DNA from: Candidatus Omnitrophota bacterium
Lineage (GTDB): Bacteria; Omnitrophota; Gorgyraeia; B26-G9
Assembly: GCA_018895275.1 (NCBI GenBank)
Contig: JAHIOQ010000082.1
Location: forward strand, 1 to 46,989
Direction: 5' to 3'
Length of the DNA: 46,989 nucleotides
Notes under the pieces: model-generated
Told to the model about the DNA's origin: nothing
The model's input: the letters and a program-made list of their open reading frames with translations, nothing else
The model's database searches: none
Translations under genes and position numbers: made by a program
In this document: positions 1 to 46,989 of the stretch, piece by piece
How positions within the stretch are numbered: the first letter of the stretch is position 1
Layout of the letters: every line of letters begins with the position of its first letter

Positions 1-65
1 TCCTTCAGCGCCTCCAATGCCACACGCGCCTTGAACTCTTTCGGATAAATCTTTCGCTTCTTCAT
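1..65 (-). CDS. IS3-family transposase OrfA, N-terminal fragment
   Basis: This is a partial gene cut by the window edge. The visible start reads MKKRKIYPKEFKARVALEAL, the typical opening of IS3-family OrfA, a helix-turn-helix protein that binds the element's ends. The motif (Y/F)xxEFKxRVALEAL is seen directly. The start is supported by an AGGAGG ribosome-binding site at 71-76, five bases upstream of the ATG. OrfA is normally about 90-100 residues and is followed by a frameshifted OrfB with the DDE catalytic residues. Neither the rest of OrfA nor OrfB is in the window. Confidence 0.85.
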   Translation of the reverse strand, partial: MKKRKIYPKEFKARVALEALK

Positions 66-134
66 CCTGACCTCCTGATTTAGGTTATTTTACCACGTTT
101 TTACACCTTAACCAGTGGTCTGAATTCAGGGAAG
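1..134 (-). mobile_element. IS3-family element, left edge only
   Basis: This is the outer edge of an insertion sequence that runs off the window. It contains the start of an OrfA-like transposase reading frame and lies exactly where recQ stops being recognisable. The junction is probably near 121-137, where the recQ frame passes GAGGTATAA and continues as TGCTTCCCTGAATTC on the minus strand. I infer the TG start of the terminal repeat from that junction, because the other end is not available. Neither the IS group nor a target duplication can be determined. Confidence 0.7.
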
Positions 135-136
135 CA

Positions 137-694
137 TTATACCTCTTTAGTTGCCGTGGCCGTAAAAGCGTGGATGCTGATACCCGGAAAATTATCCTTG
201 ATCATTCCAATCCGGCGGTATTCCTCCCGAAAATCATGGCCCCAATGACTTATGCAATGCGCCTCATCGATCACAAAAAAAGACAAGGCAACTGATTTTA
301 ATAACTCTATAGTGTCTTCGGTTTGCAGCCGTTCCGGGGAAATATATAACAGCTTTATCCGCGCATTTTTGACGCGCTCTATTATAGAACGCTGTTGCCC
401 GGCCCCCAGGCTGGAATTAAGACACTCCGCGGCAATTCCCATATCCTTCAATCCATCAACCTGGTCTTTCATCAGGGAAATCAAAGGAGAAATCACTACT
501 GCCATCCCATCCTTAAGTAAAGCCGGAAGCTGAAAACAAAGAGATTTTCCGCCGCCGGTAGGAAGAATCGTTACGCTTTCCCGCTCATCCAGAATCGCAA
601 AGATAGAATCCTCCTGCCAGGGATGAAACCGGCTATAGCCCCAATAACGTTTCAGGCACTCCTGCATCTCGTTAGAAATATATTTATTTTCCAT
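137..694 (-). pseudogene. recQ: RecQ ATP-dependent DNA helicase, truncated by IS
   Basis: The first ~185 residues of a RecQ helicase (normally ~600). RecQ unwinds forked and recombination intermediates 3'-5'. Visible motifs in order are the Q-motif region (YWGYSRFHPWQ), Walker A TGGGKS, ISPLISLMKDQ, ISPERL, the DEAH box DEAHCISHWGHDFR and motif III TATAT. The frame ends at KEV-stop, where IS3-type sequence begins, so motifs IV-VI, the zinc-binding domain and HRDC are missing. I chose the ATG at 694 because MENKYISNEMQ starts where RecQ homology starts. It overlaps the end of uup by 11 nt, suggesting translational coupling. The fragment cannot be a working helicase. Confidence 0.88.
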
Positions 695-2585
695 TCTTAT
701 CCTCTTCCTCCAGATATTCCCATCTCGCAAAGGCAGCTTGAAGTTCAACATCCAGGGACTTTAACCTGGCCTTAGCCTGAGCAATCTTTTTTGGATCTTT
801 TTGGTAAAAAGTACCATCCGCTAAAAGGCGATAGATCTCCTTCTGCTCTGATTCGAGTTTTTCAAGTTTATTCGGGAGAGATTCCAATTCATGTCGTTCC
901 TTAAAGGACAGCTTTTTTTTGACAACCGGTTTATCAGGCCTTGATATGTCTTTGCCCGCCTTTACCTTGGGTTTTTCCCGCGGAATAACCGGCTTGCTCT
1001 GGCTCAACCAGTCATCATAGCCGCCGGGATATTCCTTGATCAGCCCATTACCTTCAAGCGCCATCGTAGAAGTTACCACATTATTAAGAAATGACCGGTC
1101 ATGGCTGACCAAAAGAAGCGTCCCTGAATACTCCAGCAGTAACTCCTCGAGAAGCTCCAGGGTTTCAATATCCAGGTCATTTGTCGGTTCATCCATCACT
1201 AATAAATTGAACGGCTTACTAAAAAGCCTGGCGAGAAAAAGACGGTTACGTTCCCCTCCGGAAAGAACCTTGGCCGGTGAACGGGCCCGGTCCGGAGAAA
1301 AAAGAAAATTCTGCAGATAGCTGATTATATGCCGGGGCTTGCCGTCAATGATAATCATTTCTCCGCTAGTGCTTACATTTTCGATTACGGTCTTGTCTTC
1401 CTCCAATTGCTCGCGAAGCTGGTCATAATAGGCAATCTCCAGATTGGTTCCTAAAACCACCTTGCCTGTCCGGGGAGGGATTTCTCCCAAAAGGATCCGC
1501 AATAATGTTGTTTTGCCGCAGCCGTTCGGCCCGATAACCCCGATTTTATCGCCGCGCATAATCCGGGTTGAAAAATCCCGAATCAAACAATTATCCGCGT
1601 AGCTAAAATTCACATTAACCGCCTTAATCACACGGTGTCCTGAAAGGCCGCTCTTCTGCGCGTTGAAATGGGCCTCCCCAATCTCCTTACGCTGCGCCTT
1701 CTTTTCTTCACGCAAACGCTCCAGCGCCTTAACCCTGCCTTCGTTACGGCAACGGCGGGCCTTGACCCCCTGCCTGATCCAAATCTCCTCCTGCGCTAAT
1801 TTTTTATTAAAATTTTCCTGGTGCACCAGCTCCATATCCAATGCCATTTGCCTGCGTTCAAGAAAAGTCTTATAATCACATGCCCAGCTGAATAGTTTTC
1901 CGCGGTCAAGCTCGATAATCCTCTTAGCCAAATTAGTCATGAACATCCGGTCATGGGTGACAAAAAAAACAGTTCCCGGATACGTAAGCAGAAATTTTTC
2001 CAGCCAGCCAATTGATTCAATATCCAGATGATTCGTCGGCTCGTCCAAAAGCAGGACATCCGGTTTGAAAACCAGGGCCTTAGCCAAAAGAACGCGGCGT
2101 TTCTGCCCTCCGGATAAAAGTTCAAATTCGCTTTCCGAATCAAGCTTCATCTTCGTAATGATATATTCTACCTGATTATTAAGATCCCATCCAGCAGTGC
2201 GATCCATCTCTGACTGCAGCCTGTCAAGCCGGCGCATTAATTCCGGAGTATGTTCGCTCTGAAGACGATGGCTGAGATGATGATAATCCGCTAAAAAAGC
2301 CGCGCTCTGCCCTAATCCGGAGAGGACAATATCAAAAACATTTCCCTTGATATCAAGCGGTACCTCCTGAGGCAAATGCGCAACCTTAAACCCCTTTTGA
2401 CAGATAACCTTGCCTTTATCAATTGCCAATTGGCCGGCGATAACCTTCATCAAGGTGGTTTTCCCCGCGCCATTACGGCCGAGAAGGGCAACCCTTTCCC
2501 CGGGTTCCAGCTGTAAACTCAGCCGGTCAAAGATCAGCGGACCGCCAAACGCAAGTGTAATTTCCTGTAAACTGATTAACGCCAC
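684..2585 (-). CDS. uup: ABC-F ATPase, Uup type
   Basis: A soluble ABC-F protein with two nucleotide-binding domains and no membrane segments. The first has Walker A GRNGAGKTT (residue ~36), signature LSGGQKRR and Walker B LLLDEPTNHLD. The second has GPNGCGKTT (~352), LSGGERNR and LLVMDEPTNDLD. Between them is a charged linker (QEEIWIRQGVKARRCRNEGR), and the last ~90 residues form the lysine-rich coiled coil typical of Uup, which binds DNA/ribosomes. Family members act on stalled ribosomes or branched DNA. The start is GTG, ten bases after a GGAGG site. The gene begins 20 nt after the copper ATPase ends and overlaps recQ, so the three look like one operon. At 633 aa its length is normal. Confidence 0.9.
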   Translation of the reverse strand: MALISLQEITLAFGGPLIFDRLSLQLEPGERVALLGRNGAGKTTLMKVIAGQLAIDKGKVICQKGFKVAHLPQEVPLDIKGNVFDIVLSGLGQSAAFLADYHHLSHRLQSEHTPELMRRLDRLQSEMDRTAGWDLNNQVEYIITKMKLDSESEFELLSGGQKRRVLLAKALVFKPDVLLLDEPTNHLDIESIGWLEKFLLTYPGTVFFVTHDRMFMTNLAKRIIELDRGKLFSWACDYKTFLERRQMALDMELVHQENFNKKLAQEEIWIRQGVKARRCRNEGRVKALERLREEKKAQRKEIGEAHFNAQKSGLSGHRVIKAVNVNFSYADNCLIRDFSTRIMRGDKIGVIGPNGCGKTTLLRILLGEIPPRTGKVVLGTNLEIAYYDQLREQLEEDKTVIENVSTSGEMIIIDGKPRHIISYLQNFLFSPDRARSPAKVLSGGERNRLFLARLFSKPFNLLVMDEPTNDLDIETLELLEELLLEYSGTLLLVSHDRSFLNNVVTSTMALEGNGLIKEYPGGYDDWLSQSKPVIPREKPKVKAGKDISRPDKPVVKKKLSFKERHELESLPNKLEKLESEQKEIYRLLADGTFYQKDPKKIAQAKARLKSLDVELQAAFARWEYLEEEDKNGK

Positions 2586-2605
2586 TTATTCTTTTCCTCC
2601 ATAAA

Positions 2606-4876
2606 TTACAATGTTAGATTGCGCAATCTTAAAGAATTAGCGATCACAGAAACGGAACTAAAACTCATCGCCGCGCCGGCAATCATTGGACTCAAAAGCA
2701 ATCCCAGAAAAGGATAAAGAATACCGGCAGCAATGGGAATACCCAGCGCGTTATAAACAAACGCGAAAAAGAGGTTTTGACGAATATTCCTCATAACGCT
2801 TCTGCTCAAACGCAGCGCCTTGACAATACCGTTTAAATCACCTTTAACCAATGTAATCCCCGCGCTTTCGATCGCCACATCCGTTCCCGTACCCATAGCA
2901 ATACCTACTTCCGCTTCGGCCAAAGCAGGCGCGTCATTAATTCCATCTCCGGCCATCATAACTTTCGCGCCTTCGGCCCTTAACTTTTTAACAATATCCT
3001 GTTTATCCTTCGGTTCCAGCTCGGCATACACGCTGTTTATGTTCAATTCTTTGGCGATAGCTTGCGCGGTTTTTTTATTGTCACCGGTCAGCATAACCAC
3101 TTTAAGCCCCATCTCATGTAAAGCCCGAATCGCCTCCGGCGTAGTTTCCTTTATGGGATCGGAGATCGCCAGAATCCCTGCTGTTTGCCCGTCTACAGCC
3201 ACCCAAATAACGGTTTGCGCCTTCTCTTGCAGCTCAGCCGCCTTATTTTTCAATTCTTCAGATAGAATTACCCCGGCCTCTTCCATAAACTTTTGTTTTC
3301 CGGCCAGAACCGTTTTACTATTAACCTTACCTTTAACGCCACCCCCTGCCACGGATTGGAAATCATCAACCGGCATAAGTTCCCGGCCTTGTTCTTTCGC
3401 GTAATCAACCACTGCCCGGGCCAAGGGATGTTCACTGCTCTGCTCGAGAGAAGCCGCGATATTCAACAACGTTCGCTCCTCCCAATCCTTTGCCGTAATA
3501 ACCGCGGTAACCCGCGGTTTGCCGGCTGTCAATGTCCCGGTTTTATCCGTAAGAACATGGGTAATTCTCTCCGCTTTCTCAATCGCCTCCGCGTTTTTAA
3601 TCAAAATCCCTGACTGCGCGCCTTTTCCTATCCCCACCATAATCGACATGGGTGTTGCCAGGCCCAGAGCGCAAGGACAGGCAATAATTAGTACTGAAAT
3701 AGCACTAACCAAAGCATAAGCCAAAGCCGGCTTTGGCCCGAATATAGACCACACAATAAAAGCGATCACCGCGCAAATCAACACGGCAGGCACAAAATAA
3801 CCGGACACCTGATCCACGAGTTTTTGAATCGGAGCACGGCTGCGCTGCGCTTCGGCAACCATATTCACAATTTGAGAAAGCAGCGTTTCAGAACCGACTT
3901 TTTCCGTCCGCATCACAAAAGTTCCGGACTGGTTAACCGTTGCCCCGATAACCCGATCCCCTTCTTTTTTTACAACCGGAATCGGTTCTCCTGAAATCAT
4001 CGCCTCATCTATTGTGCTTTTTCCTTCCGTGATAATGCCGTCTAAAGGAACCTTCTCTCCGGGGCGGACACGCAGCAAATCACCTTTTTGGATATTATCA
4101 ACGGCTACCTCTTCTTCTTTGCCGTCCCGGATACGATGCGCGTTCTTAGCGGCAAGGCCGAGCAATGCTTTAATAGCATGTCCTGTTTTATTACGGGCCC
4201 TTGCTTCAAGGAGTTGCCCCAAAAGCACGAGAACTGTAATAACCGCAGCCGCCTCAAAGTATAGACCAATCTCACCGCCCTTTTTCAATGATTCCGGGAA
4301 AACACCCGGAAAAAGAATCGCGATCGCACTAAAACCATACGCTGCCCCCACTCCCATAGCAATCAACGTAAACATATTAAGGCTTTTGTTCAAAATTGAC
4401 TGCCAGGCTTTTACGAAAAAGATATTTCCCGCCCACAACACAACCGGTGTCGCGAAAACAAATTGAATCCAACGAGACAGATGAGAAGGCACAACAGCTT
4501 TTAGATTAAACCCCGGAATCATTTCGCCAAGAGCCAGAAAAAAAACAGGTATTGTCAACGTTAATCCCATCCAAAATTTATTCGCTAAAATCCGCGCTTC
4601 AACATCTTCCTCTTCTGACTTGATAGAAACAGTCTTTAACTCAAGGCTCATCCCGCACTTAGGGCAAATCCCCGCTTTATTTTGTTCTATTTCCGGATGC
4701 ATCGGGCAAGTATAAATATCTTTACCCGGTAATCTTGCCGAATCTTTGGGGGTAGACCGCGTTAAAAACTTATTTTTACAGTGTTCACTGCAAAAATAAT
4801 ATGTGGAGCCATTTTGCGTAACTTTAATGGCCTTGCTCTGATCCACTTCCATTGCGCATATCGGGTCTTTATCCAT
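2606..4876 (-). CDS. copA: Copper-translocating P1B-type ATPase
   Basis: An inner-membrane pump that most likely exports Cu(I). The N-terminus carries a YHS-type metal site (DPICAMEV, then YYFCSEHC, residues ~4-36) and a cysteine-rich heavy-metal-binding motif ([20 protein letters not shown], ~55-75) instead of the usual ferredoxin-like HMA domain. The core has the actuator loop ([11 protein letters not shown]), the transport site [12 protein letters not shown] (CPC ~398), the phosphorylation site TDKTGTLT (~440; the usual F before DKTGT is T), HP at [10 protein letters not shown], and [10 protein letters not shown] (~640). Final helices carry [16 protein letters not shown], typical of copper ATPases. 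A GGAGGAG site precedes the ATG. At 756 aa it is complete. Confidence 0.93.
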
Positions 4877-4906
4877 AATCTCCTCCTTATCCCGCTCTCG
4901 GTATTG

Positions 4907-5038
4907 TCAAAAATATATAATTCTTTTAATACTATCTTTAATCACTGGAACATTAAAATTAATATGCAAAGTATATGCTGCATCTACAATTCCCTCAGCA
5001 ATGGATTCCTCTTTTTCTGACAAGGGTTCAAAATTCAT
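4907..5038 (-). pseudogene. GxxExxY protein, internally deleted
   Basis: A short frame that joins the two ends of a GxxExxY-family protein (normally ~120-130 aa, PDDEXK-like fold, function unclear). The N-terminal part reads EESIAEGIVDAAYTLH, which in the family continues as a GPG(L/Y)LExxYE stretch. Here it jumps straight to INFNVPVIKDSIKRI, which is the family's C-terminal sequence. The middle, with the GxxExxY motif and catalytic-like residues, is missing but the frame is kept. The ATG at 5038 starts the homologous part. An upstream in-frame ATG at 5092 only adds translated repeat sequence. It is probably non-functional. Confidence 0.7.
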
Positions 5039-5044
5039 ATCTTT

Positions 5045-5069
5045 CCTTTGTGACTTTGTGCCTTCGTGG
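5045..5069. repeat. Short repeat beside GxxExxY gene
   Basis: On the minus strand this reads CCACGAAGGCACAAAG followed by TCACAAAGG. This is a short sequence I recognise as recurring next to GxxExxY genes in environmental genomes. It lies directly upstream of the remnant's start and is read as HEGTKSQRK if translation begins further upstream. Its association with these genes is from general recollection and was not checked here. Confidence 0.45.
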
Positions 5070-5122
5070 CTGAAATTTTCCACTTTATTCAAGGAAAATA
5101 ACCAAAATAAATATCTTGTCCT

Positions 5123-5137
5123 GGAGCCTGCAGCCTG
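5123..5137. repeat. GGAGCCTGCAGCCTG repeat, copy downstream of tex
   Basis: A 15-nt sequence identical to the start of the repeat at 7631-7657. The two copies are in the same orientation on either side of tex. It is built from the near-tandem unit AGCCTG(C/T). Confidence 0.7.
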
Positions 5138-5142
5138 GGCTT

Positions 5143-7290
5143 CTATTCCACCCTTTCCAAAGATATCCTTTTCAAATCAACATCAACATCCAGAACCGTT
5201 ACCTTAACCGTATCCCCTACGCATACAACCTTATGGGGGTCCCTCACAAACCGGCTGCTAAGCCGGGAAATATGGATCAGCCCGTCCTGATGCACGCCGA
5301 TATCCACAAAAGCGCCGAAATTAGTTACATTCGTCACCTTCCCGCAAAGATTCATCCCCTGCTTAAGATCCGTAATACTGTTTATCTGCGCGGAAAATTC
5401 AATACTTTCAAATTCCTTGCGCGGATCAAGTCCCGGTTTCCTCAGTTCTTTTAGAATATCCGTAAGCGTAGGCGCCCCGAATTCTTCCGTAATATGTTGG
5501 GTTATGTCTATGCTGTTAATAACCGCGTCATTACCGATAATATCCCTTAAAGCAATCTTCTTATCCTTTGCCATTTTTTCCACAATATTATAGGCCTCCG
5601 GATGAATAGCAGAATTATCCAGCGGATACTCGCTGCCGCGTATCCGCAAAAACCCCGCGCACTGCTCAAATACCCGGGGGCTGAGCCGGGATATGTCTTT
5701 AAGCTCCCTACGGGTTTTAAAAGCACTGTTTTGCGTCCGGTATTTTACGATATTTTCGGCAACCGTCTTATTAATCCCCGACACATAGGAAAGCAGTTCG
5801 CAGGAAGCAGTATTAAGCTCCACTCCCACATAATTAACACAGGATTCAACCACAAGCTCCAGCGATTTTTTTAATTCCTTTTGATTTACGTCATGCTGGT
5901 ACTGCCCCACGCCTATGGACTTGGGATCAATCTTTACCAGCTCCGCCAAAGGATCCTGTAATCTTCGCGCAATACTTATCGCGCCTCTGACCGTAACATC
6001 CAGATCCGGGAATTCAGCACGCGCCGCCTCTGATGCCGAATAGACCGATGCCCCAGCCTCATTCACCACCACGGACTTAACGCTTAAGTTATGTCTTTTT
6101 AAAATATCCCGCACAAAAATATCCGTTTCTTTTGATGCCGTGCCGTTGCCGATCGATATAAGCTCCGCCTCATATCTGTTAATAAAGGCGAGTAAAATCT
6201 CTTCTGCCTCCGACTTTCTCTTCGTCTCATGCGGATATATCGGCTTATATTCCTTAAAATCCCCTTTGGCATCGATGACCGCCACCTTACATCCGGTCCT
6301 AAATCCCGGGTCAATCCCGATTATCGGCCTGCCTCCGGCCGGAGGCGCAAGCAAAAGATTCTTCAGATTCGTTTCAAATACCTTTATCGCCTCCTGATCC
6401 GCGTCCGTCATCTTAAGCACAAAAACCTCTACCTCTATAGAAATCGCCAGCAGCCTTTTATAACTGTCCCTAACGGCCTTTTTCAACTCCTCTTTAAACA
6501 AAAAAGAATCATTCCTGATAACCGCGGAATCCATGAAATCCAGAATCTGTTCCTCATCAACCGCAATACTCCAGCTTAACACCTCTTCATTCGCGCCTCT
6601 TCTAATCGCCAGCATCCTGTGTGCCGGGGTCTTCTTTAAATTCTGGCTAAACGCGTAATAATTCTCGAACTTGGACTTCTTATCCTTCCATTCCTTCCGC
6701 GGCTTTACAACGATATCGCCCTTTTCCCGGAAAAACTTTCTTATCCAGCCGCGGATACTTTCCGTGTCCGCGATATTTTCCGCGATAATGTCCAGGGCTC
6801 CCTGCAAAGCCTCTTCATAACTGTTAACCCCTTTTTCAGGATTAACATATTTCAAGACAACATCTTCTTTTGAAGCAATTATATCTTTCTGGGCAAATAT
6901 AATATCCGCCAAAGCCTGAAGCCCTTTTTCCCTGGCAATCGTCGCCCTTGTCGTTCTTTTCGGCTTATAAGGAAGATAGAGGTCTTCCAATCTATTTTTT
7001 TCAACACATCCAAGGATCGTATCTTTAAGCTCCGGCGTGAGCTTTCCCTGCGATTCAATGGTTTTAAGAATCGTCTCTTTTCTTTTTTCAAGCTCGTTAA
7101 AATACTCCAGCCTTTGCGAGATATTCCGGATCTCCACCTCATCCAGCCCGTTGGTTTTTTCCTTGCGGTATCTGGCAATAAAAGGTATCGTCGCCCCCTC
7201 CCTGATTAATTCCGCGACACTCCTGACCGCGGAATCCTTCAGATTAAGGTCCTTAACAATATTCTTGATTATAAATTCGTTTCTATCCAT
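5143..7290 (-). CDS. tex: Tex family RNA-binding transcription accessory protein
   Basis: A cytoplasmic Tex protein, thought to act on transcription complexes and RNA. It starts with the Tex N-terminal helical domain (VRSVAELIREGATIPFIARYR), followed by the YqgF/RNase H-like domain (IIGIDPGFRTGCKVAV, residue ~325), the helix-hairpin-helix region (GVELNTASCELLSYVSGI and following) and a C-terminal S1 domain (~645-713; GMNLCGKVTNVTNFGAFVDI). At 715 aa it is near the family norm (~720-780) and complete. No strong ribosome-binding site precedes the ATG. It stands alone, between repeat-rich gaps that carry the same 15-nt repeat on both sides. Confidence 0.93.
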   Translation of the reverse strand: MDRNEFIIKNIVKDLNLKDSAVRSVAELIREGATIPFIARYRKEKTNGLDEVEIRNISQRLEYFNELEKRKETILKTIESQGKLTPELKDTILGCVEKNRLEDLYLPYKPKRTTRATIAREKGLQALADIIFAQKDIIASKEDVVLKYVNPEKGVNSYEEALQGALDIIAENIADTESIRGWIRKFFREKGDIVVKPRKEWKDKKSKFENYYAFSQNLKKTPAHRMLAIRRGANEEVLSWSIAVDEEQILDFMDSAVIRNDSFLFKEELKKAVRDSYKRLLAISIEVEVFVLKMTDADQEAIKVFETNLKNLLLAPPAGGRPIIGIDPGFRTGCKVAVIDAKGDFKEYKPIYPHETKRKSEAEEILLAFINRYEAELISIGNGTASKETDIFVRDILKRHNLSVKSVVVNEAGASVYSASEAARAEFPDLDVTVRGAISIARRLQDPLAELVKIDPKSIGVGQYQHDVNQKELKKSLELVVESCVNYVGVELNTASCELLSYVSGINKTVAENIVKYRTQNSAFKTRRELKDISRLSPRVFEQCAGFLRIRGSEYPLDNSAIHPEAYNIVEKMAKDKKIALRDIIGNDAVINSIDITQHITEEFGAPTLTDILKELRKPGLDPRKEFESIEFSAQINSITDLKQGMNLCGKVTNVTNFGAFVDIGVHQDGLIHISRLSSRFVRDPHKVVCVGDTVKVTVLDVDVDLKRISLERVE

Positions 7291-7555
7291 ATATTTTTGA
7301 TTTACAATTTCAAGCCGCTTCAGGCTTCATGCCACAATCCTCTCAAAAGGGAAAATCCTAAATAAATTCCAAGCATCAAATCCAAAACTAAAAAATATTA
7401 GAACACATTAGGACGCAGATCTTCGCTGATACTCGCAAATCGAAAATTTTTCTTATTTTTAAATCCTGTATACACCGAGGCGGAATCCCGCCCGAACGCC
7501 ATTCATACACAGCTTCACAACCGTGGCGTTCTGGGTACGAGACAAATCTGCGTTC

Positions 7556-7588
7556 ACGTGAGTGACGTAGTCACAACGTGACTCACGT
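7556..7588. repeat. 13-bp inverted repeat hairpin
   Basis: Arms ACGTGAGTGACGT (7556-7568) and ACGTGACTCACGT (7576-7588) are inverted copies with one mismatch, separated by the 7-nt loop AGTCACA. There is no T-tract on either side, so it does not look like a standard terminator. Confidence 0.75.
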
Positions 7589-7630
7589 CATCTGCGCCCC
7601 ATGTCTTGTCTGTTCTCAGTCTTTAAGCTT

Positions 7631-7657
7631 GGAGCCTGCAGCCTGTAGCCTGCGTCC
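7631..7657. repeat. AGCCTG near-tandem repeat upstream of tex
   Basis: Three consecutive units read GGAGCCTGC, AGCCTGT and AGCCTGCGTCC. The first 15 nt match 5123-5137 exactly and in the same orientation. It is probably a mobile or slippage-prone intergenic repeat. Confidence 0.65.
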
Positions 7658-7661
7658 CGGC

Positions 7662-7683
7662 AGCTATGAGCTAATGAGCTATA
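7662..7683. repeat. AGCTATGAGC-type repeat
   Basis: The near-tandem units AGCTATG, AGCTAATG and AGCTATA follow the AGCCTG repeat directly. Related units recur at 20884-20930. Confidence 0.5.
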
Positions 7684-7866
7684 TTGTAACAGAAAATCCG
7701 GACAAATAAAGAAGTAGTTGACAGGATAAAAAAAGGCAAACAAATTATCGTAACTATAACCTGTGAGTAGAGTTTCATTAGCAAATCCGCGAGAAAGAAT
7801 AAAGGACAAACATAACTCTACGGGGCAATCAGAGAAACGCCACCACAACATTTGACCCAATTTTAA

Positions 7867-8808
7867 TTATTGCCCTACTTTTTCAATAGATTTTACTTTA
7901 TCTCTGGAAAAACTCAAAGTCCCCCAAGTATTGCCAAGGGGAACTGAAAGTACGATTCTCTTTTCCGTTATTTCCTTAAGAATAGCTCGCGTTTGCCGAC
8001 CATTCTTTAAATGCACAATAACATGTTCTCCTCGCGGGATCGGCAAGGGTCGAACAGAAATGTCATTATTATTATTATTTCCAGATGCCATATATTCAGA
8101 AAAGAAATCCAGGCTATCCGTTAACTGCTCCGGCAACAGGCCATGGCCGGTATTGTATTCTTTATAAACAACTTTAATATTTTTAGCCTCTGCTTCGGAA
8201 AAAAATGTTTGCGCAATCTTTTTACGCGATTCTATATCCTGATTGCCGATAGTAATAAAGAATTTTACTTTATTATAACTTTCCAAGCGTACCCGGCCGC
8301 CAGAGGCATGAGCCGCGCAAGCAATACACTTTTCAGGTTTCCACAAAGCAAACCTTAGAACAAATTGCGCTCCAGCTGAATGCCCGCATAGATACATTCT
8401 GTCAAGTTGTAAGCCGGATTTTTGTTCGAAATCGCGAAGAATATTTAAAAAGGCCTGGCCGGACCATACCGATGGATACTGATAACTTTTTTTTCCTTCA
8501 AAATTCTCGCTGTCAAAGATAAACGACGGAGCAATAATAACCAACTGATGTTCCTGAGCAAATTGCCTTACCTGGTCATCAACAAACGACCGGCCACTGC
8601 CGCTTAAGCCAGGGACCATTGCCAATATATCATATTTGTTTGCAATGCTGGAATTAACGCTATTAGGGATATAGTAATAGTAATGCAGCTGCCGGTTAGC
8701 ATAATTCGATGTGGTGATGAAATATTCTCCCTCTTCCTCAGCTATCGCTACCCGGATGAAAAAGATACAAACCGAAAAAAAAATAAAAACCAGCAGCCAA
8801 TTTTTCAT
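7867..8808 (-). CDS. Secreted alpha/beta hydrolase with C-terminal Sm-like domain
   Basis: A probable exported esterase/depolymerase-like hydrolase. A signal peptide covers residues 1-23 (hydrophobic core, cleavage after VAIA). The core resembles PHB-depolymerase/feruloyl-esterase types: oxyanion region MVPGLSGSGRSF (~64-75), nucleophile elbow GHSAG with Ser144, likely Asp191 (IGNQD) and His222 (NTGHG). After an Asn run (GNNNNND, from an ATT microsatellite) the last ~60 residues form a small beta-barrel-like domain (HVIVHLKNGRQTRAILKEIT, ending DKVKSIEKV) that resembles an Lsm/Sm fold. Substrate unknown. A consensus TATAAT lies so close to the ATG that the mRNA may be leaderless. Confidence 0.75.
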   Translation of the reverse strand: MKNWLLVFIFFSVCIFFIRVAIAEEEGEYFITTSNYANRQLHYYYYIPNSVNSSIANKYDILAMVPGLSGSGRSFVDDQVRQFAQEHQLVIIAPSFIFDSENFEGKKSYQYPSVWSGQAFLNILRDFEQKSGLQLDRMYLCGHSAGAQFVLRFALWKPEKCIACAAHASGGRVRLESYNKVKFFITIGNQDIESRKKIAQTFFSEAEAKNIKVVYKEYNTGHGLLPEQLTDSLDFFSEYMASGNNNNNDISVRPLPIPRGEHVIVHLKNGRQTRAILKEITEKRIVLSVPLGNTWGTLSFSRDKVKSIEKVGQ

Positions 8809-8814
8809 AATTTC

Positions 8815-8820
8815 ATTATA
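8815..8820 (-). promoter_or_regulatory. -10 box of the hydrolase gene
   Basis: A perfect TATAAT preceded by TGT lies only 6 nt upstream of the ATG, and no ribosome-binding site is visible. Transcription would begin at or next to the start codon, giving a leaderless message. No good -35 box is present at the normal distance. Confidence 0.5.
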
Positions 8821-9005
8821 ACACAGCAGCTATCATTTTTTTATCTGTGGTAAAAAATTATTATGATAAAAGCAAAGACAGCATAATTCTTCAAAATACT
8901 GTCTTGGATTAAATCAATAATTCTAATCAGTAATAGAAAAAATCTATCAGCAACTCTGAATTTCATTATCACTTTTCCTCATAGCAGAACCAATCTCAAT
9001 ACATA

Positions 9006-9659
9006 TTATCTTATTTTATAGATTTCTCCTACTCCCTCATCTAATGCCTCTTTATAACCCTTATATGCGTTTTCAACACAAGTTATAAGCTTGACCAGTT
9101 TATGCCCAATTTTCTCAAACTGCATATGTTTTAACTTGCGTGCAGGAGGGTATTCAGCCAAAATATTTAAGGCCTGAACTACTCTTCGCTGAACTACGGG
9201 GTTATTAGTTGCGATAAAAAGATGTGCCTTTACCTGCTCAACCTTTGCCACTAAACTATCAGCTAAAGTAGCGTCTTGTATATTTATAAACCCTGGCTCG
9301 TATCCCGGAGCAATTTCCTCTGGTGCCTTTGCAGAAAGGACCGAATCGACTAAATTATAAACAAGATATCTATCTAATAAATTAGAAAACAAGCTTCCTT
9401 TTTTTAACTTTTGGCTTGTATTATCAAAATCGATGTTTTGGGTATCTTCGTCTAAAGGACTTTTTTGCTCACCTAACCCGCTAAAATGAACCTTAAATTG
9501 TTCCGCATTAATCGCTAAATGCGGGCTAAGAGTATTAATTTCCGGCAAACAATCATTATGCCTGGGCGCAGTATCATCCAATGCCCCTGCGTAATTCAAG
9601 TTTAAAAAAGCCTGAATCAATACAACCGCGATTATTTTAAAAACTATTCTTTTTCTCAT
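9006..9659 (-). CDS. Secreted protein of unknown function, Omnitrophota-like
   Basis: Not recognised as a characterised family. The N-terminus is a clear signal peptide (MRKRIVFKIIAVVLIQAFL, cleavage near YAGA-LDD). The mature part begins with NTLSPHLAINAEQF, similar to the TLSPxL motif that follows the signal peptide in many Omnitrophota exported proteins (family knowledge, not checked here). The remainder is mixed helical with no cysteines in the first half and no obvious catalytic motif. The C-terminal half (VQRRVVQALNILAEYPPARK, CVENAYKGYKEALDEG) looks like a small helical bundle. At 217 aa it appears complete, but the ATG lies in AT-rich sequence with no clear ribosome-binding site. Confidence 0.6.
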   Translation of the reverse strand: MRKRIVFKIIAVVLIQAFLNLNYAGALDDTAPRHNDCLPEINTLSPHLAINAEQFKVHFSGLGEQKSPLDEDTQNIDFDNTSQKLKKGSLFSNLLDRYLVYNLVDSVLSAKAPEEIAPGYEPGFINIQDATLADSLVAKVEQVKAHLFIATNNPVVQRRVVQALNILAEYPPARKLKHMQFEKIGHKLVKLITCVENAYKGYKEALDEGVGEIYKIR

Positions 9660-9781
9660 TTTTAATTAAATTTATTATTCACTGTTAATAAATAAGTTAT
9701 ACGCAAAAGGATTAGAATAAAAAACGAAAGAAGTATACCATATATATATCTGTTGCACAAGAGCAACGAGAACACGATTAT

Positions 9782-9886
9782 TTAACCCAAATGATACGAT
9801 TGCATCATTTGTCCATATCCTTGGGAAGCTTCATGCGGCCGTAAATTACCCTGAGCATCTTCTTCTAAAGAAATACAATATAAAAA
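9782..9886 (-). pseudogene. Second remnant of the PaaK-like ligase
   Basis: On the minus strand this reads CISLEEDAQGNLRP, then HEASQGYGQMMQ and a stop. The intact neighbour (9957-10886) contains CISLEEDAQGNPRP. The DNA of the two stretches is clearly similar (compare 9833-9880 with 10185-10232), with scattered third-position changes. This is therefore a short leftover of a second, diverged ligase copy. Similarity is lost on both sides. It cannot be functional. Confidence 0.6.
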
Positions 9887-9956
9887 TGCCATCCAAATCA
9901 CTTATAGCTTTTAAAATCCCCCAAAAATTACCCGGTATTTACACTATAATATTGTT

Positions 9957-10886
9957 TTATCGGCATTCTGTAGTGTAAATATAACGTTTCTTAATGCGGG
10001 CATTATTATCTTTAAAAGGCCCTTCACAGATTCCATAAAGCCTTAAAACCGGCTCAACTGCCTGCGGATACTCTTCTCTGGCCTTTTTATAATCCACGCT
10101 CAACCGTTCCAACCCGGCAACCATCAGTTCCTTTAACCTTTTCTCAACTTCACCCTTTTGCTTCATATCCGCTAATTCGAAAGAAAAACACGGCCGCGGA
10201 TTACCCTGCGCGTCTTCCTCCAGAGAAATACAGAATGAATTAATATTACCCGACAGAAAAGAATCTGAATACACAATACTTTCCACATCCTCCGGATATA
10301 TATTCGCGCCCATGACTGAAACCGTACTGTCTTTTCGGCCGAAAACAAAAAGAAACGGCAGATACCAGCGGGGATAATCGCACTTTCTTTCCAATTCCAA
10401 AATATCAATATTATGTTTTTCCAGCCTTTTCTTCATATCATCAAAAGTAAGCATCCCGCCTTCATCCCTGATGTTATAGCGTATCCTCGGGGAAAGAGTC
10501 CACGGCTTACTTATCGTCACCACTATTTCCTTATCGATTATCTCTATAAAATGATCCAGCGGATTATACTGAAAAAGCATCGGCAGCCTGTGGTCATCGC
10601 CGAAAAGGGTTTTTCTTAAATCCGCGTTCTCCAGACATAATTTCCGGATCATCACGGTTAAGGGATTTTCCCCGGCAATACCGATTTCCAGGTCTGATGC
10701 CCCGTAACCGGAATATACCCTGCCGGCAAACTTAAGCAGATAATCGCGCAATCCTTCGGACATGCCCTCCCCGCCGACAACCGCGTGAATAACATAATCG
10801 CCCCAGTCAAACCCCTTGTTCCGGCCCTCATCAAAAAGATACTTTAAAAAAGGCGGATAGCCGTTTATTATATAGGGATACTTATT
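9957..10886 (-). pseudogene. Adenylate-forming ligase (PaaK-like), 5'-truncated
   Basis: The C-terminal ~310 residues of an adenylate-forming enzyme of the phenylacetate-CoA ligase type. The frame is open upstream of the first ATG (10763) as far as 10886 and is clearly protein-like there (FDWGDYVIHAVVGGEGMSEG, the usual run-up to the acyl-adenylate motif). SGYGASDLEIG follows, then the hinge region (PFLFVFGRKDSTVSVMGANI) and a C-terminal domain (EDVESIVY). The N-terminal half, with the AMP-binding P-loop, is missing. The homology begins exactly where the hsdR fragment ends, so the gene was cut by a rearrangement or joined in assembly. No signal supports translation from 10763. Confidence 0.75.
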
Positions 10887-12099
10887 TTAGAGTATCATCA
10901 CCCAATACACTCACCGCGCTGTCGTTGATCTCCAATGCCGTATAAAATGCGAACTCGTCTTTTGACAATTTCAGCTTTTCAGCCAAGCCATCCACATCCC
11001 GAATCTGCCGCGCAATCGCTAAAAGTTCTTCGATGATCTCCGTCGTGCTTAAAAGATTATTTTGATACTTTTTAATCGACGCTTCCAGCAAATCCAGCAA
11101 TTTTTTACCTTCGGTGATATTAAAATTCAACCTCACTTTTATCTCATCGTTAAGAATCTTCTTTAAAAGCTCCACTCCCAGATTCTTGTGCTTCATCCCT
11201 TTGACTTCTTGTAAAAACTCTTCTGAAAGCAAGGAGATATCCGGCTTTTGAATCCCGGCCGCGGCAAAAAGATCCACTACCTCGGTCGATTCAACCGCTT
11301 GATTTACGATTTGACGAATCGCGCTTTCATAATTCTTCTCTCCTCGCTCTCCATCCCCTTCGAACTTTAGTAACCGTGCCCGCACAGCTTGGAAAAAAGC
11401 GATTTCATTGGTCAATGCCAGCGCATCTTCATGCGGCACTGCCAGAGCAAAAAGCTTTGAAAGTACCGTCGATTCCTTGATAAATCGTTCTTTGGCTTGC
11501 TCTTGTGAAAGGACAAATTCTTCTGCCTCCAAAATAAGCGATAACCGTTCCGCAGTCCCCACGCTAAAAAACCGCATATAATCGAATCCGTGAAACATCT
11601 GCCGGACAACCTCGATCTTCTCTGCCAATAATTCCAATGCCCTTGCTTGCGTTTCAGCCGGTTCCCCTTTACCGCCGGAACTCGCATAAAATGCCAAGGC
11701 CTCTTTCAGCGCATTACCAATACCGATATAATCCACCACCAACCCGCCGGGCTTATCCATAAAAACGCGATTTACCCGCGCGATTGCCTGCATAAGCGTG
11801 TGGCCTTTCATCAACTTATCAATATACATCGTATGCAAACATGGCACGTCGAATCCGGTCAACCACATATCCCGCACAATAACCAACTTCAACGGATCCC
11901 GTGGCTCTTTCATCCTCTCGGCAAGCACCTGGCGATCTTGTTTATTCGTCCGATGACAAGCCGGAATCACTAAGCTGTCCGGGTCTTCAGGGTCAAATTC
12001 CATTTTGTCGGAAGATGACGACGTCATAACCACCTTCAGCGCCCCTTCTTTCAAATCATCACTATGCCACTGCGGCCGCAAGGTGATAATCGCATCATA
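10882..12099 (-). pseudogene. hsdR: Type I restriction enzyme HsdR, fragment lacking both ends
   Basis: An internal/C-terminal piece of HsdR, the ATP-driven translocase and nuclease subunit. It begins within the second RecA-like domain ([25 protein letters not shown]), has helicase motif V-VI sequences ([34 protein letters not shown]) and the helical C-terminal region ([29 protein letters not shown]). The nuclease domain and the Walker A domain are absent. It also stops at VLGDDTLK, where the family continues for ~60 residues. A stop at 12100-12102 closes the frame upstream, and no real start codon exists (a TTG at 12081 opens the longest frame). It cannot restrict DNA. Confidence 0.8.
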
Positions 12100-13649
12100 T
12101 CAATAGCAACCAGCCTGCGTAAATTCCGATGATAAAATAAGAGATCTAGATAAAAATCATCGCCATCAACAATCATTCGTTTCTGCCGTTCGACAAAAGT
12201 AAAACCAACGCCTAACTCCATAATAAACGCTTCCAATTCACGCAAAATTGCGGCTTCAAGGTCTTTTTCTTGAAAGAAACCTTTCAGTCCTAAAAAATCC
12301 AGAAAATACGGATCGCGAAAAACAAGATCCGGCGTAAGCTTGTCAGATTCGCGCAAAGATGAGAGCTCCATTTTAATAACGGTATCGGACTTTTTAGCGA
12401 TGGCTGTACGTTCAAACATCATACTGCCGATTTTTTTACGTAAAGTCCGCACGCTCCAACGTTCCATACGGCACATCTCAGTATAAAATTCGCGGGCAAG
12501 CTGGTCTTTAACCGGAATGATTTCAATAAAATGGCTCCAGCTCAATTGTCGTGACAGTGTCACGACAATCTCTTCTTTTGGGAAATATTCAGCAAATTGT
12601 ATCATCCTCCATAAATTTTTCGCTTCAAAATTTTTCCCGTAATCTTGTATCAATTGTGCCGACAATGTCGGCACAATCTCAGCATCAACAAGCGATACGA
12701 TCAACAAATATGTAAAAAAATAACACCCTTCTATCTTAGGCAATATTCCATAATTTGATTGGCTAAAAGCCATAGGTTTTGAAAGCAAACAATAATTCCC
12801 CACAGTGCCTCTCGCAGAAATAATTGTAGCATTCTGAGATAATATTTTTGCAGAGCTATTATTTACACCCAACTCGGATATATTTCTTTCCGTCTTAACA
12901 ATATATCTCTTATGATTCGAAGTAATATCTTTTGCTGAAAGCCAAGGGATTGAACCATCCCAGTATTCTACAGTATCCGTTTTAGGCGTTCCTCCCCCCA
13001 CCAAATCAATTATCTCAAGAAGGGGAACCTCTTTCCAACTATTATCCGCCTCCTCCACAAACATCTTCCGCCAGAGAGCTTCGGCAATGCCTTCCAGAGT
13101 TTTGTTCTGCCGATGCAAAAGGTCGATTTTGTCGTCAAGGCTGGAAAGAACCCCGGCAATAGCGCGCTGTTCGGGAAGTGATGGCAAAGCTATTGCAATA
13201 TGATCAAATGTTTCTCTCGTGATTGTATCAAAAACGCCACCATGCGCTATTTGTTGTAAATTATTAATTGAGTCTTTGATCAAATAATACACATAATCTT
13301 GATTAGAAATATCCGGGATCCCTCTAATGCCATAACACGACTGATTGAAAGCCATTTGCTTCCTAAGAACAGCGAGTGCTCCAACTGTTCCTCTTGCTGA
13401 AATAATGATATCTCCTTCATTAAGCAATTTAGTACTACTATTATCTAATCCTTTTTGAGTAATAACTTTCTCAGCCTTATAAACATATTTATTGCCAATA
13501 TTAAAATCCACAACCGATAACCAAGGAATATTTCCATTCCAATACTCTGGAATACTTGTTTTTGGAGTACCGCCTCCAATAATCTCAATTATTTCCCCCA
13601 ACTTACATTCCTTCCACCCGCGTTTTGCAGGGCTCGATGAAAAAGTCAT
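12051..13649 (-). CDS. hsdS: HsdS specificity subunit fused in frame to a DUF1016 nuclease fragment
   Basis: Residues 1-~312 are a type I specificity subunit, which chooses the DNA site for HsdM. TRD1 has [29 protein letters not shown] and [10 protein letters not shown], a helical spacer follows ([20 protein letters not shown]), and TRD2 has [29 protein letters not shown] and [13 protein letters not shown]2 is cut at LLIVSLVDA (near 12690) and continues in frame into a DUF1016/YhcG protein ([53 protein letters not shown]). That part ends abruptly after LVAID, before the catalytic ELK of the PDDEXK fold, at the junction with hsdR. The ATG overlaps the upstream stop (ATGA). TRD1 could still bind DNA, while the nuclease part is probably dead. 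Confidence 0.75.
12545..12569. repeat. 25-bp palindrome in hsdS-DUF1016 (element 2)
   Basis: Arms ATTGTCGTGACA and TGTCACGACAAT are perfectly complementary around a central G at 12557. On the minus strand it encodes IVVTLSRQ, in the same register as the other three elements. Confidence 0.9.
12653..12677. repeat. 25-bp palindrome in hsdS-DUF1016 (element 1)
   Basis: Arms ATTGTGCCGACA and TGTCGGCACAAT are perfectly complementary around a central A at 12665. It encodes IVPTLSAQ and lies within 20 nt of the HsdS/DUF1016 fusion point. It differs from element 2 at three arm positions, all three compensated on the other arm. Confidence 0.9.
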
Positions 13650-14545
13650 CTTTTTACCTCGCGTAGCTGCTCTTCAATAAACTTCTGCATCTTTTCTTTA
13701 TCCGGAAGCTCCAGCTGATATTTGGAAACGAAAAGTTTATTATTCATTCCGGCAAGCGCGAATTCTACAAAGGCATGATCCTTACTGGTGCACAGAAGTA
13801 TCCCGACAGGCGGGTTATCCCCGGTAGTCATAACATTCTTTTTATACCAGCTTACATAGGTATTAAGTTGGCCTATATGCTCGTGCTTGAACTCATCGAT
13901 TTTAAGTTCAATCAACACATGGCATTTCAAAATACGGTGATACAGCACAAGGTCGACAAAACACTCTTTACCGCCGATCTGTATCCGTTTTTGGCGAACT
14001 TCAAAACAAAACCCGTGGCCCATCTCAAGAAGGAATTCCTGCAGGCAATCAAGCAGCGCGTCTTCCAGACGCGATTCGCCCATAACTTCGTGGGATTCAA
14101 AATGACTGTATGAAAGACTGTCAACCAATTTCTCCGGCGCTATTGCCAATTTTGCGGACACTGTCCGCAATTTTAAACCACGATTCAAACCCATGGAAAA
14201 TATATCTTTAGATTTTGCGGACACTGTCCGCGAAATTTGAGGATATACGCGATAAAAAGTCCTGTAATTATATAACTGCCGCGAACCACACCCGCTGATG
14301 CTATACTGTGCAAGCCTACCGGCAAGTTCGCTAAAAAGGCTATCCCCATAGCCAGCCCTATCTTCGCCATGAAGCTCAAATTCAGAAATATACCTACCGA
14401 TAAACCAGTTACGCAAGGTAAGACTGGTATTAACGGCTTTCGCCGCTTGTATCGACATTCGTTCGTTGATCAAGCAAATAGACTTCACCAAAGAATCAAA
14501 CGTTAAACTTTCGTTAGCAGATTTTGAAGTACTAATTTTCGACAT
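13646..14545 (-). CDS. DUF1016 (YhcG-type) PDDEXK nuclease, shortened
   Basis: A DUF1016/YhcG family protein, commonly carried in type I restriction loci and thought to be a PDDEXK nuclease. The N-terminal helical domain (SLTLRNWFIGRYI, YGDSLFSELAGRL, SGCGSRQLYNYRTFY) is followed by the nuclease core FCFEVRQKRIQIGG, CFVDLVLYHRILKCHVLIEL, with Asp and Glu-x-Lys kept. Between LVDSLSYSHFES and GESRLEDALLDCL roughly 60-80 residues present in relatives (the RAFYE...RDPYxLEFLGL part) are missing, so it is 299 aa instead of ~350-380. The start at 14545 overlaps hsdM by 14 nt and the stop overlaps hsdS by 4 nt, so it is part of the hsd operon. It carries two palindromes encoding RTVSAK. Confidence 0.82.
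   Translation of the reverse strand: MSKISTSKSANESLTFDSLVKSICLINERMSIQAAKAVNTSLTLRNWFIGRYISEFELHGEDRAGYGDSLFSELAGRLAQYSISGCGSRQLYNYRTFYRVYPQISRTVSAKSKDIFSMGLNRGLKLRTVSAKLAIAPEKLVDSLSYSHFESHEVMGESRLEDALLDCLQEFLLEMGHGFCFEVRQKRIQIGGKECFVDLVLYHRILKCHVLIELKIDEFKHEHIGQLNTYVSWYKKNVMTTGDNPPVGILLCTSKDHAFVEFALAGMNNKLFVSKYQLELPDKEKMQKFIEEQLREVKR
14152..14170. repeat. Palindrome in DUF1016 gene (element 3)
   Basis: Arms TTGCGGACA and TGTCCGCAA are perfect inverted copies around a C at 14161. Two mismatched and two further matched pairs extend it towards 25 bp. It encodes LRTVSAKL. Confidence 0.85.
14212..14236. repeat. Palindrome in DUF1016 gene (element 4)
   Basis: Arms ATTTTGCGGACA and TGTCCGCGAAAT surround a C at 14224, with 11 of 12 pairs matching (the exception is a T/G wobble). 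It encodes ISRTVSAK. Its centre is 63 nt, exactly 21 codons, from element 3. Confidence 0.85.
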
Positions 14546-16610
14546 TGGATACCTCTATTTTCCCAAGATTCTTCCTTATGAGTTCATTCAACCTCACTTC
14601 TTCCTTCATTTGCTCATCAAGCTCGGCTTTAAGCTTAGTAAAGCGCTCGGCAAAATCAAAGTCATCTTCATCCTCCGGTAAACCGATATAGCGCCCCGGA
14701 GTGAGCACATAATCTTTTTGTCTGATTTCATCCAGCGCGACGGATTTGCAAAAGCCCGGTATATCAGCATAGCTGATACCCTCATCTCCGTCCCTTCTCC
14801 CAGAGGGAGAAGGGTGAAACAATTCCCTCCAAGCATGATATGTCCCAGATATTTTGGCGATGTCTTCATCGGTAAAATCTTTTGTGCGGCGGTTAAGCAA
14901 AAAACCTAGATTACGGGCGTCTATGAAGAGGACTTCACCCTCATCCCTGGCCCTTCTCCCAGAGGGGGAAGGGAATACAGAGGCGATTTTTTTTAATGAT
15001 TTTTCTGGATCGTTCAATAATTCTTCGTTTGGGATACGAATTACGGTCATGCCGAGAGCTTTCAGGTAACCGTCGCGTTTACGATCTATTTTCCGCCTTT
15101 GGTCGGTATCGTGAATTCCACCGTCAATTTCTATGATAAGCTTATTCTCATCACAGTAAAAATCGACAATGTAATCGCCGATCTGATGCTGCCGCCTGAA
15201 TTTTAAATCAAGAAATCGCCGATCTCGCACGATTTCCCAGAAGAACTGCTCCGCTGACGTCCCCTTCTTTCTCAATTCCCTGGCCCGTTCCAACTGCCCG
15301 GAGAAATCAAATCCCCCCCGATAATGTCCCCCTCTCCCCCTGGGAGAGGGCCAGGGTGAGGGTTCGGCAACGCCCTTACGCCGAATAAACCAGAGACACG
15401 CCGGAATCTGCGTATTCAGGAAAAGTTTAGCCGGAAGATTGACAATGCAATCAAGCAACCCAGCCTCAATAATCGCCTTGCGGATTTCGCCTTCGTTGTT
15501 CGTCTTAGAAGTCAGGGAACCTTTTGCCAAGACAAACCCTGCCATGCCCTTAGGCGACGTATGATAGATGAAATGCTGTATCCAGGCGTAATTGGCGTTG
15601 CCGCTGGGCGGAATACCGTATTTCCAGCGAGCATCGTCTTTCAAAAGATCGCCTGACCAATCGGAATCATTAAACGGCGGATTGGCAATGATAAAATCCG
15701 CCTTCAAATCTTTATGCGCGTCATTTAAAAAAGAACCTTCGTTGTTCCATTTGATATTCGAGCTGTCGATCCCGCGAATAGCCAGGTTCATCTTGGCAAG
15801 ACGCCAGGTCGTCTGGTTGGACTCCTGGCCATAAATAGAAATCATATCAATTGGATTAAGGCTGACGCCTTTGGTTTTCTTTTTATAATGATCCTGATGC
15901 GCAAGGATGAATTTTTCACTTTGAACAAACATACCGCCTGAGCCGCAGCACGGGTCGAACACGCGGCCTTCATAAGGTTGAAGTACCTCAACCAGCAGCT
16001 TAACTACACTTCGCGGTGTATAAAACTGTCCGCCCTTTTTGCCTTCGGCAAGCGCGAATTGCCCGAGAAAATATTCATACACCTGGCCGAGCACATCTTT
16101 ACTCTTTGCCTCTTCAGTGCCAAGCGCAATCGTACCCACAAGGTCAATAAGACCGCCCAAACTTGCCCGGTCAAGATTCTGCCGGGCGTATACTTTAGGG
16201 AGAACCCCTTTAAGTGACTGGTTCTGGCGTTCTATGGCTTCCATGGCTTCATCGACATATCCGCCGATATCTACCTTCTTGCCGTTATTCAAAAGAATCT
16301 CCGTTTTCTTGGCATTTGCGGCAATATGTTTCCAGCGGGCAATAGGAGAAACAAAGAAAACTTTATCTGCGGCGTATTCGTTCGGGTCTTCGGCATCGGC
16401 GCCTTCGTAATCGCCTTTACCTTTGACCAATTTTGCATGCAGTACTTCAAACGCATCCGAGATATATTTCAGGAATATCAATCCCAGCAAAACATGCTTA
16501 TACTCCGCGGCATCCATATTTTTACGCAGCTTATCCGCGGACTGCCAGAGCGTAGCTTCGAACGATTCCTGTTTATTATTCTTACCTTTATCCTTGCCCT
16601 TGGCCATCAT
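14532..16610 (-). CDS. hsdM: Type I DNA methyltransferase HsdM with in-frame DUF559 insertion
   Basis: HsdM methylates adenine at the site chosen by HsdS. The N-terminal helical domain (FEATLWQSADKLRKNMDAAE), QFYTPRSVVKLLVE, SAM motif VFDPCCGSGGMFV (~217) and catalytic NPPF (~309) are intact, as is the C-terminal DIPGFCKS/YVLTPGRYIGL region. Between CLWFIRRKG and EVLFIDARNLG, where relatives have a short variable loop, ~143 residues are inserted: a DUF559 domain bounded by two inverted hairpin repeats. A third repeat copy sits in the next loop (after AWRELF). All three keep the frame, giving 692 aa instead of ~500. The ATG at 16610 (or 16607) follows GGAGAG. The longer GTG start at 16634 is less likely. 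Confidence 0.85.
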   Translation of the reverse strand: MMAKGKDKGKNNKQESFEATLWQSADKLRKNMDAAEYKHVLLGLIFLKYISDAFEVLHAKLVKGKGDYEGADAEDPNEYAADKVFFVSPIARWKHIAANAKKTEILLNNGKKVDIGGYVDEAMEAIERQNQSLKGVLPKVYARQNLDRASLGGLIDLVGTIALGTEEAKSKDVLGQVYEYFLGQFALAEGKKGGQFYTPRSVVKLLVEVLQPYEGRVFDPCCGSGGMFVQSEKFILAHQDHYKKKTKGVSLNPIDMISIYGQESNQTTWRLAKMNLAIRGIDSSNIKWNNEGSFLNDAHKDLKADFIIANPPFNDSDWSGDLLKDDARWKYGIPPSGNANYAWIQHFIYHTSPKGMAGFVLAKGSLTSKTNNEGEIRKAIIEAGLLDCIVNLPAKLFLNTQIPACLWFIRRKGVAEPSPWPSPRGRGGHYRGGFDFSGQLERARELRKKGTSAEQFFWEIVRDRRFLDLKFRRQHQIGDYIVDFYCDENKLIIEIDGGIHDTDQRRKIDRKRDGYLKALGMTVIRIPNEELLNDPEKSLKKIASVFPSPSGRRARDEGEVLFIDARNLGFLLNRRTKDFTDEDIAKISGTYHAWRELFHPSPSGRRDGDEGISYADIPGFCKSVALDEIRQKDYVLTPGRYIGLPEDEDDFDFAERFTKLKAELDEQMKEEVRLNELIRKNLGKIEVSNVEN
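14778..14814. repeat. CCCTTCTCCC hairpin repeat, copy 3 in hsdM
   Basis: ACCCTCATCTCCGT is followed by a perfect 10-bp hairpin, CCCTTCTCCC-AGA-GGGAGAAGGG (14792-14814). The orientation is the same as copy 2. It is read in frame as HPSPSGRRDGDEG within a surface-loop position of HsdM. Confidence 0.85.
14936..14973. repeat. CCCTTCTCCC hairpin repeat, copy 2 (right border of DUF559 on the protein)
   Basis: CACCCTCATCCCTGG is followed by hairpin CCCTTCTCCC-AGA-GGGGGAAGGG (14951-14973, one wobble pair). It is inverted relative to copy 1, and the two enclose the DUF559 segment. Confidence 0.85.
14974..15327 (-). mobile_element. DUF559 (Vsr-like endonuclease) cassette inside hsdM
   Basis: This segment encodes a near-complete DUF559 domain of ~118 residues: LERARELRKKGTSAEQFFWE, FRRQHQIGDYIVDFYC, LIIEIDGGIHD, ALGMTVIRIPNEELL. 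DUF559 belongs to the PDDEXK/Vsr-like nuclease group. The Asp of IVDF, the Glu of IEIDGG and the following His are present, so the fold may be active. It is bordered by inverted copies of a GC-rich hairpin repeat. DUF559 genes in other genomes often end in translated copies of the same repeat (PSPxPSPxGRG-like tails; family knowledge), which supports a unit moving with its repeats. It has no stop codon and is read as part of HsdM. Confidence 0.8.
15328..15362. repeat. CCCTCTCCC hairpin repeat, copy 1 (left border of DUF559 on the protein)
   Basis: Hairpin CCCTCTCCC-CCT-GGGAGAGGG (15330-15350) is followed by CCAGGGTGAGGG. On the minus strand it reads CCCTCACCCTGG then the hairpin, the same arrangement as copies 2 and 3 on the plus strand, so it is inverted relative to them. 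It is translated as PSPWPSPRGRGG. Confidence 0.88.
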
Positions 16611-16735
16611 CTCTCCATTCAATAAAGAAACCACTACCCCCTGTTTTCTCTCTTCATTACAACCTATTTATTATACCCCACATCCATTGATTTTTACTAA
16701 GGTTTCTTGAGGTTACTTGAAGTTTGCTCCACGTC

Positions 16736-16772
16736 AACCCCTTATTCCACCGCGTAGGTGGAATAAGGGGTT
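16736..16772. terminator. Perfect 16-bp hairpin between hsdM and hisF
   Basis: Arms AACCCCTTATTCCACC (16736-16751) and GGTGGAATAAGGGGTT (16757-16772) are fully complementary around the loop GCGTA. On the plus strand it ends in TTTT. On the minus strand, where the genes are, the stem is followed by only a short TT. It may stop transcription between hisF and hsdM, or mark an insertion boundary of the restriction island. The remaining ~200 nt of this gap show nothing else recognisable apart from a small TCCCCC/GGGGGA stem at 16812-16825. Confidence 0.6.
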
Positions 16773-16858
16773 TTAACCACGCTCAATGCGGAAGACGGGT
16801 AGTGCGAAGATTCCCCCTCGGGGGAGAAAAAACTGTTTGCAAGGCGGTATTGCGATTC

Positions 16859-17623
16859 CTAGAGAATCACCTCAACCCCTTTAGCCCGAAGATATTCTTT
16901 CAATTCCCGAATAGATATGGTACGAAAATGAAAAACTGAGGCGGCAAGTAAAATCCGCGCTCCGCCATGGACAACCGCCGCATGGAAATGCTCTAACTTC
17001 CCGGCGCCGCCGGAAGCGACAACAGGTACATTCACCGCATCAGAAATGGCCTTGGTAAATTCCAAGTCATATCCTTTAAGAGTCCCATCGCCATCCATGC
17101 TCGTGGGCAGAATAACACTTGCACCAAGTTCTTCGCACTGCTTTGCCCATTCCACAGCATCACGTCCCACAGACTTAGTCCCCCCGGAAACAACCACATC
17201 AAACCCCGAGGGCATATCCGGATTGCGCTTGCCGTCAATAGCAACAGTGATTCTTTCCGTGCCGAATTCTTTCGCCGCCTCTTTTATTAAATCCGGCTTT
17301 TTTACCGCTGCGCTATTCATCGACACCTTATCCGCGCCGGCTTTGAGTACCAATTCAATATCCTCAAGGCTGGCGATACCGCCGCCGACCGTAAGCGGAA
17401 TATTGATTACCGAAGCCACGTTTTTAACCCACTCAAGCCGTGTCTTGCGATTCTCTACGGTCGCCGCGATATCAAGCATGGCAAGTTCATCGGCTCCTTC
17501 TTTCTGATATAACAGAGCGTTCTCAACCGGATCTCCCGCGTCTTTTAAATCTATAAAATTAATCCCTTTAACTACCCGCCCTTCCTTCATATCCAGACAA
17601 GGCATAATGCTTATTTTGTTCAT
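16859..17623 (-). CDS. hisF: Imidazole glycerol phosphate synthase cyclase subunit HisF
   Basis: A (beta/alpha)8-barrel cyclase that, with glutaminase HisH, makes imidazole glycerol phosphate and AICAR in histidine biosynthesis. Asp11 in MPCLDMKEGRVVKGINF and the second catalytic Asp in VAIDGKR are present, as are the phosphate-binding sequences TVGGGI, TSMDGDGT and ASGGAG. At 254 aa the length is normal. A GGGAG site precedes the ATG. No other his gene is visible, so either the pathway is scattered or this copy serves another amidotransferase-type pathway. The residue before TSMDGDGT is Pro where Leu is usual. Confidence 0.9.
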   Translation of the reverse strand: MNKISIMPCLDMKEGRVVKGINFIDLKDAGDPVENALLYQKEGADELAMLDIAATVENRKTRLEWVKNVASVINIPLTVGGGIASLEDIELVLKAGADKVSMNSAAVKKPDLIKEAAKEFGTERITVAIDGKRNPDMPSGFDVVVSGGTKSVGRDAVEWAKQCEELGASVILPTSMDGDGTLKGYDLEFTKAISDAVNVPVVASGGAGKLEHFHAAVVHGGARILLAASVFHFRTISIRELKEYLRAKGVEVIL

Positions 17624-17674
17624 ATTTCTCCCTTTTTATTTTTATCTCTTTTGTTTCAGCAGGTAACCGCTATA

Positions 17675-18646
17675 TTATATCGCTTCCATCGTTGAGGGCG
17701 GTTTTGTCGTGATATTATAGGTAACACTGACCACCCCCGGTACTTCGGTTGTCATACGCTCTGACAACTTTTCCAATATTTCGTACGATAACCGGGTTGG
17801 AGTAGCTCTGCGCGCATCGATGCTGTCCCAGCAGCGTATTTCAATCTGCAGGCCAAAATCTCTTTTCCCCTCGCGCATTCCTGTGACTCTGTCCTGATGA
17901 AGAATGGCCATATACTGAAATGCCTTTGTCCCCGCCAACTCTTCTTCGATGATCACAGTTGCTGTTCTTACTATCTCTATTCTTTCCGAAGTTGCCTCGC
18001 CGATAACACGCGCCGCGAGCGCCGGCCCGGGGAAAGGCATGCGGTTAAAAATGGCCTCCGGCAGACCTAAAGCTTCGCCGATTTTCCTGACCCCGTTTTT
18101 ACGCAATTGAACGACCGGTTCGATAATTTTATAACCAAATGCCTCCTGAGGATCAATCCCCAGCTGTTCAAAAACGTTATGTTGCCTTTTAATACCCGCG
18201 ACGGTCTCGTCGATATCCGTCAAAATAGTACCCTGCAAAAGATACTTCGACTGGCTCTCTTTTACTAAATTTCCAAAAACATCTTTATAAAAAGTCTGGG
18301 TGATCGCCTCTCTTTTTTCCTCCGGATCAGTTAAGCCCTTTAAGGCTTTAAAAAAATTATCGCGCGCATCAACAATTTCGACTTTCACTCCCAACCCCTT
18401 AAACAGCGCGGCAATTCGCATGGGCTCATCTTTGCGCATCAGACCATTATCGATAAAATATGTTTTTAATTTTGGCCCAAGCGCTTTATGCCCAAGCATT
18501 GTGACTACAGACGAGTCCACTCCGCCGGATAAGGCGTTAATTGCCGTTCCCGCTCCGACTAAAGCGGCAATCTCCCCGGCTTTCTCTTCGATAAACGCCC
18601 CGGGATTCAAATCCTCCACGGTAATTTCTTTTACTGCTTCCATCAT
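17675..18646 (-). CDS. guaA: GMP synthase, ATP-pyrophosphatase subunit without amidotransferase domain
   Basis: It adenylates XMP and aminates it to GMP. The PP-loop ALSGGVDSSVV (residues 38-48) is followed by YFIDNGLMRKDE, YLLQGTILTDI, IKRQHNV, the XMP-binding stretch MPFPGPALAARVIGE and a dimerisation domain ending TKPPSTMEAI. The N-terminal class I glutamine amidotransferase domain of ordinary GuaA (~200 aa) is absent, so this is the two-subunit arrangement known from archaea and some bacteria. The partner is not in this window. The ATG at 18646 (or 18643) follows a strong AGGAGG site. The longer GTG start at 18673 would extend past that site and is less likely. Confidence 0.87.
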   Translation of the reverse strand: MMEAVKEITVEDLNPGAFIEEKAGEIAALVGAGTAINALSGGVDSSVVTMLGHKALGPKLKTYFIDNGLMRKDEPMRIAALFKGLGVKVEIVDARDNFFKALKGLTDPEEKREAITQTFYKDVFGNLVKESQSKYLLQGTILTDIDETVAGIKRQHNVFEQLGIDPQEAFGYKIIEPVVQLRKNGVRKIGEALGLPEAIFNRMPFPGPALAARVIGEATSERIEIVRTATVIIEEELAGTKAFQYMAILHQDRVTGMREGKRDFGLQIEIRCWDSIDARRATPTRLSYEILEKLSERMTTEVPGVVSVTYNITTKPPSTMEAI

Positions 18647-18669
18647 ATTCCTCCTTTGAGTTAAACAAC

Positions 18670-18840
18670 TCACCCTTTACTCTTAAACAAGAAGCGGCTA
18701 TTCACCTGCGATCTTTCTCCGGATACCACATACTTACTGGACATTACATATCGCTCTCCAATAATACCGACCATACGCAAGCCGGTATTAATTTTATCAT
18801 CAGGAAAATACAATATTATAATGCCAACGTAAGCCTGCCC
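18670..18840 (-). pseudogene. Protein-like open stretch of unknown origin, no start
   Basis: A 56-codon frame closed upstream by a stop and lacking any good start codon, ending just before the guaA ribosome-binding site. It reads as plausible protein (GIIILYFPDDKINTGLRMVG, GERYVMSSKYVVSGERS, SRFLFKSKG). I do not recognise a family. It is probably the C-terminal end of a lost gene. Confidence 0.3.
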
Positions 18841-18901
18841 TTAAGTTAAAAGCATTTGTTTAACGCATATTTTTTATTTTACATCATTTCTTCTGTTATT
18901 T

Positions 18902-19075
18902 TCAAATTAATTTTACAGCGGAATCAACATTAGCATTATAATATAGCTCTAAAAAATCTTTTCCATTTATCCTGATCTGGGGAGCAAGAAACCCGTCAGC
19001 GCTTAAATAAAGCACCCCCTCGTCAGCTTGGACAAAGCTATTCAGCGCAAAAAAAAATTTATAAACTATATGAAA
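18902..19075 (-). pseudogene. Fragment of a possible exported protein, no start
   Basis: A short frame with a hydrophobic beginning (KFFFALNSFVQADEG), then YLSADGFLAPQIRINGKDFL and LYYNANVDSAVKLI before a stop. A run of nine A/T (19049-19057) and a stop directly upstream suggest the signal-peptide start was lost by frameshift. The family is not recognised. Confidence 0.3.
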
Positions 19076-19111
19076 TTAATCAGATTTACATCGACACTTA
19101 GGCGGTTCGCA

Positions 19112-19228
19112 TCAGCGCATCTGCCGCAACTTTCTGCGCAGCACCAGGCCGCGCTTTGATGAGCTTTTGAGGATAAATAAATGCATCTGATAAAGCCATT
19201 CGAGCTTTTGTTTCGGCGGGATTTTCAT
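19112..19228 (-). CDS. Small basic ORF after the MNT-HEPN gene
   Basis: A 38-residue frame, MKIPPKQKLEWLYQMHLF followed by a basic helical tail (SSSKRGLVLRRKLRQMR). In the same frame, sequence continues upstream as NWESEKDRLRKF into the end of the MNT-HEPN gene, so it may be translationally coupled or the tail of a longer protein. I recall similar short PxxxxLEWLxxM sequences next to nucleotidyltransferase genes but cannot name a family. Function unknown. Confidence 0.35.
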   Translation of the reverse strand: MKIPPKQKLEWLYQMHLFILKSSSKRGLVLRRKLRQMR

Positions 19229-19262
19229 AAATTTCCTTAAGCGGTCTTTTTCACTTTCCCAA

Positions 19263-20117
19263 TTACTGCCGGCTTAAAAATTTCTCTGCCGCTTCCACAA
19301 AATCCCTAATATAAGGATCGCCATTAGCGATAAAATCTTCCATCCTTTTCCATTTAATATCAAGATATTCATGCGCGAGTATATTTCGCAGTTTCACCCA
19401 GCGTTCAAAATGGCCTAAAAAATTTTCCGGAAGCCCCAATAGCCATATCCCCTGCCTTAACGCGTCCGCGTAAGTATCCGGTATTAATTTTTTTTCACTG
19501 CTTAAAATTATTTTAGAAATATCTATGCTTGCGTTAATAATATTTTCCACCCATCGTTCTGAGTTCCGGCGAAGATTAGGATCATTTTGATATTCCTTCT
19601 GCGTCATTTTCTTAAAAACGCTGTAACTTTCCAGTTCCTGCTTAAGAAAAATTATTGTCTTCTGTAAAATGTTCTTATCTAAAGCGGTTAATGACGCCGA
19701 CCTTTGGCTTATAGCAAAAAATTCATCCGCGAAAACGCGGTAATCTTCGGCTTCCCTGCTGACAATCAACATTAACTCCAAATAAATCCGCCTGTCCTTA
19801 ATAACCAAAGGAATTCCCCGCATAGCCGCATCCGCGATGTTTGAAGCGGCGCGATTCAAAATAATCAAATCAATATCGTCTCTTTTTAAAATATCGATGC
19901 AGTCATTCCAAATATTTTCTTCTTCCGGATACTCTCTATGTAATTCTTCCCATTCTAGTTGCGCGGTATTTGGCTTTAAATATACCGCGATATCCCAATC
20001 AGAACTTTCCCTTTCCTTCCGTTGAGACCGCGAACCAAATAAAAAAGCCATTACAACATCCGGGCGCTTAGTAAAATAATTTTTTAATAATTCAATATTT
20101 TTATCCGTCTCAAGCAT
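19263..20117 (-). CDS. Fused MNT nucleotidyltransferase-HEPN toxin-antitoxin protein
   Basis: One 284-residue chain contains both halves of a type VII (HEPN/MNT) toxin-antitoxin system. Residues ~15-110 form a minimal nucleotidyltransferase with the exact GSX10DXD motif (Gly28-Ser29, Asp40, Asp42) and LIILNRAASNIADAAM. Residues ~125-284 are a HEPN domain with exact RX4HXY (Arg244, His249, Tyr251 in RNILAHEYLDIKW). In known split systems MNT attaches AMP to the HEPN tyrosine and silences its RNase activity. Here both parts are on one polypeptide, so silencing could be intramolecular. Both motifs look intact. An AGGAAA site lies ~10 nt before the ATG. Alternatively it could be a housekeeping nucleotidyltransferase with a HEPN partner domain. 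Confidence 0.78.
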   Translation of the reverse strand: MLETDKNIELLKNYFTKRPDVVMAFLFGSRSQRKERESSDWDIAVYLKPNTAQLEWEELHREYPEEENIWNDCIDILKRDDIDLIILNRAASNIADAAMRGIPLVIKDRRIYLELMLIVSREAEDYRVFADEFFAISQRSASLTALDKNILQKTIIFLKQELESYSVFKKMTQKEYQNDPNLRRNSERWVENIINASIDISKIILSSEKKLIPDTYADALRQGIWLLGLPENFLGHFERWVKLRNILAHEYLDIKWKRMEDFIANGDPYIRDFVEAAEKFLSRQ

Positions 20118-20250
20118 AATTATCTTTTCCTAACCTCATTTTTCATCTATCATTTCTCCATCCTGTTTTTATACATAATCGCGGATTTTACTATTTGCCC
20201 AAGAAAAACTCGTTTATCAGGAGGTTTTTGAAAAATAAACAGCGCAAGAA

Positions 20251-20574
20251 TTAGTTAATCCAAATTCCATGCTTCTTTATTTCATTAACAAGAGGGTCAA
20301 TACTTTTGAATTCATTCGGATGATAACCTACAGGTTCAATATGAGGGTCAACTTCTAAAACCTTTTTCCAAAGATAAGATTCATAATGACTTTTATTTTT
20401 CAAAAACCTTTCTGAAATCACGCAAACATCAATATCGCTATACGGTTTTGAATTTCCCTTAGCATAAAAACCAAATAAAATCATTGCTATTACGGGGAAG
20501 TTGTCTTTTTTCAAAATTTCCTTATATTTTAAAAGAATTTTTTTTATATCTTTTAGACTTTTAGAATTTTGCAT
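20251..20574 (-). CDS. Minimal nucleotidyltransferase (MNT), degenerate motif
   Basis: A 107-residue MNT-type nucleotidyltransferase, the usual antitoxin of HEPN toxins. The motif reads LFGFYAKGNSKPYSDIDVCV: both aspartates (47 and 49) are present but the Ser of the GS pair is Phe36, a position normally needed for nucleotide binding. It lies 19 nt downstream of a broken HEPN reading frame, the normal order for this pair. It may be on the way to inactivation, or act without catalysis. No clear ribosome-binding site is seen. Confidence 0.75.
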   Translation of the reverse strand: MQNSKSLKDIKKILLKYKEILKKDNFPVIAMILFGFYAKGNSKPYSDIDVCVISERFLKNKSHYESYLWKKVLEVDPHIEPVGYHPNEFKSIDPLVNEIKKHGIWIN

Positions 20575-20592
20575 AGCTTTTCATAAATTTGC

Positions 20593-20730
20593 TTAATTTT
20601 TTTCCAATACCATATGACCATAAAACAAACTATCCGCGTATCTTTTAAGCTTGAACAATCCTAACATAGTCTCATAATCATGTTCCGCTATTTTTAACCA
20701 ATATATTACCCGTTCATCTGTCTTCTTCAT
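20593..20730 (-). pseudogene. HEPN-domain protein, truncated
   Basis: A 45-residue frame reading VIYWLKIAEHDYETMLGL, RYADSLFYGHMVLEKN-stop. This is the first helix pair of a HEPN protein (W...AExDY...ML, then YxxxLFxxHxxLEK). It ends in an A-rich run (GAAAAAAATTAA). A one-base shift there continues briefly as IKQIYEKLCKI but still lacks the rest of the domain, including RX4HXY. The toxin is therefore lost while its MNT partner persists. Confidence 0.6.
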
Positions 20731-20828
20731 AAATATTTATTCTATCATTTAACCAATTTTTTACAATAATAAAATTTAGGGCATATATTTTTCAAATTAT
20801 CAATTATTTTGCCGGATTCACAGTATTC

Positions 20829-20857
20829 AGTATACCTGTTTACCGGTAGTTGGTCAA
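20829..20857 (-). promoter_or_regulatory. Sigma70-type promoter of the HEPN/MNT pair
   Basis: On the minus strand TTGACC (20852-20857), a 17-nt spacer and TATACT (20829-20834). The spacer holds the palindrome TACCGGTA, a possible operator. A weaker TTGTAA-N16-TAGAAT lies closer to the HEPN start. It is placed to drive the HEPN remnant and MNT gene about 100 nt downstream. Confidence 0.55.
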
Positions 20858-20883
20858 TCAAATATTGCAAATTTTTTGAATTG

Positions 20884-20930
20884 AGCTATATGAGCTTATG
20901 AACCGTAAGCTATGAGCCATGAGCTAATTC
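20884..20930. repeat. AGCT(N)ATGAGC degenerate repeat
   Basis: Near-tandem units GAGCTATAT, GAGCTTATGAACC, GTAAGCTATGAGCC and ATGAGCTAATT. They are related to the repeat at 7662-7683. The repeat runs into the end of the PilZ gene and supplies the sequence around its stop codon. Confidence 0.5.
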
Positions 20931-21289
20931 ACTGCCTTATAATAACGTTCCACAAAACTATCGACAATCTTTTTATCCTCTTCTTCTTTCCACCAGAAAA
21001 AACTTACACCCATCCGGTATTGTTCGTTCTCCTGATGCGCCCAGGCGATTTTGCCGAATATGCGAATGGTATCAGCGCTTTTGCCCAAGCGGATATCAAC
21101 ACTTAGCGGTGTGCCTTCGGGAATTTTATCCTTTGAATAAATCCCGGCCCCGACCAGGCTGATATCACGCATCTCGCATTCTGTCCCGCTCCAGAATTGA
21201 AACCATACCCGGGGATCCAGCGGGCGCAGGGTTATCCCTACATCACGGGCAACTCTTCTTCTGCATTGCCTTTTTTCCGCGCTTTCCAT
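20924..21289 (-). CDS. PilZ-domain protein, likely c-di-GMP binding
   Basis: A stand-alone PilZ domain of 121 aa. An arginine cluster at residues 7-15 (RQCRRRVAR, satisfying RxxxR) is followed by DISLVGAG (Asp42, Ser44, Gly47), matching the D/NxSxxG motif. Together these are the two c-di-GMP-contact elements of the family. The beta-barrel continues with GTPLSVDIRL, IFGKIAWAHQ and YRMGVSFFW. It has no output domain, so it would act by contacting a partner, often envelope or motility machinery. It lies 52 nt downstream of the S23 gene and two genes from the giant envelope gene. That makes a link to regulating the giant protein possible but unproven. Confidence 0.85.
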   Translation of the reverse strand: MESAEKRQCRRRVARDVGITLRPLDPRVWFQFWSGTECEMRDISLVGAGIYSKDKIPEGTPLSVDIRLGKSADTIRIFGKIAWAHQENEQYRMGVSFFWWKEEEDKKIVDSFVERYYKAVN

Positions 21290-21315
21290 CTTTAATCGCC
21301 ATCTTCCAAAACAAA

Positions 21316-21346
21316 GGTTATAGGTTATGGGTTTCAGGTTTTAGGG
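21316..21346. repeat. GGTTATAGG-type repeat, downstream copy flanking S23 gene
   Basis: The plus strand reads GGTTATAGGTTATGGG then TTTCAGGTTTTAGGG, with a ~7-9-nt period. It supplies the TAA stop of the S23 gene (21341-21343). It is inverted relative to the copy at 21712-21741. Confidence 0.75.
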
Positions 21347-21706
21347 CTTTAAATTGCGCAAACTTCTTATAAGACTCCTCAACATTTTACTAATTTCGCT
21401 TAGTTTTTCTAAAATTGGATTAATTGTTTTTTCGTCAATATATCTTAACTCATTACAAATAATAACCTGAGTTTCTAATTCAGCACATGAGCCTAATGCT
21501 ATATATAAAAACTGTATATATTCGTTTGAATATTGCCTTGTTTTACCTTCAGCAATATTGGAAGGAATAGATACAGATGCCCTTCTCATTTGGTTTACTA
21601 AACCATAAATTTCTTCTTTAGGAAAATTTCTAGTAATAATATAAATCTGCTTAACTAAATCTATTGCCTTTTTCCAAACCTCAAGATCTTTATAACTATA
21701 TATCAT
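21341..21706 (-). CDS. Four-helix-bundle protein, S23/23S rRNA intervening-sequence family
   Basis: A 121-residue four-helix-bundle protein of the S23 type. Family signatures seen are YKDLEVWKKAIDLVKQIY, FPKEEIYGLVNQMRRASVSI, SNIAEGKTRQ, FLYIALGSCAELETQ and a final helix pair ending LRSLIRSL. Members occur inside 23S rRNA intervening sequences, next to diversity-generating retroelements (Avd) and as free-standing genes; the function of free copies is unknown. The gene is tightly enclosed by inverted GGTTATAGG-type repeats. The upstream copy provides its GGTGGGG ribosome-binding site and the downstream copy its stop codon. It begins 35 nt after the giant gene ends. Confidence 0.88.
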   Translation of the reverse strand: MIYSYKDLEVWKKAIDLVKQIYIITRNFPKEEIYGLVNQMRRASVSIPSNIAEGKTRQYSNEYIQFLYIALGSCAELETQVIICNELRYIDEKTINPILEKLSEISKMLRSLIRSLRNLKP

Positions 21707-21711
21707 TTCCC

Positions 21712-21741
21712 CACCTATAACCTAAAACCTAACACCTAATA
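21712..21741. repeat. GGTTATAGG-type repeat, upstream copy flanking S23 gene
   Basis: On the minus strand it reads TATTAGGTGTTAGG then TTTTAGGTTATAGGTG. It starts immediately after the stop codon of the giant gene (21742-21744) and ends at the ribosome-binding site of the S23 gene. Confidence 0.75.
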
Positions 21742-22794
21742 TTACGCCGCCATATCAATCAACTCTCTCACATCCACGGGCGCGCCTTGTTTACGCGGTG
21801 AAGGCATTAAACCATCCAGCTTATCCCTGAGCGCGGGATCCGCAGCCGGAGGCGGAGGGGTTTCTTCTTTTGAGGCGGCTGGTTCCTGCGGTGCTATATC
21901 CGCTTTATTTTCGCCCAATTTTATCACGCTGACCGGTTCTTTCACAACCGGAAAACCGCGCGGATTTTCCATATTACCCTGCTGTTTGGTTGCTTCAAAA
22001 ATAGCGTCATACCTGGCCTTAAGCCCGCGGTTGCTCTCGACGGCTTTATCTTTTTCCTGCCCGGCCGTGGATTGTTCCTGATAAGAAGTATCCGCTCCTG
22101 TCCGCGTATCCGCAACCGCACCACCTGGTATTTCAGCCGTTGCCGCTGCGGGTACAATCGGTTCCGATTCGACAACGAGCATTTTTTGCTGTGCATCAAG
22201 TTTTACGGTCAACCCCAATATCGACACCGTGTTGCCGGACTGAAGCTCGCTCGCCAACGATGCCTGCGCATTAATTTGTTCAATGGTTCCTTTTAGCTGC
22301 GCAAATGTCTTATCCTTCAATGCCATTTCTATATTTTCAACGCCTGCGGGACTAACGTCCATAAGAACAAACCGATACCGATTATCTAGTTGTCCGCTTA
22401 TTTCCAGTTCTTCAAGTTTACTGCTGACATTGTGTAATAAATAAAGAAATTTCAACACGGCCTCTTCACGCGTATTTTTCAATAAATTAGAGGCATTAAA
22501 ATCAACATTACTAAGGAAAATTTCAAATTGATTTTTTTCATCAATCCCATTCTGCTCGAGTATTTTTTGAAGAGAAGCTTCCACAACAAGCGCCAATATC
22601 GTCTCCTTAAGTTTAAAATCATCTGCTATAGATATATCACTTTGACTATTTTTATTACCCACAATCAGGAATATTAAACGTTGCATATCCAGTTCCTTAG
22701 GCTTTTCATTAAATTCAATTTCCCTGTCCGGATCATCAGTCAAAATAATCCGTTTATCTTCGTCCTTTAACATCGCCTTTATATCCTTCTCGTT
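21742..22794 (-). other. Giant protein: C-terminal soluble domain and Pro/Ala-rich tail
   Basis: Residues ~8060-8270 follow the last membrane helix and form an alpha/beta-looking domain (RLIFLIVGNKNSQSDI, YRFVLMDVSPAGVENIEMAL, NTVSILGLTVKLD) that I do not recognise. The remaining ~140 residues are rich in Pro, Ala and Gln and look unstructured (PAAATAEIPGGAV, EETPPPPAADP), ending in a short ordered-looking peptide PVDVRELIDMAA. A conserved terminal peptide after a disordered linker could be a docking site. Confidence 0.55.
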
Positions 22795-25700
22795 TCTGGC
22801 AGAAATAAATATCATACCTGAACCTAATGTTATTATAAGCGGGATAAAATATTTATAAATATAATTAATAAACTGAGAAATAAATGAGCCATCCTCACTA
22901 TTAGGAATATAAGCAGAGACAAGTGTTGGCAGCAATATTGACGCAAAAAGAAAAAGTGTTATCATATGTAACTTATGACGTTTAAAAGTGTTGAGTATTC
23001 TTTTAAATAAAGGCATGTCTTGTTGTAATATCCCCTTTTTAAACTTCTCAAATCCTGGCAACAAGAACTGATATAAAGTTGGGCTACGTTCAGAGATTTT
23101 ATAGGTTTCAAAAATTCCATTTAATTTATTTGTTCTTTCTTCGGTACTGCTTTGAGGATAATCTTTAAGCCACGCTTCATAAATGAAACGAATCTGTGCA
23201 AATAAATATTTTCCCTTTGTCTTGATAAGGGTATCTTCAGTATATTTTTCAATCTGCAACTCTAAAATCTCTTTCTCTAAAATTGAAATGTCTTTATTAA
23301 TCTTCCAGAGTTTTCCTCGCCATCTACTTTCCTCTGAACCTTCAAGCCTCTTTAAAAATTCTAAACGTTCTTTTCTCTTCTCACCCCAGAGTGTTAATTT
23401 TTCACTAAACAGGGCAACTAAAACCTCCGGTAACTCTCCACGTTCTTTGCCCCCTTTAATAATTTCATTAAAATACTTAATTTCATTTTCAATTGCTTTA
23501 TCTAAAACTTCATACGGTAAATTTTGTTTTTTCATATCCTGAGAGATGCCCTTGGATAAATTCTTTAATGAAATAATCGAATGCGCAACTACTTTTGGCA
23601 TAGAAATTAAATTAGAGAACAGTCCCCTCATTGAATCTAAATAGTGTTCAAAGAAATTTACCTGTAATAATTTTCTTATCTTTTCTAAATTCTTCTTTGC
23701 CCAGAAATAATTCCCCTGATGGATAAAAACATTTACATCATAAAGCAATGCTCGGATATAGGCGATAGTAGCTTTATCTAATTGTCCATCAGAACCTTTA
23801 AATTTCTGCATTAAATTATTAGTCTCGGAAGTAAGCCTTAATTCTGTCAGTCTGCCTAAAATCAGGCTCAATGTTTTGAAGAGTAGCGCGATACCAATCA
23901 ACGACCCCATAAAACTCACTAATAGTTTCATCGGCAGGGATACCTTATAGAACAAGGCCACCTCAAATACTAAAATGCTGGATAATGGCACGACAAATAA
24001 GAAGAGGAAAGTAAATAAGGATAAAGTAAAAGAACGCAGGTATCTCGAATGCATACGGGCAATCTTCCCCGTGCCTAAGTACTGAGAAATTTCCCAACGG
24101 TCTAAAACCCTCTTTAAAAAATTATGTTTAAACTTTCCGATACGGGAATATTTTGAAGCCCAAATAATAACACCAAGCACTATAGATGTTACCACACTCC
24201 AACCTGTTAACGTAAGAGCAAAAACTCCTGATGAAACAAGCAGAGTAGCCATTGTCAAAATTACAAACCCGGTACTCCAACCTAAAAGTGCTGCCAAAAT
24301 CTCTCCTTTCGTGCTTTCTCCTTTTGGTACATTATTGGAAAAAGGACCAACCATAAGCCCGATACCAAAACCAATAAAAGGTAAAAGCATTAATACGTTT
24401 AACATGTCCAATGTTAGAGCAATTACACTTAAATATGAAAAATATATGAAAGATCCCATAATACGAGCAACTGTCTTTAAATTAACAAAATTGGCATATT
24501 TTCCTAAAGGATTAGTCTCGTCTCCACCTATTGTGGTTCTAAACCGCATATCTACACTCAAAGAATCATTTTTCTGTTCCCCCGATAATATAAATTCCAG
24601 GGTCTGTCTGATAATCTGGGCTATTGCATGAACAACAAGCTGAGACGCAAAAGTAAGTGCATCAATACCTCTATTGTATAACCAGCGGCCTAAACCAATA
24701 ATAAATCCACCCATAAGATACCCGATTATAAACCAACCCGGGGAAAAACCAAATAAAAGCGTAATCATACCACCAACTAAAGCCCAGGATTTATTAAAAC
24801 CTGCTGCTTCCAGATAATGCAGCAATCCATGCAGAGTCAATATCTGGTTAAATATCAAAGAATAATACCAGAAAACCAGTAAAATCCCCACAAACGGAGA
24901 TAGACCGGCAATAATAGCAAAAGGATAAAGAAGAATACCCAGTAATGCCCAGGGAGCAGATGAGAAAAAGCTGCCGGCATTAACACGTGGTTCCTTGGCA
25001 ACTACAGATAATGGGCCAAGCTCACTAATATTCTGCATTGTTTTATCAAACATCTTCTGATGAAGACCACCTGACCATCTGGGATAAGCAGAGTACCAGG
25101 CGGCATGGGAATAACTTTCTCTTTGTTTATTCCACATTGCTCTTGAACGACTGAATTTTGGGGTTATACCCAAACTTACCTTCATCCGTGCTTCCTGCTC
25201 AACAGCCCAGATATCCTCGCTAATTCCTTCAGCATCATGGGTAAAAGCTATCGCCCCAAATAAACGTGCCCAAAAACTCTTAATCAATCCTTGTTGCCGA
25301 TAAACATATGCGCTAAAGGGGTAAATTGGGTAGTTACGGTAGGCGAATCTTTCCAAAACCTTCCATAAAGAAGTGGACTGCATATTGCCCCAACCTGTTC
25401 CGATGCTCTCACCGGCTTTCCCGCCAATAAGCATAATGCCTTTGGTAAAAGAGCGATGTCCGCCTTCAATAAGTTCTGACGCTTTACCTATGTGATATAA
25501 TGTATTTGTAGTCATTCTTCCTGGAACAATAATCACCAAAGATTCATCACTTCGGATACGCTTTAAATCTTTTATAAATAGTTCGAGATCACCCACGGTA
25601 GCATTTCTATCAATGACCAATCGGGAAGTAATCTGCATAAAGGTCTCAGGATCCATCTCCTTACCGGTCATAAACGCGGCTTTAAAACCAAAAGGCGTCC

Positions 25701-28700
25701 AGTCATGGGTTACTCTTGCCTGAATACCAGGAGCAAGTCTCTCCAGTAACCGCGCCAGCAGATAGCGTTGGCCATGTTCTTTACCTTTTGAATAATCGGT
25801 ATTGGAAGGTTTACCTTTGTCATCATCTTTATAATAATTTGAAATAATATTCACCACAATATCTTTGTTATCCATCTGGTTATCAGCGTTTATCGCTAAA
25901 ACCATATCCACTAAATTTGTGCCGGTATCCTCTGACATACCTGCATAAGAACCAATTGCCACCAGATAGGATTTAATTTGAGCAGCAATAAAAAGCTTCT
26001 CTAATTCCTCCTGTGAATCAACGATAATTCTTAAATCATTATCTGCTCCCCAATCTTCTTCCTTACCCCTCAGCATTAGCTGCGAAGGATGAAACAAGGA
26101 AATCTCATTGCTTAATTCAGTTTTATGAAGAAAATCAAACAGCTCTTTTAATTTCGCCATATCACCCTTTATACCAAATGCTTCATTTATAGACCTTACC
26201 CCCCTATCTCCCTTAGACCAAAAATTCTGCCAACGTTTTAATTCTCTTTCCGTAGCCTTATCTACACCTGCGTTAAATACAAAAGACATCAGGGCATCAC
26301 CACCGGCAAACTCAATCAAAGTCTTACCGCCCTTATCCTTATACCTCTTAGCTTTTATCATATCCACCAAAGAAGTAATCCACCCGACAATCTTTTCCTC
26401 AAAAGTTATTAACAACATAATAATTGCCAATAAATAGGGAATAGTTACTCCGAATAAGGTAATTCCAGCGTATAAAAACGGCAGATTAACTTTGGCGATA
26501 TAAAGTATAGCGGTAAACAAACCTACCATTTTGAGCGGGAATGTTACAAGTGAGGCCGCAATGCCGGTCATTCCTACACTTATCGCATATCGCAGTAAAT
26601 ACATATTCAAAAAGAAGAAATAAGAGGCGAAAATAAATTGTAGATTAAGCCCTAATAAGTAGGTGTTGGTAAAAAAGATATTGATAACCGCACCTCCGAT
26701 AAAGGAAGCTAAGAAGAAAAAGCTGGTGTAAAGTAAAGTGTAATATACGATTGCCCCTGCCATACCCCAGAACCCGCCGGAGGGGGTAGACGGCTGGAAG
26801 TGATATCTTAGAGACTGAGCCATAATCGAACCTGGCTGGGATGGTCCGATATTGAGGCTATTTATAAAATTCAAAATCTTCCAACTCCGGCGAGGGTCAT
26901 CTTTTTTAATTTTATTTTTCAACAGGTAATCCTGTAAACCCGTCCCTACTTTCCCGCCAAGTAAGGGAGCAATCATCCCGAAAAGCTCTATAACAGATAC
27001 ACTCATAAAGAGGAGTTTAATCATAAAATGTACCTGAGTTAAAGCCGGTGCAAAGGGAATAAGGACCAAAAGGCCGGCAAAGAAAACGATTCTCCATAAA
27101 AGAGACAATGAATTCCATAATTCAGGATTCCAAAGGAATCCTTTTTTGATATTAATCTTATAGCTGTCCTTTATATTATTATTTTTATAGCGGAGATATC
27201 TTGTGAATTTACTTAATCCGCTAAATAATATAGCTAAACCCAAAATAGTTCCGGCTACCCAGGGTAAATAAGTTAAAGAGAAAAAGAGTTTAACCGTGGA
27301 AACCATATATGAAAGGACCGGCATCCCACCCATGCTTTCATTGAACGAAACAACAATCAGTAAAGCAAGTAAGAATATATGCGGCACAATTCTAACCAGA
27401 TTAATAAACCAGGGCCGGAAAGACAAAAGATCACTGCCTTCTCTTTGCTTAAATTCTCTATATCTGTCCCAAAATCTTTTTACAGACTCAGAACTTATGC
27501 CCAACTCCTCCCAAATCTTCCATTCCTTGGCGTTTAGTCCTTTAATAACAATACTTATCCATTTATCTTCTTTTTTAACCGATACCTTATCCGGCCGTGG
27601 GGTTATTCCGATACTTTTCAGAACCTGAACCATTTTTTCAGAGGTGGCCCCGGGTTTATTTTTCTTGATATCTATCAAAAGATTTCTTACCCGCACAAAC
27701 CCCTCTCCTAAGAACAAATCCAATCTACCTTTGAATTGATTGCTGTCTTCTATATCTTTACCATCTTTATAACCTTCTTTAATAACCCAGCGCAGTGTCA
27801 ATGAGCTGATTAAGGCGAATTCATCCAGACCATTTAGCCACTCATCATCAGACTCCCATAATTTTATTTCGGCTATTTCATTAAGTATCTCATCAAGCGA
27901 ACGTTCTATAATGTCCGGATATTCTTTCCTTACTATCTCCTCTAACTTAGAACGCCGCTGCTCAGGTTCTGGATTTTCTTTAACTAAACGAGCCATACGT
28001 TTTTGGAAATCAGGTTCTTTCTTGATTATTTCATCCAAAACCTCATCCAGTGGTCGTTCAATAAAGTCAGGGTGGTATTGTTTTAACTTCTCTTTAAATT
28101 TTATCCTTAACTCTTCCTCGCTGGAATCCGGACATTCCGCTCTCAGTTTATTCATTTCTGTCTGAACAAATTCTTCCTTTAATACATACTTTCTCCACGC
28201 CCAGATAGCCTGGTAGAGTGCCTTTAGATTAGCCAGAAAGTTACCTTCTACCGGGCCATCAGACAAAATAATCCTTCTTAACGACTCTCCTTCTGCCAAT
28301 CTGATAACTAATTGGGTTATTCTCGGAACTATAGACTCGGTATTCTCTACCCCCGCCTCTTTTAACGCTATATCCACTATCTCTTCTACCTCTGGTGTGG
28401 GCTGCTTTTGTACCGCTTTTGCTTGTACCTTATCCACTAAATTATTAACCACTGAATCTATCTGTACATCCCTAAGCTCCAATCCTTTCAAAATAATATT
28501 TATACCCTGTTTGAAATTATCTATACTCGGCTCTTCCTGAGCACGGTACTGCTCTGGAACTTCAGGGGCAAAAAGTGCATCAACTCTCCTTTTCTCCGCA
28601 TATTTACTCAACTCGTATGCCTTTGCTCCCTCTTTTTCATCCTCTTCCATCACTTTTTTATATCTTGACCTTCCATATCTTAACCAACGCCAAATCCAAC

Positions 28701-31700
28701 TCATCATCTGTGTAATTAACATAAGCATAAAAAATCCGGCTATTATGCTTACAACATTTATCTTGTCCAACGTCCCAATTTCCCATCGTTTGCAGAAATT
28801 AGTATAATCCTGCCATAGTCCCTTATCTTTTTTCTGAGGGACCAGTGTTTCTGTTTCAATATTATTCCGCGGGTAACTCCCTTTATCGTCTATGGATTCT
28901 AACAATCTAACCGTGGTTAACAAATCTAAAGGATAAGTATTATCATCACGTCTCTGAATAACCTCGCCTTTTCTTTGATAAGTCAAAATATACTTTGCTT
29001 GCGATTTCGTATAAATACTTGGCAGGATACCGCCAAATTTTTCTTTTAATTTAAATAGCGAATTCTGGGCCAAAGAAAATGCCTCATTATAACCAATAAG
29101 TTTTGCCACTTTCATAAATAGGAAAGTAAGCCTTGAGGAGATAACCTCTTCTCTCGTAAGTGGCACCCCATAATCTAAACCCCAAATATCATCTATAACC
29201 ACTCCATGTGATTTTGCCAGATTTTCTAACCAGAGTTTTAGTTTGGCGCTTTCATTCGCATCAATAATATCATCCTTATTATAAATACTATACATCATTT
29301 CGATAAACGCCAACCAATCTTCGGTTGAAGTTATAGTCTGCTTGGCTAAGGCTGCGGTATTCGTATTAACCTCCACCACTTCCTTAATACCCTTAGGGAT
29401 AACTCCATTCGAGGTATAGCGTTTTTCAAAAACCTCAATCCATTTTTCCAAATCGGTTAACTGACTATTAACAAAGTCGTTGAAGTTAGTATCTATCCCT
29501 TCTGTCTGCCTTAACATTAGAAGAAGTTTATAGGCTGATAATTGTGTGCTCACATTATAATCTCTAAAACGTGACCACTGCCTAAAACCATCAATAAATA
29601 CCTTATCCGGACGATAGCGGTAATGGGTGATACCATAGTTTAGGTAAACATCCTCATTAGCCTTTTGAGCCTTGGGTTTTATATTAAACAGGCGATAAAA
29701 TAAACTGCGAAGATATTGTCCGACTTTAGTTGCTTGCTCCGGAGAAATCTGTTCTCCATCCAATTGTTTGGGACGGGTATAAAACTTAAAAACTGTCTGG
29801 AGTAAATCTTGAGTAAATCCAAGATACCGTTTATCCCCTGTAGTTTTATAGAGCTCTAAGGAAACCTCGGCTATAGCAAGTTGTACATCACTGGTAGGTT
29901 CACTGTATGCATCCTTTTCAAATCGTACATCCTTTAAAAGAGGTTCACCGGATTGAACATCATAAGAATCACTTAGAGGGTTTTTGCTGTCTAAATAAAA
30001 ACGCCCCAAATAAAAATCAACTGCTTTTTGCGCTTGTTTTACATAGCCTAATCTCAAAAGTTCCTTAATTAATTCTGCTTCCTGAACCGTAGACACATAA
30101 CGTTCATTAATATAATGGGGGATTAACCCCGTGGGAGTAGAAGCCTTAATATTTTTTTCAATTCTATCTTTGGGCAATACAATTGAACCAGCAAAACTTT
30201 CTTTTTTCATTGTCTCCCAGGGCAGTGTATCATTATCGACGAATAATTCTGCGAATAAAGGTAATTTATCAATCTCACGGGCTAACTCATCCGCATTTTC
30301 TATGTTTTTAGTCATCTTTTCACCATTAACCAAGTGGTCATAGGACCATTTAAAAAAGTTAGAATTAATCCTGTTGTTAATATCCAATCTGTCCTTTTTT
30401 ACTACCACCGCATTCTCAAAACCATAAATTACGGTTATCGGCACCTCAAAGGTTATCTCATTGGGATTATACTGATGCCACTCTGGAGACAAAAACCCAA
30501 TAGGCACAGCTCTTACCTCTAAGATGTCTCCTTTGGTTATTACACTGCTAATACGGAAAAACTCACCGTCCTGAGGGGACATTGCATATAATGGTTTGGG
30601 TATATCCGGAAGGGTAGTGTCAATAACCAGCGAATAAGGATAATGAACATCCTTGTCCTTCCGATTATAAATGACTAAAGTTAAATTTTTGTCTTCAAAG
30701 AAGATTTTATATACAGCATCTTCTCTATGTAAAGGAACCTGTTCTGCCCTTTTATATTTTTCTTCTCTTTTATAACTTTCCGTTACGATATATCTATTAT
30801 TACTTTGTTCTTTATTTACATAAGTATTTACTATAACTTCTTCTCTTTCTTTGGTACGTTCTCCACTAGCCTTATCATCCAAAATTATTAAATCTGAAAC
30901 ACCGGCCCAGGTATTATTTGTAGGCTTTTCATATTTAAGCTGAATATCTTTTACATTGGCTATATCCAGACCAGCCCTTTTTAGTGCACTAACCGAAATA
31001 ACAAATATCTCTTTATTTGCCTTATCATTAAAATCAACTTCCACCGTCGTTATGCGGTGAGGTTCTTTATGATAAAATATATTTTCTCTCCTTACCAGCG
31101 GTTCAAAGAAAGATATGGTTTTGGGCTCTGACGTTATATTATTAATGACTCTTACTTGATTACCTTTTTTATCCTTAAACAACACCTCTTTGGGTTTTAT
31201 TCCCTTTGTATAAAAAGCGAGGAAATAGGTATCCGCAAAATTACCTTTCCTGGAAAAAGTAAATTCTGGTTTACCAGTAAGCTCATATCCGGGATAATTA
31301 GCAAAAAATACCTTTGAAGGTGGCAATTTATAAACAAATCTTTTATCCGGCGGTTTTGTAAGTCCGAAAAACTGCTTAAATAAATTTATAAACCCGGTAG
31401 GTTTTTCAAACTTTTGGTCGCATATAACCCAGACATTGCCTTGCGGGTCAAACCAATATTCCGAGGAATATCCTTCTTTCCCATTTTTAAAATGTCTTTC
31501 TACGGTATAAACCCGCCATTCACCAACTCCCAAATTTGGATAATAAGGATTGTGTTTAAAAATATATTTAAGGGTTAAACGCACATCCTTAAAAGCTCCC
31601 CCATCTAATTTTTTAGCTGCTATAACCGTGGGTATTTCACGTAGGTTATCCTTATTTATAGCAATCGCCTGGGCTATCTTTTGATTAGAAAATTTATAAC

Positions 31701-34700
31701 TTCCATCGGCTTGAGGAATGAGATAACCAGGGCTATACTCGTAAGTAATATCTTCAATGGGTTTCATCTCCTTCCTTGTAGCCAAAATACTTTTCTGGTC
31801 ATAGACTGGTTGTTTTTTACTCTCTATTAAACTCAAACTTGTAGATAAAGGTTCTCCTTTTTGACTGCGTATATCTACTGTATTCTTATTCCATATCCCT
31901 GCTCGCAAATCCACATTACGTATCTCTAACTTAGGCTCATCAGAACCCAAAGAACCTTTCGGCAACAAATGATTTTCATGGAATTTAATTACTCCTTTAA
32001 GCTCTCTATTTTTACCGGATTTCTCATCGTATAATTTTGCTTTATATCCTCCTCTATCTGTATACAAACTTACTATGGGTGCTTCAAACGGTTTTTCCAA
32101 GTCAAAATAGGAAATTTCTCTTCCGTTGGTTACTGTAAATGACATTATCCCAGGGGTAAGTGGAATACTGCCTCCTTCCGCCATAAGTATCTTATCACCA
32201 AAAATAGAAACTCTATATTCTTTTACCTTATCATATGGCCCACCCAATAGATTTATATTACCAAATCCTCCTTCTTTCTCCGTGTGAAGATATTTCTCAT
32301 ATACCTTAATGTATCTGTGGTCTTTTGTCATTAAAGTCACTGACCGCGCCATATCGGTTCCGCTAATCCATTCCAAAGGAATAGAAATTTCACCATTGTC
32401 AAAAATGGTATATTGCTGTCTTCCAAAAGGATTATCAGTGATCGGGAAAAACTCCATTCTGCCTGGGCCGAAAGCGGGCTTTACCCTTACTTTTTCTAAA
32501 AATTCTCCTTCCTCTTTGACTTCACCTTCATTCGCATATATCCATCTTGTTTTTCCATTTACTGCGGTAACAGTTTTCTTCCCCCGTTCTGTCCATCCTT
32601 CATAAGAAGTTTTACTTTCTACAGTTATCTCATTGCCAAAAATTGGCTCTTTAAACCGAACTGTTTTATTGATATCTCTTCCTTCCGCATCCTGAATTAT
32701 CCTATAAACGCCATAAGATCTTCCGTTATGATAGAGAGTTACGCGTGAATTACGCTGCTCGTTATTTGGATATTGAAAATCATCGGCAATAGCCGAAAGA
32801 ATATCAAACTTTTTTGTCTTTTCATTCCAAACATACCTTTCTGAGGCAATCACAATACCACTTTTATCGTAGCGGACACGCCGTAACAATTCTTTGCCTA
32901 CCTGGGTATCAATCAATGTGCCAAAAGCGCTTAGGCGGTCTTCTTCGGTTATTTTTCTAATCTGTTTATCAAATCTATACCATCTATCCCTCTTAATCTT
33001 TGTTGTCTTTGCCGTTAAAGAATATTCACCTTTAGTGGTATCCACAATTTCCTCGTCAGATTTCAGTTGTGGGGCAGTTCCATTTTCTACTGCCTTTTGA
33101 ACCTGTTCCAGATATGAGAGAAGATTTTCGATAAATTCTCTTTTTTGTTGTGTATTGAATTTCTTTAGCAACTCCAGATATCCTTCTTCCCGCATCTTCG
33201 CTGAAGCTATGGTTATCCCTTTACTCTCTAACTCATATCTAGAAAATTTATTATTTGATATCCGGCCTTTCTTTATGGTAAGAATAGGATTTTCATAATA
33301 ATGAGACCAAACATAAATCGTCTCCCGTCCGCCTCTTGAATGGTCAATCTTAAGTCCAATTAGCCGGCGGGTCACATTATCATAATCCAGTGTCGAAATT
33401 TCAGCTAAAAGTTTACCGGTATCTTCGCTATAAAATAGTATCTTTTCAGGTATGAATCCATTATAAAATGAGGGATTATATTTAGACTGTATTTTTACAT
33501 TTAATTTCGTAGTCTCACCAAAAATATCCTTAAACTCATCTAAAAAAGTAGACATCATCATTTGACCAAAGTATGAAAGGTCGGAAGTAAGAATTACTTC
33601 TATATCCTTCTTAAGATTAGTGCGGCGTATGGTTAAGTTATGATTTTCAAAATCTCTTTTTATAACCTTTTCCTGCCAGCCAAGTCCACCACGTTTTGGC
33701 TGAGTCAATGTTTTCCCATCGTTATACCAGATTTTTGAATCTACAATATGTCCCAAAGTATCAAAAAAATTGAGTTGACTTTTACCATAGCTACCTTTTG
33801 GGGCTCCTTCTTCACAGGTTATAACCCATTGTGCTTGGCTTAACTCAGGACCAACAAAAACCTCAATTTGGGTATTGTTAAGTGTAGGATTGTGCACTGT
33901 GTAAGCAACCCTTTCCTTTTCCACATCCTGTGAAATAGCCTCGCCTTTAACTAATAAGACACCTTCTTTATTTCTTTTTTCAGTCCAGTTCTCAACATCT
34001 TTTCTCGCCTCCCACTTATCCACAATTCCCACATTGTTATAAAATAGTTCAATAGTATAAGGCATCCCCGTGGAGGATGTCCTTTTGATGAATTTTAAGC
34101 CGATATCTTTCTTGAAGATAAGCCTTTCTTTAACCCCGTCATCGGGGTTAACCCTTTCTCTTTCCCAGTCTCCTGCCGGGAAAATCAACTGCATTCTGAC
34201 CAGTTCCAATTTGCCATCGCCGTCAATATCAAATCTGCCAAAATACATCCAGCCGCGTCTTTGAATCCGCAGCCTTTCCTTCGGAGGAAGTTTTTCTATT
34301 TCATCCGACGCTTTATTAAGCGCCTCTCTGCTGAGGATAAATCCGGGTTTGCCATCTTTCGTACGGAACGGTTTTCCTTCAACTGTGGTTATTCCAATAC
34401 CCCCTGTCCCTGTTACCCTCGCCCGCTCATATAATCCGGCGTATTCGAGCCTTAATCTTAAAAGCGCAATATCCTTGACTTCCTGCTCCTTGTCGGAAAT
34501 CATGGTTACCTTCACACTTCTCTGCAAACCCGCGTCCCAGTAAGAGAAAATATTACGTTCGGTATCATACCAGTCCAGATAATTTGTTCTTTTACTCGGG
34601 ATGATACCTTTTTCTTTTTTGTATAATAATTCAAGTAACAGGTCCTCGCTTTCTTCCAATGCCTCCTTGCCCTTGGCCATTTTTACTGTATATTCACCAT

Positions 34701-37700
34701 CAGTGAGATCTTTCATCATCATCTTTTCTTTATGAGGATTATATAAAAGATCAGGGGTTATGTCTTTTCCGGCAGAATCTCCCCTGATATATTCGCCTTT
34801 TAGCGGATTGTAACCGGCCTTGGCAAAGGCAACCCAGTTCGAAGCCGCGGTACTGCCAAAGTGTTCCGGCACCTTCCAATTTGAGTCTTTAAACAGCGCA
34901 ATCCCGCTTTTTGTCGCCAGGGGATAAACTATTCCCTGTTCCGCTGCCTTAATACCGGCCTTATCCATTTCTTTTATATGTTCATTGTACCGCGCCATCT
35001 CCCACTCAGCTTCTTTTATCCATTTCCTTTGCTCATCCTCGGTTTTGCTCTTTCCGGCCAGGTTTTCAAAATAGCGTGCCATCTCAAGATGCGCCAAGGC
35101 ATCCATAGCTGTAACATCAATAAAACCGGCTGCCTGGCGCTCTCCTCTTCCTTGTTTATTGGTACAGTCATGAAGCGTTACTTCCACTTCTTGCCCATCA
35201 ACCCGTTTTAGTTTATCGCTAACCAATGTTTCTGTTTCTTTATTCCTCCACATTGACAAAAGGTTATCAAACCCGCCAATCTGCTTGGATATTTCCGCGG
35301 GGCCGTCTTTCAATATCCGCAGGCCCAAAACATCCAGAGCAAAAACTCCATCCCTCGCAAACAAGCCGGTTTTTTCCTCCAGACGCGTCCCGCGATTGAA
35401 GGCGTTCTTTTCTTTATCGTAGAGCCCTTCATAGAACCACTTCTTTTGTTTCTCTTTGCGCGTCCGGATTTCTTCTGCCAGTTTTGAATATTTTTTATCC
35501 TTTGCTATTACCTTCTCCAGGTCTTCGGAAAAACTCTCCAGCACGGTATTCTCTTCCCCGGACTGCAGTTCATGATGCCTTTCTTCTGCGCCGCGGATGT
35601 CTTTTCTTTGCGGCGCTTTTATCGCTCCGCCGTTTTCCTTCTGCCGTTCGGCAAGGGCCTTATACATCATAATGGCGGTATCAAGATACTTATCATCTCC
35701 GGTGCTTTTGTAGGCAAGCAGCAGCATTTTACCAAACCAGCTCATCGGCCCGGTGGTAGCGTATAACTCTTTTGCCCGGCCAAAAGATGTTCCGGTATAA
35801 AACATGTCCGCAATGCCTTTAAATGATGAATCCGTGTCATCAAAAATCCAGATGCTCTGGGTATCAACAAGATAGTCGGCGATAGCGAGCAGCCTTGTCT
35901 GATCTTTGGCGAGATTAAAGAGGAATCCGCTTACTGAATTCCCATACAAACTAGCGTCGCCGTGCGGTTCCGGATATCCCTCATCCCCGGGCAGCATAGA
36001 ATACTCTGCAATTGTCCCGCTCATCGGATTCATGCCCCGCGAGGAAAAGTCATAAATATCCTGCAGCGGCGCTTCGCCGTCTTGAGGCGAAAGCTGAGAC
36101 TTAACAATCGGCGCCGGCGACATAGATTCATATGTAATAACCCCGCCCTCTTCTTTCTGCATTTGGGTATGAGACTTATAATTATCAAGGTCGCGCACGG
36201 CTTCTTCTTCCATGTCCTTAAATCCCGTCAATCCGGGGATTATAATCTCTTCTTCAATCTCAACCTTATTGTTTTCCGGATTATAAACCGCGGTACGGGT
36301 TATATATACCGGCCAGGGAATACCCAGGGCGTCAAATTTCAAGTCTCCAATCTGCTGAAGATTTCTTTTTTTATAGGCCTCTTTAGTGTCATATACCCTG
36401 CCGACTCTATCGCCCTTAATCTTTATGCCAATGGCATAATTCGACATCAACTTATCAAGAAATTCACGCGAACGTTCCGGATTGGAAAACTCTCTCCAGC
36501 CAAGCACGTACATCTTTATATCCTTAGCCGAGAATTTTTTTGTGTATGACTTCGCGCTGAACATCTTCTCCAGGGGGCTTGAGATATCAAGGGTCAATCC
36601 AAAAGAAGTAAGTAATCCTTTTAATCCGATTACATCCGCGGTCCGGCCCAGGCCAAGAAATTTCTTGCCGCTTTTATCCGTAATATTAACTATCTCTCCC
36701 ATCAAGGACATAAGATTTACCTCATGGCCGCGGAAGTATTTGAATACCCCTCTTAAAAGCCCATCATCGCCTCGGTCAATACCGGTTGCCTGGGCAATGG
36801 AGTCAAACATATACAGTGCCCATTTAGCGTAGCCGATATATTTTTCATTGTCCAGGTTCGCGTTTAGATATTCATATAGGGCCTTTTCATCGCCTTTATA
36901 TTTCATTGCCCCTTGAATAATCGCGCTGAAGCGCTCATACGCCCCCTCCTTGCCGTACTTTTTCTCAAAATCTTTAAAAAATTCTGAAATATCTTGAAGA
37001 TTAGGAGATTCCGGTATAGCGGATAAGCCAATAAGCAAATTAGACATAACCTCCGCCGCGCCCACTGCCTCCGAGCTGGTAAGAGCGCCGAATATCGGTA
37101 AAATACTCTTATACTTCAGCCATAATTCCTCGCTCCTTATCGACTTTTTCGTATTTTCAATCTTAAACCGGGTGAGCAAATCACCGTATATCATCAATCC
37201 GAGTTTCCTTTCCAGCGCCTGCCGGCCAAAGAATACGCGGTCCCCGGTTTCCGGATTTCCATCTTTTATCGTATCTTTGATGATAAAATATACATCCTTT
37301 AGATCCGGATTTACCTCTTCTAACTTGCCGTTAAAATACTGGTAGGCGCCAATCTCTATTTTTATTTCTTTACCGGTCTTCTCATCTTTTAAATAATTGC
37401 CGTCTTTATCCTTTGGCTGCAGGTATATAATCGGAAAGCCGAGTTCATTCTTTTCCGTAATGCCGTTTTCATAACGGGCCGGAATAATTTCATAGGCTTC
37501 CCAAGCCCTGACCGGCGTATCCCACATACCCGGATATTTGCCTGGGCTCATCTGCGCCGCGTACTGCTCCTTTTCCATTTCTTTTATTTGCGCGTCTATT
37601 GCCTTGCGGTACGCCTCTTTTTTATCGATCTTCTGCTCCAGGAGTTTATCGCTGAATACAATCCTGTACTCCTCGCCGGTTTTTGGATTCACGATCCAGG

Positions 37701-40700
37701 CCTGATACGATATGCCGTTTTTGTCGTTGTATTTTATCTGGGCCGGCGACAAATCGCTTCCTTTTCCATCCGGAGTAGGTTTCTCAAGCATCGAAATCTC
37801 ACCGCGCAGCTTCATTATCCAGCCTTCAGCCTTAAGATAGGCCTTTAATTCCTTCTCCGTCTTAAAATACAAATATTTTCCCTGTCTTTCTAACACCTCA
37901 TAGCGCCGGCCTTTTTCCCAATTAACAATAGCCAAGGCAATGCCCTCATCATTCAATTTATGGCGCAAAGCATCCAGCCTTGTTCCCGCCTGCACCTGCT
38001 GCATGGCTTTCTCAAAAAGCGGCTGGAGGCTGATAGTGGCAATACCATTGACATATTCCACTGGTATGATATTTTTATCCGCTATGCTTTCTTCGTCCCA
38101 GTCTTTGGGCTTATTTTTTTCTTTCCAGCTCTGAATCGCTTTTTCGACATCCTGATTCAATTCATCCCGGTTCTTGCTAAGGTGTTTATTATAAACCGGA
38201 TTCTGCCGCTGCCATTCTTTTAAACCGTCAATTTTCTTTTGAATCTGTTTCTGATGGCCTTCATTCCTGGCCTTGCCTTCGGCAAGAGAACTAAATAAGC
38301 CTAAATAGCTGTCAATTATGTTATTAATGATATCCTCCGCGAATATCTCCGCGATCACCCCGGATGTATGTCCGCTCAATACCCTGTATTTAAACACATC
38401 GTTACCGACAACCGTAATAATTGCTTCTTTTACATAATAAGGGGTGTTATCATCATCATCGAGGATATTTGAAATATGTTCATAGAGCAGTAAAAGTTTC
38501 TCCGCGGCAAACTTTTTAATAACCACCGGAGAACTTTTCTCGTTAAACCCCTGCTCTATTATTCCGGGGTATAACTCTAACACTTCTTTATAGCCTTCAA
38601 TAATCTCCTGGATTAACTCTTTCTTATCCCCATCAACCGCGTTTTTAACCGAATCCCAGAACCTGAAAAAGGCCTCTTTGTCTTTGGTTAAAGCCTCTGC
38701 CTGAACGCGCTCTAGATTTGACACCTTATTCTTATCCTTTTCGTTTATGCTTATAAGATTTAATGTGTCCGGAAGCTCAGCCCTTAAATTAGTCAATTCC
38801 GCGTGACCTTCCTGAACGGACTTCTCAAGGTCAAGGCCTTTTCCGACAAAACGATATGCCAATTTCAGATTTTCAAAATTAGCCAGATAGTCTCTCATAT
38901 TATCAAGATAGGCATTACGATATGAATTAACTTTATCAAAAGAAGCGATTACCTCTTCTTTGGATATCTGCTTCTGCCGATATTGCCGGCTCTTTGCCAG
39001 GTAATCTTCATAATAACTCATAAACGCCTCTTGGCTTGCCTCGAGACGTTCTTTGAATACCGATTGTTTTTCCCATAACAGTTGTATTCTTTGAGCATTA
39101 TTTGCCAGCTCTTTTTCTCTTTTAAATTCGTCAATTACCATCGAATAAAGAGGCCCTCTTATATCCCGCGCGATGGCATTGATATCCGGAGTTTCATAGT
39201 ATTTGCCTATGGCTGCGTCGTCTATACCGCGGGCTTTATCTTCAATATAACCGACAAGCGTCCGCTCTCTGCCCTGACCCAGCGCCCTCATTTTATTTTT
39301 GATTATTATTGCCGCGTCATTAACCCTTGCCTCAAACACTTTTATTTGCGGAAGATTACCCACCGCGCCCTTGAACGTAAGCATCAACTTTTCTTTATCC
39401 GCCTCGTTATAATCTTTTAATCCTATGGAAAGTTTATCCAGGTCTTCTATCTTCAATTTCACTTGAGCTGGAATACCGGCCATTACCTTAAGCCGGGCTT
39501 CAATCTGAGCCTTGCGCTGCTCAATGGCCGGGCTTGGGAGCATGCTGCTTAATTCATTAATCCAGGCAAGTTCCGTGATTAAATTCAAAACTTCCGCCTC
39601 TTTCTCGGCAAACTTTGCCTCGAAAAGACGCTTGGCGGCATCTTTCTCTAAAGCCATTCTTCGGGACGGTTCCGTGTAAATAATCTTTTCTTGGGGAAGA
39701 AGTTCAAGCGCGCCAATGCCTTTATTTCCATCAAAGATATAGGCAGTATCTTGATATGAACGAGTAGGAGAGGTTGTGCGGTCAATCCCTTCTGTGGCTA
39801 AACCCGGATGGAGATAATTAAGATACGCTCCAAAAACATCATCACTATTTTTAATCGCCTCGGTTACAAGGCCGGCAATACTTGTATCCACTTGTTTTTT
39901 ATCTAAAGTCGGGGACCCTCTTGTTTTATTTATATCTGAATCATCTTTGGTTCTAATACCCAAAGATTCGGCATTAACGCGGCTAGCGACGACAGCATAA
40001 TAATCGCCATACTGTTGGTCTGAATTCAGGTCTGCCCGCGCCTTTGCCTTTTCATTTTGAGCGGAACTGCGTTGAAGCGATAATAGAGCTTTCTTTTTAT
40101 CTATCGCCAGCTCAAACTCTCTAATCCGTTCTTCTTTCTTCATGGCCTTGGTATCAGAGAAAAACTCACCTATTAAATTTATGGCCCTCAGTCCGGCCCA
40201 CCATAAAATTGGCCCGGGATTACCGGTAGCGGCCATAACCATCTCAGAAAGCGGGATATCGACTTTAAATTCTCCGCCGTTCTTTACCAGATTCAACTGA
40301 CTGTTTAAAATTTCTATCTCGGCTTTAGTTACCTCTTGCTCAAATTTACTTTTATCAAAATTTTCTCTCAGCATCCCTTCTATCTCTGACTCTATCTTCT
40401 CTAACGGCACATTTATCTCAATCTCAGCGCCAGCCGGCATGTCCAGCAGATAGTTAAGCGCGGCTTTTTTCGCTTCCAAATTTTCTTTAGCTCTAAGTTT
40501 ATGCACTATAGCCGAAGGATAACTCCGCTCATCTATTTTCTCTAAAGAATCATCCAGCTTTTTAGCGTAAAGATAATCAATCTGAGCCAGCAAAAATCTG
40601 GCTTTTAACTCTCCTGTGACTAAATTAAGTTTCGCCTCTTCACTCAGTTTTTCAAATTCCCGAATCTCTTTATCATTGTTTTGGCCAAAGGTAAGCGCTA

Positions 40701-43700
40701 ATCCCACGGTTAAACTCGGTTTGCCTTTGGTAATCCCGGGCCCAAGTTCCAAATCAGCTTTTTTTACCCCTAATAATTTTGCCAGCCAGCTTGACCCCTT
40801 ATCCAAAGACATCCGTGCCCGCACCGTATCCAGCTTCCTTTGAGCCTCGTTATAAGTAAAATCCGCAGGGGCGACTCTCTGGTTATAGGTCTTAGATGGA
40901 TCATTGATTACCGTTTTTCCCGCTTGAGATTTCGGGGATTTTTCCGGTTCGGCTTTGCTATTTTTAAGCAGCGCCTCGTAGTAAGCCCTTTCCGTTTCCA
41001 GTTCCGACTTATATTCGACAATGGATAATATCGCGTCATTTTTCTCTATTATTGCCAGCAGCGCCTCATCCATATTTTTCCAGATCTTCCATTCTTTAGC
41101 TTCTTTTTCATTATTAAACGCCTGAATGCTATTAGCCAGATCATCCCGCATCCTTTGTTCGGTTTTACTTAAGCTGTTTATCAACTCAGTCTTTAGACTA
41201 ATCATTTCCGGGATAATCTCTATGATATGTTTTGCCTGGCGCAGGTATTCGATTTCTTCCGCTTTTAAAGCGCCTTTCTCTGCCTTTACTTCGATGTTTT
41301 CGTTGTCGGATTTATTATCCGCGTCATAGAGAGTAATTGGGATACTCAGGCGCAAGCCCGCGTCTTTACTTTGAAGAACAATATCAGTGGGGCTAAAACC
41401 AAATGCAACCCGTTTAATCCCGCTCTTTTTAAATAACTTCGCGATTATTCCGTCTTCTTTAATTTCACCGCTTATTTTCATCTCATCCATTAAAGACAGC
41501 CAATATTTGCGCATGTTATCTGTCTGAGAGCTGACAATATCCATCGCCTTTGGGTCTTTAAAATCCGGGATTCCATCAATTATTTTTTTCATATCTTCAC
41601 CATCCGGATTAATATGCGTCAGCGCGGCAAACATAGCCTTTTTAATCCTAAACTCACCTTCTAAATCAACCATCTGGGAATTCAAGTCTTTCTTGGCCTG
41701 AGAGCTTTCCGAAGCGCTCAGATCCAATTCCATTTTTGCCTTTTCATACGCCCATTTTGCCTTAACCATTTCCAGATATGATTTGGTGGTCATATTTATC
41801 GACTCTTTTACCATCAGTCTTGTCTCATGCAGCGCTCTGTTTAATTTAACAACCGCTAAAGCCGCATCCCCCTCGCCGACATTCTCCAGGCCGAATTCCA
41901 TCCCCAAATCAAACGGAAACCGCTGCTCCAATTCGCGGGTAACATTACCCGTATCTACAGACACCCCATACCATGCATTATAAAAAGCAACCACCTTCGG
42001 CATGTTATTTCCGATATCCTTTATGGCCTTAATAAGCCGCTCATTAAATTCCGTGTTATTCGCCAATACCGGTAAAAATGCCCGGGTAAGCGGATCCGGC
42101 GCCTTTTTATACTTTTCCTTCATCGTGTCATTTATTTTTTCTAAAAATTTTACTTCATCACCTATTGCTTGAGATATAACCTCCTCTCCGCTAATAGACC
42201 GCCTTGCCCCAAAACCAACTTCTGTTTGAGCACTGCTATAACGTTTTCCAACTTCAGCAAAGATATCTACTCCAAACACTTCTTTCGAAATTTTACCTAA
42301 CCAGGTATATGTACTTCCTTCCAGGCTGCCCTTTAATTCAACATCTATCCCCGCCGGTAACTTTGTCTTAAGCTCAACATCAACACCCTTGGTTTTCTCA
42401 CCCATTGTGCCTTCGACTTTTCCCTCGATCACTCCCCCGATTCTAAACCCCAGTTGTGCCCCCGCGGAGGTTTGATTATACCCTTCACTATTGTCTTCCC
42501 GCTGAATAAACAACTGCAACGTAAGCGCGTCTTTATCTTGCTCCTTATCTTTCTTCTTCACTAATTTGAGTAAGTCTATTTCCGCTCCGATTCTCTCAAA
42601 CAAATAATGCATCTTCGCCCCTTCTACCAATGCCGTATAGAGAGGGCTTAATCCTTCTTTGTCCAATTCCTTATCTCCATGCTGCCAGGAGAAATCCTGT
42701 TGATACGCGTCCTTTAACCAGCCTCCGGAAACCTGTCCTATCAATTTAAATGCCGGGCTGAGCTTATACTCAGCAATCACGGTTCCGTCAATGCTTGAGT
42801 AATCCTTGCTAAACTTAAAATCCGCGGGGACATCCAAAGAAAGGCTGGCTCCGATAAACGCCTTATGTTCCCCTTCTTTTTCCGGGTCAGGGAATAACAC
42901 CATGGTATAATCCTGGGTAATTATTAATCTATACCTTTGTTCTTCCGCCCGCTCCTGAAACTCTATCTGCTCCGCAGTAGGCTCAACTGCCCTGCCTCTG
43001 TCTTTAAACTTTATGGCCGGATAAATCTGCTTACTTAAATCAACTGTTAACGCGTAATATACCGGTATATTCTCCGGGTTGACCAATACCTCCAGGCCTC
43101 CGCCATACGCCCCCCGTTCAGGGTCATCCCTTTTAATGTAATAAATAAACGGGCTTACCGTAACCCCTTTATCTTTAAACGAACCGAAAAAATTAACCCA
43201 TTTTAAATATGCCTCCCGGGACTCGCCGAAACTCATATGGGTAACAATATAATAATCGCCGCCTAAATCAAACTGCTCCGCGAGCAATCCTAATTTTTCC
43301 AGAACATCCATCGGTTTATCCAACGAAGCGCCTTTCAACGTTTCCACCAGCTCCCGCGGCCGGTTAGGATCGCTTAGTATTCTCTTAACAAATTTTTCTA
43401 ACGAGTTCTTATCCAGAACCATGGAAAGATTATCTTGTTTTTGCGTATCGAGCTCGGCAATAGCAATATCTTCAGCGCCCAATTCTCTTAATCTCTCCAC
43501 CTCTTTTTTAACCTGTTCTCTCGCGTCGGTTATTTTCGTATCCTGAAACAGCGCCCTGGCTTTGGCATGAATAAAATCGTATAATGCCTTAATCTTCTCT
43601 TCCTGAGTCTTACGTTTTCTATCCCATATATTGCCATCCTTATCGTTTAATTTTTTCAGCCAACCTTCAACCTCTTCTATCTTCTCGTTAATTTCCCTGA

Positions 43701-46700
43701 TAATATCAGAGCTTTCTTCTAATTGCTTATCAAGTAACGCCGCTCTATCATTATAATTATTTATTAAATTTTGTGTATTTTCTTCCATATCTGGAAATAT
43801 CGTATTCAATAAAGTCTTTCCATCTTTTTCAGCCTTTTTCAAATAAATCACTTTTTTATCCGCGTAATCCTCGGACAATTTATAATATTCTAATTCTTTC
43901 CCTATTAATTTTATGTTTCTATCAACAATCTCCACATCAGTTTCACTGGAAGTTCCGTTAATAATCTCCAAATTTTTATTGATGGAATCTATCTCCATAT
44001 CCACAAGGCCGGTCTTTCCTTCTTTTCCGAGGAGAGTTTCAATCGCAGCTTTTTCAGCTAAGAATACATCTTTTAGCAATGGAAGCGTATCTATATACAT
44101 ATTTGCTTTTTCAATTCTAATCTCAGCGTCTTTTATATAAATATCCAGTTCCGCTATCTTAAGCTGCCAACTCGCTATGAGGCCATTATCTCTTTTATCT
44201 TCAGGCTTTTTGTTCTCGTCTTCTATTCTCTGTTCATAAACAGCCTTCTTAGCCTCTGTCTCTTTTTTTGCTTTTTCCGCGGAAATATAATTACCGGAAC
44301 TGTTTTTTTCTGTACAATCTGGATCAATAACTTTTTTTTGATATTGTATCCTCTTGTCGATAGAAACAGGTATTCCCTCCTCTTTAAAGAGATTATCCGG
44401 GTGGCCCACATCCAATGTAGCTTCATTTGTCGGGTCAAGATAAGCCTGAATTTCAGAAAGGCGTTTTTCAGCTTTAGCTTCTTCCCCCGGCCAATATTTA
44501 ATTCCAGCGCTCAATAAAGAACTTTGAAGATCAAACATCTTCTTTAACACAATTTTTGTATCAGTATAATAATCTTCCTCCGCTTTTGCCTTAACTTTCT
44601 TTCTCTCTAAAATGGATAAAAATGCCTCCCCGCTACCCTCATGAAGCTCTGAATCCTTTTTTAAATCGTCAATCATCATTCGCGCAAATGGGATCTTTTT
44701 ATTCAAATTTTTTATTTGTAACTTAATCACTTCCTTTTCCTCATCAGTCAGATTAGACGATTCTAATCTCTTAGTAAGAGCCGTAATGTCCTTTTCCGCC
44801 AGCGCTATCTGTTCTGTCCAGTACTCAATTCCAGGCTGAATTTTACTTGGCTCCAGAATAAATGGATCGATACCCGGATAATTCTTTGGCGAACTTCCAA
44901 TCTCATTTAATCTTTTTACATCTTTTGTTGCTTGTTCAATTTTCTTATCATTGTTTTGAATGTCAGACTTAGTTATTATCCCCAAGAGTCTATTAATATC
45001 TACCTTTTCTCCAGCTTTCAAAGCTTTTTGCGCTTCTTGCCAATTTTTTAAATTATCTTCTGTATCTTTGAGTTTATTTTTTGCATAATCAATCTCCTTT
45101 TTTGCTTCTTCCAGTTGTTCTGTAAGCTTTCCAATAGCATCTTTAAGCGCAGCGGCATTATCACCTATCTGTCTCAGAGAATCATTAAACCCTGGCATTT
45201 GCCCTGTTAACGCTTCTTTTGAATTTTCTATATATTGTTTTAAGGTTTCTTGATATTTAAGATCCGCCTTTACCAATTTTTCCAGTTGCAGCTTTAGCTT
45301 TGCCACTGTGGCTTTATCAATATCCGCCTTTCTCTGCTCTATGAAAAATTTGGCGCTTTGGATAATTACCAATAGCCGCGCATATTCTCTGTCGCGGTTA
45401 TCTTTTGCCTGTTTTACATTATTATATCTTGCCAGCGCCTGTCTTAATGTCTCTTTAGCCGCGTTTATTTGTTGTTCTTTAGCTGTATCCAATTTTTTAG
45501 TTTTTATCTCTTCTTCGGCTTTTTTCGGCTTCTCACTGAGCATCTCATTGACTTTGCCCCTTACTGCTTTTGTAACTTCGGACCTACCAAGTTGATTCAG
45601 TATACTGCTTCTCTCCCCGGGAACGGCTAATTTGCCTGGCTTTTCTTGAGTTTTCGGCAGCGATTTTTCTATAACTCTTTTAGATAGATTATTTGGATTA
45701 ACATTAACAATATTTCCCGTCATCTTCTTCTCCCAAAATTCAGCAGGGGTCTTAAAATTTCCCTTGATAATTTCCAGATGAAGCTGCGGCCGGCCTCCAT
45801 TTTCTTTGTTAACGTTAATCGCGTTACCGGTTTTGCCCACGGTTCCAATAGTAGTGTTAGTTGAAACAGTATCTCCTGCTTTCACCAAATTATCGCGATT
45901 ATGCGCGTATAAAGAATAATAGCCGTTTCCATGGTCAATAATGACATATTTGCCGTACCCATTACTTTTGCCATTTTTACTTTCTTCTCCAACATCAAAA
46001 ACCTTACCTGCCTTTATCGCATAGATAGGGGTTCCTTCCTCGGCGTGATAATCAACGCCCAGATGAGGCGGCTCATCCTTAGTTCCGTTTTCATTATTTC
46101 TATTTCTTCCCGCGCCAAATTGTCCTTCATCAGGAATATGGTAGGCGGTTCTAATCGGTGATGAAACCTGAGATAGTTCTTCTGGTGGTGGGGTACCGCC
46201 TGCTCCTGTAGTCTGTCCTGCCGGCCAAGAATCATCAACCCGCGGATCCGATTCTTCCGTTCCCGGCTGTTCTTCTTTCTGCGGCAGGGGATCATTCTTT
46301 AAAACTTCCTGCATCCAGATTAATAATTGTAAACTCTTTTTAAGCTCAGCAATCTTTATCTCAAGTTTCGCGATATAAAAAGAAACTCCTTTTTTTGACG
46401 CGGCCAGCTTTTCTTTTTCCTTATTAAGATCTTTTGCCGAAAGCGCGGAATTTATTTCGGTAAGCTGCTGTTCTATCTTTTTAGCCTCTTCTTTCTCTTG
46501 ATTAGTAGCTTTTTCTTTTATTTTTTCAAGTATGTAATTTTGCTGGGCTAATATAAGCTCCGTCAACTTCGACCGCGCGGTTATCTTTTCTAGCTCTGTT
46601 TTTGCTTGAGCCGCTTTCTCCCGAGCCTGTTTTATTCTTGAGGCGAACTTATTCTCGGCATCGGGAGCATATCTTTTTATGGCCGAGGAAAACTCACTGT

Positions 46701-46989
46701 CTTCCTGCTGCCGCGTTATAGACTGTTTTAAGCCGGCAAACTGACTTTCCCAATCAATAATATTTACTCCGGCTTCCCCCTTTGTGTCAAAAGAACCCGC
46801 GGCAATAGCATTCATCATTCTTTTGGCGGCCAGAGTATAAAAATTAAATAATTCTTTAGGGGCTTGCTCGACATTAATATTGGCTGCCATAGAAGAAATT
46901 CCCTCATCCTGTTTCAGAACCATAGCCGCGGCTACCGGAGCGCCGGTAAGCATGGAAGCGCCCATAGAGGGCATAATAAGATAGTTTAA
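21742..46989 (-). CDS. Giant multidomain envelope protein (at least 8,414 residues, 5' end outside window)
   Basis: One uninterrupted frame of over 25 kb. The first ATG is at 46974, but the frame is open to the window edge (five more sense codons) and MPSMGASMLTGAP is not a signal peptide, so the true start lies beyond. Residue numbers here count from that ATG. Order: short coiled coils (1-250), M23 fold (300-405), coiled coils (405-1230), beta-rich barrel-like part (1235-1595), TolC-like units (1680-2330), helical region (2330-2960), mixed region (2960-3650), toroid 1 (3650-4080), beta-rich part (4080-5560), toroid 2 (5605-6035), membrane and glycosyltransferase-like part (6070-8060), soluble tail (8060-8410). 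It probably anchors in the inner membrane with most of the chain outside. Giant genes are known from Omnitrophota; no precise function can be given. Confidence 0.9.
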   Translation of the reverse strand, partial: LNYLIMPSMGASMLTGAPVAAAMVLKQDEGISSMAANINVEQAPKELFNFYTLAAKRMMNAIAAGSFDTKGEAGVNIIDWESQFAGLKQSITRQQEDSEFSSAIKRYAPDAENKFASRIKQAREKAAQAKTELEKITARSKLTELILAQQNYILEKIKEKATNQEKEEAKKIEQQLTEINSALSAKDLNKEKEKLAASKKGVSFYIAKLEIKIAELKKSLQLLIWMQEVLKNDPLPQKEEQPGTEESDPRVDDSWPAGQTTGAGGTPPPEELSQVSSPIRTAYHIPDEGQFGAGRNRNNENGTKDEPPHLGVDYHAEEGTPIYAIKAGKVFDVGEESKNGKSNGYGKYVIIDHGNGYYSLYAHNRDNLVKAGDTVSTNTTIGTVGKTGNAINVNKENGGRPQLHLEIIKGNFKTPAEFWEKKMTGNIVNVNPNNLSKRVIEKSLPKTQEKPGKLAVPGERSSILNQLGRSEVTKAVRGKVNEMLSEKPKKAEEEIKTKKLDTAKEQQINAAKETLRQALARYNNVKQAKDNRDREYARLLVIIQSAKFFIEQRKADIDKATVAKLKLQLEKLVKADLKYQETLKQYIENSKEALTGQMPGFNDSLRQIGDNAAALKDAIGKLTEQLEEAKKEIDYAKNKLKDTEDNLKNWQEAQKALKAGEKVDINRLLGIITKSDIQNNDKKIEQATKDVKRLNEIGSSPKNYPGIDPFILEPSKIQPGIEYWTEQIALAEKDITALTKRLESSNLTDEEKEVIKLQIKNLNKKIPFARMMIDDLKKDSELHEGSGEAFLSILERKKVKAKAEEDYYTDTKIVLKKMFDLQSSLLSAGIKYWPGEEAKAEKRLSEIQAYLDPTNEATLDVGHPDNLFKEEGIPVSIDKRIQYQKKVIDPDCTEKNSSGNYISAEKAKKETEAKKAVYEQRIEDENKKPEDKRDNGLIASWQLKIAELDIYIKDAEIRIEKANMYIDTLPLLKDVFLAEKAAIETLLGKEGKTGLVDMEIDSINKNLEIINGTSSETDVEIVDRNIKLIGKELEYYKLSEDYADKKVIYLKKAEKDGKTLLNTIFPDMEENTQNLINNYNDRAALLDKQLEESSDIIREINEKIEEVEGWLKKLNDKDGNIWDRKRKTQEEKIKALYDFIHAKARALFQDTKITDAREQVKKEVERLRELGAEDIAIAELDTQKQDNLSMVLDKNSLEKFVKRILSDPNRPRELVETLKGASLDKPMDVLEKLGLLAEQFDLGGDYYIVTHMSFGESREAYLKWVNFFGSFKDKGVTVSPFIYYIKRDDPERGAYGGGLEVLVNPENIPVYYALTVDLSKQIYPAIKFKDRGRAVEPTAEQIEFQERAEEQRYRLIITQDYTMVLFPDPEKEGEHKAFIGASLSLDVPADFKFSKDYSSIDGTVIAEYKLSPAFKLIGQVSGGWLKDAYQQDFSWQHGDKELDKEGLSPLYTALVEGAKMHYLFERIGAEIDLLKLVKKKDKEQDKDALTLQLFIQREDNSEGYNQTSAGAQLGFRIGGVIEGKVEGTMGEKTKGVDVELKTKLPAGIDVELKGSLEGSTYTWLGKISKEVFGVDIFAEVGKRYSSAQTEVGFGARRSISGEEVISQAIGDEVKFLEKINDTMKEKYKKAPDPLTRAFLPVLANNTEFNERLIKAIKDIGNNMPKVVAFYNAWYGVSVDTGNVTRELEQRFPFDLGMEFGLENVGEGDAALAVVKLNRALHETRLMVKESINMTTKSYLEMVKAKWAYEKAKMELDLSASESSQAKKDLNSQMVDLEGEFRIKKAMFAALTHINPDGEDMKKIIDGIPDFKDPKAMDIVSSQTDNMRKYWLSLMDEMKISGEIKEDGIIAKLFKKSGIKRVAFGFSPTDIVLQSKDAGLRLSIPITLYDADNKSDNENIEVKAEKGALKAEEIEYLRQAKHIIEIIPEMISLKTELINSLSKTEQRMRDDLANSIQAFNNEKEAKEWKIWKNMDEALLAIIEKNDAILSIVEYKSELETERAYYEALLKNSKAEPEKSPKSQAGKTVINDPSKTYNQRVAPADFTYNEAQRKLDTVRARMSLDKGSSWLAKLLGVKKADLELGPGITKGKPSLTVGLALTFGQNNDKEIREFEKLSEEAKLNLVTGELKARFLLAQIDYLYAKKLDDSLEKIDERSYPSAIVHKLRAKENLEAKKAALNYLLDMPAGAEIEINVPLEKIESEIEGMLRENFDKSKFEQEVTKAEIEILNSQLNLVKNGGEFKVDIPLSEMVMAATGNPGPILWWAGLRAINLIGEFFSDTKAMKKEERIREFELAIDKKKALLSLQRSSAQNEKAKARADLNSDQQYGDYYAVVASRVNAESLGIRTKDDSDINKTRGSPTLDKKQVDTSIAGLVTEAIKNSDDVFGAYLNYLHPGLATEGIDRTTSPTRSYQDTAYIFDGNKGIGALELLPQEKIIYTEPSRRMALEKDAAKRLFEAKFAEKEAEVLNLITELAWINELSSMLPSPAIEQRKAQIEARLKVMAGIPAQVKLKIEDLDKLSIGLKDYNEADKEKLMLTFKGAVGNLPQIKVFEARVNDAAIIIKNKMRALGQGRERTLVGYIEDKARGIDDAAIGKYYETPDINAIARDIRGPLYSMVIDEFKREKELANNAQRIQLLWEKQSVFKERLEASQEAFMSYYEDYLAKSRQYRQKQISKEEVIASFDKVNSYRNAYLDNMRDYLANFENLKLAYRFVGKGLDLEKSVQEGHAELTNLRAELPDTLNLISINEKDKNKVSNLERVQAEALTKDKEAFFRFWDSVKNAVDGDKKELIQEIIEGYKEVLELYPGIIEQGFNEKSSPVVIKKFAAEKLLLLYEHISNILDDDDNTPYYVKEAIITVVGNDVFKYRVLSGHTSGVIAEIFAEDIINNIIDSYLGLFSSLAEGKARNEGHQKQIQKKIDGLKEWQRQNPVYNKHLSKNRDELNQDVEKAIQSWKEKNKPKDWDEESIADKNIIPVEYVNGIATISLQPLFEKAMQQVQAGTRLDALRHKLNDEGIALAIVNWEKGRRYEVLERQGKYLYFKTEKELKAYLKAEGWIMKLRGEISMLEKPTPDGKGSDLSPAQIKYNDKNGISYQAWIVNPKTGEEYRIVFSDKLLEQKIDKKEAYRKAIDAQIKEMEKEQYAAQMSPGKYPGMWDTPVRAWEAYEIIPARYENGITEKNELGFPIIYLQPKDKDGNYLKDEKTGKEIKIEIGAYQYFNGKLEEVNPDLKDVYFIIKDTIKDGNPETGDRVFFGRQALERKLGLMIYGDLLTRFKIENTKKSIRSEELWLKYKSILPIFGALTSSEAVGAAEVMSNLLIGLSAIPESPNLQDISEFFKDFEKKYGKEGAYERFSAIIQGAMKYKGDEKALYEYLNANLDNEKYIGYAKWALYMFDSIAQATGIDRGDDGLLRGVFKYFRGHEVNLMSLMGEIVNITDKSGKKFLGLGRTADVIGLKGLLTSFGLTLDISSPLEKMFSAKSYTKKFSAKDIKMYVLGWREFSNPERSREFLDKLMSNYAIGIKIKGDRVGRVYDTKEAYKKRNLQQIGDLKFDALGIPWPVYITRTAVYNPENNKVEIEEEIIIPGLTGFKDMEEEAVRDLDNYKSHTQMQKEEGGVITYESMSPAPIVKSQLSPQDGEAPLQDIYDFSSRGMNPMSGTIAEYSMLPGDEGYPEPHGDASLYGNSVSGFLFNLAKDQTRLLAIADYLVDTQSIWIFDDTDSSFKGIADMFYTGTSFGRAKELYATTGPMSWFGKMLLLAYKSTGDDKYLDTAIMMYKALAERQKENGGAIKAPQRKDIRGAEERHHELQSGEENTVLESFSEDLEKVIAKDKKYSKLAEEIRTRKEKQKKWFYEGLYDKEKNAFNRGTRLEEKTGLFARDGVFALDVLGLRILKDGPAEISKQIGGFDNLLSMWRNKETETLVSDKLKRVDGQEVEVTLHDCTNKQGRGERQAAGFIDVTAMDALAHLEMARYFENLAGKSKTEDEQRKWIKEAEWEMARYNEHIKEMDKAGIKAAEQGIVYPLATKSGIALFKDSNWKVPEHFGSTAASNWVAFAKAGYNPLKGEYIRGDSAGKDITPDLLYNPHKEKMMMKDLTDGEYTVKMAKGKEALEESEDLLLELLYKKEKGIIPSKRTNYLDWYDTERNIFSYWDAGLQRSVKVTMISDKEQEVKDIALLRLRLEYAGLYERARVTGTGGIGITTVEGKPFRTKDGKPGFILSREALNKASDEIEKLPPKERLRIQRRGWMYFGRFDIDGDGKLELVRMQLIFPAGDWERERVNPDDGVKERLIFKKDIGLKFIKRTSSTGMPYTIELFYNNVGIVDKWEARKDVENWTEKRNKEGVLLVKGEAISQDVEKERVAYTVHNPTLNNTQIEVFVGPELSQAQWVITCEEGAPKGSYGKSQLNFFDTLGHIVDSKIWYNDGKTLTQPKRGGLGWQEKVIKRDFENHNLTIRRTNLKKDIEVILTSDLSYFGQMMMSTFLDEFKDIFGETTKLNVKIQSKYNPSFYNGFIPEKILFYSEDTGKLLAEISTLDYDNVTRRLIGLKIDHSRGGRETIYVWSHYYENPILTIKKGRISNNKFSRYELESKGITIASAKMREEGYLELLKKFNTQQKREFIENLLSYLEQVQKAVENGTAPQLKSDEEIVDTTKGEYSLTAKTTKIKRDRWYRFDKQIRKITEEDRLSAFGTLIDTQVGKELLRRVRYDKSGIVIASERYVWNEKTKKFDILSAIADDFQYPNNEQRNSRVTLYHNGRSYGVYRIIQDAEGRDINKTVRFKEPIFGNEITVESKTSYEGWTERGKKTVTAVNGKTRWIYANEGEVKEEGEFLEKVRVKPAFGPGRMEFFPITDNPFGRQQYTIFDNGEISIPLEWISGTDMARSVTLMTKDHRYIKVYEKYLHTEKEGGFGNINLLGGPYDKVKEYRVSIFGDKILMAEGGSIPLTPGIMSFTVTNGREISYFDLEKPFEAPIVSLYTDRGGYKAKLYDEKSGKNRELKGVIKFHENHLLPKGSLGSDEPKLEIRNVDLRAGIWNKNTVDIRSQKGEPLSTSLSLIESKKQPVYDQKSILATRKEMKPIEDITYEYSPGYLIPQADGSYKFSNQKIAQAIAINKDNLREIPTVIAAKKLDGGAFKDVRLTLKYIFKHNPYYPNLGVGEWRVYTVERHFKNGKEGYSSEYWFDPQGNVWVICDQKFEKPTGFINLFKQFFGLTKPPDKRFVYKLPPSKVFFANYPGYELTGKPEFTFSRKGNFADTYFLAFYTKGIKPKEVLFKDKKGNQVRVINNITSEPKTISFFEPLVRRENIFYHKEPHRITTVEVDFNDKANKEIFVISVSALKRAGLDIANVKDIQLKYEKPTNNTWAGVSDLIILDDKASGERTKEREEVIVNTYVNKEQSNNRYIVTESYKREEKYKRAEQVPLHREDAVYKIFFEDKNLTLVIYNRKDKDVHYPYSLVIDTTLPDIPKPLYAMSPQDGEFFRISSVITKGDILEVRAVPIGFLSPEWHQYNPNEITFEVPITVIYGFENAVVVKKDRLDINNRINSNFFKWSYDHLVNGEKMTKNIENADELAREIDKLPLFAELFVDNDTLPWETMKKESFAGSIVLPKDRIEKNIKASTPTGLIPHYINERYVSTVQEAELIKELLRLGYVKQAQKAVDFYLGRFYLDSKNPLSDSYDVQSGEPLLKDVRFEKDAYSEPTSDVQLAIAEVSLELYKTTGDKRYLGFTQDLLQTVFKFYTRPKQLDGEQISPEQATKVGQYLRSLFYRLFNIKPKAQKANEDVYLNYGITHYRYRPDKVFIDGFRQWSRFRDYNVSTQLSAYKLLLMLRQTEGIDTNFNDFVNSQLTDLEKWIEVFEKRYTSNGVIPKGIKEVVEVNTNTAALAKQTITSTEDWLAFIEMMYSIYNKDDIIDANESAKLKLWLENLAKSHGVVIDDIWGLDYGVPLTREEVISSRLTFLFMKVAKLIGYNEAFSLAQNSLFKLKEKFGGILPSIYTKSQAKYILTYQRKGEVIQRRDDNTYPLDLLTTVRLLESIDDKGSYPRNNIETETLVPQKKDKGLWQDYTNFCKRWEIGTLDKINVVSIIAGFFMLMLITQMMSWIWRWLRYGRSRYKKVMEEDEKEGAKAYELSKYAEKRRVDALFAPEVPEQYRAQEEPSIDNFKQGINIILKGLELRDVQIDSVVNNLVDKVQAKAVQKQPTPEVEEIVDIALKEAGVENTESIVPRITQLVIRLAEGESLRRIILSDGPVEGNFLANLKALYQAIWAWRKYVLKEEFVQTEMNKLRAECPDSSEEELRIKFKEKLKQYHPDFIERPLDEVLDEIIKKEPDFQKRMARLVKENPEPEQRRSKLEEIVRKEYPDIIERSLDEILNEIAEIKLWESDDEWLNGLDEFALISSLTLRWVIKEGYKDGKDIEDSNQFKGRLDLFLGEGFVRVRNLLIDIKKNKPGATSEKMVQVLKSIGITPRPDKVSVKKEDKWISIVIKGLNAKEWKIWEELGISSESVKRFWDRYREFKQREGSDLLSFRPWFINLVRIVPHIFLLALLIVVSFNESMGGMPVLSYMVSTVKLFFSLTYLPWVAGTILGLAILFSGLSKFTRYLRYKNNNIKDSYKINIKKGFLWNPELWNSLSLLWRIVFFAGLLVLIPFAPALTQVHFMIKLLFMSVSVIELFGMIAPLLGGKVGTGLQDYLLKNKIKKDDPRRSWKILNFINSLNIGPSQPGSIMAQSLRYHFQPSTPSGGFWGMAGAIVYYTLLYTSFFFLASFIGGAVINIFFTNTYLLGLNLQFIFASYFFFLNMYLLRYAISVGMTGIAASLVTFPLKMVGLFTAILYIAKVNLPFLYAGITLFGVTIPYLLAIIMLLITFEEKIVGWITSLVDMIKAKRYKDKGGKTLIEFAGGDALMSFVFNAGVDKATERELKRWQNFWSKGDRGVRSINEAFGIKGDMAKLKELFDFLHKTELSNEISLFHPSQLMLRGKEEDWGADNDLRIIVDSQEELEKLFIAAQIKSYLVAIGSYAGMSEDTGTNLVDMVLAINADNQMDNKDIVVNIISNYYKDDDKGKPSNTDYSKGKEHGQRYLLARLLERLAPGIQARVTHDWTPFGFKAAFMTGKEMDPETFMQITSRLVIDRNATVGDLELFIKDLKRIRSDESLVIIVPGRMTTNTLYHIGKASELIEGGHRSFTKGIMLIGGKAGESIGTGWGNMQSTSLWKVLERFAYRNYPIYPFSAYVYRQQGLIKSFWARLFGAIAFTHDAEGISEDIWAVEQEARMKVSLGITPKFSRSRAMWNKQRESYSHAAWYSAYPRWSGGLHQKMFDKTMQNISELGPLSVVAKEPRVNAGSFFSSAPWALLGILLYPFAIIAGLSPFVGILLVFWYYSLIFNQILTLHGLLHYLEAAGFNKSWALVGGMITLLFGFSPGWFIIGYLMGGFIIGLGRWLYNRGIDALTFASQLVVHAIAQIIRQTLEFILSGEQKNDSLSVDMRFRTTIGGDETNPLGKYANFVNLKTVARIMGSFIYFSYLSVIALTLDMLNVLMLLPFIGFGIGLMVGPFSNNVPKGESTKGEILAALLGWSTGFVILTMATLLVSSGVFALTLTGWSVVTSIVLGVIIWASKYSRIGKFKHNFLKRVLDRWEISQYLGTGKIARMHSRYLRSFTLSLFTFLFLFVVPLSSILVFEVALFYKVSLPMKLLVSFMGSLIGIALLFKTLSLILGRLTELRLTSETNNLMQKFKGSDGQLDKATIAYIRALLYDVNVFIHQGNYFWAKKNLEKIRKLLQVNFFEHYLDSMRGLFSNLISMPKVVAHSIISLKNLSKGISQDMKKQNLPYEVLDKAIENEIKYFNEIIKGGKERGELPEVLVALFSEKLTLWGEKRKERLEFLKRLEGSEESRWRGKLWKINKDISILEKEILELQIEKYTEDTLIKTKGKYLFAQIRFIYEAWLKDYPQSSTEERTNKLNGIFETYKISERSPTLYQFLLPGFEKFKKGILQQDMPLFKRILNTFKRHKLHMITLFLFASILLPTLVSAYIPNSEDGSFISQFINYIYKYFIPLIITLGSGMIFISARNEKDIKAMLKDEDKRIILTDDPDREIEFNEKPKELDMQRLIFLIVGNKNSQSDISIADDFKLKETILALVVEASLQKILEQNGIDEKNQFEIFLSNVDFNASNLLKNTREEAVLKFLYLLHNVSSKLEELEISGQLDNRYRFVLMDVSPAGVENIEMALKDKTFAQLKGTIEQINAQASLASELQSGNTVSILGLTVKLDAQQKMLVVESEPIVPAAATAEIPGGAVADTRTGADTSYQEQSTAGQEKDKAVESNRGLKARYDAIFEATKQQGNMENPRGFPVVKEPVSVIKLGENKADIAPQEPAASKEETPPPPAADPALRDKLDGLMPSPRKQGAPVDVRELIDMAA
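25015..26337 (-). other. Giant protein: GT-A/GT84-like glycosyltransferase domain
   Basis: Residues ~6880-7320, between the two membrane bundles. Seen in order: DLRIIVDSQEELEKLFIAAQ, VLAINADNQMD (~7030; resembles the DxD-type TDADTQLP of GT84), SLVIIVPGRMTT, AIAFTHDAEGISEDIWAVEQ (~7250; resembles the HD/ED catalytic segment) and YSAYPRWSGGLHQ (~7300; resembles the acceptor-site (Q/R)xxRW motif). The order matches GT2/GT84 enzymes that pass glycan through the membrane. The assignment is by motif resemblance only and sequence identity to known families is evidently low. Confidence 0.5.
27870..28095 (-). repeat. Giant protein: tandem ~47-residue repeat in the linker after membrane helix 1
   Basis: YHPDFIERPLDEVLDEIIKK (residues ~6300) and EYPDIIERSLDEILNEIAEI (~6347) are clearly related, each preceded by a run of charged helix (FKEKLKQ and EEIVRK). 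This is an internal duplication in the predicted cytoplasmic linker. Confidence 0.75.
28870..30162 (-). other. Giant protein: alpha/alpha-toroid glycosidase-like domain 2
   Basis: Residues ~5605-6035. A series of paired helices (YVKQAQKAVDFYLGRFYL, TSDVQLAIAEVSLELYKTTG, YLGFTQDLLQTVFKFYTRP, VSTQLSAYKLLLMLRQTEG, LTFLFMKVAKLIGYNEAFSL) gives the look of a six-hairpin glycosidase barrel. It is followed directly by the first membrane helix. No catalytic acid can be assigned with confidence. Confidence 0.5.
30295..34734 (-). other. Giant protein: long beta-rich region with a DxDxDG calcium-type loop
   Basis: Residues ~4080-5560 alternate short strands and turns with many aromatic and charged residues (KVTMISDKEQEVKDIAL, ISIPLEWISGTDMARSVTL, ITVESKTSYEGWTERGKK), as in stacked beta-sandwich or beta-helix proteins. 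Near 34210-34245 (residue ~4249) the sequence FGRFDIDGDGKLELVRM is a DxDxDG calcium-binding loop of the FG-GAP/EF type. Lying between the two toroids, it could be the beta-sandwich partner that GH94-like enzymes place before the barrel. No further family is recognised. Confidence 0.5.
34735..36027 (-). other. Giant protein: alpha/alpha-toroid glycosidase-like domain 1
   Basis: Residues ~3650-4080. Helical pairs with glycosidase-barrel character: LFNLAKDQTRLLAIADYLVD, WFGKMLLLAYKSTGDDKYLD, GEENTVLESFSEDLEKVI (~3809, at the place where related barrels have an EHN/LDAY segment), TGLFARDGVFALDVLGLRIL, AMDALAHLEMARYF and AASNWVAFAKAGYNP. The G-DGVFALDVLG and GFIDVTAMDAL patterns resemble the glucoamylase-like domains of NdvB-type proteins. 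Substrate not predictable. Confidence 0.5.
39985..41937 (-). other. Giant protein: TolC/OEP-like strand-plus-helix units
   Basis: Residues ~1680-2330. Three times a pair of amphipathic strands is followed by a very long helix: FDLGMEFGLENVGEGDAALA then VKESINMTTKSYLEMVKAKW (~1687), AGLRLSIPITLYDADN then a helix from LKAEEIEYLRQ (~1870), and PSLTVGLALTFGQNNDKEI then LNLVTGELKARFLLAQIDYL (~2090). This is the signature of outer-membrane efflux proteins (strand-turn-strand into an alpha-barrel helix). TolC has two such units per chain and trimerises; here three or more lie in one chain. Confidence 0.5.
42190..43272 (-). other. Giant protein: beta-barrel-like region
   Basis: Residues ~1235-1595 contain many alternating-polarity strands ending in aromatic residues (DYYIVTHMSFG, VTVSPFIYYI, AFIGASLSLDVP, GTVIAEYKLSPAFKLIGQV, LTLQLFIQRE, VDVELKTKLPAGIDVEL, TEVGFGARRSI). 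This is compatible with an outer-membrane barrel or a large beta-sheet. It precedes the TolC-like units directly. Confidence 0.45.
45760..46077 (-). other. Giant protein: M23 (LytM) peptidase domain, altered active site
   Basis: Residues ~300-405. The M23 fold is clear: HLGVDYHAEEGTPIYAIKAG (zinc ligands His304 and Asp308), YGKYVIIDHGNGYYSLYAH (His358), VKAGDTVSTNTTIGTVGKTG and RPQLHLEI (third zinc ligand His399). The catalytic HxH is QxH here: Gln397 replaces the first His. All zinc ligands and His358 remain. The domain may bind peptidoglycan or activate an amidase, as NlpD/EnvC do, rather than cut. Confidence 0.85.

Follow-up and report, generated by a model that had tools for sequence, protein, structure and literature searches.

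A giant open reading frame of an Omnitrophota bacterium combines a predicted processive glycosyltransferase with TolC-like, toroid and M23-type parts

The locus described here raises the question of whether an open frame of some 25 kb can be a genuine gene and, if so, what a chain carrying such a variety of parts might do. The window (the whole stretch of 46,989 nucleotides analysed) is an entire contig of a 163-contig, 2.56-Mb draft genome, 88.7% complete. A sequence-only reading of it had claimed a single frame of at least 8,414 codons; the one open frame is real, with the count now set at 8,415 sense codons and with the true N-terminus absent from the contig. At 25.2 kb it is a giant ORF in the sense used for Omnitrophota (single ORF >20 kb), and an ORF listing across the same 25 kb gave 195 aa as the longest ORF in all other frames. 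That the assembly is a draft and the frame stops at the contig edge would suit a misassembly or a chance open frame, but several independent genomes carry collinear, uninterrupted frames (4,054–7,288 aa) and a relative of 45,379 aa lies unbroken in a single-contig genome (G034, with the window-type C-terminal module in its middle), and an artefact is therefore exceedingly improbable. Within the same family the collinear frames are of 7,288 aa in genome G003 (window aa 423–4251) and 6,939 aa in G008 (window aa 1104–4322), and in G004 contig pieces span window aa 507–5386 and include the glycosyltransferase (GT) core. The source genome itself has a paralogue on contig C153 (1–13781, equivalent to window aa 1783–4432) with both contig ends open.

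Giant ORFs are already known from Omnitrophota and the function of their products has been called poorly understood (PMC10066038); such proteins are also mentioned, with West-Roberts 2023 (bioRxiv) as the source, in PMC12057145. The window frame shares phylum, length and many transmembrane (TM) helices with them (PMC10066038; West-Roberts 2023, cited in PMC12057145). The earlier claim that no system of this kind has been described thus holds for the order of the parts and fails for the proteins as a class: the literature searched gave no description of a protein with its parts in the order M23, barrel-like, TolC-like, toroid, beta-rich, TM/GT core. Coordinates of all features are given in Table 1.

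Table 1. Features of the giant frame, from its N-terminal side onwards, and of neighbouring genes in the window
Feature	Residues (aa)	Coordinates	Strand	Basis or remark
Giant open frame		21742..46989	(-)	8,415 sense codons + stop; 5' end truncated by contig edge
M23 domain	308-410	45760..46068	(-)	Pfam 4.6e-25; HxxxD and YAH kept, HxH = QLH
Helical, coiled-coil-like stretch	430-1250	43240..45702	(-)	Read from sequence by eye
Beta-barrel-like region	1258-1603	42181..43218	(-)	About 17 predicted strands, antiparallel-looking (AlphaFold model)
TolC/OMF-like region	1666-2200	40390..41994	(-)	Long helices and beta hairpins; Foldseek
First alpha/alpha toroid, epimerase-like	about 3640-4140	34570..36072	(-)	Profile A7
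Beta-rich region	about 4330-5740	29770..34002	(-)	Read from sequence; parts conserved in other giants
Second helical domain (second toroid of the earlier reading)	about 5790-6075	28765..29622	(-)	
First TM segment	6079-6097	28699..28755	(-)	Hydropathy; predicted outside to inside
TM bundle preceding GT core	6531-6861	26407..27399	(-)	Hydropathy and model
Processive glycosyltransferase core (predicted)	about 6885-7330	25000..26337	(-)	Foldseek to HAS, Fks1, BcsA, Chs; motif conservation
TM bundle following GT core	7345-7711	23857..24957	(-)	Hydropathy and model
C-terminal part	TM pair 8010-8062	21745..22965	(-)	Tail ending RELIDMAA
23S rRNA intervening-sequence-type four-helix-bundle protein		21341-21706	(-)	1.6e-43; between giant ORF and PilZ gene
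PilZ-domain gene, possible regulator		20924..21289	(-)	Pfam PilZ 6.2e-12
HsdM-like methylase ORF		14532-16634	(-)	Apparent DUF559-like nuclease segment inserted, 'PSPSGRR..' repeats either side (by eye)

Compared with the G003 giant, the window frame is short of about 2,000 N-terminal residues. The G003 giant opens with a hydrophobic signal peptide, after which come SecA DEAD, P-loop and cross-linking domains (PF07517, 3.5e-69). In genome G011 one frame on contig C76 runs from SecA through M23 and LysM to the start of the barrel region, with the signal-peptide part in a separate frame of its own directly upstream. A 1,731-aa frame on contig C109 of the source genome carries a degenerate SecA domain as well as a signal peptide and runs off the 3' contig end, which makes it a natural candidate for the lost start of the window gene or of its C153 paralogue; as no exact overlap between C109 and the window contig was found, the join was dropped and is not claimed. 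G165 encodes a complete form of 3,961 aa with a signal peptide and some 2,280 residues predicted to lie outside, beyond which come TM segments and the GT core. In the window frame hydropathy indicates no TM segment upstream of aa 6079, and the first TM segment is richer in Lys/Arg on its C side in all seven proteins checked, so that the chain would run from outside to inside. Given the lack of earlier TM segments, this positive-inside pattern and the signal peptides of complete relatives, an extracytoplasmic position is the most likely one for the ~6,000 N-terminal residues, in agreement with the placement first proposed.

SecA-like ATPase domains were seen in the giants of G003 (contig C93, aa 284–1090) and G011 (C76), in the C109 frame and, at two places, in G034. 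As the domain follows a signal peptide in G003 and C109, an ATPase would be placed outside the cytoplasm there, provided that the domain is not degenerate and the topology is as supposed. The West-Roberts 2023 preprint reportedly describes giant Omnitrophota proteins with a SecA-like N-terminal part. At the other end of the chain, a C-terminal ..AI or ..AA is common in signal-peptide Omnitrophota proteins, including some giants (4/6 of those with a strict N-terminal motif vs 16/334 other ORFs; examples are G011:C76 (L158), G008:C13 and window 21742–21770), and possibly represents a sorting motif. The G008 giant ends in RELFDIAA where the window frame has RELIDMAA.

The M23 domain scores 88.1 bits against a Pfam cut-off of 28.7, so the M23 fold named by the sequence-only reading is well founded, yet one catalytic His is substituted: in the alignment the first His of the HxH motif is replaced both in the window (PQLHLE) and at the equivalent position in G011 (CVHFE). 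Relatives have LysM, or M23 plus LysM, in what appears to be an anchor slot near this position, a LysM signal being found there in G003 (weak) and G008. As a catalytic His is absent, the degenerate M23 domain seems better suited to anchoring in peptidoglycan than to hydrolysis or attack.

An AlphaFold model of the barrel-like and TolC-like regions, built from an 11-sequence alignment, has a low mean pLDDT of 55.5. When it was compared with the PDB by Foldseek the best 25 matches were all TolC-family channels (OprM, OprN, VceC, CusC, CmeC and TolC; E from 5.4e-4, prob 0.92–1.0, at a model pLDDT of 55, with TM-scores of ~0.2–0.4 by target length), and VDAC, FimD, BtuB and Tom40 ranked after them as weaker matches. 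These matches to a low-confidence model agree with the barrel-like and TolC-like parts suggested earlier. The window region shares long helices and beta hairpins with the TolC/outer membrane factor (OMF) family, from which it differs in being embedded in a giant chain and in the lack of a match to the OEP family (Pfam PF02321), none being found in 11 members. The TolC likeness is thus fold-level support from a model and not family membership. TolC functions as a trimer, and the chain has a single protomer-like unit. The region is conserved between genera over more than 1,000 residues; the barrel/TolC half was seen in the same family only (7/12 genomes), and most GT-core giants of the phylum are without it at the sensitivity used.

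Downstream of these parts the earlier reading had placed two glycosidase-like toroids of the GH94/GT84 kind. The first would be an epimerase-like alpha/alpha toroid, possibly an alpha/alpha6 barrel of the AGE/cellobiose 2-epimerase kind, its profile (A7) matching cellobiose 2-epimerase entries in the PDB over short stretches (E=2e-5); a weak C5-epim_C match was found in three of seven members, and C5-epimerases are alpha/alpha toroids too. The second helical domain is conserved in G348, G186, G276 and G165 and common across the class, and gave no Pfam or PDB family match. A glycosidase assignment was borne out for neither, and the toroid assignment not for the second. As the giant frame gave no GH94 or GT84 match in Pfam, that identity was rejected; nor are such proteins named among the 50 Foldseek matches listed, and the GT core resembles processive GT2/GT48 synthases instead. 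Cyclic beta-1,2-glucan synthase (GT84-GH94) is similar in having a membrane GT and a toroid on one chain, whereas in the window the toroids precede the GT.

The C-terminal part yielded the clearest fold assignment. A model of the GT core from 18 sequences (pLDDT 70.9, pTM 0.75) gave 27 best Foldseek matches in the PDB that are all processive synthases (hyaluronan synthase, Fks1, BcsA, chitin synthase, plant CesA and CslF6; E from 6.9e-5, prob 1.0 for most). With TolC-like, toroid and GT folds all matched and the topology as given above, neither of the outcomes that the earlier reading had named as refuting it was obtained. PDB sequence searches with the core gave no match, only the fold search being successful. 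The core carries, in order, K7103, D7127-R-N, E7175 (ExG), SED at 7257–7259, KxRE at 7288–7291 and RWxxG at 7304–7308; K, the first D, E7175, SED and RW are invariant across the 18 divergent sequences and N occupies the third D-x-N position in 14 of them. In Fks1 the corresponding residues are K1082, D1102-A-N1104 (replacing DxD) and E1221/D1222 (PMC12715860), the window D-x-N and ED matching the latter two. About eight hydrophobic segments (a hydropathy count with one added by eye) lie between the first TM segment and the core, which would therefore be placed in the cytoplasm. The membrane bundle enclosing a GT-like core, as proposed from the letters, is accordingly upheld by hydropathy, model and fold matches.

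With GT2 processive synthases (BcsA, HAS and Chs) the window core shares the fold match, the ED and RW motifs of a cellulose-synthase-like fold and a TM channel, and differs in having no Pfam GT2 match and D-R-N in place of DxD. With the GT48 enzyme Fks1 it has in common the fold match, D-x-N, ED, the Lys and a GT domain set inside a TM bundle, but PF02364 (GT48) has no match in the window core or anywhere in the source genome. Neither profile–profile comparison of the core with GT48 (E 0.16–0.38) nor HMM searches in either direction were significant, and a direct sequence link was rejected; what connects the two families is therefore the fold, the order of the motifs and a single bridging locus (G070:C61), where the same frame is matched by the GT-core profile (1.3e-4) and by PF02364 (1.7e-14). 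As sequence-family tests failed, the giant is not classed here as a member of GT48, GT2, OMF or GT84-GH94. Its C-terminal part is, by prediction from the model, a membrane-embedded processive GT of the GT2/GT48 superfamily.

Profile searches found the GT core in 21 of 384 genomes of the phylum, for the most part within very long frames (the longest, of 70,450 aa, being the one open frame at G144:C2 around 109442–110695), the short ones being those truncated by contig ends. In a genome-collection scan of limited sensitivity the core matched Omnitrophota records and one further bacterium only; a single-protein query scan of genome contigs gave no match. Two families (G131:C8:88179–90959 and G240:C51:12285–15425) carry the core circularly permuted at the same breakpoint, the equivalent of window aa 7279–7775 coming first and that of aa 6894–7277 second, with KxRE, RWxxG and SED kept. 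The fungal/plant beta-1,3-glucan synthase family PF02364 was found in 39 of the 384 Omnitrophota genomes at E <= 0.01 (32 above the curated cut-off) and in none of 14 control genomes; sister giants have the true GT48 domain that the window lacks. These domains (loci L120–L148) lie nearly all within very long frames, as at G061:C24:6725–8110, in G037:C16 (21,496-aa frame) and in G118:C2 (42,913-aa frame), and against solved Fks1/GSC2 the G061 segment scores E=1.4e-47, its D-x-N and ED residues being retained. The N-terminal half of the G008 giant is orthologous to that of the window frame, but the C-terminal part includes a GT48 domain (2.7e-22) preceded by six TM segments, much as the Fks1 GT domain sits between TM6 and TM7 (PMC12715860). 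That two synthase types occupy the same slot of orthologous giants argues that the N-terminal half works jointly with the polymer-making C-terminal half. Within the literature searched no paper links 'glucan synthase' with 'Omnitrophota'.

Read together, the parts and their order, the fold matches, the motif conservation and the topology signals suggest a single-chain, synthase-dependent machine for the synthesis, processing and export of a polysaccharide, to which we assign a probability of about 0.5. In such a machine an N-terminal signal peptide, encoded on the missing upstream contig, would export the chain, and the GT would polymerize an NDP-sugar in the cytoplasm and lead the product out through its own TM bundle in the manner of BcsA, HAS and Fks1. 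The toroid and beta-rich parts could then process the polymer in the periplasm, and a probable trimer of the barrel and TolC-like parts would pass it through the outer membrane or hold it there, while the degenerate M23 domain might tie the chain to peptidoglycan. One chain would thereby be inserted into both membranes, and we know of no protein proven to be so. In the cellulose (Bcs) and alginate (Alg) systems the membrane GT, the periplasmic alpha/alpha enzyme or epimerase and the outer-membrane exit are separate proteins. The window resembles these synthase-dependent systems in its predicted membrane GT, putative alpha/alpha part, outer-membrane-exit-like part and nearby PilZ gene; unlike them, it has the part types, as judged by fold, on one chain, and its exit part is TolC-like.

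In an alternative to this proposal the chain would be a glycan-making coat or adhesin protein with its GT in the inner membrane, and the barrel and TolC-like parts would be no more than spacers in the structure or repeats at the surface, not seated in the outer membrane. The low confidence of the model, the missing OEP family match and the absence of these parts from most GT-core giants would all suit a coat or adhesin, but the top 25 Foldseek matches are without exception outer-membrane channels and the region is conserved over its >1,000 residues between genera, and we hold this alternative to be unlikely. A weapon used in contact or predation, in which a chain exposed at the surface turns its enzymatic parts on the wall or surface polysaccharide of a neighbour, seems less probable again. 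Such a role has been proposed in Velamenicoccus archaeovorus for its giant protein, and in a relative with a predatory life style giant-ORF peptides were up 3-fold in attached cells (PMC10066038), an observation that favours a weapon, as does the presence of M23 and toroid domains; against it, M23 is short of a catalytic His in G011 as in the window, a synthase with a predicted cytoplasmic core is the enzyme with the best support, and relatives have synthases in the same slot.

It might also be asked whether the GT-like core polymerizes anything, or instead acts as a transferase of single sugars onto lipid or protein, or serves as a structural part without catalysis. Its D-x-N where GT2 has DxD and its distance in sequence from every characterized GT could be taken in this way, but D-x-N is used by Fks1 itself (PMC12715860), no substitution of ED, K or RW occurs among 18 divergent proteins and the fold matches are to processive synthases, which leaves a core that is no polymerase only a slim chance. 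The polysaccharide machine can be extended to a wider proposal, in which it is self-contained and inserted in both membranes and two related families can supply the synthase in its slot, a bacterial GT48 (FKS1) beta-glucan synthase being one of the two; with a GT48 domain in that slot, the Omnitrophota giants would be a bacterial reservoir, and possibly the source, of the fungal/plant enzyme. We regard the whole of this extension as doubtful. With the synthase-like module (21/384) and the GT48 domains (39/384), many giants gain a testable role in building surface polysaccharide, and a single chain reaching both membranes would be a novelty for protein targeting. Antifungal drugs are directed at enzymes of the Fks1 family (PMC12715860), and a bacterial branch of it would inform their origin and mechanism.

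The PilZ gene shares its strand with the giant ORF and is the second gene downstream of it. PilZ domains are of the c-di-GMP-binding type and regulate cellulose and alginate synthases elsewhere. No PilZ gene was found downstream of the G008 giant, and the gene was rejected as a conserved partner. Elsewhere in the window, the HsdS- and HsdR-like ORFs adjoining the HsdM-like ORF appear by eye to be rearranged or truncated.

Follow-up and report, generated by a model that had tools for sequence, protein, structure and literature searches.

A giant Omnitrophota protein that probably joins a divergent GT48-like membrane synthase to extracytoplasmic toroid domains

The giant proteins of Omnitrophota rank with the largest known, and what they do has been described as poorly understood (PMC10066038, PMC11573180). 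The giant ORF of Velamenicoccus LiM, a member of this phylum, encodes 39,678 aa, and giant Omnitrophota ORFs are reported to contain few annotated domains, with coat, adhesion and degradation roles proposed for them (PMC10066038). The window analyzed here, a stretch of 46,989 nucleotides that is an entire contig of an Omnitrophota-class genome, encodes another such protein. Its parts had been read from the sequence as those of a circularly rearranged and duplicated cyclic beta-1,2-glucan synthase (NdvB/ChvB), which raises the question of what kind of glycan enzyme this chain contains. Positions 21742-46989 on the minus strand form one ORF of 8,415 codons (8,410 counted from the first ATG) that is still open at the contig end, so its true N-terminus is unseen. 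The ORF resembles that of Velamenicoccus LiM in phylum, giant length and many TM helices, but unlike in the earlier accounts of giant ORFs a synthase was identified. Residue r was converted to the plus-strand coordinate 46989-3(r-1), and our residue numbers equal those of the original prediction plus 5. The following features were assigned.

21742..46989, minus strand: giant ORF encoding 8,410 aa or more, truncated at its 5' end by the edge of the contig
45760..46068, minus strand: M23 peptidase domain, residues 308-410 (PF01551, E 8.8e-25)
34798..35967, minus strand: toroid 1, (alpha/alpha)6 family by profile matches, residues 3675-4064, with invariant S3810-x-E3812-x-N3814
31801..34797, minus strand: beta-rich stretch, residues 4065-5063, from composition only, no Pfam match
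30373..31800, minus strand: beta-rich block immediately N-terminal to toroid 2, residues 5064-5539, conserved by profile
28933..30294, minus strand: toroid 2, (alpha/alpha)6 barrel, residues 5566-6019, by AlphaFold model and homology to toroid 1
28699..28755, minus strand: first TM helix seen, residues 6079-6097, followed by six K/R and no D/E, an outside-to-inside crossing
27430..28692, minus strand: linker domain predicted to be cytoplasmic, residues 6100-6520, conserved in part where it adjoins the GT core (6346-6474)
26374..27399, minus strand: TM bundle ahead of the GT core, residues 6531-6872
25159..26334, minus strand: GT-A catalytic core, GT48-like by fold and profile, residues 6886-7277, between TM helices
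25681..25683, minus strand: K7103, invariant, proposed as the equivalent of Fks1 K1082
25603..25611, minus strand: D7127-R-N7129, which aligns with the D-x-N that GT48 has instead of DxD (D1102-A-N1104 in Fks1)
25213..25218, minus strand: E7258-D7259, invariant, aligned with the ED motif of Fks1 (E1221-D1222)
25117..25128, minus strand: K7288-x-R7290-E7291, aligned with bacterial GT48 K-x-R-E (K-x-R-D in Fks1)
25075..25080, minus strand: R7304-W7305, invariant, similar to the GT2 'RW' and aligned with GT48 K-F
23845..24969, minus strand: TM bundle that follows the GT core, residues 7341-7715, with a shared NQILT/SQAIT helix
22804..23832, minus strand: helical C-terminal region with the final two TM helices, residues 7720-8062, a weak EzrA-like coiled coil

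All of these parts lie within the single ORF, as predicted, and as toroid 1 (3675-4064) is followed by beta-rich sequence (4065-5539), toroid 2 (5566-6019) and the GT core (6886-7277), the predicted order of toroid, beta-rich stretch, toroid and membrane GT is correct. The same order was found in a second genome (G252). A phmmer search of residues 3421-8415 against the PDB gave no match and a scan of genome contigs with the single protein as query found no relative. The profile scan of contigs used a closer alignment subset (A4), the wider alignment (A3) being too divergent, and one alignment row (L097), half of which was apparently in a wrong-sense frame, was trimmed before modeling.

The (alpha/alpha)6 toroid fold is present in both predicted regions, in toroid 1 by profile and in toroid 2 by model. 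The toroid 1 profile, built from 11 relatives, matched cellobiose 2-epimerase (2.8e-9) and GH76 (3.8e-6) in the PDB, and the matches to AGE/cellobiose 2-epimerase and GH76 span only part of the barrel. Stand-alone relatives of toroid 1 exist, and the toroid of one relative (L122) matched GH76 above the cut-off. The toroid 1 family shares an invariant S-x-E-x-N and two Asp. The (alpha/alpha)6 fold is common to the window toroids and to the AGE/cellobiose 2-epimerase and GH76 mannanase barrels. A GH76 activity for toroid 1 was considered and set aside as a sequence match only; because the catalytic residues of toroid 1 are not demonstrated, we claim the fold alone. For the second region, a model of residues 5060-6120 (pLDDT 51) was usable for toroid 2 only, the beta-rich block being too poor for its fold to be named. 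The toroid 2 part matched GlcNAc 2-epimerase (Z 22.3) and bacterial glucoamylase (Z 21.8), and beta-1,2-glucanase 5z06 was tenth in its Foldseek list. The profile of the beta-rich block (5064-5539) was found at the equivalent place in eight relatives (L092-L096 and L098-L100). Toroids 1 and 2 are homologs of one another (hhalign 96%), so the predicted duplication holds as an internal duplication of the toroid; a duplicated glucan synthase was not seen.

The membrane region was modeled as residues 6600-7640 (pLDDT 74, pTM 0.79). In this predicted model residues 6886-7477 take the form of a GT-A synthase embedded in the membrane, and the region originally placed in the GT-A fold (6880-7320) does model as GT-A. 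When the model was compared with 997 chains using VIA, the best match was yeast Fks1 (Z 18.4 over 517 residues, 3.9 A), and the next kinds were a mannosyltransferase (Z 14.4) and BcsA (Z 13.9). In Foldseek by itself the first ranks went to hyaluronan and cellulose synthases, and Fks1 was missing from the top 50. These Foldseek matches, together with an invariant R-W as in GT2, would suit a generic GT2 membrane polymerase of the cellulose or hyaluronan synthase kind, resembling GT48 through the common fold alone. BcsA and hyaluronan synthase do share the membrane GT-A processive fold with the window synthase (Z 11-14), but their structural scores are below that of Fks1 and the window synthase contains D-x-N, not DxD, and the KxRE common to GT48. 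Profile comparison linked the window family to GT48 domains and not to GT2. Using hhalign, the window family matched bacterial GT48 with E 4.6e-6 (prob 86.5) over 361 columns in which DxN, ED and KxRE line up. The score was 64, as compared to 26 or less for each of 20 block-shuffles and to 21 for the reversed control. Reciprocal profile matches between the window family and GT48 ranged from 5.7e-6 to 6e-5. Against local GT2 membrane enzymes (sets of 5 and 16) the score was 19-22, the noise level of the reversed and shuffled controls. We therefore consider a generic GT2 enzyme unlikely.

Fks1 and plant callose synthase (GT48, PF02364) thus provide the best fold match, both sides having a GT-A core set into a bundle of helices. 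They also share ED and KxRE/D with the window synthase, as well as a DxN where DxD would otherwise stand, and the profile link runs through bacterial PF02364 domains. The window synthase differs from them in its GT2-like R-W, its fused extracytoplasmic toroids and its giant bacterial chain; Rho1, the regulator of fungal FKS, is not expected in bacteria. PF02364 itself was not matched by the window domain, by the whole genome or by the other 18 relatives scanned, and no other Pfam model recognizes the domain or those 18 relatives. When the PDB was searched with a plain profile of the window family, no GT was found, indicating that the GT48 link is remote.

Clear GT48 domains were detected in the same class, in other giant Omnitrophota ORFs. 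Of 292 genomes, 20 had PF02364 above the curated cut-off, the strongest at 2.6e-80, and one of these domains matched yeast Fks1 at 6.1e-41. Small complete relatives (ORFs of 3,090-3,129 aa), with L122 among them, carry a toroid 1 homolog and PF02364 in one chain, a combination also found in a longer ORF (G008). In two genomes (G240 and G131:C8) the GT core was relocated behind the membrane domain, and both relocated cores keep the ED motif. To our knowledge the GT48 beta-1,3-glucan synthase family has been known only from eukaryotes, and no report of bacterial GT48 domains was found in the literature searched.

Conservation was scored over 24 diverse relatives with 22-37% identity to the window protein. 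The catalytic positions K, D, E, D and R of the GT core were invariant in all 24. K7103 lies two columns off the donor-binding Lys of Fks1 (K1082) in the hhalign alignment, and D7127 was invariant while N7129 was retained in 18 of the 24 relatives only. Fks1 likewise has DxN instead of DxD, plus the ED motif (PMC12715860). Two of the three motifs first picked out, 'ISEDIW' and 'PRWSGG', are conserved, with S-E-D and R-W invariant in 24/24. The third, 'ADNQMD', is no motif: both of its Asp are found in the window protein only, and the real equivalent of a DxD is D7127-R-N7129. 'THD' was also rejected as the catalytic base, since the relatives do not keep the His-Asp of 'THDAEG'.

Such conservation bears on whether the synthase fold is catalytically dead and retained as the membrane anchor or scaffold of a giant surface or adhesion protein. 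A coat or adhesin role has been proposed for giant Omnitrophota ORFs (PMC10066038), and at one acidic position of toroid 1 the window protein has D3958 where almost every relative has E, both of which would fit a scaffold. The invariant GT-core residues across such divergent sequences and the ED kept in both relocated cores speak against it, and we regard a dead scaffold as very improbable.

The predicted topology separates the protein from the cyclic glucan synthases as well. The positive-inside pattern of both the window protein and L122 places the toroids outside and the GT inside, predicting extracytoplasmic toroids and an active site on the inner side. In Cgs every soluble domain is cytoplasmic (PMC10901819). 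NdvB/ChvB does combine a synthase and toroids in one chain, so the kinds of parts are alike, a GT2-like membrane synthase plus toroids, and the 5z06 match to toroid 2 would fit a rearranged enzyme of this type. However, GH94 was absent among the Pfam/NCBIfam matches of the window and the Pfam matches of ten aligned sequences, and PF10091 (GH144-like cyclase) had no Pfam match in the window or the whole genome. The toroids are nearest to cellobiose/GlcNAc 2-epimerases and GH76, the order of parts is opposite, and the synthase is nearer to GT48 (Fks1) than to the GT2 enzymes compared, with relatives of the same arrangement carrying recognized GT48. The GT84 enzyme Cgs (8RF0) was not among the best 50 of 997 chains listed in the structural comparison, which excludes nothing. 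A rearranged NdvB/ChvB-type synthase is disfavored, as extremely improbable.

From the computed architecture, GT-A fold, GT48 link, retained catalytic positions and predicted topology, we conclude that this is probably a membrane synthase of polysaccharides, from a divergent bacterial branch of the GT48 type (FKS/callose synthase), fused to extracytoplasmic glycan-handling domains in a giant chain. Its product may be beta-1,3-glucan. If the enzyme is active, the cytoplasmic GT-A core would take a sugar nucleotide, most likely UDP-glucose, with D7127/N7129 and K7103 handling the donor and D7259 serving as the catalytic base. The growing chain would cross via a channel formed by the helices flanking the GT core, and could be bound, trimmed or modified as it emerges at the outer face by the protein's own toroids and beta-rich domains. 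There is perhaps an even chance of a broader picture in which Omnitrophota and some Elusimicrobiota possess their own GT48 branches in giant envelope proteins, with glucan made at the inner face and processed by extracytoplasmic toroids of the same chain, the whole core having moved behind the membrane domain in one lineage with ED kept.

A recognizable synthase with intact catalytic positions gives a giant Omnitrophota protein a directly testable function, where earlier proposals spoke of a coat or an adhesin. The genomes with a relocated GT core amount to a natural experiment on the connections that a membrane synthase can do without. The bacterial GT48 domains bear on the origin of the fungal and plant beta-1,3-glucan synthases, and biochemistry gains small relatives of this antifungal drug target from bacteria, about 3,100 aa in length.

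The window is one entire contig (G000:C57) and the 5' end of its giant ORF is cut by the contig end, which places the true N-terminus outside the window. Pfam and NCBIfam, searched with the sequence alone, recognised only one part of the ORF, an M23 peptidase (residues 308-410).

46989 to 21742, minus strand: giant ORF (protein P0001), 8,415 stop-free codons, 8,410 counted from the first ATG
45760-46068: M23 peptidase domain, close to the truncated N-terminal end of P0001

Long helical stretches followed the M23 domain (420-2700) and residues ~1290-1660, judged by eye only, may be an outer-membrane-like barrel. A second giant ORF of the same genome (L109, G000:C153) was collinear with window residues 2180-4432, toroid 1 included. 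Giant ORFs are already known from Omnitrophota; they are described as having "few annotated domains", and what they do is poorly understood (PMC10066038). The window also held a type I restriction-modification cluster (10882-16634) with unusual fusions (HsdM with DUF559, HsdS with DUF1016/YhcG), a separate YhcG nuclease and HsdR as a C-terminal piece only. At 19263-20574 one ORF fused a nucleotidyltransferase to a HepT-like RNase (MNT/HepT-like), adjoined by a second nucleotidyltransferase ORF.

The original prediction read two toroids and a membrane glycosyltransferase (GT) domain in this ORF as reordered parts of NdvB, and all three regions were found where it had placed them after adding 5 to its residue count. 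The membrane GT domain was modelled with AlphaFold2 (pLDDT 74, pTM 0.79) and every significant Foldseek match was a membrane GT-A synthase, in support of the proposed GT-A fold. The top VIA-align match was yeast Fks1 (Z 18.4, 517 residues, 3.9 A), with lower scores for BcsA (Z 13.9) and hyaluronan synthase (Z 13.4). Fks1 belongs to GT48, has DAN where other enzymes have DxD, together with an ED motif, and its GT domain is itself inserted between TM6 and TM7 (PMC12715860). A sequence search of 384 genomes of the phylum detected relatives of the window synthase in 20, and a profile search of 384 genomes of the class detected them in 24, almost all within long or giant ORFs of up to 70,450 codons. 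Two contigs (G144:C2 and G034:C1) contained relatives in open frames of 70,450 and 45,379 codons. Aligning 24 family sequences revealed K7103, D7127, E7258, D7259, R7290, R7304 and W7305 as invariant; ADNQMD, proposed as a motif, occurred in the window alone.

As Fks1 was the best structural match, the class was searched with PF02364. Of 292 genomes, 20 had a match above the curated cut-off, the best at E 2.6e-80; none of 14 control genomes had one. One Omnitrophota domain matched yeast Fks1 over residues 808-1302 by plain phmmer (6.1e-41), and a profile of 17 bacterial GT48 sequences matched Gsc2 (Fks2) at 3.2e-90 and cellulose synthase at 2.8e-6. Pattern searching across 84,980 species genomes returned 20 GT48 loci, 17 from Omnitrophota (named lineages included), two from Elusimicrobiota and one from a MAG labelled Planctomycetales.

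L112-L161: bacterial loci with GT48 (PF02364) domains, in giant ORFs of Omnitrophota, in two Elusimicrobiota and in one Planctomycetales-labelled MAG

Two of the hosts are Proruminimicrobium and Endomicrobium, which we take to be Elusimicrobiota. Frames around GT48 were uninterrupted and bacterial in all nine loci checked, including both from Elusimicrobiota and the Planctomycetales-labelled MAG. Locus L130 shared 100% identity with a contig from a Candidatus Omnitrophota MAG, and since such loci belong to the same class, the window's genome is taken as Omnitrophota. In the part of the literature searched, no paper was found connecting Omnitrophota with glucan synthase and none on bacterial GT48.

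PF02364 did not recognise the window synthase, which is therefore not filed as a GT48 member. Comparing the 24-sequence alignment with the 17 bacterial GT48 sequences using hhalign gave an E of 4.6e-6 and a probability of 86.5. Over the 361 columns, D-x-N, E-D, K-x-R-E and R-W/K-F lined up in register; K7103 was offset by two columns. The score was 64, as against 20.9 for the reversed control and 26.2 for the highest of 20 block-shuffles. Against GT2 membrane enzymes from Omnitrophota, taken as two sets, the window family scored 19-22, whereas bacterial GT48 did match these same enzymes (hhalign, 97%), demonstrating that the comparison could detect such kinship. Reciprocal sequence-profile matches between the window family and GT48 reached 5.7e-6 and 6e-5. 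The link is remote but specific, and by predicted fold and motifs the window synthase would work like GT48.

An 11-sequence profile of toroid 1 (3675-4064) matched cellobiose 2-epimerase (2.8e-9) and GH76 mannanase (3.8e-6), and the copy in L122, a GT48 locus, exceeded the Pfam GH76 cut-off. The model of the larger chunk that includes toroid 2 (5566-6019) was poor overall (pLDDT 51) with stretches of 75-90 in the toroid part, which matched GlcNAc 2-epimerase at Z 22.3. The two toroids were homologous (hhalign, 96.3%, E 1.6e-9). Both are general (alpha/alpha)6 barrels with a putative role in glycan handling, and neither is specific to GH94 or GH144. No TM helix was seen before residue 6079, where a helix was followed by six basic and zero acidic residues; in L122 six K/R preceded the N-terminal helix and eight followed the helix downstream of the beta region. 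From these charge patterns the toroids and beta-rich domains of both proteins are predicted to lie outside the membrane and the GT core inside, whereas in the cyclic glucan synthase Cgs all soluble domains are cytoplasmic (PMC10901819). The non-specific toroids, the synthase link to GT48 and the cytoplasmic Cgs domains together leave the NdvB interpretation unsupported.

A rearrangement does occur in the family, but it is not the one originally proposed. In two contigs the equivalent of 6894-7277 was absent from its usual place in the membrane domain and sat behind that domain.

L107, frame residues 3178-3572: relocated GT-A core (G240:C51)
L108, frame residues 3216-3607: relocated GT-A core (G131:C8)

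Both moved cores retained ED and the G131 core retained DRN, while the RE...RW part remained within the membrane half. In a tree of the post-core region the pair formed one clade (97/89) beside G299, a genome with the ordinary core order, and the GT-core tree was compatible with a single origin without demonstrating it. The relocation is likely one derived event.

Architecture was compared using a profile map covering about 50 frames. The beta block, toroid 2 and GT occurred in the window-family order in eight further long ORFs, and one genome (G252) had toroid 1 in addition. Toroid 1 also accompanied recognised GT48 in L122-L125 (ORFs of 3,090-3,129 codons), L126, L127, L136 and L137. Together these make a toroid followed by a membrane GT48-like synthase a recurring plan. 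A gene for PilZ, a c-di-GMP receptor, lay two genes past the giant ORF (20924-21289), and two stand-alone toroid-1 relatives (L079 and L087) carried an N-terminal PilZ; c-di-GMP control of the system is possible. The window protein is best read as a GT48-like polysaccharide synthase, whose activity, sugar and linkage we infer, fused to extracytoplasmic glycan-handling toroids, and it is one of the larger and more divergent versions of the recurring toroid-synthase plan.
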